Below, piece after piece: positions 1 to 64,000 of a DNA stretch of 64,000 nt. The first letter of the stretch is position 1; the number at the start of each line of letters is the position of its first letter. The notes under the pieces were generated by a model. It saw only the letters and a list, made by a program, of their open reading frames with translations. It ran no database searches and had not been told where the DNA came from. Location of the stretch: the NCBI GenBank assembly GCA_001972305.1, contig BDDD01002116.1:85489-149488 (forward strand), in the 5' to 3' direction. Both the position numbers and the translations under genes were made by a program. This DNA is from Cephalotus follicularis. Lineage: Eukaryota; Streptophyta; Magnoliopsida; Oxalidales; Cephalotaceae.

Positions 1-684
1 TATCTCCCGAATATACAATCGAGCAAGCTTCTCGATAGAATATGTCATGTTCATCGGAAGAAAGTGTGCGGACTTAGTAAGTCTGTCCACAACAACCCAT
101 ACTGCTTCATGCTGGTTTCGTGACCTCGGCAATCCAAACACAAAGTCCATGGTCACGTGTTCCCATTTCCATTCCACCACTGGTAGCGATTGTAGCAGTC
201 CCGCAGGTTTCTGATGTTCAGCCTTCACTCTCTGACAGGTCAAACATCGTGCTACATATTCTGCAATCTCTCTCTTCATACCGCTCCACCAGTAGTTCTT
301 TTTCAGGTTGTACCACATCTTGGAACTTCCTGGGTGAACACAATACCTCGATTTGTGAGATTGTTGCAGAAGCTCATTCTTGATACTCTCATCATTCGGA
401 ACACAAATCCTTCCCCGGAACCTCAGTATGCCATCAGTATATACGGAGAACTCAGAATCAGCGTCAAGGTTCTCATGAAAACTCCAAAAATCAGCATTAC
501 TATACTGAGCAGTCAAAATACGCTCAAGAAGTTCCGATTGTGCTCACATACTTGCCACAATCACTCCACGGGAAACCATGAACGGATTCCATCTCTGAAA
601 TTCCTCCAATAGGTTCCACTGTGAAACCATAGCTCCAGCAATCATCGCCTTGCGACTAAGCGCATCAGCCAATACATTTGCCTT
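1..684 (-). pseudogene. Tekay RNase H tail and integrase N-terminal half (decayed)
   Basis: Minus-strand translation continues from RNase H (ANVLADALSRKA) into an integrase HHCC zinc-binding region containing CVHPGSSKMW, then YWW and a CLTC pair. The core starts at MDFVFGLPRSRNQHEAVW and VVDRLTKSAHFLP and is cut by the window edge. Integrase inserts the cDNA into the host genome. A TGA replaces a glycine codon just after NIQYHP (about 685) and another TGA lies near 545, so this part is not translatable with the rest. Confidence 0.82.
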
Positions 685-2631
685 TCACGGGTGGTACTGA
701 ATGTTGCAGTTGTAGTCATTGAAAAACTCCACCCATCGCCTCTGTCTCATGTTGAGTTCCTTCTGTGAAAATAAATATTTCAAGCTTTTGTGGTCAGTAA
801 AGTTTTCAAACTGCGTTCCATTGAGGTAGTGCCTCCATTTCTGTAAGGCAAATACTATGGCCACCAACTCTAGATCGTGTACGGGATAGTTTTCCTCGTA
901 CGGCTTCAACTTTCTCGATGCGTATGCAATTGCCCTGCCATGTTGCATAAGAACGCATCCCAGTCCCTTCCCAGAAGCGTCTGTGTAAACAGTAAACCCT
1001 TCATTACCCTCAGGTAATGCCAGCACTGGAGTCGAAATCAACCGACTCTTCAACTCTTGGAAACTTGTCTCACAAGACTCGTCCCACACAAAGATGGACT
1101 TGTTCTGCGTTAACTGGGTCAGTTGAGCAGCAAGCTTTGAAAATCCCTCGATGAATCTGCGATAATAGCCAGCCAATCCCAAGAAACTACGCACCTCCGT
1201 AGCGTTCCTCGGTTGGGGCCAATCAACAATGCTCTCAATCTTCGAAGGATCCACTGACAATCCTTCACTCGACACTATGTGACCTATGAAAGTCACCTGA
1301 TCCAGCCAAAATTCACACTTGCTGAATTTGGCGTACAGCTGTTCCTTTCGCAGTATCTGCAACACAATCTTCAAGTGCTGCATGTGTTCCTCAACGCTTT
1401 CTGAGTAGATATGGATGTCATATAGGAATATCACAACAAACTGATCAAGATAGGGCTGGAACACTCTATTCATCAGACACATAAAGGCTGCAGGAGCATA
1501 CGTCAAACCGAACGGCAATATCAAAAACTCGTAATGCCCATATCTGGTTCGGAATGCTGTTTTCTCCACATCACCTTCTCGGATTCTCAGTTGGTGATAG
1601 CCTGTTCACAGGTCAAGTTTGGAGAACACAGTCGAGCCTTGCAATTAATCGAACAATTCCTCAATATGTGGCAGAGGATACTTGTTCTTTACCGTCACTT
1701 GATTCAGCAACCTGTAATCAATGCATAGCCGCATTGATCCATCCTTCTTCTTCACAAATAGAACCGGTGCTCCCCACGGCGACACACTCGGTCTGATAAA
1801 ACCCTTGTCAAGATAATCCTGCAGTTGGACTTTCAACTCCTTCAATTCAGCAGGAGCCATTCGGTATGGTGCTCTGGATATCGGAGCAGTACCCGGTAAT
1901 AATTCGATGCTGAACTCTATGTCCCTCTCCGGTGGCAATGAAGTGAGTTCATCTGGAAATACATCAGGAAAATCACATACAACAGGCACTTGATCAATAC
2001 TGGGCGTACCTTTCGTATGGTCAATCACATACGCCAAATATCCCTCGCATCCTTGCTTAAGATATTTCTGTGCTCGTGTATGTGAAATGATCGGAGCAGT
2101 AACATTCTTTTCTCTGATGAATTTGCACTCTGTCCCATCTTGCAGATAAAATATCATCATCTTGTTGTAGAAATCAACACAAGCATGATGAGCATATAGC
2201 CAATCCATCCCAAAGATTACATCAAAATTGCGGATGGGCAATACTATCAGGTCAGCAGTCAATTCAATTCCCGCTATCACAATTTCACAATCCTTCAGAA
2301 CAGTGTCAGATAAAAGACAAGTACCCGCAGGAGTACTCATCTCCAAAACATAGGGCAATCCAGAAGTAACACCATGCAATTTGCGAGCAAAACTAGATGC
2401 AATAAATGAATGTGTTACACCAGGGTCAATCAACACATGTGCTAATATGCCAGATATATAAATGGTACCTCCCACAACAGTAGTAGATTCTGGCACATCA
2501 TCTTTAGATAAGGTATAGACCCTACCTTTCATGATCCCCTTTCCGGTGTCCTTCCGCGGTTGAGCTGCCGCAACACTTCCACTAGCACCAGCGCTCCCCT
2601 GTTGGCTGCGTGCTTGATCTCTCACCATTGG
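685..2631 (-). pseudogene. Tekay protease, reverse transcriptase and RNase H (decayed)
   Basis: This is the polyprotein segment that processes Gag and copies RNA to cDNA. Protease is recognisable at [19 protein letters not shown] (about 2430-2375), where the usual D-S/T-G active site reads DPG. RT begins near [16 protein letters not shown] and includes the LPHIEELFD block. Two nonsense codons follow at about 1644 (TAA) and 1602 (TGA), both explicable as C-to-T changes of CAA and CGA. The catalytic YxDD-box region reads [12 protein letters not shown], so one of the paired aspartates is Tyr. RNase H has [10 protein letters not shown] and [15 protein letters not shown]. The reading phase is otherwise unbroken from 2682 to 685. 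Confidence 0.88.
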
Positions 2632-3690
2632 GCATTTATTCAGCATATGGTCTTGAGAACTACATCTCAAGCACTTCCCCATTTTCTTCCAGCATTCGGC
2701 CTCATTGTGATTCTGACGACCGCAAAAAGTACATACACTGGTATTCTGCTAACAGTTTCGGCCAGGTGTCCTTGATCGAGTGCGTTGAGAACCACCTTGC
2801 CCTCTGTTATCAGACTTGTTTGACCTAGTAGGAGTATTGCTTCCCTGCCCTTGTGACTGTACGGCCCTCGATGGATTAGTACGAGTCCGTTCTGCCCTTC
2901 TCTCATTAGCATCTTCTTCCAGAATCATTGCCCTCTCAGCAACTTCAACAAAAGATGTCAGCTGTAACATCAATAATTTGGATCTGATATATGGTCGAAG
3001 GCCTTTCAGGAACCTCCGGATCATCCGTGACTCTCCCTCTACAAGATACGGCGTGTGTCTGGCCACCTCTACAAATCTGTTCTGGTATTGAGCTACCGTC
3101 ATGTCTCCCTGACGTAACTCCATCAGCTCTGTCTCCCATCTATCACGCTCAATCTGTGGTACATAAGCATCCAGAAACTCGGACTGAAATCTGTCCCAAG
3201 TTTTGTTGAGTCCACGGAATTCCCATTTCGCTTTTGTTCTCTCCCACCAGTAAGTCGCTTCGCCCCAAAGGCGGTACACAGCAAAACTGAGCTTCTGCTC
3301 ATCTGTACAGTCCAGAGCAGTAAATATCTTTTCCAGATCTCTAATCCATCGCTCAGCAGCAGTGGCATTCAGTTCGCCATTAAAGGTTGGAGGATTCTGT
3401 CGCATGAACCGCTCCAGATCCCGGCCAAAACCACCTGTATGACAAGCATCCGGTGCTGGCTGATATGCCCGGTTAGCCTCATACATCTGCCGGAGCTGCT
3501 CCATGTTCGCTGCATTTGCTTGCATCTGCTGTCGGAAAAGATCAGCCAGATTGTCAAAATTACTTCTCTCATCTTGGACTGGAGGAACATTCACTCCTTC
3601 TTTCATTTGCGGAATATTTTCGGGTACCGGTGGAGCATTAAATCCGTCGTTGGCTCTACGCCTTCCTCTTCGTCCTCTTCTTGGATCCAT
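2632..3690 (-). pseudogene. Tekay gag with two CCHC zinc knuckles
   Basis: Gag forms the virus-like particle and binds element RNA. The start ATG at 3690 opens with a basic stretch (MDPRRGRRGRRR). The Retrotrans_gag core follows, with AAERWIRDLEKIF, YRLWGEATYWWER and the LRQGDMTVAQYQNRF block. A basic S/R/Q-rich tail leads to two knuckles, [14 protein letters not shown] and [14 protein letters not shown], both C-x2-C-x4-H-x4-C. A TAG at 2749-2751 interrupts the frame just before the first knuckle, which would truncate Gag to 313 residues and cut off pol. Confidence 0.88.
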
Positions 3691-4304
3691 TTAGTTTCCT
3701 ATATGGAATGATAAAAATCATTAGGAAACATTTCATTCAAATTTCCGAGAAACTTATCCCAGTGTCACACCCCGCTTGCATTAACAACATACAACATGGC
3801 AATTTAATAGATATCCAGCTTATACAGAGAACGATAAAATTTAAAACTTTTAAACAGACATCATCTTGCGGAAGCATTTATATATAAGCTGAAACAAACG
3901 GAACCATGCGTCCCATACCGCATGATTCCCACAACATCCACGGTAAAACATAGTTAAAAAGCCCACAAGCGGAGCATGATCCAAGGTTGTTACAACAACA
4001 ATAGCAAAACATTAGTACATAAACCAAAGTACAACATGTTCGCTACAATGCTTTACAAAAACTTAAAGCAGAAAACTCCCATCACTTCACAATCCAAAAC
4101 AGCCATGCTCGGCAAAGATTTCTCAAAACATATAATTTCGTGTAAAGTAATGATTTTTCATTAACTACAATGCACTTCCAAAAATATGTTATAACAGTTC
4201 AATCTCAATATCCACAATACTCAAAACAGTTCATAAAGCTTCACGAAGCAAAACATCACAATACACGATGCATACGTATGTTCATGGGCGAAACAGGCCC
4301 CCAA

Positions 4305-4612
4305 CAGTCGGCTGCCCACCACTGGCAGTCGGCTGTCCCCCTCAAAATAGTCGGCTGCCAATCCCAGGAAGTCGGCTGCACGACCAGACAGTCGGCTGTC
4401 TACCAAGACAGTCGGCTGCCCGTACTCGACAGTCGGCTGCCATCCCTGACAGTCGGCTGTCCACACCCCCACAGTCGGCTGCCGACCTACGGCAGTCGAC
4501 TACACAACCTCTGCAGACATTTTTGGGAAACGAACGTGGGCAGTCGACTGGCCTCACCAGACAGTCGGCTGGACCCCCAGGCAGTCGACTGTCCAGGGTG
4601 GGCAGTCGGCTG
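4305..4612. repeat. Phased palindromic-word array, CAGTCGGCTG/CAGTCGACTG, 14 units
   Basis: Word starts are at 4305, 4326, 4348, 4369, 4389, 4409, 4430, 4450, 4472 and 4493, then 4541, 4562, 4582 and 4603. Steps are 20-22 bp except one gap of 48. The core is CAGTCGGCTG or the perfect palindrome CAGTCGACTG, with about 11 bp of unrelated spacer between words. Spacers are not conserved, so selection or homogenisation acts on word and spacing rather than on a whole 21-bp repeat unit. It lies in the nested solo LTR. Confidence 0.95.
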
Positions 4613-5130
4613 GATTCTGCAGCAGGTGTGAAAAACCAGCTGCTAAACAGCCTCAAACACAAAACCAACAAAACCCAAAATGACATATTTATGCACATAC
4701 ACGTTCCAAGCTCACAATATAACATAAACATGCATTTTATTTCATCAAAAACATTTACAATTGAAATTATGTTGCAAAAGTGACTTCCCCCTACCTTAGA
4801 ACTCCAAGTTAGGAGTTGCAATCCACCTCTTTAAGCTTAAATCCGAAGCTCTTGCAACCCCAACACGATCAGCCACCTTCAACAAGCCCGAAATCCCACT
4901 GCCAAGCCTCCAAACTTTCGGTTTCAACACAAACCTCACAAAGCCTCAACACACACACACACTTTCACTCTCAAACTCTTATGAATCACAAAGAAAGATG
5001 GAGGAAGAAGAGAGAAATGTTGTGTTTTAAGGAGAAAACCCGGCCCCCCATCTGCCAAATGCCATAACACCAAAAACACTCACCCATTTCTCATTTAAGG
5101 CAGAAAACGCGTGGGCTGTCTGACGCATGG

Positions 5131-5260
5131 CAGTCGACTGCCTTTCTTGGCAGTCGGCTGTTTCTGCCGACACTCCCACCAGTCGGCTGCCTCCTCACGG
5201 CAGTCGGCTGCCGTACCTCAGCAAGGGTCCAGTCGGCTGCCTCCCTGTGGCAGTCGGCTG
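5131..5260. repeat. Second phased CAGTCGGCTG cluster, 6 units
   Basis: Words start at 5131, 5151, 5180, 5201, 5230 and 5251, giving steps of 20, 29, 21, 29 and 21 bp. The first is the perfect palindrome CAGTCGACTG. The cluster is 140-270 bp inside the LTR 5' end on the minus strand, so it is probably in U3. A similar cluster occupies the same relative place in the plus-strand LTR at 61818. Confidence 0.93.
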
Positions 5261-5426
5261 CCCCTGCACCAAAAGCACACAAAACACACTTTATTGCAAC
5301 ATTTCAACACGGGAAAGAGGGAAAACACGATTCTCATTAACACAAGGTGTAAAATTACATTGGAAAGCAATATTACACATAAATGACAATCCCGGGCGTT
5401 ACACCCAGCTAGCATATATGGAATAT

Positions 5427-5438
5427 GCTCTGATACCA
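5427..5438 (-). other. Primer-binding site of the Tekay element (initiator Met tRNA)
   Basis: The minus strand reads TGGTATCAGAGC, the usual plant complement of the initiator Met-tRNA 3' end, three bases after the LTR end ...GTGTGACA. It marks the start of minus-strand cDNA synthesis and fixes 5442 as the LTR boundary. Confidence 0.92.
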
Positions 5439-5441
5439 TGC

Positions 5442-7568
5442 TGTCACACCCCGCTATTTCGGTTCACATTAAGACGAGCATATATAGTGATATCAGTATT
5501 AAACATACATTCCAGCATCTCATTCGATAAAAGGTATAACAATATGCGGAAGCAGTCAATAAGCCAGAATATATAAAAAATACAAGTCATCCGCATGCAT
5601 CCCATACTACGTGCGGGTACAAGTCAAAATTATCCTTAACATAAGGAATACAATCGTAACGAGGTATGATCCGTTCATTCATTACAATACATCATAAAAA
5701 TAACAACCTTGAAACGATAAACAGAAGCTCTCCAAGCTTCAGCAGCAAGCTCCGAAAGTCCTTGCTCAATCTGTAATTGTAGGGGTTAGCCGTTGTCCTC
5801 ACTTGGCTAAGTAGGAAGATAATGTATACAGAGGAATATATGAATGCAATATGTATGACAGTTTATATCAAAATAACATTTACATAGCCAATATAAGAGC
5901 AATCATTCCAAGTGGCCATAAACGGTTCATATGCAATAATACCGCACAAGGGTACAATCAATTAAATCAGTCGTTTGGGTGTCACATGTCACTAAATCCT
6001 AGCACCAACTGTGCACCACCTAACTATCACCCTATGCTCCGAGGATGATAGAAAAGGTAACATTTACTACCGGCGTTGGCGGGTAGTTTAACAGTACTTT
6101 CTGCAATTGCAGATAGTAGGTGATACTCTGGCCAACTCCTGGCATCCAGAATCACATCCATAGCCAGTGATATCCTCCATCACTCGACTATGGCAGTAAG
6201 CATAGACAATCAATTCAATCAGTACAATCAATAACAACATTGCATATATAATTAATATGCAATATCAAGTGTTTTCTTTAGAAAGATATATCAGTTCAGT
6301 AATCGTACATCTCATGTGAGGAAACGATATCAGTACAGTAGTGGTTTCCGGATGAGGAAACAAAACAGTAGGTACCTCTCATGTAGAAGGAAAAATCAGT
6401 AGTTATTGACATTAAGCGTTCTTTGAAAATGATAATAAATATCGTAATTTTGGTACAAAGACCATAAATGGTTTCAATCTTTGAAATTATCAGCAGTAGT
6501 GTTGTTAATAGCACCAATCAGTATGTATATACTAACATAAGTAGTATATGCAGTAACATTAAACAAAGCAGTAATTTTTATAACTCATACTTTCACTTGA
6601 AATGGTGTTTAAGCCATAAATTGTGCATATAGCACATAATTCGTTCGATCAGTGAAATATCAGTAGTAATGATGTTAACCAACATCAAACAGTATGTACC
6701 TTATAATGGTAACATATACAAATCAATAACAATGCGAAACAGTAGCAATTCAGTTGATGTTGTACAATTTCTGCCCAGAACAGTCGACTGCCCTCAAGAA
6801 CCAGCCGATTGTTGGGTTGAGTAGTCGACTGCTTTCAATGGCAGTCGACTGGTTTTGCCCAAAAATGCAGGCAGAACAGTTTATGTGTAGTGCAATTTAA
6901 TGCCAAATCAGTTCAATGCAAGTAGAAAGTAACATACATGAAATGCATGATCATATCTTCCAAAACATAACACTACCTCTACCTCAATTTGCTATCCCAA
7001 GATCAATTGTGTGATCTTTCTCTTTAAAGTTCCAAAGCCTTTTTCCAAGCTTTCTGCCAATAATTCTTTTAATCTCAGCAATTCAATCTATACATGCATG
7101 TTTATAGATACATGCAACAATAACAGAAGATTCAGTAACCACTTATAGACATTCCAATCAGTAGATCAAGTCATTAGTTCATTAATTTTATATCAACTCT
7201 CTTTTACCCCAAATTATGCACTTATCAATTTTATCAATCCATTGTCTCCTAAGTGGACAGTAGATGTGTAGTATATTCATAAGGAAATCAGTAGCTTATG
7301 GCAACTAACAACAACTTACTATCCAATTTGAGATTACAACCATTCCTGCACCAAGTGCTATATTCCATTTTAAATCCATAAATCCTAGAAGATGTTAACC
7401 AACCATGGTAGTAGAGATTAAGCATTCTCCTAGACCTTACTGTCAGATTATAACAACACGGGGAATTCGAATTCGAACTTACCAGGAATGTTCAAAGCTT
7501 CCCTTTTCCTTCTTTGAGCTCTACACCATCACATGCATTCCAATGCAAGCTCCAACAAACTCCCAGCT
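5442..7568 (-). mobile_element. 5' LTR of the Tekay element, truncated by SIRE insertion
   Basis: The minus-strand end ...GGGGTGTGACA abuts the primer site. The segment at 5775-5815 and the block at 6000-6120 recur, inverted, in the LTR at 12700-14675, which confirms the family. The LTR 5' end (TGTAA...) is missing because homology to the SIRE LTR begins at about 7569. It includes a short phased CAGTCGACTG array. No coding sequence was seen. Confidence 0.8.
6781..6851. repeat. Phased CAGTCGACTG array, 4 units
   Basis: Words start at 6781 (CAGTCGACTG), 6802 (CAGCCGATTG), 6822 (TAGTCGACTG) and 6842 (CAGTCGACTG), with steps of 21, 20 and 20 bp. The two variant words differ at positions where deamination of cytosine would be expected. 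Confidence 0.9.
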
Positions 7569-7876
7569 TCGTGATTGACCTCAATCACAAGACTTTGACC
7601 TCAAAGCCTTAGAGGATTCTCCTCTTTTGCAAGTAAAATGAAAGTGTTTACAAGAACCTCTTAAATAGGTTGATGTGAATAATTCAGCTCACAAAATGAA
7701 ACACTCAGACAATCTCAAAGAATAAAGCTTAGTAGCTTTGTAGAACAATAAAGAACACTTTGAGCTTTTTCACACAAGTATGCTTGAATTCTATCTCTCT
7801 TTTGATGTTGTGTAGATCTTGTTGAATTGATGTAGTTCAGTGTGTTTCTATATCTTCTTCTGAGGTTTCATGCTTC

Positions 7877-7884
7877 CTTTTATA
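7877..7884 (-). promoter_or_regulatory. TATA box of the SIRE LTR
   Basis: The minus strand reads GGCTATAAAAGGAAGC, a strong plant TATA box. The phased array lies 100-640 bp upstream, and the sequence is repeated in the second LTR piece near 12548. Confidence 0.75.
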
Positions 7885-7983
7885 GCCAGAAAAGATTTGT
7901 AGTCGTTGCATAATTTGTGGAAGCTTTTGATTTAATAATGTGTAGTTGCCATTATTGAATTTTGTCTCTGCTGGTATAAAGAT

Positions 7984-8522
7984 GTCGACTTCTTTTTAAA
8001 AGGCGTCGATGTCTTTTCAGTTGGTAGCCGTTGGAAGTGGTTGAACTAGCCGTTCCAGGCTTCCCAGGTTTTGTTCACTTAAAAAGACGTCGACTTCTTT
8101 TTAAAGGCGTCGATGTCTTTTCTGGGAAATCTCCAGAATATGAGTCTTTGAACATCACATCGACTTCTTCACTTGGAGTCGATGCATTTTCTGGGAATGG
8201 CAGGTACCTCTGAAAAAGGCGTCGATGTCTTTTATGTTGACGTCGATGTCTTTGATGTAGGGATCGATGTCTTCAATTGTAATTTCATACAGTAGCTTCT
8301 GGCACTTAAAACGTCGAAGTTATCTTGAAAGTAGTCGATGTCATCTTGAAAGTAGTCGATGTCTTTTGGAAGTAGTCGATGTCTTTTGGTACGAACGTCG
8401 ATGTCATTACTGGAAGTACGATGTCTTCTTTGTAATTGATCTTGCACTAAAGATGTCGATATTATTTGGAAGTAGTCGACTTCTTTCATACGGACGTCGA
8501 TGTTTTTCCTTGAAAGTCGATG
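7984..8522. repeat. Phased GTCGATGTC/GTCGACTTC array in SIRE U3, about 19 words
   Basis: GTCGA-type cores start at 7984, 8005, 8089, 8109, 8159, 8178, 8221, 8242, 8263, 8313, 8334, 8355, 8375, 8397, 8416, 8455, 8475, 8496 and 8516. Steps are mostly 19-22 bp, and the longer ones are 39-50 or 84 bp, close to multiples of the same unit. Words vary between AGTCGATGTC and the palindromic AAGTCGACTT. Confidence 0.92.
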
Positions 8523-8643
8523 TCTTCGTCTGCAGATGGTATTAGGCTTTGATATTGATCTTGTAATTTCTTGCACATCAAGTAAATTAGTTAAATGCAA
8601 ATATGTTATCATCAAAACAAGGATTGAGACTAAATCGTCAACA

Positions 8644-8990
8644 ATCTCCCCCTTTTTGATGATGACAAAAATTTACTCAAAATGCATAAGTTATAAGTAA
8701 TACCATTTGAAAAATATAAGTGAATATCAAAAGACATTTATAATGTAAATTGCAATATCAGTAAGCATTATAATGTAAGTTGCAAGTAAGCAAAAGAGTT
8801 TGAGAGTTCTATAGCATTTAGTCTCCCATTGAGCCTTTCACTCAAAAATTCATAAATAGCATTTCCCCCATCAGCATTTCTCCGTAAACATAATTCTTTT
8901 GAGCCGCCATTAGCATTTCTCCCCCTTTTTTGTATAGCATCAAAAAGATTCTACAAAGGCAGAAAAATATTAGCTCCCCCTTAATAACAG
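8644..8990 (-). other. Multiple polypurine tracts before the SIRE 3' LTR
   Basis: The minus strand has four G-rich purine tracts: next to the LTR (8644-8658, AAAAAGGGGGAGAT), near 8864, near 8928-8938 (AAAAAAGGGGGAGAAATGC) and near 8974 (GGGGGAGCTAAT). Only the LTR-adjacent tract should prime plus-strand synthesis; repeated tracts are a known SIRE-group feature. The stretch 8660-9270 holds no other recognised gene. Confidence 0.65.
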
Positions 8991-9270
8991 CAAGGGTAAA
9001 AAGAATATGAATAAGGCAAAAGGCATAAAATTTCATAATATCGGCAATGATGATAGTTATGGGAAATAATTGAGAAATCATACAACACAATTATATCATA
9101 AATCATTCATACAATTATAAACAAAATTCATAAAAACACAATCGCATAAACATTTCATTAATATCATTAATTCAAACTTGTTCTTTACAGAAAAAGAGAT
9201 GAACACAAAGGTTCATAACAACATCAAACAAAAAACAGCAACAAGATTTAAAGCAGAAACAACAACAAAA

Positions 9271-10585
9271 TCATTCATCAGCAGGAGTGGTATCGGATTC
9301 GGATTCATCGCCCGAAGTCTCTTCACATCGATCAATGGTCTTGGATTCGGCAAGCTTCCGTTCCATCCTTTTGAGACGCCTCTTTGCGACTTTTAAATCG
9401 TAGAAGATGGTGTCATCAATGTGTTGGAAGTCAGACTGAATTACCCTATGATCACCCTCCAATCTACCAAGCCGAGTGTTGATTTGTTTGAATTCTTCTT
9501 TAAACGAGGATTGCATGGCAGCAAGTTGTGATTGCATGAACTCCATCATCCTGTCATAATCAGAAGTAGATGAAGTTCCTTGAGCTTGAGCCGGTGCTGG
9601 TGCAGCTTGTTGTTGAGCTTCCCATGGAGTATTCTCTTCTTTCTCTTCAATGGCAATCCTTGGGCCTTGATCCACTTTGGGAAAATATGTCCAAATCCCT
9701 TGTTGTTTCTTCCACCCCATTCGATTTAACGTACTCTTGTTGTATGTATCTTCTTTCTTCAACTTCGTTGCAATCTCTCCTTCGAGCTGAATATGACAAT
9801 GTAGGAAGACTTTGGTAAGAATGGATCCGAAAGGAAGTAAGAATTTCTTTTGTGAAAATGCTCTTACCATAGTCTTGAGCATTAGGAGAGGAAAACAGAA
9901 TTCGATTTTACAAAGGATGCACCACATAATAAAAACTTGCATCCTAGACAACTTAGCATACCCTCCACCGGTGGGTAAAATTTGATGAACAATGAGATGG
10001 TGGAGAAGCCTATGGTCTACTGACAATTTATTGGTGGTCAGTGCCATATTGGGATGCACATTTGGATCGTTGGGATATAAAATCGACAAAAATTTGGTTA
10101 GGGTGAAAACCCTCAACCTCCAGCCATTTCTTGTGTTCAAAAACGTATAGACCGGTGTATGGAATATGTAAGATAGAAGCTAGAATCCTAGCATCTAGAT
10201 AAATCCTTTGCCCTTTAACAGATGAGGAGATTGCAAATTCCTCATTTTGGGCCGAAACCATCTTTAGGTTAGAGTAAAATTCCTTAACCAATTTTATGTA
10301 AAATGGGTCAGAAATTTGAACTAGGGGAAGAAGATGGAGGTTGTCTAACCAGGAAACGAAGGAAAATTTGGAAGAACAGAAATCTAAATCAATGTTTATG
10401 CCTCCCATGACTCATTTTTCAACGAAAGATATAGTTCGAATAGGAATTTGTTCTTCGGATGAGGAATCCGATTGAGAAGACTCAGAAGAAGATTCCCTAA
10501 GCTCAAGCCTCTACTTCTTAGCAGATTTCTTAGGCTGAGATGTAGAGGCAGCCTTCTTTTTGGCAGTTTGCTTTGTCCTAGGCAT
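9271..10585 (-). pseudogene. Extra ORF of the SIRE-type element (plant transposon-domain protein with coiled coil and histone H3-like start)
   Basis: The frame opens at ATG 10585-10583 with MPRTKQTAKKKAAST and a basic and then serine/acid-rich leader. A TAG at 10511-10513 and a TGA just before MGGINIDLDF (10408) interrupt it. The middle part (MGGINIDLDFCSSKF... to EGFHPNQIF) and, after a frameshift near 10085, the part from about LTTNKLSVDHRLL to TYFPKVDQGP resemble the 'putative plant transposon protein' domain found in extra ORFs of plant elements. The C-terminus has a heptad-like coiled coil (MMEFMQSQLAAMQSSFKEEFKQ...KRMERKLAESK) and an acidic end. It occupies the place of the SIRE env-like ORF. 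Function is unknown; about 435 codons if unbroken. Confidence 0.72.
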
Positions 10586-10792
10586 ATTGTCAAACAGATG
10601 GTGAGCATAGATGAAAGACACAAAGAATGACAAATAGAGATGGATTGGACAAGACGAAAGGAGTTTTTGTGGTTGTAAAAGTGATTAGAGGATTGTTTTC
10701 GAACAAAACAGAACGATTTTTGAATAAAAATAAAAAGAGTGGAAATTTTTGAAAACTCAGAAAAGGGAGGTAAAATGAAGAATGAACATGAG

Positions 10793-11066
10793 GTCGACTT
10801 TTTATGAAGAAGTTGATTTTCTGAGCAAAAGACATCGACGTGATTCTAAAAGAAGTCGACGCATTCTTTAAAATAGAGCTGCAAAAACGGTGCGTTTTAA
10901 AAAGCATCGACGCGTTTGAAATGAAGTCGACGTGTTTCAGTGACACACACAGTGATCGACGTTTTTCAAAAGAGGTCGACATGATTTTCATAAATTACAA
11001 GTTTTCCAGAAAAGAAGTCGACTCTATTTTGTAAAGCATAAAAATTTCCAGAAAATGAGTCGACGT
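10793..11066. repeat. Internal phased GTCGAC array upstream of the SIRE extra ORF
   Basis: Cores start at 10793, 10812, 10834, 10855, 10906, 10926, 10955, 10975, 11017 and 11059. Steps are 19-22, 29, 42 or 51 bp. Words include AGGTCGACTT, AAGTCGACGC, CATCGACGCG and AGTCGACGTT. The array lies between the RNase H stop and the start of the extra ORF, 208-481 bp upstream of that ATG on the minus strand, and uses the same word family as the LTR array. Confidence 0.9.
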
Positions 11067-11175
11067 TTTCTGTAACACAGAACAGAAAATCAAGCCAAAA
11101 ACAAAATAATAACTAAAAACAATCATCACATCAAATATTCATTCAATCAATCATATTATTCAAACATAATACACA

Positions 11176-12219
11176 TCATTCAAGTTCACACAAACCTAAT
11201 TCTCTTCTAAACTTAGAAAAAGAATTCTCATCTAAGGGTTTGGTGAAGATATCCGCCACTTGTTTTTCGGTGGGAATATACTCTAACACAATGTCACCAC
11301 TTTCTACATGTTCTCTTAAGAAATGGTATCTAATGTCAATGTGTTTTGTCCTAGAGTGATGGACAGGGTTCTTAGCAAGGCAAATGCTACTAGTATTATC
11401 AGACTTAATAGATACATCCTTAACATAAATACCATAATCAACCAATTGTTGCTTTTGCCAAAGAATTTGAGCACAACAACTACCTACTGCTATATATTCA
11501 GCTTCAGTGGTGGATAAAGCTACTGAATTTTGCTTTTTGCTAAACCAAGATACTAGCATGCTTCCTAGGTATTGGCATGAACCACTAGTACTCTTGCGGT
11601 CTACTTTATAACCACCAAAATCGGCATCCGAGTAAGAATGTAAATCAAAACTAGAATCTCGGGAATACCATAAGCCTAAAGTAGGTGTGTATGTAAGATA
11701 TTTAAAAATCCTTTTGACAGCAAATAAATGGGATTATTTAGGATTGGATTGAAAACGGGCACACAAGCACACACTAAATAAAATATCGGGTCTACTTGCG
11801 GTTAAGTACAGTAAAGAACCTATCATGCTTCTATAAAGCTTTTGATCGATACATTTACCTTGTTCATCTTTGTCAAGCTTTGTAGAGGTACTCATCGGTG
11901 TCTTGCTCGTTTTAGCATTCTCCATCCCAAACTTCTTGAGAATATCCTTTGTATATTTCGTTTGGTTGATGAAGATCCCATCTTTATTTTGTGTGACTTG
12001 TAGTCCGTGAAAATAATTGAGTTCTCCCATTAAACTCATTTCAAATTCAGCTTTCATTGTATTTGAAAATTCCTTGCATAAAAAATCATTAGTAGATCCA
12101 AAAATAATATCATCAACATAAATTTGAACAATAAGTAAATCATTACCTTTGGATTTTGTAAAAAGAGTGATATCAACATTACCACGTTTAAAATCATTTT
12201 CAATTAAAAATTTTGTCAA
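11176..12219 (-). pseudogene. SIRE-type copia RT (C-terminal part) and RNase H
   Basis: RT retains the catalytic box as IVQIYVDDIIFGS, then GELNYFHGLQVTQ and GSLLYLTASRPDILFSVC. A TAA at 11734-11736 follows FQSNPK. The same frame then gives HLFAVKRIFKYL, SYSDADFGGYKVDRKSTSG, the RNase H acidic site ALSTTEAEYIA and SDNTSSICLAKNPVHHSRTK, ending [10 protein letters not shown]...LGLCELE. The N-terminal RT, integrase, protease and gag are absent: similarity stops at 12219, 14 bp from an LTR piece. Only one nonsense codon is seen in 348 codons, so decay is recent compared with the Tekay copy. Confidence 0.92.
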
Positions 12220-12232
12220 TCGTTACACCTCA

Positions 12233-12690
12233 CAAATTCGTGATTGACCTCAATCACAAGACTTTGACCTCAAAGCCTTAGAGGATTCTCCTCTTTTACA
12301 AGTAAAATGAAAGTGTTTACAAGAACCTCTTAAATAGGTTGATGTGAATAATTCAGCTCACAAAATGAAACACTCAGACAATCTCAAAGAATAAAGCTTA
12401 GTAGCTTTGTAGAACAATAAAGAACACTTTGAGATTTTTCACACAAGTATGCTTGAATTCTATCTCTCTTTTGATGTTTTGTAGATCTTGTTGAATTGAT
12501 GTAGTTCAGTGTGTTTCTATATCTTCTTCTGAGGTTTCATGCTTCCTTTTATAGCCAGAAAAGATTTGTAGCATTGCATAATTTGTGGAAGCTTTTGATT
12601 TAATAATGTGTAGTTGCCATTATTGAATTTTGTCTCTGCTGGTATAAAGACGTCGACTTCTTTGTAAAAGGCGTCGATGTCTTTTCGGTT
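12233..12690 (-). mobile_element. Truncated 5' LTR of the SIRE-type element
   Basis: It is nearly identical to 7569-8025, including the TATA region (near 12548) and the first two array words (GTCGACTTC, GTCGATGTC at 12650-12680). It lacks the rest of U3 and any primer site, so both flanks were deleted. Confidence 0.85.
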
Positions 12691-12699
12691 GGCAACCCT

Positions 12700-14675
12700 G
12701 AGTCACCACACCTGCAAAACAGAAAGAAGAGGAAGAAAACATGCATGAGTGAGAGAGGAGAGAAAAGTTTGGAACCTTGAGTTAATGACTAAAAATGGTT
12801 ACTGGAATACGATTCCTTGATAACAGATATTGTATGAGTGAATTTGAGTGTTAAAAACTTTGAAAGGAGAGAGAATCATCTGCTACTGTGTGCATGTGGA
12901 AATTGGAGTTCAAAGTGGGGTTAGAAAGCATGAAATCTAACTGGTAAGCTTCTGGTTTGATTTCGGTTTTGTTATAGTTATTTCAAATAGGTAGATGTGT
13001 ACTGAATTAGTTACCTATGCCTACTATTAACATGCACACTTAGATTAATTGTTGGATTGTTGCGGTTGATTGAAATTGGAAGTGTTTGGAACTCAAATAG
13101 AATAATCAATCCCAAATTGATTCTGGGATAGCGAATTGAGGTAGGAACTTTTACATGATTATGAAATATCATATCGTGTTGAGATTGTCTGTATTTGGTT
13201 ACATTTTGATTTGGAGTGAATTGAAACGTTATAAAGCATTGTGAACGATAATCTGGGCAAACGCAGTCGACTGTCTTGGATAACAGTCGACTACTAAATA
13301 TAAACAGCCGACTGTTAAGTGTAAATAGCCGACTACTCACGGTAACCAATCGACTATTCATAAGTAATAGCCGACTATGCAAGGAATCAGCCGACTGGTA
13401 ATGAAAACAGTCGATTGTTAAATGATATTATCACCACTGATAAGTACTGTTTAGGCTAAATGACCTGCAATTATACTAGCTTCAATAAGGGATGATTCCA
13501 ATAATCAACCCCTGCTATGTATAATCGAAATATCCGAAACCTAATGACTTATTCATTCTTGTGTGATGGAATAAATTGATATTGAGTGCACCGTGTAATG
13601 TTTGGTCTTTGCACTGCTAATGTATTGATGCAATTGCTACTGTATTGTTAGTTATAAAAGTATTTCATAAATACTATTGATCAAATGTTCTCCTAAAATA
13701 ATTGAAAGTGTTTCAAGTGATTCCAAAAGACAAGTGTTAAGTGTTCATGTGTTTTTCTCAATAATGAGAACCCGTGTTAAGTGTTATTTTGCCGTTGAGC
13801 AAATATCATTTTACTGTTTCAAAAGTGACTTATTGTTATCGTTTTCTCTACCAAGGAGAACTTATTATGTTACATTGCATTTATGTAATATCAGTGAATT
13901 GATTGTGATTGAAGTGATGTTCCTGGTTTAGTGATCGGAGTGTATCACCAACTACGGCGGTGAGCCTATGGGCCAGGAGTTTATGGCTAGTGCTTATACA
14001 CCAACTTATCTGCAATGCAGATCGTGAGTGAGTGATTGCCCACCAAGTGCCGACAATAGTGTTTACCCTTTCTATCATCATCGGAGTGCATGGTGGTAGT
14101 TGGGTGGTGCATCATTTGGGCTAGGAGATAGCATGAGATAACACCCACCAGTGGCCTTCGGACAAAGTGATTGATTGTCTGTACCCTTGTGCGGTATGAT
14201 TGATACGTGAATGAGTGTAGCCACTTGGCATGATTGTTTATATATTGTCATATATATATAAATTTTTTTAAAATGATAAACTATCATGCATGATTGCATC
14301 TTTATATTCATTGTCATGCATACTTCCTACTTAGCCAAGTGAGGACAACGGCTAATACCTACTATTTCAGATTGACGAAGTGAAGTGGAGTTGACTGCAG
14401 AAGCCGTTCTGCGAAGGGTTCTCTTTTTAAGGTTGTTAATGTTAATTTGTAATAATCATACTCCGTTATGTTATATTTACATTTCAGATGTGTAACATAT
14501 AACTTGTGTTGTACCTGTACGCATGTAGTATGGGCTACATGTGGAGATTTTAAATAATCTAGTATGTGAATGCCTTTGCAAGTTTTAAAGTTTTAATTGT
14601 CTTGGATTATTGTTAAATGCTGGATTATTAACTGATAACCATATATATGTTGTTAATGGAAAATGGGGTGTGACA
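12700..14675 (+). mobile_element. Tekay-type LTR in plus orientation, 5' truncated
   Basis: It ends ...AATGGGGTGTGACA at 14675, the family LTR terminus. The stretch 14326-14370 matches the inverse of 5770-5815, and 14040-14110 matches the inverse of 6000-6060. It therefore faces the LTR at 5442-7568 across the SIRE element. No start TGTAAC is visible near 12700. No coding sequence seen. Confidence 0.78.
13264..13417. repeat. Phased CAGTCGACTG/CAGCCGACTG array, 8 units
   Basis: Words start at 13264, 13284, 13305, 13326, 13347, 13368, 13388 and 13408, with steps 20, 21, 21, 21, 21, 20 and 20 bp. Variants include TAGCCGACTA and CAATCGACTA; the spacers are AT-rich and unrelated to each other. 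Confidence 0.94.
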
Positions 14676-14749
14676 AGTACAACCATGCCAAGTGGCTGTA
14701 ACCATATAATCCATCAATCAAGTCACTAACGACCCATCAATCCAATCCA

Positions 14750-14950
14750 GGGTTGCTTCCACTCCGTGTTTAGTAACCCGGTTACTTCCACTCCGTGTTT
14801 AGTAACCAAAGTATGTGAGAGTCCCTAGCTACTTCCACTCGGTGTTTGGTAGCCAATGTATGAGAAACCCTAGCTACTTCTACTCCGTATTTAGTAGTCA
14901 ACACATGTGGAACCCCTAGCTACTTACACTCAGTGCTTGGTAACCAAAGT
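14750..14950. repeat. Tandem hairpin repeats, five units
   Basis: The unit is like GGTTACTTCCACTCCGTGTT followed by TAGTAACC. Its ends are complementary (GGTTAC with GTAACC), so each copy can fold into a small hairpin. Copies start near 14752, 14780, 14828, 14872 and 14918. A related hairpin block is not visible in the other Tekay LTRs. Confidence 0.75.
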
Positions 14951-15360
14951 GTGGAATTCCCATCACAATCCATCAATCAATTTAGTCAATCCATTTCCAA
15001 GTAGATTATAAGTTATAAAATACTTGAAAATAATACATTTTTTAAAATGTATAATCAGTCATTGAACAATATCCAATCCTTCGAAAATACTCATTTTCGT
15101 ATAACAATATTTCAATTGTTGAAACAACTTTTCAATCCTTCGGAAAATATACATTTCATGTAAAATGACAATTTATTTTAAATCATGTATGCATTTCCAA
15201 AATGATGAAACATTTTAGAAATCATAGGATAGTTCAATCTGTAGTTCAATCAACAGTTCAATTCATAACAGTATGCAATGCAAACATATATTCAAATGCA
15301 TCTAGGCTCATTTCGGGATCAATGTATGTCATCTAAGCAAAATCGTCCAAAATAGTGTCT

Positions 15361-15632
15361 TAAGCATCGATGCTTAACGCTTGACATCGACGCTTATGTC
15401 CTTTAAGCATCGACGCTTCCATTCTTAGCGTTAGCACTTAGTTCAGAAGCCTTACGTGTCAGCACTTGTCTTTGGCGTCGACGCTCAAGGAATGGACCCT
15501 TAAGCGTTGGCGCTTCAATCTTTGGCATCGACTCTCTGAGGTACGAACCTCAGATGTCAACGCGTCCAATCGCTCATCTTCTTTGCCTAAAAGTCCAAAG
15601 CATCGACGCTTATTCTTTAAGCGTCGATGGTT
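15361..15632. repeat. Phased AAGCGTCGACGCTT array, about 10 words
   Basis: The central TCGA positions are about 15367, 15387, 15410, 15431, 15459, 15478, 15507, 15528, 15557, 15603 and 15624. Steps are 19-23, 28-29 or 46 bp. Words are versions of the palindrome AAGCGTCGACGCTT, for example AAGCATCGATGCTT and AAGCATCGACGCTT. Confidence 0.9.
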
Positions 15633-16383
15633 TAAAGAATACTAGAGCGTCTCCTTCAACGCGTCTCACAATCAGTGGTTTTGCAAAACAATTCATACAT
15701 GCAAATAAATCCAATATCATCCCAAATCATAACATGCATGACAGGCTAACGAATTTCAGTGACCATGGCATCAATCATTCAGTCCACAATCCACAAAAGC
15801 CATGCAATCATCAATAATCAATCACTATTTTTGAAGTCAAAATTGCATGTATAAATCCCCTACCTTAGATTCAAAGTTAGGAATCGAAGTCCACCTCTTT
15901 CAGTCCACGGAAGAGTGTCGTTTTGAGCCTCCCAGTGGCTCCAAAACCTAGTCCAGCAACTGCAAGCTTCCAAGCTTTGCCCTTGTTCAACAATGGAGAA
16001 ATGTCCTCTCCTTTCTCTCTCTTTTTCCCCTGGTTTCTCACTATTTCTCTCTCCCATTCTTTCTGGTTCTTTTCCTTTCCTTTCCCTCTCAGTGGCGATT
16101 GAAGAAAAAGATGAGAGTGTGCGTTTTATGCACGTTTTTCTCTTTTTTTCTCTCACCCTCCTGCATGCGCCATGTGCATGATACCAGGATCTTCTCTTTC
16201 TCCTTCACCTGCTGCATGACACCCATGTGTCACTCTCTCTCTTTCACTTCAGTCACTGCAGGCTCATGTATCAGGGGTGCATGTTGGACACGCTATCTCT
16301 GGTGTGATAATGCGTCGAACAGTGGCCAAACCTGCCCCCATCACGTTCTCCTGACAGTGTTTAAATGTGTCTGATATTCATCT

Positions 16384-16500
16384 TTAAGCGGCGACGCTTA
16401 CTTCCTAGCGTCGACGCTTTCATCGGTTTGTTCATTGACGTAGACGCTTTGCATGCATGATTTTAAGTGCGCACTTGTATTCCTTGGCGTCGACGCTTAG
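16384..16500. repeat. Second AAGCGTCGACGCTT cluster in the same LTR, 5 words
   Basis: Centres are at about 16391, 16411, 16441, 16470 and 16490, with steps 20, 30, 29 and 20 bp. The layout, a small cluster near the LTR start and a large one about 750 bp further in, repeats that of the solo LTR at 3763-5403. Confidence 0.88.
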
Positions 16501-16657
16501 GGCTATTTTCAGCCTTTTAATTCAATATACTCCCCTTAACCTTTCTTGCTCAAACTTGCAACATTAACAATTGGAAAATCCATCATTTATCATTATTTAT
16601 GATAACTCTAAAATGAGAATTACAATAACACATTTAATGAAAATTTGGGGCATTACA

Positions 16658-18060
16658 ACTACGCGCATGTTTCATCTTATCGTTGGCGTTGATGCGAAGA
16701 TAGGTTGAGACACATGGTGTTGACGCCAAGAGGGCTGACACACGGGACTTACCAACTCAAGAGTAGTTGGTGAGTGAGAAAGGAGTGCTCTATAAGCCAA
16801 TGAGTGGACTTTGAGCATTTAATAAGTAAAAGTAAAAAAGTATAAATACTTTATGACAAAAAGACAAAAGGTCCAAGCTTCCATAACACACTTTCTCTCT
16901 CTCTCTCTCTCTCTCTCTTCCCTGCGGTGTATCTCTTCTTTCTGCTTCTTGCGTACACGTTGACGCCATACGCCAAGGTGTTGGAGCCTAAGTCGTCTGG
17001 TTCAAAAAGTAGCCATTTTCAACCCTCCATTCACCCCTCAAAGTTCATGATAGATGGAGATAACTTGTACACTGCATCTTATCTTTACCTAGGGTGATTT
17101 ATCTTACATTAAACACTTGGCCTTCAACCTTTAATCTTCCTTTTTCATGGCTTAAGGAGGATCCGTGGAGTTCTTGTGATAAAAGTGTAAAGGGAGCTAG
17201 ACTTGAAGGAAGGAGTCTTCACCCTTGGTAAGAATCTTTTCTCTCCTTCCTCTGTGGTTCCATGGCAGTGGGTTGTTGTTAGGGTGGGTGTACCCTAGCC
17301 AAACCTCCATGGTTTTCTTTTGTGGGAACCTAGAAACCCTTAGGGTTAGGGAAGCTAGGATTCGGGTTTTGGGGCTTATTAGCTAGGGTTTGTGTGTTGA
17401 CCTTGTGAGTTATTATTCAGCCCCTTTTGCTTAGGGTTTATGGCAACCCTATGATAAACCCGATTTTCCCCCATGCTTGGTTTTGGTTTCGGTTTGATTG
17501 ATTGTTTAATTAGGGTTCCTTGGCACTCATTAGGAAAATTTGGACATAGATTAGGGCATCCCATTTCTTGGGGATTAATCAATTGGATGAAATTTAAAAT
17601 TAATCGGCCCTAAACCTTAATGTACGAATTGGTTGTTGTTTTCCGATGCGCTTGAGCTCATTCCCAACACGGTGAGGTCCGACTTGCATGCAAGGAGGTT
17701 TGACGTCAACATTTAAGGTCTTATCTCGAAGCATTTGTGGTCTACAATTATAGAGCGAGGTCTGACCTTAAGCTCCCGTGGTCTGCTTACTTGCTTTCTG
17801 GTTTGACCTTAAGTCCTTGAGGTCTGACCTCAAGCGCCAAGGTCTGCATACTTGTTCTATGGTCCGACCTTAAACGATTGAGGTCTGACCTTAAGGGCCT
17901 GAGGTCTGACCTCAAGCGCTAAGGTCTGACTATATGCTCTATGGTCTGACCTTAAGCGCCTGAGGTCTAACCTCAAGCTCCAAGGTCTGACTACATACTA
18001 CGTGGTCTGACTTAAGGCGCCTGAGGTCTAACCTCAAGTGGAAAGGTCTGACTACATTGC
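16658..18060 (+). mobile_element. LTR-like fragment with TATA box, probably Tekay-related
   Basis: A TATA box (GTATAAATAC) lies near 16839 and a (TC)n tract at 16890-16918. A few GTTGACGCC words lie at 16683-16735 and 16968. A 19-word AGGTCTGACC array follows from 17675. There is no ORF of note. The structure (words, TATA, pyrimidine tract, leader, second array) parallels the Tekay LTRs, but neither terminus is clear, so family and ends are uncertain. Confidence 0.5.
17675..18052. repeat. Phased AGGTCTGACC array, 19 consecutive words
   Basis: GGTC/GGTT cores start at 17676, 17697, 17717, 17739, 17759, 17780, 17800, 17821, 17841, 17861, 17882, 17903, 17923, 17943, 17964, 17984, 18004, 18025 and 18045. 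The mean step is 20.5 bp with no gaps. The word AGGTC-T-GACCT is an interrupted palindrome and is often followed by TTAAGC or TCAAGC. It has no CpG at its centre, unlike the other words. Confidence 0.95.
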
Positions 18061-18062
18061 AT

Positions 18063-19851
18063 GTGACCATAACTTCCATAAAACTCAATCAATATAAGCT
18101 ATTTATATCATTTAAACAACTTACAAGCATCAATTAAGCTCTGATACCATTTCTTGGAATTGGTAGTGCATAGAAACACTAATAAAAATATCTCTCATGC
18201 AAATTAGGTTTCAAAAGTTCTACACAAAACCAATCATTCTCCAAGGATCATTGATGTTTTAATAAGTTGTTCACAAATATTATAAACTATTTCTAACAAT
18301 ATAAGCAGATTTGAACTTTCTGGATAGAGTCACTCCTTCCTTCAAGTTCCTCTCAGGTTCCAAGGCTAGCTTCCAAGTAGAGGAAGTCCTCTAAAGCTAT
18401 ACACACCAAGATGATCTCCTTTCTCCATCTTTTGGACGTGAGAGAAACTTTTTCTCTTCTTCTTTCTTCTCCAACATTTTGGATCACCAGATGAAAACCC
18501 TTTTTCTTCTTCTCTCTACTTTCTCAAAGTCGGCTGGCATTAATGAGAAGTGATCTTCTCTTTTGTCTTATGCTAGTAAGTACCATTAAGGATCATTAAT
18601 GAATAAGATAAGATTTCAATAATATCTTCCTTCACTACTTAACTCTTAAGTAATATAGACATAGTCATTAGTAGATATTAATGTCTCATGAAATCATCTT
18701 ATGATTTCTATCACGCTTTATAGGAGATCAACACTTGTATTATGTGTGACTCTTTAGGTTCATAATTACGCTGGCCGTAAAATTAAATTGTAATTCTCGT
18801 AATCAATTAATTAAACATTTTTCATCATATGACAACACTTTAATTAACATTTCAAATTAAAACTCTTCTAATCCTTTTTCATCCAAGGTAGGTTATCAAT
18901 CTACCTCAGGCATTCTACTGATCAGCATCGACATCTAGCAATGCATACTGACCCTCAGGTAATGTGAATTTTCCTTGAACCATAATATGTAGGTTTGTGC
19001 ATGTTTAATCCTTCCATCGTCAATACTCTAATTAAACCTAGGGTATGGATTACGTCAAACCCTAATAGTTCAATTAATCGGTACCTTGATACAATGTCAT
19101 TGGCCCTATCAAATTAGAGGTGCCCTCTAATATGAACCAGTGATATCAGAACATTTTTTTCATATCACTGCTCTTACCCTGTCCAGGGATTTTCTGCCAA
19201 TGACCAATAAATATAAGCATATTTCTCTTTTACTGGGAGCGATGGATCCAATCTTGCTCACTCACTCATCTCTGCCATAAAGCTGCCATACCCAACTAAT
19301 GCCCATATACCCCCCATGGTTAGGAGACGTATGTGAGCACTATCAAAGCATATCATATTATGCACAGATTACAAGTGATGGCTCATGTCCACGGACCACT
19401 ATTGCATTGCTACCTTTAGGAATGTCCGTTTTACGTACAGTAAAAATTCCATTCGAGCATTCCTTATTGCGAGTCTGCTTCAGTGAATTCATTCACCCAC
19501 GTGCATTGCCCTTGTCTCCACAAAATGACTTATGAGATCAGTCACCCTCTAAACGAGCTAGCATACTATGTGCTGGTCTTAATGGATTAAGCATGCCCTG
19601 AGTAATTAATCCTTCAACTAGGAAGATTTAAGAATAAAGCTTACCGAGGTTCCAATTCTCATTTCTGGATCTCATCAAGAATTTGGTTCCTCCAGCTTTA
19701 ATCTTAGGACATTCAAATATCCATACTCATGTTAATATGATAAATGAACTCATAGCCATTTATAACAAATTATACATTTTATTGAATATTATTAAAGATA
19801 AGTTTACATATTACAATATATGGAAACTTCTTACAGGACTTATCTCTAACA
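18063..19851 (-). mobile_element. Copia-type LTR with primer site and short leader
   Basis: On the minus strand an LTR starts TGTTAGAGATAAGTCC at 19851 and ends ...CCAATTCCA at 18155. It is followed after a 5-bp spacer by the primer site TGGTATCAGAGC (18138-18149) and about 75 bp of leader. The LTR is about 1.7 kb and no coding region remains. Its 5' edge abuts a Tat gag fragment, so it inserted there or was joined by deletion. No target duplication could be confirmed. Confidence 0.72.
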
Positions 19852-20075
19852 CTTTGCTGGCAAACAATTTGGCCAGCCAGAATCAATTTGGACCAAGCCG
19901 ACCAGCCCACGAACAACAATAGCCTCTAGTTCACCAAGAGGCCAGACGAAACCTGCAAAGGGGGACCAGGTGACCTCCAAGGCGGTCAGAGATTGATACA
20001 TCTCTGAGAGCAGAGTCCTTAAGTGCAAGGGATTATAATTACAATCCCCAGCATGACCTATCAGAGCAAGATTCT

Positions 20076-20830
20076 ATGGAGGAAGACTACTCAAACTACT
20101 ACACAGACGAAGAGGAGCCCCGTGCACGTTCCTATGCATCTCGTATGACTGAATCATGACCAAGGAGCATGTCAGACTACTTGGTCAGACCAACCGCAAA
20201 GCCATCGCAGGTCTCTAGCAAGTCTAATGACCAAGAAGACACCGAGCAGACCATGAATAGGAAGTTTGTAGAGATGGAGAAAAGGCTCAGAGGAGCCGAG
20301 CAGACGAAGGGATACCTGTCAAAGATACAGAACATAAATTGTACTCCCTTTTCTTTAGAGATACTGTGGGAGCCTATGCCGAGAAAGGTCAGACTACTCA
20401 GTCAGACCAACCGCAGGGCCATTGCAGGTCTCTAGCAAGTCTAGGGAACAAGAAGACATCGAGCAGACCATGAATAGGAAATTTGCAGAGATGAAGAAAA
20501 GATTTAGAGGAGCCGAGCAGAAGAAGGGATACCTGTCAGAGGTGCAGAAACTGCACTCCCTTCCCTTCAGAGATAGTGAGGGAGCCTATGCCAAGAGGGT
20601 TCAGACTCCCAACGTTCAGAGAATATGATAGGTCCTCTAACCCAATACAGTATGTGAGGTATTACACCCAAATCATGCTAGTGCACCAAGCTTCAGGCGC
20701 AGTCCTTTGCCGAGGACTTTCGGAGACCTTTAACAAGGGCAACTCAGACATGGTACTCCACGTTGCCCCCAAAGACAGTGGCGAACTTCGAGCAATTCCG
20801 TGAGATGTTCGTAACAGCACCACCCAGAAA
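20076..20830 (+). pseudogene. Tat gag fragment with an internal duplication
   Basis: ATG at 20076 gives MEEDYSNYYTDEEEPRARSY, matching element 2. A TGA follows SRMTES. A segment of about 220 bp (DYLVRPT... to TPFSLEI) is duplicated: 20171-20385 and 20390-20600 repeat the block from the SDYLVRP-equivalent through EQTMNRKF and GYLS. The gag core then reads REPMPRGFRLPTFREYDRSS, YVRYYTQIMLVHQAS and AVLCRGLSE, the plant Tat/Athila type. It ends near 20830 with a frameshift. Confidence 0.8.
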
Positions 20831-20894
20831 AAGAACTCTAATCATCTGATCAATGTGGTGCAAGGAAAAAATGAATCCCTCAGAGACTACAACA

Positions 20895-21110
20895 AGGCGC
20901 CCTCCAAGGTGGTCAGAGATTGATACATCTTTGAAAGCAAAGGATGTGGTGCGAGAGGTGGAGAAAGAGGAACTGATTACGTTCCTCAAAGATAATAAAG
21001 ATGTATTCGCCTGGTCTGTAGAAGAGGTCTCGGGGATCAACCCTGAGATAATGTTTCACAAACCTAATGTAAATCCAACGCGGCCCCCGACCAGGCAGAA
21101 GATAAAAGAC
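20895..21110 (+). pseudogene. Remnant of the region just before Tat RT
   Basis: It reads LKDNKDVFAWSVEEVSGINP and NPTRPPTRQK, the segment that precedes RT palm motifs in Tat elements. It is joined directly to gag on one side and to tandem repeats on the other, so protease and most of pol are deleted. The left junction reuses the sequence AAGGTGGTCAGAGATTGATA, also found near the gag start (19978), which suggests repair through microhomology. Confidence 0.68.
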
Positions 21111-22300
21111 TCCCAAGGGAGTAGTGAGAGCATGAGGTTCAATGTTCACATCCTTAAACCTCTGAACAGCCTTCAATAGTCCCACAATAAAAGACTCCCA
21201 AGGGAGCAGTCAGAGCAGGAGGTTCAATGTCCACGTCCTTAAACATCTGAATAGCCTTCAAACAGTTCCACAATAAAAGATTCTCAAGGGAGCAGCCAGA
21301 GCAGGAGGTTCAATGTTCACGTCCTTAAATCTTTGAACAGCCTTCAATAGTCCAATAATAAAAGACTCTCATGGGAGCAGTCTGAGTAGGAGGTTCAATG
21401 TTCACGTCCTTAAACCTCTGAACAGCCTTCAAACAGTTCCACAATAAAAGACTCCAAAGGGAGCAATCAGAGCATACACTTGATACATGATCGTAGCTCT
21501 CCGAGCTTTAATACAAGCTTATTCAAAGACTCCCAAGGGAGCAATCAGAGAAGGTCCTTGATACAGAACCAGAGCTCTCCAAAGCTTTAATACAAGCTTA
21601 TTCAAGACTCCCAAGGGAGCAATTAGAGTATGTCCTTGATACAGAACCAAAGCTCTCCAAGCTTTAATACAAGCTTACTCAAAGAATCCCAAAGGAGCAA
21701 TCAGAGTAGGCCCTTGATATGGGACCCCAGCTCTCCAACTCTCAAGAACACTAAAGCTTTAATACAAGCTTATCAAAGACTCCCAAGGGATCAATCAAAG
21801 CAGGCTCTTGATACAGGACCACAGCTCTCCAAGTCTCAAGCAGACTAAAGCTTTAATACAAGCTTATTCAAAGACTCCCAAGGGAGCAATTAGAGCAGAT
21901 CCTTGATACAGGACCACAGCTCTCCAAGTCTAAAGCAAACTAAGATTAAAGCTTTAATACAAGCTGATTCAAGACTCCCAAGGGAGCAATCAGAGCAAGC
22001 CCTTGATACAAGACCATAGCTCTCCAAGTCTGAAGCAGACTAAGATTAAACCTTTAATACAAGCTTATTCAAAGACTCCCAAGGGAGCAATCAGGGCAGG
22101 CCCTCGATACAGAACCTTAGCTCTCCAAGCTTTAATACAAGCCTATTCAAAGACTCCCAAGGGAGCACTCAGAGCAGGTCCTTGAAACAGGACCATAGCT
22201 CTCTCAATCTCAAGCAGACTAAAGCTTTAACACAAGCTTATTTCAAGACTCCCAAAGGAGCAGTCAGAGCAGGTCCTGAGGTATTTAATGCAGGAACCCA
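21110..22300 (+). repeat. Tat tandem repeats, types B and A
   Basis: Two unit types share the opening AAAGACTCCCAAGGGAGC. Type B continues with GGTTCAATGTTCACGTCCTT and occurs about four times to 21475. Type A continues with CCTTGATACAGGACCACAGC and AGCTTTAATACAAGCTTATTC and occurs about eight times to 22300. The opening contains CTCCCAAGGGAG, a short near-palindrome. Confidence 0.88.
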
Positions 22301-22379
22301 GCTATGCACTTACATATCTTAGAGCAGCACCTTAATACAGGAACCCATCTCTCTAAGCATAAAAGAATCCTAAAATAGA

Positions 22380-22945
22380 GTCTTGGGTGCAAAGCAAATG
22401 CTGGTTTGTAAACCCATAAGAACTTATGAGACCAGACCTAAACCGTTTCTTGATCTGCGAACACATAAAAACTCACAAATATCAAGTTTCGTTGGTTGTG
22501 CGCATTGATACAAGTGCCCCATGGGGGTTAAAAAGCTCAAGCGACCTGGTCTGAAAAATATCAGACCAGTACGATATGCTAGTCTACAAGCCCATAAGAA
22601 CTTATCAGACCAGACCTAAATCGTATCTTGATCTGCGAACACATAAGAACTCGCAAAGATCAAGTTTTGTTGGCTGAGTGCTTTGATACAAATGCCCCCA
22701 TAGGGGCTAAAAATCTCAGGCGGCCTGGTCTGAAAAATATCAGACCAGTATGATATGTCGGTCTACAAACCCACAAGAACTCGTCATACCATACCTAAAA
22801 CCTATCTTGATCTACGAACACATAAGAACTCGCAAAGATCAAGTCTCGTTGGCAGAGAACTTTGATACAAGCGCCCCCATTGGGGCTAAAAAGCTCCGGT
22901 AACCTGGTCTGAAAAATATCAAGCCAGTACAAAAGAGGTATACGA
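22380..22945 (+). repeat. Tat repeat type C with hairpins, three copies
   Basis: Units of about 180 bp contain CTGATCTGCGAACACATAAG-like and GGCTAAAAAGCTC-like segments. Each ends in CTGGTCTGA-AAAATA-TCAGACCAG, a 9-bp perfect stem with a 6-base loop (near 22540 and 22725; a weaker copy near 22905). The related block in element 2 is at 29725-30090. Confidence 0.82.
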
Positions 22946-23227
22946 ATACATAAGAACTCGATAGACTAAAAGGAGATTTGATTTGCAAGTACATAAGCAC
23001 TCACGAAATCGAGTCAGAAGAGGTTGGGCTTTCTCATGCAAGTTTTTCTAAGGAAATTGAAAATCCGAAATGGAAAAAGTTTAGGGACACCAGACTAAAT
23101 GGAACAAAAAAGTATTTTTTTTATTGCTTTTCCAGAGTAAGAGATACAAGAATACAAAGGTAGAAGGCAAAGAAAAGCAAAAATACATAAGCTAAGGAAA
23201 ACGAGCAGGGTCCTGAACATCCTCGGG

Positions 23228-23617
23228 CTAAGGAGCATCAATGGCTTCTGAAGCAGGCTTAGAGAAAAGGGGATCAGGGGCAGAGAGAGGAAGCAAAGGC
23301 TCTGGAACAAGGTCAGAGGTCAAGTCAGTAAGCTCTTCAGTAGCACCGACAGAGGATGGGTCAGTCAGGTCTAGGAGCTCTGCCCTCTGCGACTCATTCT
23401 TCTCTAGGGCAAGGCAAACTTTCTCCTCCTCGGCGTCTATCCCTTCAAGAAGAAAGTCGAAGTCTTCCGTTAACTCACGATATATTATAGGGGTCAGAAG
23501 AACCCTAGGGTGAAGAGTAGCCACCCAGTTGCGGCAAGTATAGAAGCCACTGCGAAAATATAGCGCAGACTCCATGAAGACTTCCTCCCCAAAAAGCAAG
23601 AGAAGCCCATAAGCCAA
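23228..23617 (-). pseudogene. Antisense ORF of Tat element 1
   Basis: It lies opposite to gag-pol, just before the 3' LTR. It reads FGEEVFMESALYFRSGFYTC, then RNWVATLHP, LTPIIYRELTEDFDF and an acidic tail. It aligns with the antisense ORF of element 2 (30355-30666). The pattern (K-S-P-x-F, Y-F, G-F-x-x-C, hydrophobic-H-P) resembles the C-terminal part of 'putative gypsy type transposon' plant proteins. Tat elements are known to carry antisense ORFs. Upstream frames are broken. Confidence 0.6.
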
Positions 23618-23715
23618 AACATGCTCAATTGAGAATCAAAGACCTGCTCAAGCGAGATCACCTCATAAATGCTCCTCTTCTGCAAAGTCCAGAAAACAAG
23701 GACTAGGGGAGCATC

Positions 23716-24193
23716 TGATATGGGAAAATTTCTATACAAATAAAACACTAACACGTGTCACCTAGAACCAACAGTTCCAACATTTAAATGTCCCAGGATC
23801 GTTCTAATAATGCAAAGATAACTCCTCCATTCAAAAATAAGGAAACACCATAGAATTTTTGCCATTTCCAAGGGACCAATAACCTCCTCCATGATGATTA
23901 GCAAGTTATGGACAGTTACGGTCAGGTAAGGCTATAAATACACCCAAGAAAGACTATGGGAGGGTCGGCCAATTTACCATACGCCTAAATTTTCTTCACT
24001 GCAAAACAACTGACTTAAGCATCGGAGTGTCCCTGGGAGGAAAACCTCATGGGCTTTCTCTAGTTTGCCTTTTTTGTATGCAGGGAAGACCAGAGAACCT
24101 AAACCCAGTACTTTCTTCAGAGCATCCTACACTTTTCCCAACAAATCAAACTTCCACGCGTGGAGGACTATTGTGAAGTTGATTTCTACATCA
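23716..24193 (+). mobile_element. 3' LTR of Tat element 1
   Basis: It runs from TGATATGGGAAAATTTCTAT to GATTTCTACATCA, 478 bp, and matches LTRs at 25451 and 30785. It has a TATA box (CTATAAATA, 23932-23940) and an ACACGTGT G-box palindrome at 23749-23760. Confidence 0.9.
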
Positions 24194-25450
24194 AGAATAT
24201 TTATTTTATTTTAATTCAATGGACTTTATCATAATAATTATCGTATGAGATAATTAGTAATTAAATTACTAAAATTATGATAAAGATAATGTCATATATA
24301 ATTACTGAATAAATAAATATGATTTTACAGAAGACCAAGCGAATATTGCTAGTTTCTTTTCAAAGGCGTACCTTTTCTTTCCCTGAACCGATGACTCAAT
24401 TATTCTACTAACCATTATAGAAGGATGTTATCCCCTTCGGACTACTAGTAGTTTTGATTGTTGAATCTCGTGCAAGTTAGGAGGTTGTGGTGGTTTTATT
24501 GGCATGTAGGTGCTTTACTTTACTTTAGGTCTGTAACAACCTAATTACTGAGGACTAGGAAGTATCTAGGAAAGCTATTACTTTAGATCCTACAAAAGGG
24601 CTAAAAACCATGGTACCATTTATACGAAGAATGAGTAAGATGAGGAGAAATCCGTTTCCTCGCGTTAGTTCTTTCTATCAAGGGAATTGTCGTCCTATAG
24701 AAAGCAGGAAACCATACAAGAAGGCAAAATCAATTGATTGTTTGGCCCCTAGGAAATTCATACTCAACAAGAAGCTCTATTGACTTTTGAACTCTGATAC
24801 CACTCAGAGACATCCTCATAGGGAGACCTTCGCTTACCTGAGTGAAGAATAAACAAAGACAATAGAGGCATGAAAAAAAGCAAGGAAAAAAAAAAGAGCT
24901 TACAACACATGTTGGCAAAGCTCGACTGAAAGTTAAGGCGGGGTCCTTTTGAGTCTTTTAGTCTGCCTTGTGCTACTATAATCGAAGCAAAAGCTGCTTA
25001 CACATCCTTGACCTATAAAAATAATTGAAACAAACCATACTATTGGGAAAAGAAAATATGCAAAAGGAAGAGCAGCCAAAAGATTTTGGAATAGGGATAA
25101 CCTCGAGAAAACAGATAGAAAGCGGTTCACAAGTTAAGAGGATTCAGTTGCTATTGTAGCAAATCAAGACTGACTTGGCTTAGGTCTTTGCCTAATCCCA
25201 CGTATCAATGGGAAGGGGGAAATGGCCTAAGGGCCTTATAACACCGAATACCCTTCTGTGAGATCAACCATATCACCACATACATCGCAACTAAACCGAA
25301 TTGAAGTATGCTAAATCATATATAATAATTCGTGAACATGTCGTACAACTTTAACGAGCAAATCTTAATTTATAAACTTAAATTACAAAGAAAATACATT
25401 AAATTGAAAAAGCGATAAAACAACGATAACTATGCTCAAAAGATTATTTA
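24194..25450. other. Intervening AT-rich sequence between two Tat elements, no gene recognised
   Basis: Only short, unrecognised ORFs occur (for example minus-strand 24730-24918 and 24933-25130). A TGGTATCAGAG-like string lies at 24796-24806 on the minus strand but without an LTR end next to it. No repeat or TE domain could be supported. Confidence 0.4.
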
Positions 25451-25927
25451 TGATATGAGTAAATTTCTAGAAAAATAAGGCACTGACACGTGTCACCTGG
25501 AAACCAACAGTTCCTACAATTAAATCACCTTAAATAGTGGTGATAATGGGGAGATAACTCCTCCAATAAAAGATAAGGAAATGGTGGATAACGCCAGAGA
25601 TGTTTCCAAGGGACCAATAACTCCTTCATAATGAAAAGTAGTTCAGGGAGAGTTACGGCTAGGTAAGGCTATAAATACCCCCAGAAAGACTGAGGAGAGG
25701 TCGGCTAATTTACCATACACTCACTTTATTTTCTCTACTGTCAACTGACTTAAGTATCGGAGGGTCCCCGGGAGTGAAAACTCTTGGGCTTTCTATAGTT
25801 TGCTTTCTGTGTGTGTAGAGAAGACTAGATAACCAATATCCAGTGCATTCTTTGGTCAATACTATGCTTTTCCCAACAAATTAAACCTCACACGTGAAGG
25901 ACCATTCTGAAATTGATTTCTGCATCA
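25451..25927 (+). mobile_element. 5' LTR of Tat element 2
   Basis: It runs from TGATATGAGTAAATTTC to TTTCTGCATCA, 477 bp. TGACACGTGTCA at 25484-25495 is a 12-bp palindrome holding a CACGTG G-box. The TATA box is at 25670-25677. Confidence 0.9.
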
Positions 25928-25929
25928 AC

Positions 25930-25950
25930 AGTTGATGCCGTCTCTGAGAA
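25930..25950 (+). other. Degenerate primer-binding site of Tat element 2
   Basis: GTTGATGCCGTCTCTGAGAA resembles the TTGGCGCCGTCTGTGGGAA site common in plant Ty3/gypsy elements, with GGC changed to GAT and other substitutions. Confidence 0.5.
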
Positions 25951-27208
25951 GAATTAATTCAACAATACCTCTAAAGAAAACAAACCCTGCGGCCCCTCCT
26001 GGTCAAGCTTCCCTCACCAGTGAGCAATTTAACCAGCTCTTGCAAAAGATGGGGAGGCTCACTACGTTGCTGGAAAACAATTTGGCCAGCTAGAATCAGG
26101 CTGGACCAAGCCAACTAGCCACAGAACAACCACTGCCTCAAGAGGCCAGGCAAAACCGGCAAAGGGGGGCCACGCGGCCTCCAAGGCGGTCAAAGATCAA
26201 TATTTCCCTGAAAGCATAGACCAAGAAAAACCAGCAAAGGAGGGCAAGGCGCCTTCTAAGGCGGTCAGAGATTGATACATCTTTGATAGTAGAGTCCTCT
26301 AGTGCAAGGGATTATAATTATGATCTCTAGCAGGACCTACCATAGCAAGATCCAATGGAGGAAAACTACTCAAACTCCTACGCAGACGAAGAGGAGCCCC
26401 GAGCACGTTCCTACAGGTCTCGTAGGACTGAGTCACGGCCGAGGAGCACGTCAGACTACTTAATCAGACCAACCGAAGGGCCATCGCAAGTATCTAGAAA
26501 GTCTAGGGACCAAGAAGACATCGAGCAGACCATAAATAGGAGGTTTGCAGAGATGGAAAAAAGGCACAGAGGATCCGAGCAGACGATGGGATACCTTTCA
26601 GAGGTGCAAAACCTAAACTGCACTCCATTCACCACAGATATACTGAGGGAGCTTATGCTGAGAGGGTTCAAGTTCCCAACGTTCAGAGAATATGACGGGT
26701 CCTTTGACCCAATGCAGCATGTGAGGTACTACACTCAGATCATGCTGGTGCATCAAGCTTCAGACGCAGTCCTTTGCCGAGGACTTCCGAAGTGACCTTT
26801 ACAGGTGCAACTTAGACGTGGTATTCCACGTTGCCCGCGAAGTCAGTGGCAAACTTCGAGCAATTTAGTGAGATGTTTTTCACGAAGTTCCTTAATAGCA
26901 CCACCCATAGAAAGAACTCTAGTCATCTAATCAACGTGGTGTAAGGAAAAGATGAATCCCTTAGACACTACTTGACTTGATTCAACAAGAAGTCTCTGAT
27001 GGTAAAGGACCTGGAGCCTTCTTTTGCTCTGGTAGCCTTGAACAGTGGATTGAGAGACAACTCAGCTTTCACTTTCTTCCTGATGAAGAAGCCTGCCCTA
27101 GATATGACAGACCTCCTTAGAAGAATAGAAAAGTATGTAAATGCAGATGAGGGTCTGACAGCTAGAAAAGAGAAGAGGAAAGGGGGGGCCAAAGCTAGCA
27201 GAAGGTAA
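25935..27208 (+). pseudogene. Tat gag of element 2
   Basis: The frame opens at 25935 (MPSLRRINSTIP) with LTSEQFNQLLQKMGRLTTLL, meets several stops, and reopens at 26355 (MEENYSNSYADEEEPRARSY). The core reads LRELMLRGFKFPTFREYDGS, MQHVRYYTQIMLVHQASDAV and LCRGLPK. After a frameshift near 26795 it continues FEQFSEMFFTKFLNSTTHRK, two stops, then KDLEPSFALVALNSGLRDNS and IEKYVNADEGLTARKEKR. Gag packages element RNA; this copy has about six breaks. Confidence 0.85.
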
Positions 27209-27699
27209 CCTGAGGCACAAAATCTCCAAGAGGGGGGACTCACCAAAAAGGGGATCATCAATCCCCAATTACAACACTTTTGCCCCTCTCTTAGAGACGC
27301 AGACCAAAATCCTTGCACTGGAGAAGGAAAATGTCCCAATCCAGTGGCCAGCTCCGTTGAGATCCCTAGCAAACAAGAGGGATTCGAGCAAGTACTGTTG
27401 ATACCACCGTGATCATGGGCATAATACGGAGGAGTGTAGGAAGTTAAAAAATCAGATAGAGGACCTGATCCACAAAGGTCATCTGAGGGAATATGTGGAT
27501 AGAGATGCTCCCCAAGGAAGAAGGAAGTGCAGAGAAGAAGCTCCACAGTAAGGAGAAGAGCAACAACCTGAATGTGTGATACACATAATTTTTGGAGGGA
27601 TCGCATCCAGAGGTGATCACAATCTGGCCAGAAAGGCCTATGCAAGACAGACCTTTGCCGTGCAGCAACGACACACGCAAGGAAAAAGGTTGAAGATTG

Positions 27700-28160
27700 G
27701 TGGATAATAGGAGGTGATATTCTTCTCAGAGTCAGTTTTGGAGGGAGTGCGTCTCCCTCATGATGACTCGGTGGTGGTCACTCTACTGGTGGAGTTGTTC
27801 ACCATGAAGAGAGTCCTCTTAGATATTGGGAGCTTAGTGAACATCCTCTATAAACCGGCCTTTGATAACTGAGAGTTTCGGAAGACCAGCTGAAGCCGAT
27901 GAAGACTCATATGATAGGTTTTACGGGAGAGATAGTTCATCCGTTGGGATCCATTGACTTGTCTGTCATCGCAGGCTCATCCCCCTACCAAACCTAAGTG
28001 CAAATGACTTTCCTTGTGGTTGATATACCAAGCCTTTACAATGCAATAATTGGGTGTCAAGGACTGACCGAAATAGAGGCAATAGTGTCAACAAGGCATC
28101 TGCTAGTGAAGTTCTCGACCAAGTTTGGTGTGGGAAAGATCAGAGGAGATCAGTAAGCTA
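27700..28160 (+). pseudogene. Tat protease remnant
   Basis: It reads SVLEGVRLPHDDSVVVTLLV, then KRVLLDIGSLVNILYKPAFDN, where the active-site DNGSS of Tat proteases has become DIGSL. Frame-shifted blocks for the flap and the VSTRHLLVKF-like stretch follow. Many stops. A CCHC-like or other gag end between 27210 and 27700 ([14 protein letters not shown]) is too decayed to call. Confidence 0.7.
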
Positions 28161-28389
28161 CAGGGCAGTGTTGTCATACTGCTACAAAGAATAAGGGGAA
28201 GGGTAAGGCTCTTCCCATAGCGAATGTGGAGCTTTGAGTAGAGGTAGAGCGCCCCGACCAAGCAGAAGAAGAAAGATACATAGGGCTTGGAATTCTGAGC
28301 ACTTGAGGAAATACTATCAGCAAAGTGTAAAAAATGTACAAATACTCAGTCCATTAGATAATGTTTCTTTAACACAAGAATCAGTTTCA

Positions 28390-29725
28390 AGTTTTCAAGG
28401 GACAAGAGGTTCAATGTTCACGTTCTTAAACCTCTGAACAGCCTTCAGCAGTCCCTGTATTAAAAGCTCCAAGTCTGAAGCATACTACTAGTACATGAGC
28501 AATCAGAGCAGGGCCTTGATACAAGACCACAGCTCTCCAAGTCTGAAGCAGACTACTCCCAGCAGAGGAGCAATCAGAGCAAGGTCTTGATACAGGACCA
28601 CAGCTCCCCAAGTCTGAAGCAGACTACTCCAGTAGAGGAGCAATCAAAGCAAGGCCTTAATACAGTTTCGCAGCTCTCCAAGTCTGAAGCAGACTAGCTT
28701 TAATACATGCATATTCAAGACTCCCAAGGGAGCAGTCGGAGAAGGAGGTTCAATGTTCACATCCTTAAACCTCTGAGCAACCTTCAACAGTTTCACAATA
28801 AAAGACTCCCAAGGGAGCAGTTAGAGAAGGAGGTTCAATGTTCACGTCCTTAAACCTCTGAACAGCCTTCAACAGTTTCACAATAAAAGACTCCTAAGTG
28901 AGCAGTCAGAGAAGGAGGTCTGATGTTCACATCCTTAAACCTTTGAACAGCCTTCAATAGTTCCAAGTCTGCAAGGAAGAGGAGGTCTGGTGTTCACGTC
29001 CTTAAACCTCTTAACAGCGTCCCATATTTCTCACAATAAAAGACTCCCAAGGGAGCAGTCAGAGAAGGAGGTATGATGTTCGCGTCCTTAAACCTCTGAA
29101 TAGCCTTCGACAGTTCCAAATCTGCAAGGAAGATGAGGTATGGTGTTCACGTCCTTAAACCTCTGAACAGCCTTCCATATTTCTCACAATAAAAGACTCC
29201 CAAAGGAGCAGTCAGAGTAGGAGGTTCAATGTTCACATCCTTAAACCTCTGAACAGCCTTCAACAATTTGACAAGAGAAGATTCCTAAGGGAGCAGTCAG
29301 AGAAGGAGGTTCAATGTTCACGTCCTTAAACCTCTGAACAGCTTTCAACAGTTCGACACGAAAAGACTCCCAATGGAGCAGTTCGAGCAGGAGGTTCAAT
29401 GTTCACGTCCTTAAACCGCTGAACAGCCTTCAACAATTTCCACAATAGAAGACTCCCAAGGGAGCCATCAGAGCAGAAAAGTCAATGTTCACGTCCTTAA
29501 ACCTCTGAACAGCCTTCAACAGTTCCACAATAAAATACTCCCAATGGAGCAATCAGAGCAGGTCCTTGATACAGCACCACAGCTCTGCCAGTATCAAGAA
29601 GACTAAAGCTTTAACACAAGTTTATTGAAAGGCTCCCAAGGGAGCAATCAAAGCAGGTCCTTGATACAGGACCACAGCTCTCCAAGCTTTAATACATGCT
29701 TATTCAAAGACTCCCAAGGGAGCAA
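28390..29725 (+). repeat. Tat tandem repeats of element 2, types A and B
   Basis: About three short type A units (28450-28700) are followed by about nine type B units (28725-29545, unit GGTTCAATGTTCACGTCCTT...CTCCCAAGGGAGCAGTCAGA) and two more type A units. Order and copy number differ from element 1, which shows expansion and contraction in this block. Confidence 0.88.
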
Positions 29726-30090
29726 ATGCTGGTCTGCAAACCTGTAAGAACTTGACAGACCATACCTAAATCCTATCTTTATCTACGAACACATAAGAAT
29801 TCACAAAGATCAAGTTTGTTGCCTGATTGTTTTGATGCAAGTGTCCCCATGGGGGCTAAAAAGCTCAGGTGACCTGGTCTAAAAAATATTAGACCAGTAC
29901 GAAAACCTGGTCTGCAAACCCATAAGGACTTGTTACATCAGACCTAAAACATGTCTTCAAAGGCGAACACATAAGAACTCGCAAAGATCAAGTCTCGTTG
30001 GCTGAGCTCTTTGATACAAGTGCCCCATGGGGGCTAATGCTCAGGTAACATGGTCTGAAAAATATCAAGCCCGTACGGAAGATGTTGGGC
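29725..30090 (+). repeat. Tat repeat type C of element 2, two copies
   Basis: It matches 22380-22945. The hairpin here is CTGGTCTAA-AAAATA-TTAGACCAG (29873-29896): both arms have changed by one base in a compensating way (G-C replaced by A-T), so pairing is kept. Confidence 0.78.
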
Positions 30091-30354
30091 GTTCTCATAC
30101 AAAATTTTCTAAGGGAATTGAAGAGCTCAAATTGACAAAGTTTGGAGACGCCAGACTAAATGAAACAAAAAAAATAAAGTTTTATTGCATTGCTAGTGTA
30201 ACAATTACAAAAAAGGTACAATGCAAATAGAAATACAGAAGCTAAGGCTCTGGAGCAGGATCCTGAACATTTTTGGGCTGAGGTGCAGCAACGGTCTCTG
30301 AAGCAGGCTCAGAGGAAGGAAGCTCTTCGGCATCATCAGCAAAGGACAGGACAG

Positions 30355-30666
30355 TCAAATCTGGAAGCTCTGCCTTCTGTGACTCTTTCTCCTACAGAGT
30401 AAGGCAAACTCCTCGACCACTATCCCTTCAGGATGAAAGTCGAAGTCTCCCGCTGACTCACAATATATGATAGTAGTTAGAGGAACCTCATGATGAAAAC
30501 CAGCTACCCAGTTACGGAAAATATGCAAGATCCGACGAAAATATGGCGCAGACTCTATAAAGACCTCCTCCCCAAAAGCTGGAGAAGCCTTATACTTGTC
30601 TGCAGCCTCATTTATTGTTCCCCAAAAATCTGCTGAAGCCTTGAAGTCTTCCATAGCCCCAGCCAA
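30355..30666 (-). pseudogene. Antisense ORF of Tat element 2
   Basis: 103 codons in the reported frame: DFKASADFWGTINEAADKYK, ASPAFGEEVFIESAPYFRR, FRNWVAGFHHEVPLTTII and DFDFHPEGIVVEE. It aligns with 23228-23617 of element 1 over about 70 residues; both are antisense and next to the 3' LTR. Upstream and downstream parts are frame-shifted. See the element 1 entry for family resemblance. Confidence 0.62.
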
Positions 30667-30784
30667 AGAAACTCAGACGAAGTTTTGAATTCTGCAAGGG
30701 CTTTGTCAATTGCACAAGCAAGACCACCTCATAAATGCTCCTCCTCCTATACAAAGTTCAGAGAAGAAGGAGCATGGGGGCCAC

Positions 30785-31263
30785 TGATATGGGAAAATTT
30801 CTAGACAAATAAGACATTGACACGTGTCACCTGAAAACCAATAGTTCCAATAATTAAATCGCTTTAAATAGTGGTGATAATGGGGAGATAACTCCTCTAT
30901 TCAAAGATAAGGAAATGGTGAAGAACGCCAAAGACTTTTCCAAGGGACCACTAACTCCTTCGTAATGATGAGCAGTTCATGAAGAGTTACGATCAAGTAA
31001 GACTATAAATACCCCCAAGAAAGACTAAAGAGAGATCGGCTAATTTAACATACACCCACTTTATCTTCTCTACTGATAACTGACTTAAGTATCGGATGGT
31101 CCCCAGGAATGAAAACTCATGAACTTTCTATAATTTGCTTTCTGTGTGTGCAGGGAAGACCAAATAACCAAGATTCAGTGCATTCTTCGGTCAATCCTAC
31201 GTTTTTCCCAACAAATTAAACATTCACACGTTGAGAACTCTTATGAAGTTGATTTCTCCATCA
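30785..31263 (+). mobile_element. 3' LTR of Tat element 2
   Basis: It runs from TGATATGGGAAAATTTCTAG to GATTTCTCCATCA, 479 bp. The palindrome TGACACGTGTCA is at 30818-30829 and TATAAAT at 31004-31010. Confidence 0.9.
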
Positions 31264-31539
31264 ATAGTTTACTACGCGTACACAAGCATTAAAACACCAT
31301 GGATATTGTTTGCATATCATCACAATGTGTTTATGCATACGAATATACAATAAACAAGCTTAAATAGATTTAAAAGTTTTTAATTACAAGAATTAAACAA
31401 AAAAAAATGTTTTTATATTTGTAAGTATTATGACAGATTTGTAAAGTAATTTTGTAAAATAGAAAAAGTAAATCAAGAAACGTTGAAATTCGATGGTGTC
31501 GGTCTCGTTGAAAAGACTAGACTATGGGAACTAGAAGAA

Positions 31540-31960
31540 GTAATTACAAACATTAAATTCTTGGGTTTTATGGCATCTAAAGGAGGGATTGAAATTAATC
31601 CAGAGAAGATCGTGACCATCCAGAGCATGGAGCCATATAAATATGTTAAGGAGGTGTATTTTCTAAATTGAAGGATCGCAGCTCTGAGTATGTTCGTTTT
31701 AAAGTCGGCACTAAGATGGCTTCCTTTTTCAAAGTGTTAAGATATCCAAAGAAGTTTGTATAGACAGAGGAGTGTCAAAAAGTCTTTGGAGAGCTAAAGA
31801 CCTGCCTTTCCTCACCTCCATTGATGTCTAAGCCCGAGCCAGGGGAAGATTTATTTTTATACATGGCAGTGGCAAAGGGGCAATCAGCTCAGTGCTGATT
31901 CGGGAGAAAGGTCTCAAAGACTGGTTTATTACACAAGTAATGCCTTGAACGATACAAAGA
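31540..31960 (+). pseudogene. Decayed Tat-type RT/RNase H fragment
   Basis: It reads NIKFLGFMASKGGIEINPEK, then IQSMEPYKYVKEVYFLN, a stop, RIAALSMFVLKSALRWLPFF, ELKTCLSSPPLMSKPEPGED and AVAKGAISSVLIREKG. These are the RT thumb and start of RNase H of Tat/Athila elements. It lies outside the 3' LTR of element 2 and has stops and a frameshift. Confidence 0.78.
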
Positions 31961-34841
31961 GTAGATACCAGAGATTGAGAAGTTGACGTATGCTTCATCT
32001 CAGCAGGAGGGTGGAGAATATTTATCAGTAAAGACAAGGGGAAGTCTTTCTCATGCTGGATTAGGAAAGTAGCATTAACAGCTACTGTTTCTCACTTGGG
32101 GAGAGAGAGGAACACGAATTTAGGAACACATTCAGCACTAAGGAGCAAATCCTAAGCTGATGTAAGATTTAAAACTATGACTCGGGTACCAGTTATAGGG
32201 GCACAAATGAACACAGGAGTATATGCACCAAATGGAAAATTTTTTATCAGGTGCTACATATGTAGATCTGCCTCTGTGAACTTGGTTCTCATAGGTTATG
32301 TAGATACATCTGGCCATCAGGCCATCAGACTCTCTGACCTTGTTGTGTAAATGTAATTGGAGTGGTGTGTGCTATTTGATAGTGTACTACTGTTCCTTGT
32401 TCTTGAATGTTTCTGCTAGGCCAATATAGTTCTATATGTTGTGAAGCGGTAGTGCATATAAGGTGCAACAGAGTGCAGTCAGGAAGTTTGTATAGCTTAC
32501 TACTTTTTAGTTATCCTACTTTGTAATGAAGGCTACTTAGTTGCTCCAGTTTTGGCCCGCACTGTGTAGTTTAGCTAGTCAGTTGAGCAACTTACATCAA
32601 TTCTGTAAAGAGGCATGTGTCTAAGAACTCCCTTATTTCTCTTCTATATATTACGTAGTATAGCTAGATAACACTAAAGGAAGAACTCAACTAAGAAAAG
32701 AAGTAAAATTGCAAAATTCAATTGAAACAATTCAAATTTGAAATGCTGAATTAAGATTTTAAGAATATTTGAAATGATAAAAATAAAATCCCCCAAAAAA
32801 TAATTCAACGTGTCCATTTTGAGTGTCATTGCTATTTTCCTTTTACTATTAAAGCAACATATTTTATCCAGCAATCCAATAGTACTCCAGAGGGTATTGA
32901 ATATTTCATTTCATACCAAGGAAATACTTCAGTTTACCTTTGACCAAGGATCAATCCACTCTTTCGTCTACCGGACACTGACGCCTCCTAAATAGTAAAA
33001 GAGGTGTGTAAAGGTAAAAAAAAATAAAATAAAAAAAAATAATTTTTAAGTAGGATAAAATTCAAAAAAATCTTTTAAGATTATAGAACGCTAACCCTTA
33101 ACCTCCTCTAATTTTATATATAACGAACACCTTAAATTGATAATAATTTGTTAAACACCTTCTTTCGTTCACAATAAAGTATAACGAAAAGTGTTAATGG
33201 AATAACTTAATTTTACTTTCAGTGGGGTGTTCGTTATTTATGAAATAAGATAAGGTTAAAAGGTCAACGCTTTATAACCTCAAAAGACTTTTTATATTTC
33301 ACATTTTTAAGTATAGTTCGATCCACCAAAAATGTGTGGTAGAATCAAATTGATTCCTATTGCAAACGCAAGGCAACATCGAAGAGCTTAGTGAAACACT
33401 CAGGAAAGTAGCATAGAATGGGTTGTACAGGCCCTGCCCTATCCTACTAATAACAATGAAAGTTTTGATGCCAACTCCCCCTTCTAGAGGGATAGGGGTG
33501 AGGGCCGCAAGCAATCGGGTGGTGGTGTTCGTCGTACCTATTGTGGATGACTTGAGTAAGTCATTCAACGCAACAGAGATCTTTTACAACACCGTTTGTT
33601 ACACCATTGGATCATTTAAAAAAAAATCAATAAAGATCTAACAGTACAACAAACGACACTGCAAAGAATACAAGAAGGTTCACACTCTGTTGCATTCAAA
33701 GAGGTCTGATCCACAAGTAAGTAATCAATTCTTCCAGATACTTTTTATTACTTATTATTATGATATTTGAAAAGATACTGTATATATGTTAGGTACTTCA
33801 GAGGTACCAGTTTTTTTTTTTTTCCTGCACTGACAACCAAACATTATCATCGGGCCTGTTTTTCGTGTCTCTACATCAGATCAGTAGCAAAGACTAACCC
33901 AGCGTTGAGTCTCAAAAATTAAGCAGTTCAACCTGCTTATGAAGAACGTGTCAATCAAATATTATTTGCAACAAAATTTTGCGTAATAAAACAGCACAAA
34001 TTCCACCTTCTCCCTAAAAGGTATGTCAAAAAGTAATTAAAGAATATCTAGAAGATTAAACAAATTACAGAATATAAAAGATTAAACAAATTACAGAGGA
34101 AAAGAAAAAAAAAATTAAGTACCAAAACTAATCCACGAGTTTATACAAAAATCCCTTAAAAGCATACACCTAATCACAAAAATATCTTAGCCTCCAAGAG
34201 ATTCATGTGAGCTCAAATGCTTTGCTTGAAATGCAAGATGCGCTCAGAGAAGCAAATAAAGGAAGCTTAACAAGAACAATTCTGAAACTCAAGCAAGGTA
34301 AAACAAGAGTCATCAGTAAAATTTGGTATTTTCCTTTTTTTTTTGTTTCTGTTATCAACAGATGCAAAAAATATGTGACAGTTAATGTACACAACATCTG
34401 CTTACAAGACCCATCTTTAAAACACAAGAATTATTTACAACTTCGTCTGTTCTAAAAAGAATTGGCTTTCTATAATGGATATCACTGTTTGAAGTAAATT
34501 CATACCAACTTCTAACCTACTCATATCATGGGAATCCTCTCGGGGATTATATGCATCTTCATCTCGTGCATTGCTCCCCAAGTACAAAGAAAACTATAAA
34601 ATAACACCAGAACTCTACCTAAGAGACTTTCCCACAGGTGAAGACTTTCAAACTTCATAAAGATGCATTCTGCTCCCCTTTAATGCAGACAACAAAACGT
34701 GCTGTAGTAAAAAGATGCCTTCCCAAAACTAAGAATCTTTAAAAACCCAAGAGTTATGATTCAGCCAACAAACATCTCCTGCAGATACAGTTCACTCCTA
34801 ATAACTGTAAGAACATAAACTTATTGCCCTCTTAAGAGTGA
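31961..34841. other. AT-rich intergenic sequence downstream of the exportin gene
   Basis: I see no supported gene. A stretch at 32330-32680 looks like an old LTR remnant but has no clear ends. A 90-codon minus-strand ORF at 33299-33568 is not recognised. The last few hundred bases before 34842 should hold the 3' UTR of the exportin gene; no polyadenylation site was fixed. Confidence 0.4.
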
Positions 34842-34979
34842 CTATTTGACACGAAATTCATGCCTGAATACAGTCAAATTCTGGGTAAATTTATCCTTGT
34901 TCTTCGAATCTAAGCTTCGAGTAACATCAGCCATTAGTTTGTCAAAACAAAGAGAAAGCCGCTGATGCTGATCCACTGG
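34842..34979 (-). CDS. XPO7: Exportin-7 last coding exon
   Basis: 46 codons including TAG (34842-34844): [20 protein letters not shown] and [18 protein letters not shown]. Acceptor cttgcag. It ends like plant exportin-7 proteins. Confidence 0.93.
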   Translation of the reverse strand, partial: PVDQHQRLSLCFDKLMADVTRSLDSKNKDKFTQNLTVFRHEFRVK

Positions 34980-37900
34980 CTGCAAGATGAAGGAAATAAA
35001 GTATCAAATGAAGTTGTGTTTTAGAGTCACTCCTGTAACTTCCACAGCTCAATGCAAATTGGTTGACAATATCAATCCAGCATAAACGTTCAGTAACATT
35101 TGGGGAAAAATTAGTACTAAGCAAAACTTATCAAAGAGACATCAATTAATGTTCAATCTTTATAAAAGAAGCCACAGGAACTTGTACCGTAGGGTGGATT
35201 TCGCCTCAATTTTCTACTTAGAGAAAATGCTTGGATTAATTTGATGAAAGAATTTTACCTTATCTAAGAAGGTATATTTTCCAATAATGTTATTGTTTCT
35301 AAATCTATGAGTTTGGGAACTATCATTTTTAGCTTTTAGATTTTTAGATTTTATTTTTAATTAAAATCAAAATTTAGAAGAATTCAATTTTTGGTTTTTG
35401 AATTTCTATAATCTCCATGAAAAGCTAAACACAAAAACTAGAAACTTAAGATATGTGGCTTTTGCTTTTAGCTAAAAAGTTATCAAAAAGATAAAAGCAA
35501 AAGTCAAAAACACAATGCAACTTATGACAGTTTTGATGCCCCAAAGAAGTACTTTGAGCATATTCAGTGGGAGATTTTCAATGAGTAGTCTCGTGGCTCC
35601 TGGCGAGCACTGTCTCTCATTAATTAGAAATTAAGTACAACCCTTGCGGCAGTTTTACAAAGGAATGCAACCAGTAACCATATTTGGATTACGGATTTAT
35701 GACTCTTTTGAAGTATGACTGAATTTGATCTAGAAAATTTCAAAATGTAGATAAAAGAGGTAATTGAAAAAGATTAACACTTGTAACAACTTTCCTTCTA
35801 AAATTGCCCTTTTAAAATAATTTTGCTTTTGTTTTATTCTCAAAGGCAGAATAAGAAAATATAACACTTAATAACATTGTGATAATGGCATCCGTTTTTG
35901 GGCATCCTGGATGAAGAAAGCAGATTCACTAACAGAGGGCAGTATCTTTTCACATAAATTATTTTTTTCCAATGGCAATTAGGTTCATGTAAGGAGTACC
36001 AACCATGTAGAAAGCATCAACTAGATCTAAAGTGTAGAGAGGTTGATGCTCAGTTAAATAGCTATGTTACAGTTGAGAGATTTAGGGTCATTAGCTAAGG
36101 ATATTTAGGATGATTTTAGGGGCTGATTAATATGAAACTTAAGGATATTTAGGATGATTTTAGGGGCTGATTAATATGAAACAAATCTGTAATTATCAGT
36201 CACACAATCTATAAAAAATTTCTTGTAATCTCCCTCATATTGCAAATTTTGTGGGTGTGATGAAGAATGGATCATTACCAACACTTCTAAACCATTACAC
36301 TTCTCTTCTTCTCTCTAATTCAATATGGTATCAAAGCATTTGTTCTTACTCTTAAAACAAAATAAAAAAAACTGTGGCAAGCAAAGCCACGTGTAAATTT
36401 GAAGTTTTGAGAGTATTTTGGCTAACAATTTACAAATCTAGGGCTTTAAACTGAACCTACGATTTTTTATCAAATCAGGTACATTCCTATAGAGGACACG
36501 TGCCGAATATGATAGAAAAATCCTCGTAACTTCTGCTGGAGGGTGGCTGATATGCTAGTTGCTGGTGGGAGTGCTTGAGTAGCATAGAACATGTCAGAGG
36601 CCATCAGATACTTCCACAGTTCCCCAACCACTGTGAACAGAGGAAACCGGCTTGGGGTTCCTATTAGTGATTATCCACTGATGTATAGCAGATAATGGAA
36701 AAGACAATTAGAGAATAAAAATTAGGGATTTGGGAAGAACAGACAAAATTAGGGTAGAAAAGCGGGAGAAGACTAGAAGATGGAGGAGCAGAGACGGAGA
36801 TCGTATTGATCTTCGAAGAAGGTGATGAGAAGTCCAGAAGAATAACGCCAAGCCAAATAACTGTATTTGTCAATCCATCAAAAGCTTCCCTTAATAGGTT
36901 TATCAGACCTATTTATGCAAGTAAAACCCTAATCCTAATTAAAACCCAAATTGCTAAATAATCCCTAAAAACATTAAAATAACATAATCATTCCCCAATT
37001 ATGTAACATAGCATATTTAACCCCAAATTGTGTAAAACTACGAAATAATCCCCAAATAAAAAATTAAATCTATATTCTATTACTAAGCCTATGCTAACGT
37101 CACATGTGGCCCAAAATGCTCCCGCATCATCCTATTCCAAGACTAATCAGGTAAAACTTGATGGGCAAAACTACATAGCTTGGTCTCGATCTTGCTCATT
37201 GTTTATTTGCTAGAGGACTATATGACTAACTCACAAGAAGAAACTAGAAAGAAGCGATCAGCAGACGATGATCCTTTGCTTGGGCAATGGGAATCTAAAA
37301 ATTCCTGGGTAATGTCTTGATTTGGGCTTAGTTTGGTAATGCTCTGAGTTTTTAAAAAGTATTGTTTAAAAGTACAATGAACAAAACTACTGTAAGTAAT
37401 AGTGTGGTATAACTAAAGACGCTTGGTAATTCAAGGACCAAAAGTACTTATTTAACAAAAAACAATGAATATGTGTTTGGTTAATATATCTCTGAAAGTG
37501 CTGTGAGTGTTCAAAATGTTAAAAAAATTATTGTCAAGTGTGGCCTGGACAAGTAATTTTCGGACCAACTTCCTCCAAGCAAGTTCCAAAATTGTGTTGT
37601 CAACCTTAAAAAACCCAAGTACTTTTACTCAACTTGGGTTTACATTTTTTACCAAACAAGTGTTGGTAGTGCTTTCGGGTCCCAAAGTGCTTTCGGGCTG
37701 CCCAAAAGCATTACCAAACACACACTTACATATTACTCATAGTTTTCTTCTTATGGATACTATTTACAAAATTTGGATTGCAACAGCCTAGACTTAATCA
37801 CAAACGGGCAATGATCTCAAAGTTTCTAATACAAGGAAAAAGGTACAAGAGATTGAAGAAGGAGAAATGACAGTGGCCCAATATTTTTTGAACATAATAC

Positions 37901-40900
37901 TTTGTAGCTTGAACTTGATTTCTATCAAGCTCTCAAGACCGAATATCTAGATGACACTACCAAGTTTCAGATGTGAGTAGACAAAGAACATATCATTGAT
38001 TTCTTGGCTTGACCTTAATTGAGAATATGATCAGACTAATCCCAAATTCTTGTCAGAGATCTTTTCCCGTCTTTTTGGCAAGCTTATGCTTATGTGGAAA
38101 AGGAAGATAGTAGAAGGGTTGCGATGAAGTTTTCTAAACGCAAGATGTTGGGTTTTTAGCCATACAATCCTGGTTTTGATGATAACAAAGCACCTAACAT
38201 CGTTTCTTAGTGTGCAAATAAAAGATAAACAAAACAAAGAAGTGCAGTAACAGGGAAAAGCGCCGACGGTTTTGAACAAAGCGTCAGCGCTTAACAAAGC
38301 TACGAAGGCTATGTGCAAAGCGCCAACAGTTGAACTCTTCTAAGCTAAAATTGCTCAAAGCGCCGATGGTTTGTGTGGAAGCGGTAGCGCTTAAAGGCAA
38401 ACCTTCGAAGCGTTAGAGACACATATCAGCGGTTTATTCCAGAGACTTGTGGAACCAATTAAGGAACTCAAAGCGGCGACGCTCAAGGGAAAGCGTCAGC
38501 ACTTTATGCCAAATAGTCAACACTTGCAACAAAGCGCATGCGGATTGAGTGAAGAATTCAAATTCAAACTTCTAACGGTAACATAAGCGTCGACGCTTAG
38601 TGTTACTCCGGCGACGCTTTGGGCACGGACAGAAATTCACTGGACAACCTTTTTGAGCGCAATTTCAAGTAACAAGTCCCAAGACTGAAACAACAATTCT
38701 CAAGACAAAAGTGACAATTCCCAAGGCAGAAGTAACAAGTCTCAAGACAAAAAGAAGCACTTCCCAAGGCAAAATTTATAGCTCCAACAATTCAAATTCA
38801 GCTATAAACACAAAATCAAAATATGAACAAAATGACTTTGGCAAAACCTAAGAGAAGAGCTCAACTTGCACAACTCTAAATCAAGAAGAGAAGAACATCA
38901 AGGGCAAGTCTACACTTTCATATCCAAAAGCTTGTGTCTAGATTGTTATCACTTTCATATCAAACCTTGTAAAGGTTATATCCAAATCTCAAAACACAAA
39001 ACAATCTTTCATTATAAAAAGGGGTTAAACCCTTAGCGAGATAATCAAGGGAAGTGAACCCTTAGTAGGATTATCATGGGGAGTGAACCCGGAGGGGAGT
39101 GAACCCTTGTAAGGTGTTTTCTTTGATTTGCACCCGTAACCCAAAATCAAAGGGTACTAGTTGATATCTAGTGGAATCTCAAGGGGTCTTGAGAAAGTGG
39201 ACGTAGACAAGAGATTGGCCAAACCACTATAAACCGTGTTTGCATCTCTCTAACTCTATCTCTTTATTACTTGTAATTGTTTGTTTGTTCTTGTATGCTT
39301 GTTTAAAATTCATAGTTTAATTTGTCTTTTCCGCAAACAATTTATCATACAAAAAGTTGTCATACAAGTCCTTCACAAGACAACTCTAATTTGATGGAAA
39401 ATCCCACTCATGGCTAGCGAGACAATGGACAAGGGATCAACTCATTTGTGACCATTTTGGTAAAACAAGACACAAAGGAGACTTGTTGGAAACTACATAG
39501 CCGGCCCATCCGAGAAAGAGGAAAATGTATGGGTCATCCTAGATCACAAGCTCACTTTTCCAGAAACTACTAAGTTCATTTCTAGTAGCAACTCAGATGT
39601 TGGCAATTGATCCAAGGAGGAAGTATAAGCTCTCGAACAACTCATGTCTCAGTCATAAACTTCTAGCTCCTCTACCCTGCCTTCAAATTTCGCCCACTCA
39701 AGTATATTAGAACACACTTTTCTTACATGTTCTCTACATAATTGTAGTTCTTGGTTCAGACTCAAGAGCTTCCAAACATATGAAAGACTCTTCATATCTC
39801 CTTTCCTTCCTGAGGCAAAGATAAAATTCGTACAACTGATGGTTCTTTTTCTTCAATTTCCAAGAAAGGTTCCATGCAGTCACCCTTACTTACATATGTT
39901 ATGCATGTGCCTAGATTCCCCCTGTTTATGTTTCATCCATTAGTGCAATTACGAAAGAATTAAATTGTTGCCATTTATTTTCCCATCTTTTGTGTTTTCC
40001 CAAAATTGGAAACATGGAGAGCGATTGGCTATTGTAGGGTGTGTGATGCGGTTTAATATTTACTACAAAATTGGATTGGTCAATTATCTTCAAGCTCTGC
40101 TAATCATGCCTTGAATTCTAATTCAATTATGGAGACTTGTCAACTTATTTTGCTAGAACATCAATGATTAGGACATCCTTCCCCTGGTCTTATCGAGAAA
40201 ATGCTATTAGATGTGTTTAGGAGTGGTTTGAAAACTCTCTCATGTGATACTTGTTAGTTTGCTAAGCACACTCGTTGATGATGGTTGGTTTTGTTGTTGC
40301 TCAGTACTCGATAGATCTAACCTTCCCACAAGATGTATGACGCCTGCCTCATTGATGGGGGGAGCATCCTCGGATGGGGTGGAGCCCTGTGACCAGAGAA
40401 GCTAATTAGAGGGTAGTGCCAGAGCTTCTCTCCAGAACTACTCTGTGATGCCTAAGTCGGTCACTTAGAGAGAGAAACATATTTGACAAGATACAAGAGT
40501 GAAGATCGAATCTACTTTGCTAGATGTGTCATTTGGCCTTTTATAGTAAGCTCTGGATACCACTATCACCCCTTAGACTTTACTTTATTGCCCCCATAAG
40601 AGGAGGCCAAGTCATAAGGGTCCCACCTTGGGGGATGCATCCGCGTCCTCATCCCCCAAGGATGTTATTTGTCGACAAGGATGAGCCTCTGAGGCCCCCA
40701 AGGAATTTATTCGTTTGTGAGGAGGAGCCTCCGAGGATGCCACGCACCATCAAGGAGTAGCCCCATAAGATGCCACGCACCCTCCCTCGGGGGAGGTGCT
40801 ATTTTCTGTATCATCACTCGTGTTTCTTATGCAATTAGTAATAAAAAAGGCAGTGAACCTTTTTTGGTTGTCCATTCTAATGTCAAAGGTCCGAGTAGAA

Positions 40901-43900
40901 TGTTTCTTTGTCTGGCTATTGTTGGTTTGTTACTTTTGCAGATTGTTAGTTGTACCATTTGGATGTTTCTAAAGCTCAAAAAAAAATGAAGTTCACACTT
41001 TTTTCAAATGAATCCATTGATGACTACTCAATTTGATGTTAAGTTCAGGATCCTGAGAACAAACCATGTCACTTAATACACTAATAGTGCATTCAAGAAT
41101 TATCCTTCTGAACATGGCATTATCCACTAGACAAGTTGTGGATAAACACATGCACGACAAAATGGCGTGGAAGAACCAAAAAACTGTCATCTGTTGAAGT
41201 AGATTGATCCCTTATGTTTACTATGAATGCTCTTAAGACTTTTTAGAGTAGTGTTGTCCTTTCTGCAACATATCGAATCAACCGTATGCCTCTTAGGACA
41301 ATGGATTTTAGGACTCCTTTGAAACACCTACAAGGTGCAAACTCCTTCGTTGTCCTTCCGGATATATTTGGATGTGTGTGTTTTGTCTATGCATACCGAC
41401 GTACCCTAAGCAAGCTAGATCTGTGTGCTCCAATTAGCACAAGTGTCTTGCATGCTGAAATTTGGTGTAAACTTGTTATAATTACCATAGATTGTAGGGT
41501 TATTGTTGATGTGTATCGTTGAGCTAAAAAAATTAATTTCGGTAATCAAGTCATAATTTGCGTTCGTCCTTCTTGCTACCTTCAAAACTCATATACAAAC
41601 TTCCATACACAAAGCCCTTAGTCCTTTTCATTATTGAAAATTTTGGATCTCATGCTAATTTGCTTGATTTTCCTAATCATATGGATATTAGTCTTGTGTT
41701 CAAAGAGGAAGACCTAAAACTTCACAGAGATACTTTTGAGCCTTCTATTTTGGAGTTTGGTCTTGGTGTTTATGCAGAATCTTTCATGCGACCACCACCT
41801 CGTTCTTCTAGGCCATCAAGTCAACATAAGGATATCCTAGGTGAATAGATTGTCACTTCTTCCAATGGAGGGTTCCTTCGCATCTTAGTCGGGGAGTTTT
41901 GGATCTTGATATCTTCGAATCGTCCTAGTAGTCTAACTCTTCGGAGTTGAGTTCTTTTAAAACGGAAAAGTGTGAAACAAGAGCATCACAATACTCATGA
42001 GAGAAATTTATAGTTGCAGAATAGGAGGAGATCAATTTTAGGTTATTTGCGATAATTTTGTTTTCTTAATTTATGGGATTATTTGGTAATCTGGACTCAT
42101 TGTTAGGTTGAGGGCTTCACTGCTATAGATAGCTGTAACAAACCTACTATTGATTTTTTTTTATAGTGAATAGCGAATTGATTACAGGTATTTGCTTACC
42201 TCACTCTAAATATTCTTCTATTGTTCTCCCCGTTCAACTTCTTCTTGTCCCTAATTTTGTCACTCTTCCCCCAAATCCTTAATTATTCTCTCCTTCATCT
42301 ATTTCACATACCACCCACATCAGGCAATTATTTTTTGGAAATTGAGGTTGTCAATTCAAACTTGGGAATCTATGTTGCTCAAAGAAAGTATGTCCTTGAT
42401 CTAATCAAGGTAACTATTATGTTGGGCCGTAGACCAACAAGGACTCCAATTGAGGCAAATCATCAACTCAAGAATGGTGATGATAAAAAGGATGACAAAG
42501 AGATGTATCAAACATTGGCTTGGAAACAAATTTATCTTTCTCATACTCGTCCAAACATAGTATATGTGGTTGGAGTAATCAGTCGGTTTATGCATGAACC
42601 ATTCAAGCTTGCCATATACTGCTACACTTGAACAGAGAAAAGTAAATATCTCAGTGAGCTACCCATGATGCATAACATTACCATTCTATATACAGGAAAT
42701 GAGTTTTTATAGACACAATTAAAGCAGCCAAAAAAAGTTACCTGTGAGGCTAAAATTTGAGCTTTCAAATCAGTAAATATCTGCAAGAGAATGACCATTA
42801 TCTTAGTCAAATATTTGCTAAAGCATTTAACTTCATGCACATAAAAATAAAAGTAGAGAATCCCTCTTTAGGTGATCCAATGAAATATTAAATAAAACAC
42901 GGACAAGTTGCCTATGACTGAAAAAATAAAAAATATAATGATAGCCAGTAAAATATCTACCAGTGAATGCCCATTCTCTTAGGCTTAGTCAAATATTAAC
43001 TGTAACTTAATAATGATTTATGTGTATTATTATGCTAAACAGAAAAGCCATATATATAGGCTTATTACATGGATGTTGGCTTTTTCAGTTAAACCCAACT
43101 TGTACGTAAATAATAACGACAACACTCCCCCTCAAGTTGGGGCATACATATCATATAGTCCTAACTGATGACAAATATAAGACACTCGACCACTACGAAG
43201 AGGCTTGGTGAAGATGTCTGCTAGTTGTTCTTCTGAACGGGTATGGACTAATTTAAGTTCCCCGCAATTAACTTTTTCACGAACATAATGACAATCCACT
43301 TCAATGTGCTTTGTTCGTTCATCAAACACTGAATTACTAGCAATATGCATTGCAGATTTGTTATCACAATGAAGCGTAGATGGCATAGTCGCAGAAAATC
43401 CAATCTCAGTCAACAACATATGAATCCATTGTAATTCTCCAGTCACATTAGCCATGGCACGATACTCGGCCTCTGCACTAGAGCGAGAAACTACAGATTG
43501 TTTCTGGCTTTTCCAGGACACAAGGTTTCCACCAAGAAAAATACAATACCCTGAAGTCCCAATCTGCATCTGAATAACCTGTCACCTCCAAACAATCAGG
43601 ATCTGAATAACCAGCAATATGAAGATGTCCTCTATCACGAAATATCAATCCTCGACCAGGAGCACCTTTCAAATATCGAACAATATGGAGGACTGCCTGC
43701 CAATGAGTAGTACGAGGAGCACTCATAAACTGACTTACTACACTCACAGCGAATGAAATATCTGGTCGAGTAATAGTGAGGTAGTTCAATTTGCCTACTA
43801 ACCGTCGATATTTCTCAGGATCATGAAGAAGCTCACCTTTCTCATTATCCAGCTTTACAAGAGGATCCATCGGACTGTCACTAGGCTTACAATCACTCAG

Positions 43901-46900
43901 ACTTGCATCACTCGAGATATCAAGAGTGTATTTCCTTTGACACAGAGCAACACCAACCTCCGAATACGAAACTTCAATACCTAGAAAGTAACGGAGACGA
44001 CCCAAGTCTTTAGTATTAAATTTTCGTTGTAAAAACTGCTTGAGTCGTTGTATACCTCTATCATCACTCCCAGTAATAATAATATCATCAACATAAACAA
44101 GAAGAATCACACACCCAACTGAAGAGGTCATACTAAACACAGAGTGATCAACATTGCATCGTCGCATACCGAAACCAATCACAGCATCACTAAATTTGCC
44201 AAACCAAGCACGGGGAGATTGTTTCAAACCATAGAGAGCCTTCCGAAGTCGGCAAACCTTCTCCCCCTGAGCAACAAACCCGGGAGGTTGCTCCATATAA
44301 ACCTCTTCTTTAAGATCGCCGTGAAGGAAGGCATTCTTGACAGCGAAAACGAGCAACCAAAGAAATCATAATACGAACAGAGGGAATCTTAGCCACTGGA
44401 GAAAAGGTCTCATCATAATCAATGCCATAAGTCTGGGTATAACCCTTTGCAACAAGACGAGCCTTTACAAATGAAGAGGTGTGTTTATACGGATTTTGGA
44501 AGACCTCGATACGGGAAGAGTGAAGAACAGTAGAATAATTAGCAGAAGGTAGAAGACACAACCTCCCCTCATAAGGAAAACAAGAAGAAGTAGGGCTAGC
44601 AGGAGATACCTGGCAAGCAGGAGCGTAGAAACCAACACAAACGAAACACGTAAGTAACCTAGGGCCCAACCTGTTTAACAGAAGATCTCGGCTTTTTACA
44701 CACAAACAACCGATGAGGGCGTGAGTTTTCCCTATACAAACAATATTAGGTACAGCTGCAGCTCATATACAAAGACGACTACACTGAAAGAAACTCTTAG
44801 TCTGAATAATGTTATTACGAAGAGTCGGTCTCGGAAGTTGTCTACTAAGAAATGATCACGGAGAAGGAGTCGGACTTGGTAATGGGAACGTCCATATGAG
44901 AGCTGCGGGTGCTAGGTAGGATGGTGGTGACCGCCAGCAGGGGCTAGGTGGACACAGATGACTCAGTGGGTAACGTGTAGCATGAGCAAGGGTATGTCCA
45001 AGGGCCATAGGAGAAAGAATGAAACAGAGAATATGTTTAGAGAGAGGACTATACTGACGAAAACAGAGAAGAGACCGAAGACACAAACACGGAGCATCAC
45101 ACGTCCTTCGTGAGTGAGTAAGACCCACCTGGGCTCGATACCTCCTCCTCTACTTACGAAACGTACTATTAGTCTGAACCCTAGAACAATGAAATGGGGG
45201 GCCATTTGTTAACCAACCCACAGCAACCCACAAATGACAGTTCGTAGTGGGTCTACCATGTTATCGTGCAAANNNNNNNNNNNNNNNNNNNNNNNNNTTC
45301 TGTTTTTTTTTTTTTTTTTAAGGGTTTTTGTGTTTTTGTTTTGTTAAGGGAATTTCCTAAGCTCTGATACCATGTAACTTAATAATGATTTATGTGTATT
45401 ATTATGCTAAACAGAAAAGCCATATACATAGGCTTATTACATGGATGTGGGCTTTTTTAGTTAAACCCAACTTGTACGCAAATAATAACGACAACAAGGC
45501 AATTAACTTCATACAAACGTAAACATGCAATTAATAAACCATATATAAGAAGTGATCCAATCAAATGTTAAATAAGACGCTGATCAGATACCTATGACTG
45601 AAAAATAAAAAATAAAACATTTTCTATAATACTAGGAGGTTTTGTCATAACTGAATCCGAAAGGATAAGGCGTTGATAATACATGGAATAAAAAAAAATT
45701 AATATACACATTAATATTTACATGCTGTAAGTTCTAAAGAGCACCCATGAAAATTGAGCACGAGTTTTTTTAACAGGTGTTCAACTTTATATTTCAGTCA
45801 TAGAATATAAGACTGTTAGTAAAATAATGTTACGCAAATGGATCCTATAATAATAAAATTTTAGAAAGGGGGAGAGAGAGAACCGAAATGACCAGGGAAT
45901 AACTTACGAGAGTGAGAGAGAGAGAACCGAAATGACCAAGAAATAACTTAAAAGAGGGAGAGAGAACAGAGGGAAGATAAAAAAACAAGCTACATCCTGC
46001 ATTGAATTTCATAACCAAACACAATAAAATAAAGTGAGGCAAGCGAGAGAAAGTCAAAACGGAGATGGGTCGAAAACTATAAAAAGGGATTGAAAATTTT
46101 AAATTATTTAAATAGAGGACGATGACATCTATGAAGCACCGACACTCTGTGGAGGGTGACGAGTCAGTGTCGGACACTGACACTCGTATGACACTCTCTA
46201 ACACTCGGTCAATATATGATATTGATTAATTGATTATGATCTATAAAGCACGGACACGCCGAACAAGTCTTCGAGTCGGTGTCGGACACGACTTGTCAGA
46301 CTCGCATCCGATACTTGGTCAACGTGTCGGAGATTGTTGACTGGCATCTGACACGCGGGTCAACGAGTCAGACGCGTGTTTTGACAAGTATGACAAGTTG
46401 GGGCCAGTTTTTTGCAAATTAAAAAAAGGCCTAGATTAGAGGGATTAAAACCAAAATTACAAGACCCATCCCACATCAAAACAAACTCTTAAATTAAAAA
46501 GAAAATCAACTGAGGACAAACCTGTGACCGTCTCTTTTGAACTCTATCTAAAGCCCTCACTCTTTCGATCTATCTCTTTGGAAGACCAGGTAAGTCTCTC
46601 TCGATCTCTCTTCCACTGTGTGCGAGCGATGTCTTCTCTTCTGTTTTTGTTTTGATTGAGTTTCACAGTACGCTTGAATGTTTTTTTTTTTCTTTCAGGA
46701 CGACATATGTACTGGTTAAGTGGTTATGGCGACATATGTACATGTACTGGTTAAGTGGTTATGGCGACATATGTACTAGTTAAGTGGTTATTAAATGGTT
46801 ATTGGTTAATGGGTTTTATAAAGATTGTATAATAAAGATTGTATGGTTATAATTTAATCTCATTATTATATTCTTTAGTAACTTTTAAGGTCCGTTTGGT

Positions 46901-49900
46901 ATTGCTGTGTGTTGTCTAAAATCACTTTTAAAAGTGCTGTGGGTAAAAGTGCTGTGGGTAAAAGTGTTTTGGGTTTTACAGAAGCGTTTGGTAAACAAAA
47001 TGACTAAAATCGCTTTTTACTGTATTCATTGATTTTTTTCTTTACAGTTTATGGTATATATGGTTTTTCGATTAATAACAATGGTATAATGTGAGAAACA
47101 AAAATACGTATTTTTACAAGAATGTTACATTTCCGTCAATTTTATTTTTAAAAAAAAAATCACTTTATCAAATAACACGAGTTAACAATTCCGAAAAAAA
47201 TTAAAGATTTTTAGTAATCCTTAATAATTTTATAAAACAAAACAAGTATTATAAAAATTCTAACAAAAAATTCCAAAAATCCTCAAGATTTGAGTAAATT
47301 AATCAAAATCATAACTTATAATAATTTGTTAAACAAAGGAATTTATTTTGGACATATTTTGTTTTGTTTTTTGCTTTATAACTTGAGATACGTGGATCAA
47401 AGCAGAGCCAAGCAAAAAGTCCACCTGCTAGGAAACAACACAGAGGTGCCAATGCAGCTCAAGTTCTCATTGGTAGGAAATCTATCCTGGATGTTGTCTT
47501 GGATTTCCTCTCTAGATTTCATTACCCCAGTTGGGTAAACATTAAGGCCATCCTTCATGTTCTTTCTCTCTCACTCCCATAGCCATAGGTCACAAAATCC
47601 AGAGAGTGCCCATTTTGTCGTAGAGAAGCGCGCGCACCACCAACAATCGAAAGGTTTGTGTCTTCTTTCTTCTGTGAAGTAGCAGATATGGCTGCAACAT
47701 CAGGTGCAATCGAAAGGTTTGTGTCTTCTTTCTTCTATGGAGTAGCAGAGATGGGGTCTTCTTTCTTCTGTGGAGGGAAGAGAAGCCAGCGTTGTTGGGT
47801 GCTTGTATTGGAACGAGAATCGCGTTGCGTTTTTTTAAACACAGCAATTTGTTGTGTTGAAAAAATTGCGTTGACAAGCATAAAAAAAAAAAGCGCTTTG
47901 TAAGAGAAGCGCTTTTCAAATTTCATTACCAAACGTTTTTTCTCCGTTGCGGTGGGAGGAAAAAGCGCTTTGTGCCTCCCACCGCAATACCAAACGGGCA
48001 CTTATTGGTGGTTGTTGACTCTGCTGAGAAGTAGTAGTAGTTTAAGTTGTCCAAAAAAGCAACAGTTACATCACATAAATATATAAATATAGATTAAAAT
48101 ATGTGCAAGTATATTTAAAATATATAAATATACATCACCCATAGCTCAGATTTGTGACTAATTTTTTAATCACATATTTAAATACACTGATAAAGTAATC
48201 GGTTGTACTCAATAATCTATGCTTTTTTATTTGTTTTACTATTTATTGTTTGCTTTGATGTTTACACTCTACATTAGTTTGATATATTAAAAGTAATTAT
48301 TTTATTTTTTTATAGAATGGAACCAAGTGGTTGTAGTGGTGGTAGTAGTTCAGTTAGCTCACCTAATGAACATTTGAATAAACCATTGTGGAAATTTATT
48401 ACTAAGATGGGTCAACACAATGAGGCGGGGGGAAATTTATCTTGGAATTGCAATTTTTGTCAAAAGGATTTCAAAAGTTCATACTCTAGAGTTAGAGCTC
48501 ATTTATTGAAAATATCCGGGAAAGAGGTTGGACCTTGTTTGAAAGTAAAATCTCGAGATCTTTGGGACATGCAAAAATTAAATGAAGAAGCTACTGCTAG
48601 AATAAATAGTAATGCTTCAAAACTTTACCTTTACCACCTTCTAGTTATGGAAAGAGTTCCTCCATTGACTTAAAAAAGAGAAAGACTAGTAGTGTAAGTG
48701 CTATTGAGAAGGCATTCAACAAAGTGAAAAGGAACATTTAGATTATGAAATTGCTAGGATGTTTTATTCAGCGGTCTTGCCGTTTAATCTTGCAAGGAAC
48801 CCTTATTTTCAATCCGCTTTCACTTACACCGCTAATCACAATATTGCAGGGTATTTGCCACCAGGATATAATTTATTGAGGACCACTCTTTTGCAAAAAG
48901 AGAAGGCAAATATTGATAGGTTGTGTGCAAGTATTAGAAATAGTTGGAATGAGAAGGGTGTGAGTATTGTGAGTGATGGTTGGAGTGACTCACAAAGAAG
49001 ACCACTTATCAATTTTATGGCCGTGTTGGATGGAGATGCTATGTTCCTAAAATCGGTTGATTGTTCGGGATAAACAAAAGATATGCATTTCATTTATAAC
49101 TTGTAGAAAGAAGTTATCAATGAAGTTGGGTATACCAAAGTGGTCGAAGTAATTACGGATAATGCTTCAAATTGTAAGGGTGCAGGACAACTCATTGAGC
49201 AAGAATTTCCATCAATTGTTTGGACGCCTTGTGTGGTGCACACTCTCAATCTAGCTTTGAAGAATATTTGTGCGGCAAAAAAAGTGGAAAGTAATCAATT
49301 GGCATATGAAGCATGTAGTTGGATATCCGACATTATTGGGGATGTTATGATGATTAAAAATTTTATCATGAACCATTCAATGAGATTAGCCAAGTTTAAT
49401 GAGTTTGTTAGTTTGAAATTGCTTTCCGTGGCCGAAACTCGTTTTGCTTCAATGGTTATAATGCTTAAGAGGTTCAAGTTGATAAAAAGTGGTATTCAAA
49501 ACATGGTTTGTAATACCCGGAATTTTATAAATAATTAAAGAAAGAAAGTTTGGCCCAAAATGTATTAGGGTAGAAATTGAATTAATAAAGAATTGGGCTT
49601 GAAATATTGCTATATGGGCTTTAGTTGTTGTTAGGCCTTGGAAATGTACCAAATGGTATTTGGGCCTAAAATATATTACTATTGGGCTGTTTTATTATAA
49701 AATGAACCAAGTAAGAGATCTGGGCCAAATTTGTAAAGAAGGGAGAAATGAGCCTGTTCCTTAGTCCTCAGCTCATAATGTGAGGGAGGTTGCTGGAATT
49801 GTCTTCAAAATTCTGAAACCTTCTTCACTAGCTATAAAAAGGAGAAGAGAATGTTTTAGAGGGCTGTTGACAAATTTTGGAGAAAGAGACGGGAGAGCTA

Positions 49901-52900
49901 CCAAGGAATGAGCAAAAGAAGGATGCAAATTGAAGGCTAGGAGAGGAAGCTCTTGGATTCCAAGTAGGATCTGCCTCCTACTCAGCCTTTATCGCCTGTG
50001 TGTATTGCTATAAATGTTTTAATGCTTGCTTGGGTTAGAGTTAAACAACGAAATAAAAGGAGTAGAATGATTGAGAAATGTAGAGATCCTCTGCACTAGA
50101 TTTAATGAACCCTATGTCCTTATGTTGAGATGGCATCATCTGCCATTCCATGCATATTATAAACACTATACACAAATATAGGGTAGTGCCTAGTATGCTT
50201 CCCGTGCGCACTGGCGTAGCTCTCCTCTGCCCGCCTCCTGGGCGTCCATACATGCCCAGCTCGCTAATGCCAGGCGCAGAGGAGATTAGTGGCGGGGGTA
50301 CCGTGCCTGAGCATGCAATGCCAGCTAATGCCATCCTCCGTCATGCATCTGAGCCAGTCGTTACCTGCCTTTAGCCGAGATGGCTTTACGCCGAGGATCC
50401 ATGTGCGAGGTGCCATACACTGGAGCACTGCATGTAACGCCGAGGATCCCTGTGCGAGGTGCCATGCACTGGAGCACTGCATGTAACGCCGAGGATCCCT
50501 GTGCGAGGTGCCATCCACTGGAGCACTGCATGTAACGCCGAGGATCTCTGTGCGAGGTGCCATACACTGGAGCACTGCATGTAACGCTGAGGATCCATGT
50601 GCGAGGTGCCATACACTGGAGCACTGCATGTGACGTCGAGGATCCATGTGCGAGGTGCTACACACTGGAGCGTTGCATGTATTTTGCTTTCTTCTGTGCC
50701 ATACATGCCCGTCGAAGACGACTAGAGCATGCATCTCTCGCTGGCCTAAAGCCGAGTCACCCTGTGAACGCCGAGGAGCCAACCATGGCTTCCTCTGCCA
50801 TGCGTCCTACGCATGCGTCTGGGGACTCGCAGCCGAGGACGCGCCAGTACCGCACCTCTTTGCGTCTGGCATGCTATGTGTTTCGTGTATGCCGACAGGG
50901 CGTCGGGCCTTTCCCTGCTATGCCTGCCGAGCCCCCCATCCTCTGTTTTAGTGCCTAGCTTCCCATAGCGATCGTGTCTGACCAGATGGCGCCATGATGA
51001 GAGCTCTCTTCTTCCCTATGAGTTCGTCCTCTACCCTGAGAGCTCTCCCTTGCCCTATAGCGCCACTCATGTGAGATCATCCTCTGCCATGCGTCCCGCA
51101 GGCATCGAGGACAACTGCCGAGGGCGCACTGGAGCCTTACACCGAGGTGCCACGCGTCGTCCCATGGTAGGTACCCGAGGATGCGCTACAGCTCCCATGC
51201 ACGCACCAAATGGTCCTCTGCCATGCGCCCATTGCATGCGAGCTCACCTCTGTTCTCCTCTGCCTCGGCAAGTTTCCTTCTCACATGCATGCGTCCAGAG
51301 AATGTGTATATAGCGCCCAGATAGTGCTACGCATGTAATGCCGAGCTCGCTTCAGTAAGTTCCTTGGCATGCTATGCATGCGCTAAGATGACAATGCATT
51401 GGTTACATACACCATAAAAGTGACTAAGTGAAATGGATAAGAAATAAGTGCAATAAATGGCGTTAGTGTATAATTGATAAGTGCAGAGAGTTGTGTTAAT
51501 TGATAAATGATAAGTGCAGATAGATGTTATTAATATAAGAATGATAAGTGCTATATATATGGATGATAAATGTGGTGTAAATGTAGGGTAGTATAGTATT
51601 ATAAAGGCAGACCCCAAATGTATTGTTAATGTAGTGTAATGTTAATGTAGTGTAGTGTTAATGTACTGTACTATGCCTGATCACCAATTGAGATGAGCTG
51701 ACTGATCACCGATTGAGATGAGCCCTCAGATCACTAATTGAGATGAGCCGGCAAGGCTATTTTTGAGATGAGCCTACGGGATCACCGAGATAACTCAATG
51801 GATCACCGATCGAGATGAGCCGTCGACTCACCAAATGAGGTGAACCGACTGAACACCGACCGAGATGAGCCACACAGACTGTTACTGTTAATGTTATTGT
51901 ATAGTGTACTGAATGACTGTTACTGATACTGTATAATGTTTAGGTTCCTCTCCTCTGCCTTTAACGTCTAGAGCGTGTATATCGCTCTTCCTAAAGCCGA
52001 GGAACCCGAGGAATCGGTCTGCCTACAATGTAATGTTTATTCCCGACCCGGCTCCTCTGCCTTAACGTTTGGAGTGCGTTATCGATCCTCCTTTAGTAGG
52101 GGATGCCGAGGAAGGATTCATTGTGACTGTTAATGATTGCGAATGACTGTTTGTGACTGTAATGACTGAATGAACCATTACACTGATCGCACCGTACTGT
52201 TAATAACTGTACTGAATGAATCGTATTGTGCACTGAATGGATTGTACTGTTATATTGCATCTCATTTGCATTACATATGCTTGCTGCATCTACATTTCAT
52301 AAATGCATGGTGGTAGTTCCTACACGACCAGTGGTCGCTGACCCATTGCATTGTCATGTAATGGGTTAGGTACAGGTGGAGCTTTGCAGCAAGCTGAGGA
52401 TTGAAGCCCCGGGTGAGTCTCCTCCCTTTTATTGCAGTTCGACGATCCACAAGCATAAGAATATTGTATTTTTGACCTGCCGGCTTGTGGCAGAGCTATA
52501 TGTTGACTGTATTGTATGACATTGGGTTTTTATCCACGTAAGTGATGTTTTATTGGACTGTTCCACATGCATTATTATATTGTTAAATGTTTTAAATTTC
52601 CGCTGAATATTGGATAATGAATGATACTGTTAGTAGCGCGTTAAACTTTGAGGGTTGACCCTTGGAGTTTGGGGCGTTCCATGGTTATTTCTGACAAATG
52701 GATCCTTGATCGAGATGATCACCAAGGGAGGGCTAGAACCATTATGGAAAAGGTATTGGATGATTTGTGGTGGGATTCAATAGATTATATACATTCCTTT
52801 ACGTCTCTAATCTATGATATGATAAGATTTTGTGATACCGACAAGCCTTCTCTCCACTTGGTGTATGACATGTGGGATATGATGATTGAAAAGGTGAAAA

Positions 52901-55900
52901 AAACTATATATTATCATGAAGTGAAAATGGTGCATGAGGAGTCTCCTTTTTTTCAAGTAGTTCATGAAATTCTTATAGATCGTTGGAACAAGAACAATAC
53001 TCTCACTTCATTGTTTGGCACATGCCTTGAATCCAAAGTAAGTTTTCCATACTTTATGTATTAAATCTTTTTACCATATAATATCTCTTATAATATTAAT
53101 AGCTTTTAATTTTGTATATCTTTTTTATAATAAGGTATTATAGTGAGCAATGGCTTACTGAAGATCCCACTAGAGTTCCTCCTCACAAGGATATGAAGAT
53201 CAATCAAGAAAGAACCAAACGCATTAGGAAATATTTTCCTAACTTTGAGGAGCGCAACAAAGTGAATATGGAGTATGCGGAATTTGTTGGCAAGAATGGA
53301 GATTTTAGGGATTTCAATTCAATTGAAAATCGGTATGCTATGGATCCCAAGGCTTGGTGGGTTCTTCATGGAGCATGTGCACCTATGCTTCAAACCATAG
53401 CCTTAAGGCTTCTGACACAACCTTCTTCTTCATCATGTGCCGAGAGGAATTGGAGTACTTATTCCTTTGTGCATTCGATGAAACGAAACAAGATGACACC
53501 CAAACGTGCTGAAGACTTGGTTTACATTCATAGCAACCTTCGTCTTCTTTCGAGAAAGAGTCCACAATATGCACAAGGAGAGACAAAAATGTGGGATATT
53601 GGCGGAGATGCATTTGACTCACTGGAAGATATTGGACTGCTTGAAGTTGCAAGTCTCTCACTTAATGAACCGGAGATGGAGTCCATTGTTTTGTTACATG
53701 AAGTTGATGATCCATCCGATGAAGGTCATGAAGATATTAACTTTGATGAAGTTTAGTTTATTAGATGGTTTTATGTTGTGACACTTGTGACTTGTGAATC
53801 CTATTATGGATTCTCTTTATGACATTCTTAATTACATGTTGGAATGCTAGCCTTTTTATTAGTTATGTGTGTTACTTAATTTGTTAATTAAAATATATGA
53901 ATGGATGATGAACTTTTTTTATTTAAATTCATTCTAAGGTTTTTATATTGAATATTGACATATTGATATAAATTATATTTAAAAATTTTAAAAAAAATCA
54001 TATTAAATATACGTGTCGGAATCCTAATTTTTTTAAAAATGTCGTGTCGACGTGTCGTGTCGTGTCTCGTGTCGCATGTCGGTGCTTCATAGATTATGAT
54101 TACTACTTTATTATTTTAGTATATTAATCAATATATTACATTATTTAAGTAGTGTTATTAATATCATTTTAATTAGTATACTTATATTATTATATTAAAT
54201 AATTGTTGGAAATAATGATGGAAATAATAATATAAATGATACTTGATTATATGAATTTCTATACTAAATATACGTGTCCTAACGGTCTTAATTCTAATTT
54301 TTTTAGAAATGTCGTGTCAACGTATTGTGTCGTGTCGTATTACGTGTCACGTGTCAGTCTCAGTCTCAGTCTCAATGACGTTCATTTTCTGTAACTCAGT
54401 GTGAAGGCAGGAAACCTAGAAGACGAAGCAGAGTTCTTTATACAAAAAACCTAGTCAATATACTTCTTCTAAACCACCCACACTAACCTCCAATTCTTTA
54501 ATATCATCCATATTCCATAAATAATAACCAAAGATTAAACATAACCTAATAAAAGAAAACTCCACAGACCAATTACAGACTGGCCACTAGGTATACAATA
54601 AGGGAAATTTATCTTATTTAGGAAAATTAGGATAAATTATGTCCATCCTTATTTTTCTCCAGTTCAATCATCGATAAAGAATAATCAGATGAATGAAAAT
54701 AGTACCAAGCAACATTACAATGCTTTAACTGACTAAGCTTTAATAAAAATAATGGTCCAGTCATTATAATAAAATATATGTATGTGTGTATGTGCGGGTG
54801 TGCGGGTGTGTGTGTGGGTGTCAATATGGATATTTTCATTTATAAAATTGAACTGTTAACAATGTTTTATAATAGTGGTAAACACATGCAAAATAAATTT
54901 CAACAAAATCGATAATAAAATTTAATGATTTCCTTTAACCACGTTACCCAATTAATAATAGTAATAAATCTGAAAAGGTAATCATGAACATCGGAATGGG
55001 CCCAAATAAAACTACACCGAGCGTCAGTTTCACAGTAGTTGTGTCAGCTATTTGAATCCTCCTCGATTCCGTTATGTCCAAAGCGCTCTTTGTGAGTTCT
55101 TCTAAGAATTTATTATTATTATTATTATTATTTGTATCCATATATTTTTTTAATCTATTTTACCTTTTTTATCTTGATCCTTCCATGTGAACTGCATATA
55201 ACGAAACCACCTTATACGATCTTAAGTTAACTTATTTTCAAATAGAGTTAACTGTAGTGTCCTATGAAGGTATTCATTTGTTAATGAACTTTTTCCTAGT
55301 ATTACCATAGATCAAACATAACATCCTACTTTAGATTTATTTTTCTTTTGTTATGTTTTTTTTTTTTGTTTTTTTTTTTTTGTGAAAATGCTATTTTGTT
55401 AATCACTCAATATTCTGCACCATAAAGAATCAGTACCTAATAGTCTGTAAATTTGTGCCTTCAATTTAGTGAGTATGCTACATTAAATTAGTGGGTATAC
55501 TACATTAATATTTTATAGAAGATGTCAGTCACACTTCTTTCATATTACATAGCTCCAATCATAGGTATAAAGTCCTCATTGATCTGTCCAACCATCTTGA
55601 TTCGATCCAAGATACTGAAAAAGGTCACTCTAGTATACATCTTCCATTTTGAATTAAATATACCAAAATTTTCTCCCCAATAGTGCTAAAATTGTACTCC
55701 AGATTCGGTCTTAGTAATACTTTGCCTAAATCTCTTAGACGCTAAAGTATTTGCAACTAACATACAACAAGAAATAGCATACTGAATATTCCTAGTCAAC
55801 TCATCCACAACCATAGCTTGGTTCAGCCAAAGTAAAAAACCAAAAAACAGAAGGCAAAAGTAATCACCTGTTCACTGACAAGAATTAAGCTCAGCATAGG

Positions 55901-56640
55901 TCTGCTAAGACTCCACTGGTTGCCACAGTCCTCAAACAAAACAATCTCAAAGAGTGTCTTCAATATCTGCGAAGAAAAAGGAAGGAAACACTACTATAAC
56001 ATTTCCAAAGAGAGATGAGGAGCCTCCAGGTCATGGCTGGCAAATATATTACTATTTAGAAGGAAATGTGGACAAACAGAATAACCGAAGTCATAAACCA
56101 TGCCAGCCCACCACCAGAGTAGAAAAGAAAATTGTGGAACTAGCTTTGTTTTTTAAACAGTCTACCGTTTTAAGAATCTAGATAGGCCAGTAACAGCAAC
56201 CTATTATATAGAATCAAGCTAGAAACTACAATGTTTGATTAAGGATGGTAATTTCTAGAAAACCCATCAACTTATTTATACCCATCATAAATATAAGGTT
56301 TCAAGTAAGAGGTAACCTAATTAGATTATTACCTGGTCTACATACATATTTTATATACGTAGATCATGTATGTCAATTTTCAAAACAATTGAATATCCCC
56401 AACAATTTCATCTATACATAATAATTTCAACCGTTATAAGTGTATATTAGAAGAATATACTACGATTGAATTTGTTATGTGTAGATGAAATGGTTAAAAG
56501 TATTTGATTGACTTGAAAATAGGCGTATGTAATTTATACATAGATTGTCAAATCGAACAGTTATATTTATAAAATATAAATCATCAGTCCAAAAATGAAT
56601 ACTTCAAGAATGATATATTGCAAGGTCTTGTGTGTAGAGC

Positions 56641-56673
<33 letters not shown>

Positions 56674-56977
56674 TAAATCCATTTAACTTGGCATAACACA
56701 CTAGTGTGCGTAACCATTGCACCTACGATTCGTATGTTATAAATACAACCGTCATATTTAAGGTTATATCGATATAGATTATAATGCCAATATTCTAATC
56801 TATTCAATATTTTTAATTATTTCATCCACACATAACAATTTCAAGCATTCATTAATTTTCTAATACAGAGAAAAAAGGTATAACTGATTCAATGAAATAT
56901 CTCTTTTGATATCCAATTGACTTGAAAAAAAATGCATACTTGGTTAGATAGAATATATCCGATGGTTATAAGTGTAT

Positions 56978-57042
<65 letters not shown>

Positions 57043-60000
57043 ACTTGATAGACTAAAGTGAAATTGCATAAGGACTATTTTGTAAGTATTACAAACTAGT
57101 GGACTGGGTTATATTTAAGGCCAAACCTAATAGAATAGACTAAAATGTAATTAGCTTTAGATTGGTACACAATATAGCAGTTTAATAAAAGGTCCAGTTC
57201 AAGGCAAAAACCTATGATAAAGAGTGGCAATAATACATGACCAAGTCAGTATCACAAATGATAGAACGACAATTACTTCCTAGAAGAAATGGACCGTCTC
57301 TGTTTAGACAAGACAAGCAAACAACAACCAAATGATAAAATGACAAGAATGCCTTCACTTACTTCTGGAAACAAATTGGGCAAGTCTGCCATATGTCGAG
57401 CAAGTTTAATTGCAGCAGGTGAGTTGGGTGCCTCTCCCATTGTGATGTTGTTGAAATATAAAGCTGCCAAATTATCAACAGCTGAGGCACACTGAAATGA
57501 AAATTCCAATAATTAAGCTTCAGCGGATGTAATCAGCAAATAAGAAAAGAAAAAGAGACGAGAAAGAAGAGCTTGAGTTATATGCTCAGGTAATGTTTCC
57601 AAAATATTCTGCAACAAAAAATCTACTGATAGTAATACTTTAGCCAACTGTAGGCACAACACAAACCTGTGATGATATATTTGTATCCAGACCTTTAAGA
57701 CCGGATTCAAGGGAACCAACAATATGCATAAAGGTGTTTGTATCGAGATTCAATATAAAAACAATGTGGCTGCTGAATAGCACCTCCAAGAACGCGAAGT
57801 AGGCCCTGGTTAGCTGCAACAAGCAATGTGTTTTAATAATTTCCCCCATACAAAAATTAAAACTAAAGTCAAACTGATTTGACAAACAAGATTGTAAGGC
57901 CCACCAAACATCCTTGACTTACTCCACAACAAGCGTAATGATAAAAAATACGCAATAGTATGTAGAATATGCAATAATTAGCAAGGTTTTAGAAAGTGCC
58001 AACCTCAACTCATTTATTTTGAATTCCTCAGTGCTACCAAGCAATGTGTGTATAGCATGGTAATTTTATATCACAGGTACTTTTATTAGTCCCAATGGTA
58101 ATCCTTGAGGATTTGAGTTTAAAATACTCGATAGTGAGAAGAAGAATTTGATTGTCATAGCAAGAAAGCCTTCAGAATGGCACAAAAAATCCCACTGACA
58201 TAGTAGCATACAAGTTCATTGGAGAAATATCACAAGAATGAAAGTAACAGGATATATTTAAATATCGATTACTAAAAATCAAGTCATGACATTATGATAA
58301 CATTCAACACGGCCACTAGTTTTCTACTTCCTCAATCCAGAAAATAACTCATTGTATTGCTACTTAGTTTCTCATATGCTAAAAAATAAATGGCTTTTGA
58401 GGTCCAAACCATATGCAGATGAAATATTTAAAAAACAATAGGTTGTGTTAGTGGAAGTACATGAACACTCAAGTAACAAGTAAATTGTTGTTACTTTTTT
58501 TTTTTTGTAAAGAGTAAACTGGAGTTCAAAAGGAGGCAATAATGATGACTATGGCGCAATGCTGATGGTTATGGATTGGCAGTTCTGAGGCAGAATGCAC
58601 AAACATCCACGAAGAAGGAGGTGGAGAAGGGAAAGTTCCACAGAGCTGACAGTAGGAGCTACAAGTATTCATCTGTAGGCAGAAAAGGAGACTTATATAA
58701 CCTCAAGGATAGGCTTTTTCTTTCACTCTAAGATTTAGCCGAACATCAAGAAAAATTCTTTTGCTTCATGAAGTTTATTCACTCCAATTACACCAGCCAG
58801 AGTACTTTGATCTTAAACTCACAATGCAAGATTCACTCACATTTGGATGCTTTCTGCTTCCTATGATTTTTTTTCAATAATACAACACATAGCACAAATT
58901 CAATAGACTAAATGAAGACGGTTCCAATCCTGAACACAACTAAACTTGAGCAAGGATTATAGAGTCAAATTGATGCATAATATACATGTCAAGAGCAAAC
59001 TTTGGGAAAAGTTTAACATGTGCATGCACACATGTGCAATTTTCACTAACATAGGATATTATGCACGCATACGTATTCTAAACTAAAACCCAGGGAGTCC
59101 AACAATGTTCCAAGTTGCATGAAGTCTTGCATACCTTCCGAAATGCCAGTATATCAGCCAAAGGAATAGAGAGCATCATCTTGAGAGCGATGTCTAGTGC
59201 ATCAGCGAGTGCTCTATCACCGTACAGTTCAAAGACACCAAAATTGACATAGTTTCCCGCGAGAGCTGCAATTTGTAGGTATAGCGCAACAAAGTCAGCT
59301 CATGAAATACAGTGTTTCAAAAGCTGTTTTGAAGAATCCTTAACCATTATGATAGTGATTCAAACTACTATCATTTCAACTACACCAGCCAACAACAATT
59401 ACAAAAATCAATTGGTTTTTTAACTACAACAGATAGTTGCAATTTATGGTCTTGTTGTCTTCCACAAGAGAGATTCAAATGTTTCTTCATGTACTTCGTG
59501 GAGGTATCAGAACAGAAATGAAAACGTCATTTAAAGACAAAAATACATCAATCATAAAATAGAAAACCAGTACATGAAAATTTTAATAAATCCGCTTGCA
59601 TAAAATCACATACGGGTTTTCAGTCATACGTGATGTATAAGTAAGCGAGGGTTTGCAACTGATGATTACTTAAAGACTGGGAGTTTTGTCCAAATGGCAC
59701 GTAAAAGTTATAAATGATAATTTGTGCAAGGAAATTAAAGTCAGTTAGAGGGAGCACTTTAAATTTTTTGTAGGTTTGAGAAATCCTTGATTTTATTAAG
59801 ACTTTGGCTATTTCACATTCTACTGGTCCTAGGCATTTTAGATTGTTATTCTGATCCCTTTTTACCCGTATACGGGTTTCCACTAATAAAATTAGATACC
59901 ATAGGTTGCTGGCTTCTTTCAAAACTAATAACAAGCATGCATGTCTTCAAGATCTGCCTTACTTTTATAATGGACAAGTGATGACTAAGGAAGTAGTTTC

Positions 60001-61619
60001 AGGAGCTCCCTCCCTCCGTCCTCCCTCCCTCCCCTTCCCCTTCCCCTTCCCCTCCCTTCCACTTCCACAAACGTGTGTGGTGATTAGTGCCTATAAAAAA
60101 ACATTACTTATGTTTGATTGTAAACTCATTGTGGCATCAATAACATTTCTAAACAACGAAACTTATAATATACATAAAAGTAACAATATTTAGAAAACTG
60201 CGACAATCTCTAATCTCATTATAAATTTACTCAATCAAAGCCAAAGGCAGGAATGGTAAAGGTCAATAACTTAATTAATAACATGACCCAGATGTTTATG
60301 TTTTTTCATCTTCTTTTTTCAACTTTATGAGAATTAAAGAACCAATGTATGCCATCCACGAATTAATAATAGCAGAAGGATGTTCATACTCTAACCTCTA
60401 GAGAGAATAGTCAATGTAATCCATATTCCTTTGTATTTGTAGGCATATATATCAGCAGCATTTGGAAGAGATAAAATCCTTGTCCCATAGGATACAATCA
60501 TTTTACTGACTTCCCGAAAGAGAAGAATCCCATTAGGAGATGATGAGTCAAATGTCAATCGCTGGGCTTTGTTCAATACAAACTCAGCCATGAATTTTAG
60601 CAATGGGGTCGTAACCTGTAGCATTAAGCCAAACAATGTCCACCATTGGAATAAAACGAGTAAAGATCATTTACGAACAGATAGAAACAAAACAACAACA
60701 CATGCCGCAAAATGAAACCAAAAGCAAATAAAGCAGGAATAAACATCATCTGACAAAAGTGGAGTGGAACTAAGTGGTTGTTTGGTTGGGTTTTCAGTCC
60801 AGCTTTTGAACAAACAAAGCTAAAGTTCAAGTGTTTGGTTAATCCGAGTTTGAGCTTTTGGGGTAAAAGCTAAAGCACAACATAAACAAAGGCTGGAAGC
60901 TCATTTCCAAGCTTCTTAAGCTTTTAGTAAGTGCTTTTGTTTTTTTTCCCCCCTTAAATACCCATACATTTTTCATATAATAGTTCAACAACTCATATAA
61001 TATAACACTTAGATTATCAAATGTCTGTTGTAATAAATTTAGTTTTGAAAAGCACATCACAGTATTGATAATCCAAACACATTCACAGCTTTCAAATAAA
61101 AAGTTAGCCAATAACCCTTTTCACAAAAGCTCTCTAAAAACATTTTTACCAAAAGCACAAGTCTCCCCAAACAGCCCCTAATTATATGCAGCCAGCAAAA
61201 AAGGGTTGCACTGCCTACAGGTTTAAATAGGGCCCAACTAGGTTAAACTAAATACATAATCTTATAGGTTTACTAGCAGGTCAGAGACCTCAATGTAAGT
61301 AACAATCACAATATATCCTCATACCTCTGGTGTGTCATACCAATGTGAGATGCCTTTCAAGAGAAGTGGCATGTGTGCTGGGTATAGCCAATCAAATAAA
61401 AGCCCATATGTTCTGCGACTGAGAGATATTCATAAATAATAAAAAAAAAGTCAAATATAAATAGGTTAAGAATTTGAAGACTAGTAAAATTTTTGAAGTG
61501 GATAACCTATTTGTGGCCATTGCAATCCCTCTAAGATCTCTCATTAACCCAATCAAAGCATACTTTACCGCATCAGAACGAAATACTGAATCAGGTGTTG
61601 ATTCCAATCTGATAAAAAC
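34842..61619 (-). CDS. XPO7: Exportin-7 / RanBP16-type nuclear transport receptor, 3' third in nine exons
   Basis: Exportin-7 is an importin-beta superfamily HEAT-repeat receptor that moves cargo through nuclear pores with Ran-GTP. Exons in transcription order are 61507-61619, 61325-61418, 60396-60615, 59135-59265, 57667-57813, 57363-57491, 55868-55966, 42742-42780 and 34842-34979. All borders are GT-AG and phases join without a break, giving 369 codons and TAG. Hallmark blocks are [80 protein letters not shown], then [14 protein letters not shown] and [13 protein letters not shown]. The plant protein is about 1050 residues, so the N-terminal two thirds lie beyond the right edge. Two introns are 13.1 and 7.8 kb because of transposons. 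No coding lesion seen. Confidence 0.93.
36065..36322 (+). mobile_element. 5' LTR of the old copia element
   Basis: It runs from TGTTACAGTTGAGAG to CTCTAATTCA, just before TGGTATCAAAGCA (36326), a variant Met-tRNA primer site. It contains a 44-bp tandem duplication (36096-36139 and 36140-36183, unit TAAGGATATTTAGGATGATT...). Confidence 0.7.
36340..37140. other. Leader of the old copia element with unassigned AT-rich insert
   Basis: The first part follows the primer site. From about 36655 to 37130 an AT-rich block with a short minus-strand ORF (36664-36873) has no recognised domain; it could be another decayed LTR. Confidence 0.35.
37140..38140 (+). pseudogene. Copia gag (first part), decayed
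   Basis: It reads [20 protein letters not shown] at 37150-37210 and, after the MITE at 37325-37735, frame-shifted blocks corresponding to WxELD-x-Y, FLAGLN and EYDQ-like residues and [20 protein letters not shown] (38086-38144). Several stops and frameshifts. The SIRE solo LTR then interrupts it. Confidence 0.75.
37325..37735. mobile_element. hAT-like MITE in the copia gag
   Basis: The ends are inverted: GTTTGGTAATGCT near 37330 and AGCATTACCAAAC near 37715. About 410 bp, AT-rich, no ORF of note. Exact ends and target duplication not fixed. Confidence 0.6.
38146..39375 (+). mobile_element. Solo LTR of a SIRE-type element inside the copia gag
   Basis: It starts TGTTGGGTTTTTAGCC and contains TTTTGATGATAACAAAGCACC, a hallmark of SIRE/Maximus LTR starts. 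It ends AAGTCCTTCA and is flanked by the perfect 5-bp duplication CAAGA (38141-38145 and 39376-39380). 1230 bp. TATA box TATAAACA at 38803-38810. U3 has a phased array of AAGCGTCGACGCTT-type words. Confidence 0.92.
38258..38620. repeat. Phased AAGCGTCGACGCTT-type array in SIRE U3
   Basis: Word centres are at about 38263, 38284, 38302, 38323, 38363, 38384, 38413, 38476, 38496, 38517, 38537, 38590 and 38611. Steps are mostly 18-21 bp, also 29, 40, 53 and 63. The copy at 38584-38599 is the perfect 16-bp palindrome TAAGCGTCGACGCTTA. The array ends about 190 bp upstream of the TATA box. Confidence 0.88.
39390..40275 (+). pseudogene. Copia gag zinc knuckle, protease and pre-integrase region, decayed
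   Basis: 39440-39520 gives frame-shifted pieces of a knuckle (CDHFGKTRH, then [14 protein letters not shown]). 39750-39890 corresponds to the protease start (W[12 protein letters not shown], then [14 protein letters not shown]). 40140-40275 gives [20 protein letters not shown]-like residues and CDTCQFAKHTR, the HHCC domain before integrase. Many stops. Confidence 0.72.
40276..40816 (+). mobile_element. Solo LTR inside the copia pol
   Basis: It starts TGATGATGG and ends GTATCATCA, 541 bp, with the perfect 5-bp duplication CTCGT (40271-40275 and 40817-40821). The integrase frame reads AKHTR before it and [19 protein letters not shown] after it. Strand is uncertain; TTTTATAGT near 40538 may be a TATA box. 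Family unknown. Confidence 0.85.
40822..42640 (+). pseudogene. Copia integrase and RT remnants
   Basis: Integrase: [37 protein letters not shown] and [13 protein letters not shown]. Then [20 protein letters not shown] and [22 protein letters not shown] end: [40 protein letters not shown]. The catalytic RT core is missing; 41850-42300 holds sequence I could not assign, possibly a further LTR insertion. Confidence 0.75.
42742..42780 (-). CDS. XPO7: Exportin-7 39-bp micro-exon
   Basis: 13 codons, [13 protein letters not shown], between acceptor ctcttgcag and donor gtaact. A decayed copy of its 5' part and of the adjoining intron lies 190 bp upstream (see the tandem duplication). Conservation of this block in the family supports the call despite its size. 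Confidence 0.88.
43132..44705 (-). pseudogene. Copia RT and RNase H of the short-LTR element
   Basis: [42 protein letters not shown], then a small deletion/frameshift at about 44350 before [20 protein letters not shown]. The catalytic box [15 protein letters not shown] is intact, as is [14 protein letters not shown] second deletion/frameshift near 43560 removes the residues between GYSDADW and [11 protein letters not shown]. RNase H has [12 protein letters not shown] and [11 protein letters not shown] and ends [20 protein letters not shown]. Confidence 0.9.
44706..45272 (-). other. Unassigned copia interior next to the gap
   Basis: It should encode the linker between integrase and RT, but no recognisable integrase residues are seen. 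Low complexity or poor consensus quality next to the gap is possible. Confidence 0.35.
45273..45297. other. Assembly gap, 25 Ns
   Basis: A run of 25 N inside the short-LTR copia element, just before a poly-T tract in its leader. The true length is unknown. Confidence 0.99.
46889..48001. mobile_element. Non-autonomous inverted-repeat element nested in hAT
   Basis: Ends are GGTCCGTTTGGTATTGC and GCAATACCAAACGGGCAC. About 1.1 kb. Near the right end GCGGTGGGAGG and CCTCCCACCGC form an 11-bp stem. The interior has a repeated stretch (AATCGAAAGGTTTGTGTCTT at 47645 and 47708). Only short ORFs, no transposase. Duplication of the target was not clear. Confidence 0.75.
50391..50690. repeat. 49-bp tandem repeat, six copies
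   Basis: CCGAGGATCC starts at 50391, 50440, 50489, 50538, 50587 and 50636, exact 49-bp steps. The unit continues ATGTGCGAGGTGCCATACAC and TGGAGCACTGCATGTAACG. GC-rich compared with its surroundings. Minus-strand ORFs through it are products of the repeat. Confidence 0.93.
51679..51872. repeat. About 25-bp repeat GATCACCGATTGAGATGAGCC, seven to eight copies
   Basis: GATCACC-type starts are at 51679, 51704, 51729, 51754 (weak), 51780, 51801, 51825 and 51851. Steps are 21-26 bp, so spacing is looser than in the phased word arrays. Confidence 0.8.
54366..55867. other. Exportin-7 intron sequence, no gene
   Basis: AT-rich. It contains TG-rich 54780-54820 and a (TTA)n tract at 55109-55131. No TE domain recognised. 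Confidence 0.5.
55868..55966 (-). CDS. XPO7: Exportin-7 exon
   Basis: 33 codons: [20 protein letters not shown] and [13 protein letters not shown]. Acceptor ttcgcag, donor gtgatt. The next exon is 13.1 kb away. Confidence 0.93.
56645..56671. repeat. (TG)n microsatellite in an exportin-7 intron
   Basis: About 13 TG dinucleotides without interruption. Confidence 0.95.
56980..57045. repeat. Compound (TC)n(AC)n microsatellite
   Basis: About 19 TC units followed directly by about 13 AC units, 320 bp downstream of the exon at 57363-57491 on the gene strand. Confidence 0.95.
57363..57491 (-). CDS. XPO7: Exportin-7 exon
   Basis: 43 codons: [20 protein letters not shown] and [18 protein letters not shown]. 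Acceptor tttcag, donor gtaagt. The preceding intron is only 175 bp. Confidence 0.93.
57667..57813 (-). CDS. XPO7: Exportin-7 exon
   Basis: 49 codons: [20 protein letters not shown] and [20 protein letters not shown]. Acceptor ttgttgcag, donor gtttgt, both phase 0. Confidence 0.92.
59135..59265 (-). CDS. XPO7: Exportin-7 exon
   Basis: It encodes [20 protein letters not shown] and [16 protein letters not shown]. Its first codon is completed by the single G from the previous exon; the donor is gtatgc. Confidence 0.92.
60005..60062. repeat. C/T-rich low-complexity tract
   Basis: Repeats of CCCTCC and CCCCTT inside an exportin-7 intron; purine-rich on the gene's sense strand. Confidence 0.85.
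60396..60615 (-). CDS. XPO7: Exportin-7 exon
   Basis: It encodes [40 protein letters not shown] and [15 protein letters not shown], the most conserved block of the family. Phase 0 start, phase 1 end (AGAG|gttaga). Confidence 0.93.
60774..61179. mobile_element. hAT-like MITE in an exportin-7 intron
   Basis: Ends are GTGGTTGTTTGGTTGGG and CCCCAAACAGCCCCT. Interior sequence is rich in AAGCTTTT/AAAAGCTT. No ORF. Exact duplication not resolved. Confidence 0.6.
61325..61418 (-). CDS. XPO7: Exportin-7 exon
   Basis: It encodes (S)[31 protein letters not shown]. The acceptor is ctctcag and the donor gtatga; the exon is separated from the previous one by an 88-bp intron. An acceptor six bases downstream (tcgcag) would remove two residues and cannot be excluded. 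Confidence 0.88.
61507..61619 (-). CDS. XPO7: Exportin-7 exon, first in window
   Basis: It encodes [20 protein letters not shown] and [13 protein letters not shown] and ends in phase 2 (AG|gttatcc); the acceptor is gcttcag. The upstream intron contains the Tekay LTR and copia element at 61818-64000, so earlier exons are outside the window. Confidence 0.9.
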
Positions 61620-61770
61620 CTGAAGCACCATTAACATTCTTCAATGACCAAGTTCGAAACCAACAGCTCCAAAGAAAGAAACCAGCATATACGAAAGAAG
61701 TTTATTACTAAATTCAAATTCAAATTACCAAGAAAATAAATACAAAATAATATAGAAGGATCCACGCCAC

Positions 61771-61800
61771 AACAACAACAACAACAACAATAATAATAAG
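61771..61800. repeat. (CAA)n(TAA)n microsatellite
   Basis: About seven CAA units followed by four AAT units, just before the Tekay LTR. Confidence 0.9.
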
Positions 61801-61817
61801 GAAAATCCCAAGATGGC

Positions 61818-62879
61818 TGTAACGCCCGGGATTTTCATATGTTGTATTTTCACGATGTAAATGTACTTTTATTGTGAAATTAATAAAATGACTGATTTCC
61901 CGACTTTGATGACGTTTTCCTTTTTATATAATGTTGTTTTCAGTTATGTAATGTTAACGAACGTTGAAGTATATCACTTGAAATGATGGGTTGAATTTCA
62001 GAAGAAATAGGCCCAAATAGCCGACTGTTTTGTAGGAACAGCCGACTGAATGGTTATATGGGGGCGGCCGACTGTTTGTGGAAACATTCGACTGGACGGC
62101 CTCGCACTGCCAGCCGACTGTTGGGTAAGAACAGCCGTCTGGATGACACTCTGTCAGCAAACACGTGAAGTGATCACATGCAACAGCTGACAGGAAAGAT
62201 GTGGGGCGACACCTGGGAGTCATGCGGCTCATGCAGGGAAAAGAGACAGCACCTGCATGCTATCCAGATCGAATCTGAGGCAGAACTTGACATGTGGTAT
62301 ATGAGAGTTGCCAAAGTGGGAAGAAAATGGCACATGGACATGCAAAATCGGGCAGGAGAAAGGGGAGAGAATCCAGCTGCTTAAAGCTTCCCTCTTTACC
62401 CCATCTGCCGAGCTATTGAAACCAGAGAGGAACTGTGATTTTGGAAGGGAAGAAAACAGTGTAGTGAGGGGGAAACAGGAGAAGTCTTGTGAGAAAAAGA
62501 GGGAGAACCTTGCCTCCTCTGTTGAACCAAGCAAAGCTAGGACTTGGAGCTTGAACCTGGACTTGCAAACCAGACTTGGGAAGCTTGGAGGAGCTACTTT
62601 TCGGACTAAAAGAGGTGGACTTACAGATTCCTAACTTGGAATCAAAAGGTAGGGAAGCTATACTTGTATTTTGAGCTCAAAGTTACTGGATGTTCTGTGA
62701 TTGAATGCCTGGTTGTATGAACTGTTGTGTTTGACTTTAGGTCATGCTTACTGTTGACTTTATCTGCCATGCCTACTGTTCGGAATCAAATGAGATTATG
62801 CACGAGCATGTTGAGTTTAATCATGGTGTTGATTTGCTTGATGACATGCATGTTAAATGTGGTGTTATATGGACGATAT
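61818..62879 (+). mobile_element. Tekay-type LTR, plus orientation, cut by copia insertion
   Basis: It starts TGTAACGCCCGGGATTTTC, matching the start of the solo LTR at 3763-5403 (minus strand). TCCTAACTTGGAATCAAAAG then GTAGGG (62627-62650) matches the family block at 4790-4830. It is interrupted at 62880; the rest should lie beyond the window. It sits in the exportin-7 intron upstream of the first visible exon. Confidence 0.85.
62018..62141. repeat. Phased CAGCCGACTG array, 6 units
   Basis: Words start at 62018, 62039, 62065, 62085, 62111 and 62132, with steps 21, 26, 20, 26 and 21 bp. CAGCCGACTG is the reverse complement of CAGTCGGCTG, so the word keeps its orientation relative to the LTR. 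The cluster is 200-325 bp from the LTR start, like 5131-5260 in its relative. Confidence 0.92.
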
Positions 62880-64000
62880 TGTTGTCGTTATTATTTACGT
62901 ACAAGTTGGGTTTAACTAAAAAAGCCCACATCCATGTAATAAGCCTATATATATGGCTGTTCTGTTTAGCATAATAACACACAAATCATTATTAAGTTAC
63001 ATGGTATCAGAGCTTAGGAAATTCCCTTAACAAAACAAAAACACGAAAACCCTAAAAAAAAAAAAAAAACCAGAAACCCTAGTAATGAACCCTTCTGCGC
63101 CGCGCGCCGCCATAACCCTAGCGCGCTTCTCCACAGCACGACGACGACGTCCCTCACCCTAGCGCGCCGTCAGCTCGCCGCGCCCGCCACGCCTCGCCGA
63201 CCTAGTCGCTTCCGGTTCTCTGTTTCCAGCGCCTTCCGTCGCCGATCTGGGTTGGTATGGTTATGTTCTTTCTGTCTTGTCCCTGTCCAACCTCTCCTCT
63301 GTGCAGTGCTTATGTGTAACTCTGTGAAGCTGTTCACCACGGTCGTGTTTTGTGTATGGTGGTGTTGGGTGCTGGTTTGTCAGTGGTAATTTGGTTGCAA
63401 TTGTGACAGTGCTTTGCGTATGGTGTTGTTGGGTACGGCCTGGTTTGGAATCTATGTGTTTGTATTGTGACTGTGCTGCATGAAGTGTGTTGGTGTGGCT
63501 TCATCTAGCGTGTGTTCTGTTGTGGTTGTGTGGTGTGCTCCTTCTCTGTTTTAGTGAAGTTTGTGAAGTTGTCATTGTGAGTGAATATGTTGCCTTCTTC
63601 ATCCGAGAATGTCTCCGTGATTTCCAACTCTGTTAGTCATTCACCAAGTGTACTACATGGCCTAACTGGATTACATACCACATTACCTAAACTTGATGAT
63701 ACCAATTATTCCACATGGTCCATGGCAGTCTATACCTACATCGAGGCTAGTAATCACTCTCAGTGGCTTGATTCGGCTCCTCCGACTGATACTACTGCAT
63801 TATAGGCTTGGAAGGTCACAGATGCTGGATTGCGAACCTTATTATGGGGCTGTATGACAGATTCAATAAAACATTTATTTGTTTCTTGCCCTACATCTCG
63901 TGCTATCTGGGAAAAATGTACTCTTTTGTATTCAGGCCATAACAATATGAGTAGGGTGTGTGATGCTTGGCTCTCTCTCTCTGGCACGAGCCAAAATGGT
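62880..64000 (+). mobile_element. Short-LTR copia element, 5' part; continues past the window
   Basis: LTR 62880-63001 (122 bp, TGTTGTCGTTATTATTTACG...AAGTTACA), primer site TGGTATCAGAGC at 63002-63013, a poly-A and GC-rich leader to about 63580, then gag. It is the same family as 43001-45496. Confidence 0.92.
63581..64000 (+). pseudogene. Copia gag of the short-LTR element, N-terminal part
   Basis: It reads MNMLPSSSENVSVISNSVSH, LDDTNYSTWSMAVYTYIEAS, then TAG at 63803-63805, then AWKVTDAGLRTLLWGCMTDS and SRAIWEKCTLLYSGHNNMSR to the window edge. This is the UBN2/Retrotran_gag type of copia Gag. Apart from one nonsense codon the frame is open. Confidence 0.85.

Follow-up and report, generated by a model that had tools for sequence, protein, structure and literature searches.

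Whether a short, nearly palindromic word repeated at intervals of about two turns of DNA in several retrotransposons marks repeated binding of a protein, or is what remains of ordinary tandem duplication, is the question raised by a window of 64,000 nucleotides from Cephalotus follicularis (contig BDDD01002116.1, positions 85,489 to 149,488; coordinates below are positions in this window). Ten arrays of such words at 20–21 bp spacing had been claimed for it. All ten ranges contained near-palindromic words, with 4–17 words per array (14, 6, 4, 17, 9, 8, 8, 16, 11 and 6 in W1 to W10, respectively), far above the means of 0.05–0.86 from 200 letter shuffles. The claimed spacing was also borne out, as 64 of the 89 neighbour steps in the ten arrays measured 20–23 bp, and GTCGAC showed by far the largest excess at lags of 20–21 among the 64 hexamer palindromes (14 vs. 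1.33 from other lags). Several of the window arrays consisted of pairs or runs at 20–22 bp that were connected via looser steps. A word-agnostic finder applied to the window plus 20 random 10-kb stretches (four of them partly N) recovered 10 arrays, compared to none in five block shuffles, and each of the 10 seed words was centred on CG in a YCGR context. Without the window, the 20 random stretches still contained 43 steps of 19–22 bp between neighbouring RYCGAC/GTCGRY words, compared to 0.66 in shuffles, with at least one such step in 9 of the 20. The array at locus L008 was loosely spaced (steps of 19, 55, 59 and 42). Coding tandem repeats were ruled out, since the mixture of 20, 21 and 22 bp steps breaks the frame.

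The arrays were carried by elements of both the Ty3/gypsy and the copia superfamily. W1 (4305–4612, minus strand; 14 words CAGYCGACTG in sense, steps of 20–22 bp and one of 48) and W2 (5131–5260, minus; six words of the same sequence in sense, steps of 20, 29, 21, 29 and 21) lie within the 1.64-kb LTR of gypsy element Y (3763–5403, minus), which was delimited by its termini, its homology to locus L022 and a gag frame ~70 bp past the LTR end. In sense, this LTR starts with TGTAACGCCC and ends with GGGTGTGACA; no PBS was recognised after its end and the partner LTR was not seen. The gag, protease and RT/RNaseH frames of element Y occupy 685–3690 (minus; Pfam Retrotrans_gag, RVP_2, RVT_1 and RT_RNaseH). 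A location of W1 and W2 in a gypsy leader was considered and rejected, as the LTR termini and the L022 homology place both in the LTR. W3 (6781–6851, minus; four words, steps of 21, 20 and 20) lies inside an LTR of family X (5441–7560, minus), the 5' part of which is cut by copia element E2; this LTR ends with GGGGTGTGACA and is followed by the PBS-like TGGTATCAGAGC at 5427–5438, and X copies adjoin gypsy pol in L001, L014 and L044. TATA-like words were seen downstream of W1 and W3. W6 (13264–13417, plus; eight words, steps of 20–21) is part of E3, an X-type LTR with its end at 14675. X-type LTRs also have a second array, the two starting ~1.0–1.3 kb apart in L018, L027, L030, L031, L032, L036 and L037. 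W7 (15361–15632, minus; eight words GCRTCGACGC) is the first array of E4, a group Z LTR of the GC/GC word clade (14958–16664, minus) that was defined by homology to L020 and L022, with its termini taken from L020 and the alignment; a second array of the same GC/GC word type at 16388–16497 (minus) was absent from the original prediction. W10 (62018–62141, plus; six words, steps of 21, 26, 20, 26 and 21) belongs to the CA/TG clade of group Z. Since the termini of group Z match those of element Y, we infer that this carrier of W7 and W10 is gypsy.

Of the copia-associated arrays, W5 (10793–11066, minus; nine RTCGAC-type words) follows pol in E2, between the RT fragment (11734–12222, minus; Pfam RVT_2, 1.5e-22) and a third ORF in two frames (9271–10411, minus), and this ORF in turn lies between W5 and W4. 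The third ORF is PF20167-like, although its 30.5 and 37.4 bits stay under the cut-off of 45; a PF20167 match above the cut-off was found in copia locus L009. W4 (7984–8522, minus; 17 words of GACRTCGACGTC type) is mostly before and partly just inside the terminal repeat of E2 (7568–8024, minus; 98.2% match to 12237–12692), with the first two words inside the 456-bp repeat and the others beside it. W9 (38258–38620, plus; 11 degenerate GCGYCGACGC words) is in an LTR that shares homology with the terminal repeats of copia locus L009. W8 (17675–18052, minus; 16 AGGTCTGACCT words) begins ~90 bp after another PBS-like TGGTATCAGAGC (18138–18149), which we take to be a PBS. Thus, the placement of the arrays in LTRs held for W1, W2, W3, W6 and W9 and, in LTR-like copies, for W7 and W10, but not for W5 (after copia pol), most of W4 (before the terminal repeat) or W8 (just after the PBS-like site).

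The same spacing was found across the whole assembly (1.577 Gb, 9,746 contigs). Pairs of CAGTCGACT and AGTCGACT at steps of 12–42 bp numbered 118,303 on the forward strand and 124,422 on the reverse strand, compared to 356 and 352 for the reversed-pattern control, respectively, and pairs of AGTCGACT at exactly 20 bp numbered 24,432 per strand vs. 94 for the reversed pattern. The word arrays are therefore real and far above chance. Among the first 100 places listed of the 118,303, which were taken from the first contigs, related copies among them, the steps were 19 (1), 20 (17), 21 (51), 22 (8), 27 (4), 28 (10), 41 (4) and 42 bp (5), giving three classes at 19–22 (77), 27–28 (14) and 41–42 bp (9). 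Steps of 12–17 bp accounted for only 69 pairs genome-wide (control 0), and steps of 29–39 bp for 3,986 (control 12). The first 100 listed of the latter, many of which were one site read on both strands, had steps of 29 (54), 30 (4), 31 (28), 32 (6), 33 (3), 34 (1) and 39 bp (4). Strict whole-turn phasing was rejected in view of the 14 steps of 27–28 bp among the first 100 listed, even though steps of 31 bp are also present. The proposal that a protein occupies one face of the helix was not supported in its strict form, because steps of 27–29 bp (2.6–2.8 turns) recur.

The words also have a direction. In 190 words from 27 arrays for which orientation was known from the LTR, PBS or pol, the sense reading was AGTCGACT in 99 and AGCCGACT in 64. 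The change T3-to-C was seen 68 times and its mirror A6-to-G only twice, although word changes share ancestry and these are not 70 independent events; other mirrored changes were few and not similarly one-sided (G2-to-A 4, C7-to-T 8). The site is therefore polar, reading AGYCGACT in element sense, so that a perfect palindrome is unneeded; a required dimer palindrome, as read from the original prediction, is not supported. RYCGAC was kept in 166 of the 190 words in sense, compared to 104 in antisense, and the CBF/DREB-type core (RYCGAC/RCCGAC/GTCGAC) was likewise found in 166 of the 190 sense words. This core was missing from W8 and scarce in W9; in W5 and the group Z GC arrays RYCGAC was mostly antisense, so that one factor or one orientation cannot explain all arrays.

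An LTR alignment of 15 X-family copies was used to compare words with spacers. As 12 of the 15 had been fetched via an exact word pair, the ascertained words were masked; identity was then 0.78 in words, 0.58 in spacers and 0.63 in flanks, with a bootstrap range of 0.09–0.30 for word minus spacer identity, and one of the six word positions was unconserved (0.59). Pairs of the three unascertained copies gave the same picture where they were diverged, with values for words, spacers and flanks of 0.91, 0.43 and 0.51 (E1/E3) and 0.90, 0.48 and 0.52 (E3/L018), whereas the close pair E1/L018 showed little contrast (0.91, 0.86 and 0.84). Homologous spacers were equal in length in 252 of 311 comparisons and differed by at least 2 bp in none, while stretches between 6-mer anchors in the flanks were equal in 152 of 275 and differed by at least 2 bp in 34; only units with both words aligned were counted, and the pairs are non-independent. 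The anchored control was used beside a 12-column flank control that leaned on alignment gaps. These results suggest that the words and their spacing look constrained as the spacer letters drift.

Such constraint bears directly on the simplest rival explanation, that these are ordinary 20–21 bp minisatellites which arose by unit duplication and whose spacers have decayed, leaving the spacing as a relic and the words without function. The original prediction had excluded unit-wise duplication on the grounds that the spacers are unrelated, and this exclusion went too far. Differences between X-family copies include the presence or absence of whole 21 or 42 bp units, which is what recombination between words would give, and W2 and W10 repeat double units of 50 and 47 bp. 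Inner-spacer identity within arrays was 0.319, compared to 0.282 after shuffling, and some spacer similarity was kept (p ≤ 0.05) in 7 of 29 arrays; the statement on spacers was thus correct for most arrays (22 of 29 showed no inner-spacer similarity at this threshold, and their units did not align as wholes with the spacers included) but not for these seven, nor for W8. The latter array shows higher-order duplication in blocks of 61/82 bp, with 13 bp steps. Pairs of GGTCTGACC were rare genome-wide (337 forward vs. control 0), included steps of 13 and 33–34 bp, and had spacers that look alike across the genome, because of which W8, the GGTCTGACC array, appears more like an ordinary 20–21 bp minisatellite. 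For the arrays in general, however, decay would be expected to wear down words as fast as spacers in diverged copies and to let spacer lengths drift beyond 1 bp (0 of 311 comparisons differed by 2 bp or more), and it should fill the steps of 12–17 bp, where only 69 pairs were found next to the 118,303; nor would it give two arrays ~1 kb apart word flanks of identical type. Relic minisatellites are thus an unlikely account of the whole. We also consider it very improbable that the words act in RNA, pairing with one another to form hairpins that serve in small-RNA production or in packaging. In its favour, all 18 strands folded (both strands of nine arrays, W10 left out) were more stable than shuffles (z of -2.1 to -12.0), and small RNAs have been mapped to the palindrome clusters of maize Sireviruses, according to the part of PMC10760457 that treats them. 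The variant AGCCGACU, common in element sense, nevertheless spoils word-word pairing, and the variant that would preserve the pairing through G-U is nearly absent (68 vs. 2); antisense folds much better than sense in W1, W4 and W6, though the opposite holds in W3 and W7, and hairpins need no narrow step classes. This alternative of the original prediction was therefore weakened by the pairing-spoiling variant, yet folding remained above shuffles on both strands.

A third rival concerns who encodes the protein that would read the arrays. An element-encoded, sequence-specific anti-silencing protein, like VANC in VANDAL elements, could target them, the word and the protein changing together. Words in the arrays are indeed oriented alike and vary together from one related LTR to another, which is also reported for the motifs in the VANC papers, and copia element E2 and copia locus L009 have a third ORF. 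The concerted difference was seen in group Z, the seven copies of which form two tree groups (split support 0.99). Among the word flanks that could be classified, none in the three GC-type copies was CA/TG and none in the four CA-type copies was GC/GC, in either array (one array was read in E7), and in all six copies with two arrays the outer flanks of one array agreed with those of the other. The core and a large part of the step grid were preserved across group Z. An argument against an element protein is that one word is common to the two superfamilies: CAGYCGACTG makes up the arrays in gypsy families X and Y as well as in copia loci L041 and L042. These two loci share 2.26 kb of homology at 71%, spanning RT and the array, and their array sits after pol; at this position the related E2 carries words of the RTCGAC type. 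In addition, tblastn with the third ORF matched copia loci only, at 2 of 45 loci (L009 and, with an E of 9e-5 after the array, weakly L041), although the 45 loci are mostly short pieces around arrays in which an element gene could be missed, and no ORF with VANC similarity was identified in searches run without a VANC query. We regard an element-encoded reader as improbable. W9, in a copia LTR, also has GC-type words, though degenerate; together with the shared word, this favours a factor acting across families.

Arrays of this general kind are not without precedent, contrary to the original prediction that the pattern was undescribed. The closest known system appears to be the RM boxes of Sireviruses (PMC2829016), and the arrays described here are, by this comparison, of the same general kind. 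As described in the main text of that paper, RM boxes are palindromic words with diverged flanking sequence in 13 Ty1/copia Sireviruses, with 8–32 copies in each element that form clusters in the LTRs, upstream of a TATA box, and ahead of an additional ORF (ENV) following pol; they carry a CGG-CCG signature in all but Tnd-1, and the authors could not name the binding factor. The arrays here resemble RM boxes in the number of dyad words (many per element, at least eight, in RM boxes; 4–17 per array and 20 in the LTR of element Y, counting W1 and W2 together, with an imperfect dyad, here), in some of the words themselves, as the published CGGTCTGACCG is near the W8 word and the published CGGTCGACCG has a GTCGAC core, and only partly in position, with arrays in LTRs and between copia pol and a third ORF (E2 and, by a weak match, L041). 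They differ in that the words are of the CAGYCGACTG, GCRTCGACGC, RTCGAC and AGGTCTGACCT types instead of having a CGG-CCG core, and in that Y and X are Ty3/gypsy elements. In the running text of PMC2829016, no mention of helical, periodic or interval spacing was found. What is added over RM boxes is the Ty3/gypsy carriers, the strict step classes, the polarity, the word shared by gypsy and copia and the concerted flank differences. Work on maize Sireviruses from 2016, as summarised in passages of PMC10760457, described palindrome clusters in the LTR that were said to define the cis-regulatory region, and studied them as small-RNA hotspots and hairpins.

Other systems are more distant. In the sections on VANC21 and VANC6 targets in PMC5735166 and PMC10398659, these targets are short, dense motifs of the same orientation in non-coding parts, which differ between related families and whose units diverge together, as in the arrays here; unlike these arrays, they belong to DNA transposons, are tandem repeats with no fixed step, and have an element-encoded binding protein that was shown. 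The SIRC of A. thaliana, as outlined in PMC10342631, are short direct repeats broken by unrelated DNA, and repeats of this kind are common in mobile elements, but they comprise 2–8 repeats of 10–29 bp, ~57% without palindromes, and have no shared word or fixed step. CBF/DREB sites (CRT/DRE) have the same core as all arrays but W8 and most of W9, yet the portions of PMC9138379 and PMC4222965 that list them present single promoter sites and no two-turn arrays. A two-turn spaced word array in gypsy LTRs was not found in the accessible portions of the open-licence literature searched.

Overall, we think it probable that each array serves in cis as a regulatory platform with many sites, read by a trans-acting factor that is probably host-encoded. 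Each word would be a putative binding site, with the RYCGAC/GTCGAC core in all types but W8 and partly W9. The sites would be kept 20–22 bp apart, less often 27–29 or 31, with spacer letters left free, and such spacing would let bound proteins touch one another or a common partner. Binding to the platform may thus be cooperative, the main step corresponding to two DNA turns and the phase not being absolute, because 27–29 bp steps occur. A factor reading the arrays would drive LTR transcription and perhaps, in copia elements, the third ORF. We infer protein binding, host encoding, activation and the identity of the factor; a host origin is preferred because gypsy and copia share one word. In this respect, the repeated binding of a factor that was originally proposed is still the best reading of the conserved words, the held spacer lengths and the word shared by gypsy and copia, without its strict one-face geometry and its required dimer palindrome. 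The leading candidates are AP2/ERF proteins of the CBF/DREB type, an assignment that we regard as doubtful and that comes from motif identity alone, as the PLACE motifs GTCGAC and RYCGAC match the core. In the motif tables of PMC9138379 and PMC4222965, GTCGAC is the preferred sequence of HvCBF2 (CRTDREHVCBF2), RYCGAC is CBFHV and RCCGAC is DRECRTCOREAT; PMC8656106 contained no DREB, GTCGAC or CCGAC.

A broader, tentative possibility is that gypsy and copia elements of one plant use a shared code, a single spaced lattice that one or two families of cooperatively binding factors would recognise in what are probably tens of thousands of arrays. Related LTRs would then swap the outer word bases at every site and leave the core and a large part of the grid in place, as though tracking, or evading, a shift in what the factor recognises. 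Strict spacing, an RYCGAC core, polarity and a word common to gypsy and copia now make the question of the factor testable: which protein it is, whether it cooperates at 20–22 bp, and whether several families exploit one and the same host factor. With ~10^5 site pairs in the genome, the arrays could titrate away a host factor or place responsive enhancers close to genes.

At a further genomic locus (L020), a group Z LTR-like stretch at positions 300–2896 of the locus split a gypsy reverse transcriptase reading frame, the pieces of which stopped at 311 and restarted at 2897. The frame was broken as a solo LTR would break it.

Copia pol was followed by a third open reading frame with similarity to PF20167 (Transposase_32). 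This frame scored below the cut-off in E2, a copia element of the window (9271–10411), and above it in the copia locus L009 (7069–7956 within the locus); in a further copia locus, L041 (659–916 within the locus), there was a weak tblastn match to it. A short copia fragment (window 43001–45496) contained RVT_2, ended in 124-bp repeats (97%) and carried a primer-binding site-like word at position 45361.

Elsewhere in the window were hAT transposon remnants (48708–49073 and 53103–53756), comprising DUF659 and the hAT C-terminal dimerisation region, and six tandem copies of a 49-bp unit (50388–50681; 93% matches). A pair of long direct repeats (19949–24194 and 26228–31269), pieces of which were 75–86% identical, both contained tandem arrays of 78–100 bp units that included the palindrome CTCCCAAGGGAG, as well as tandem arrays of ~178 bp units. 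These repeats may be very long LTRs separated by ~2 kb.
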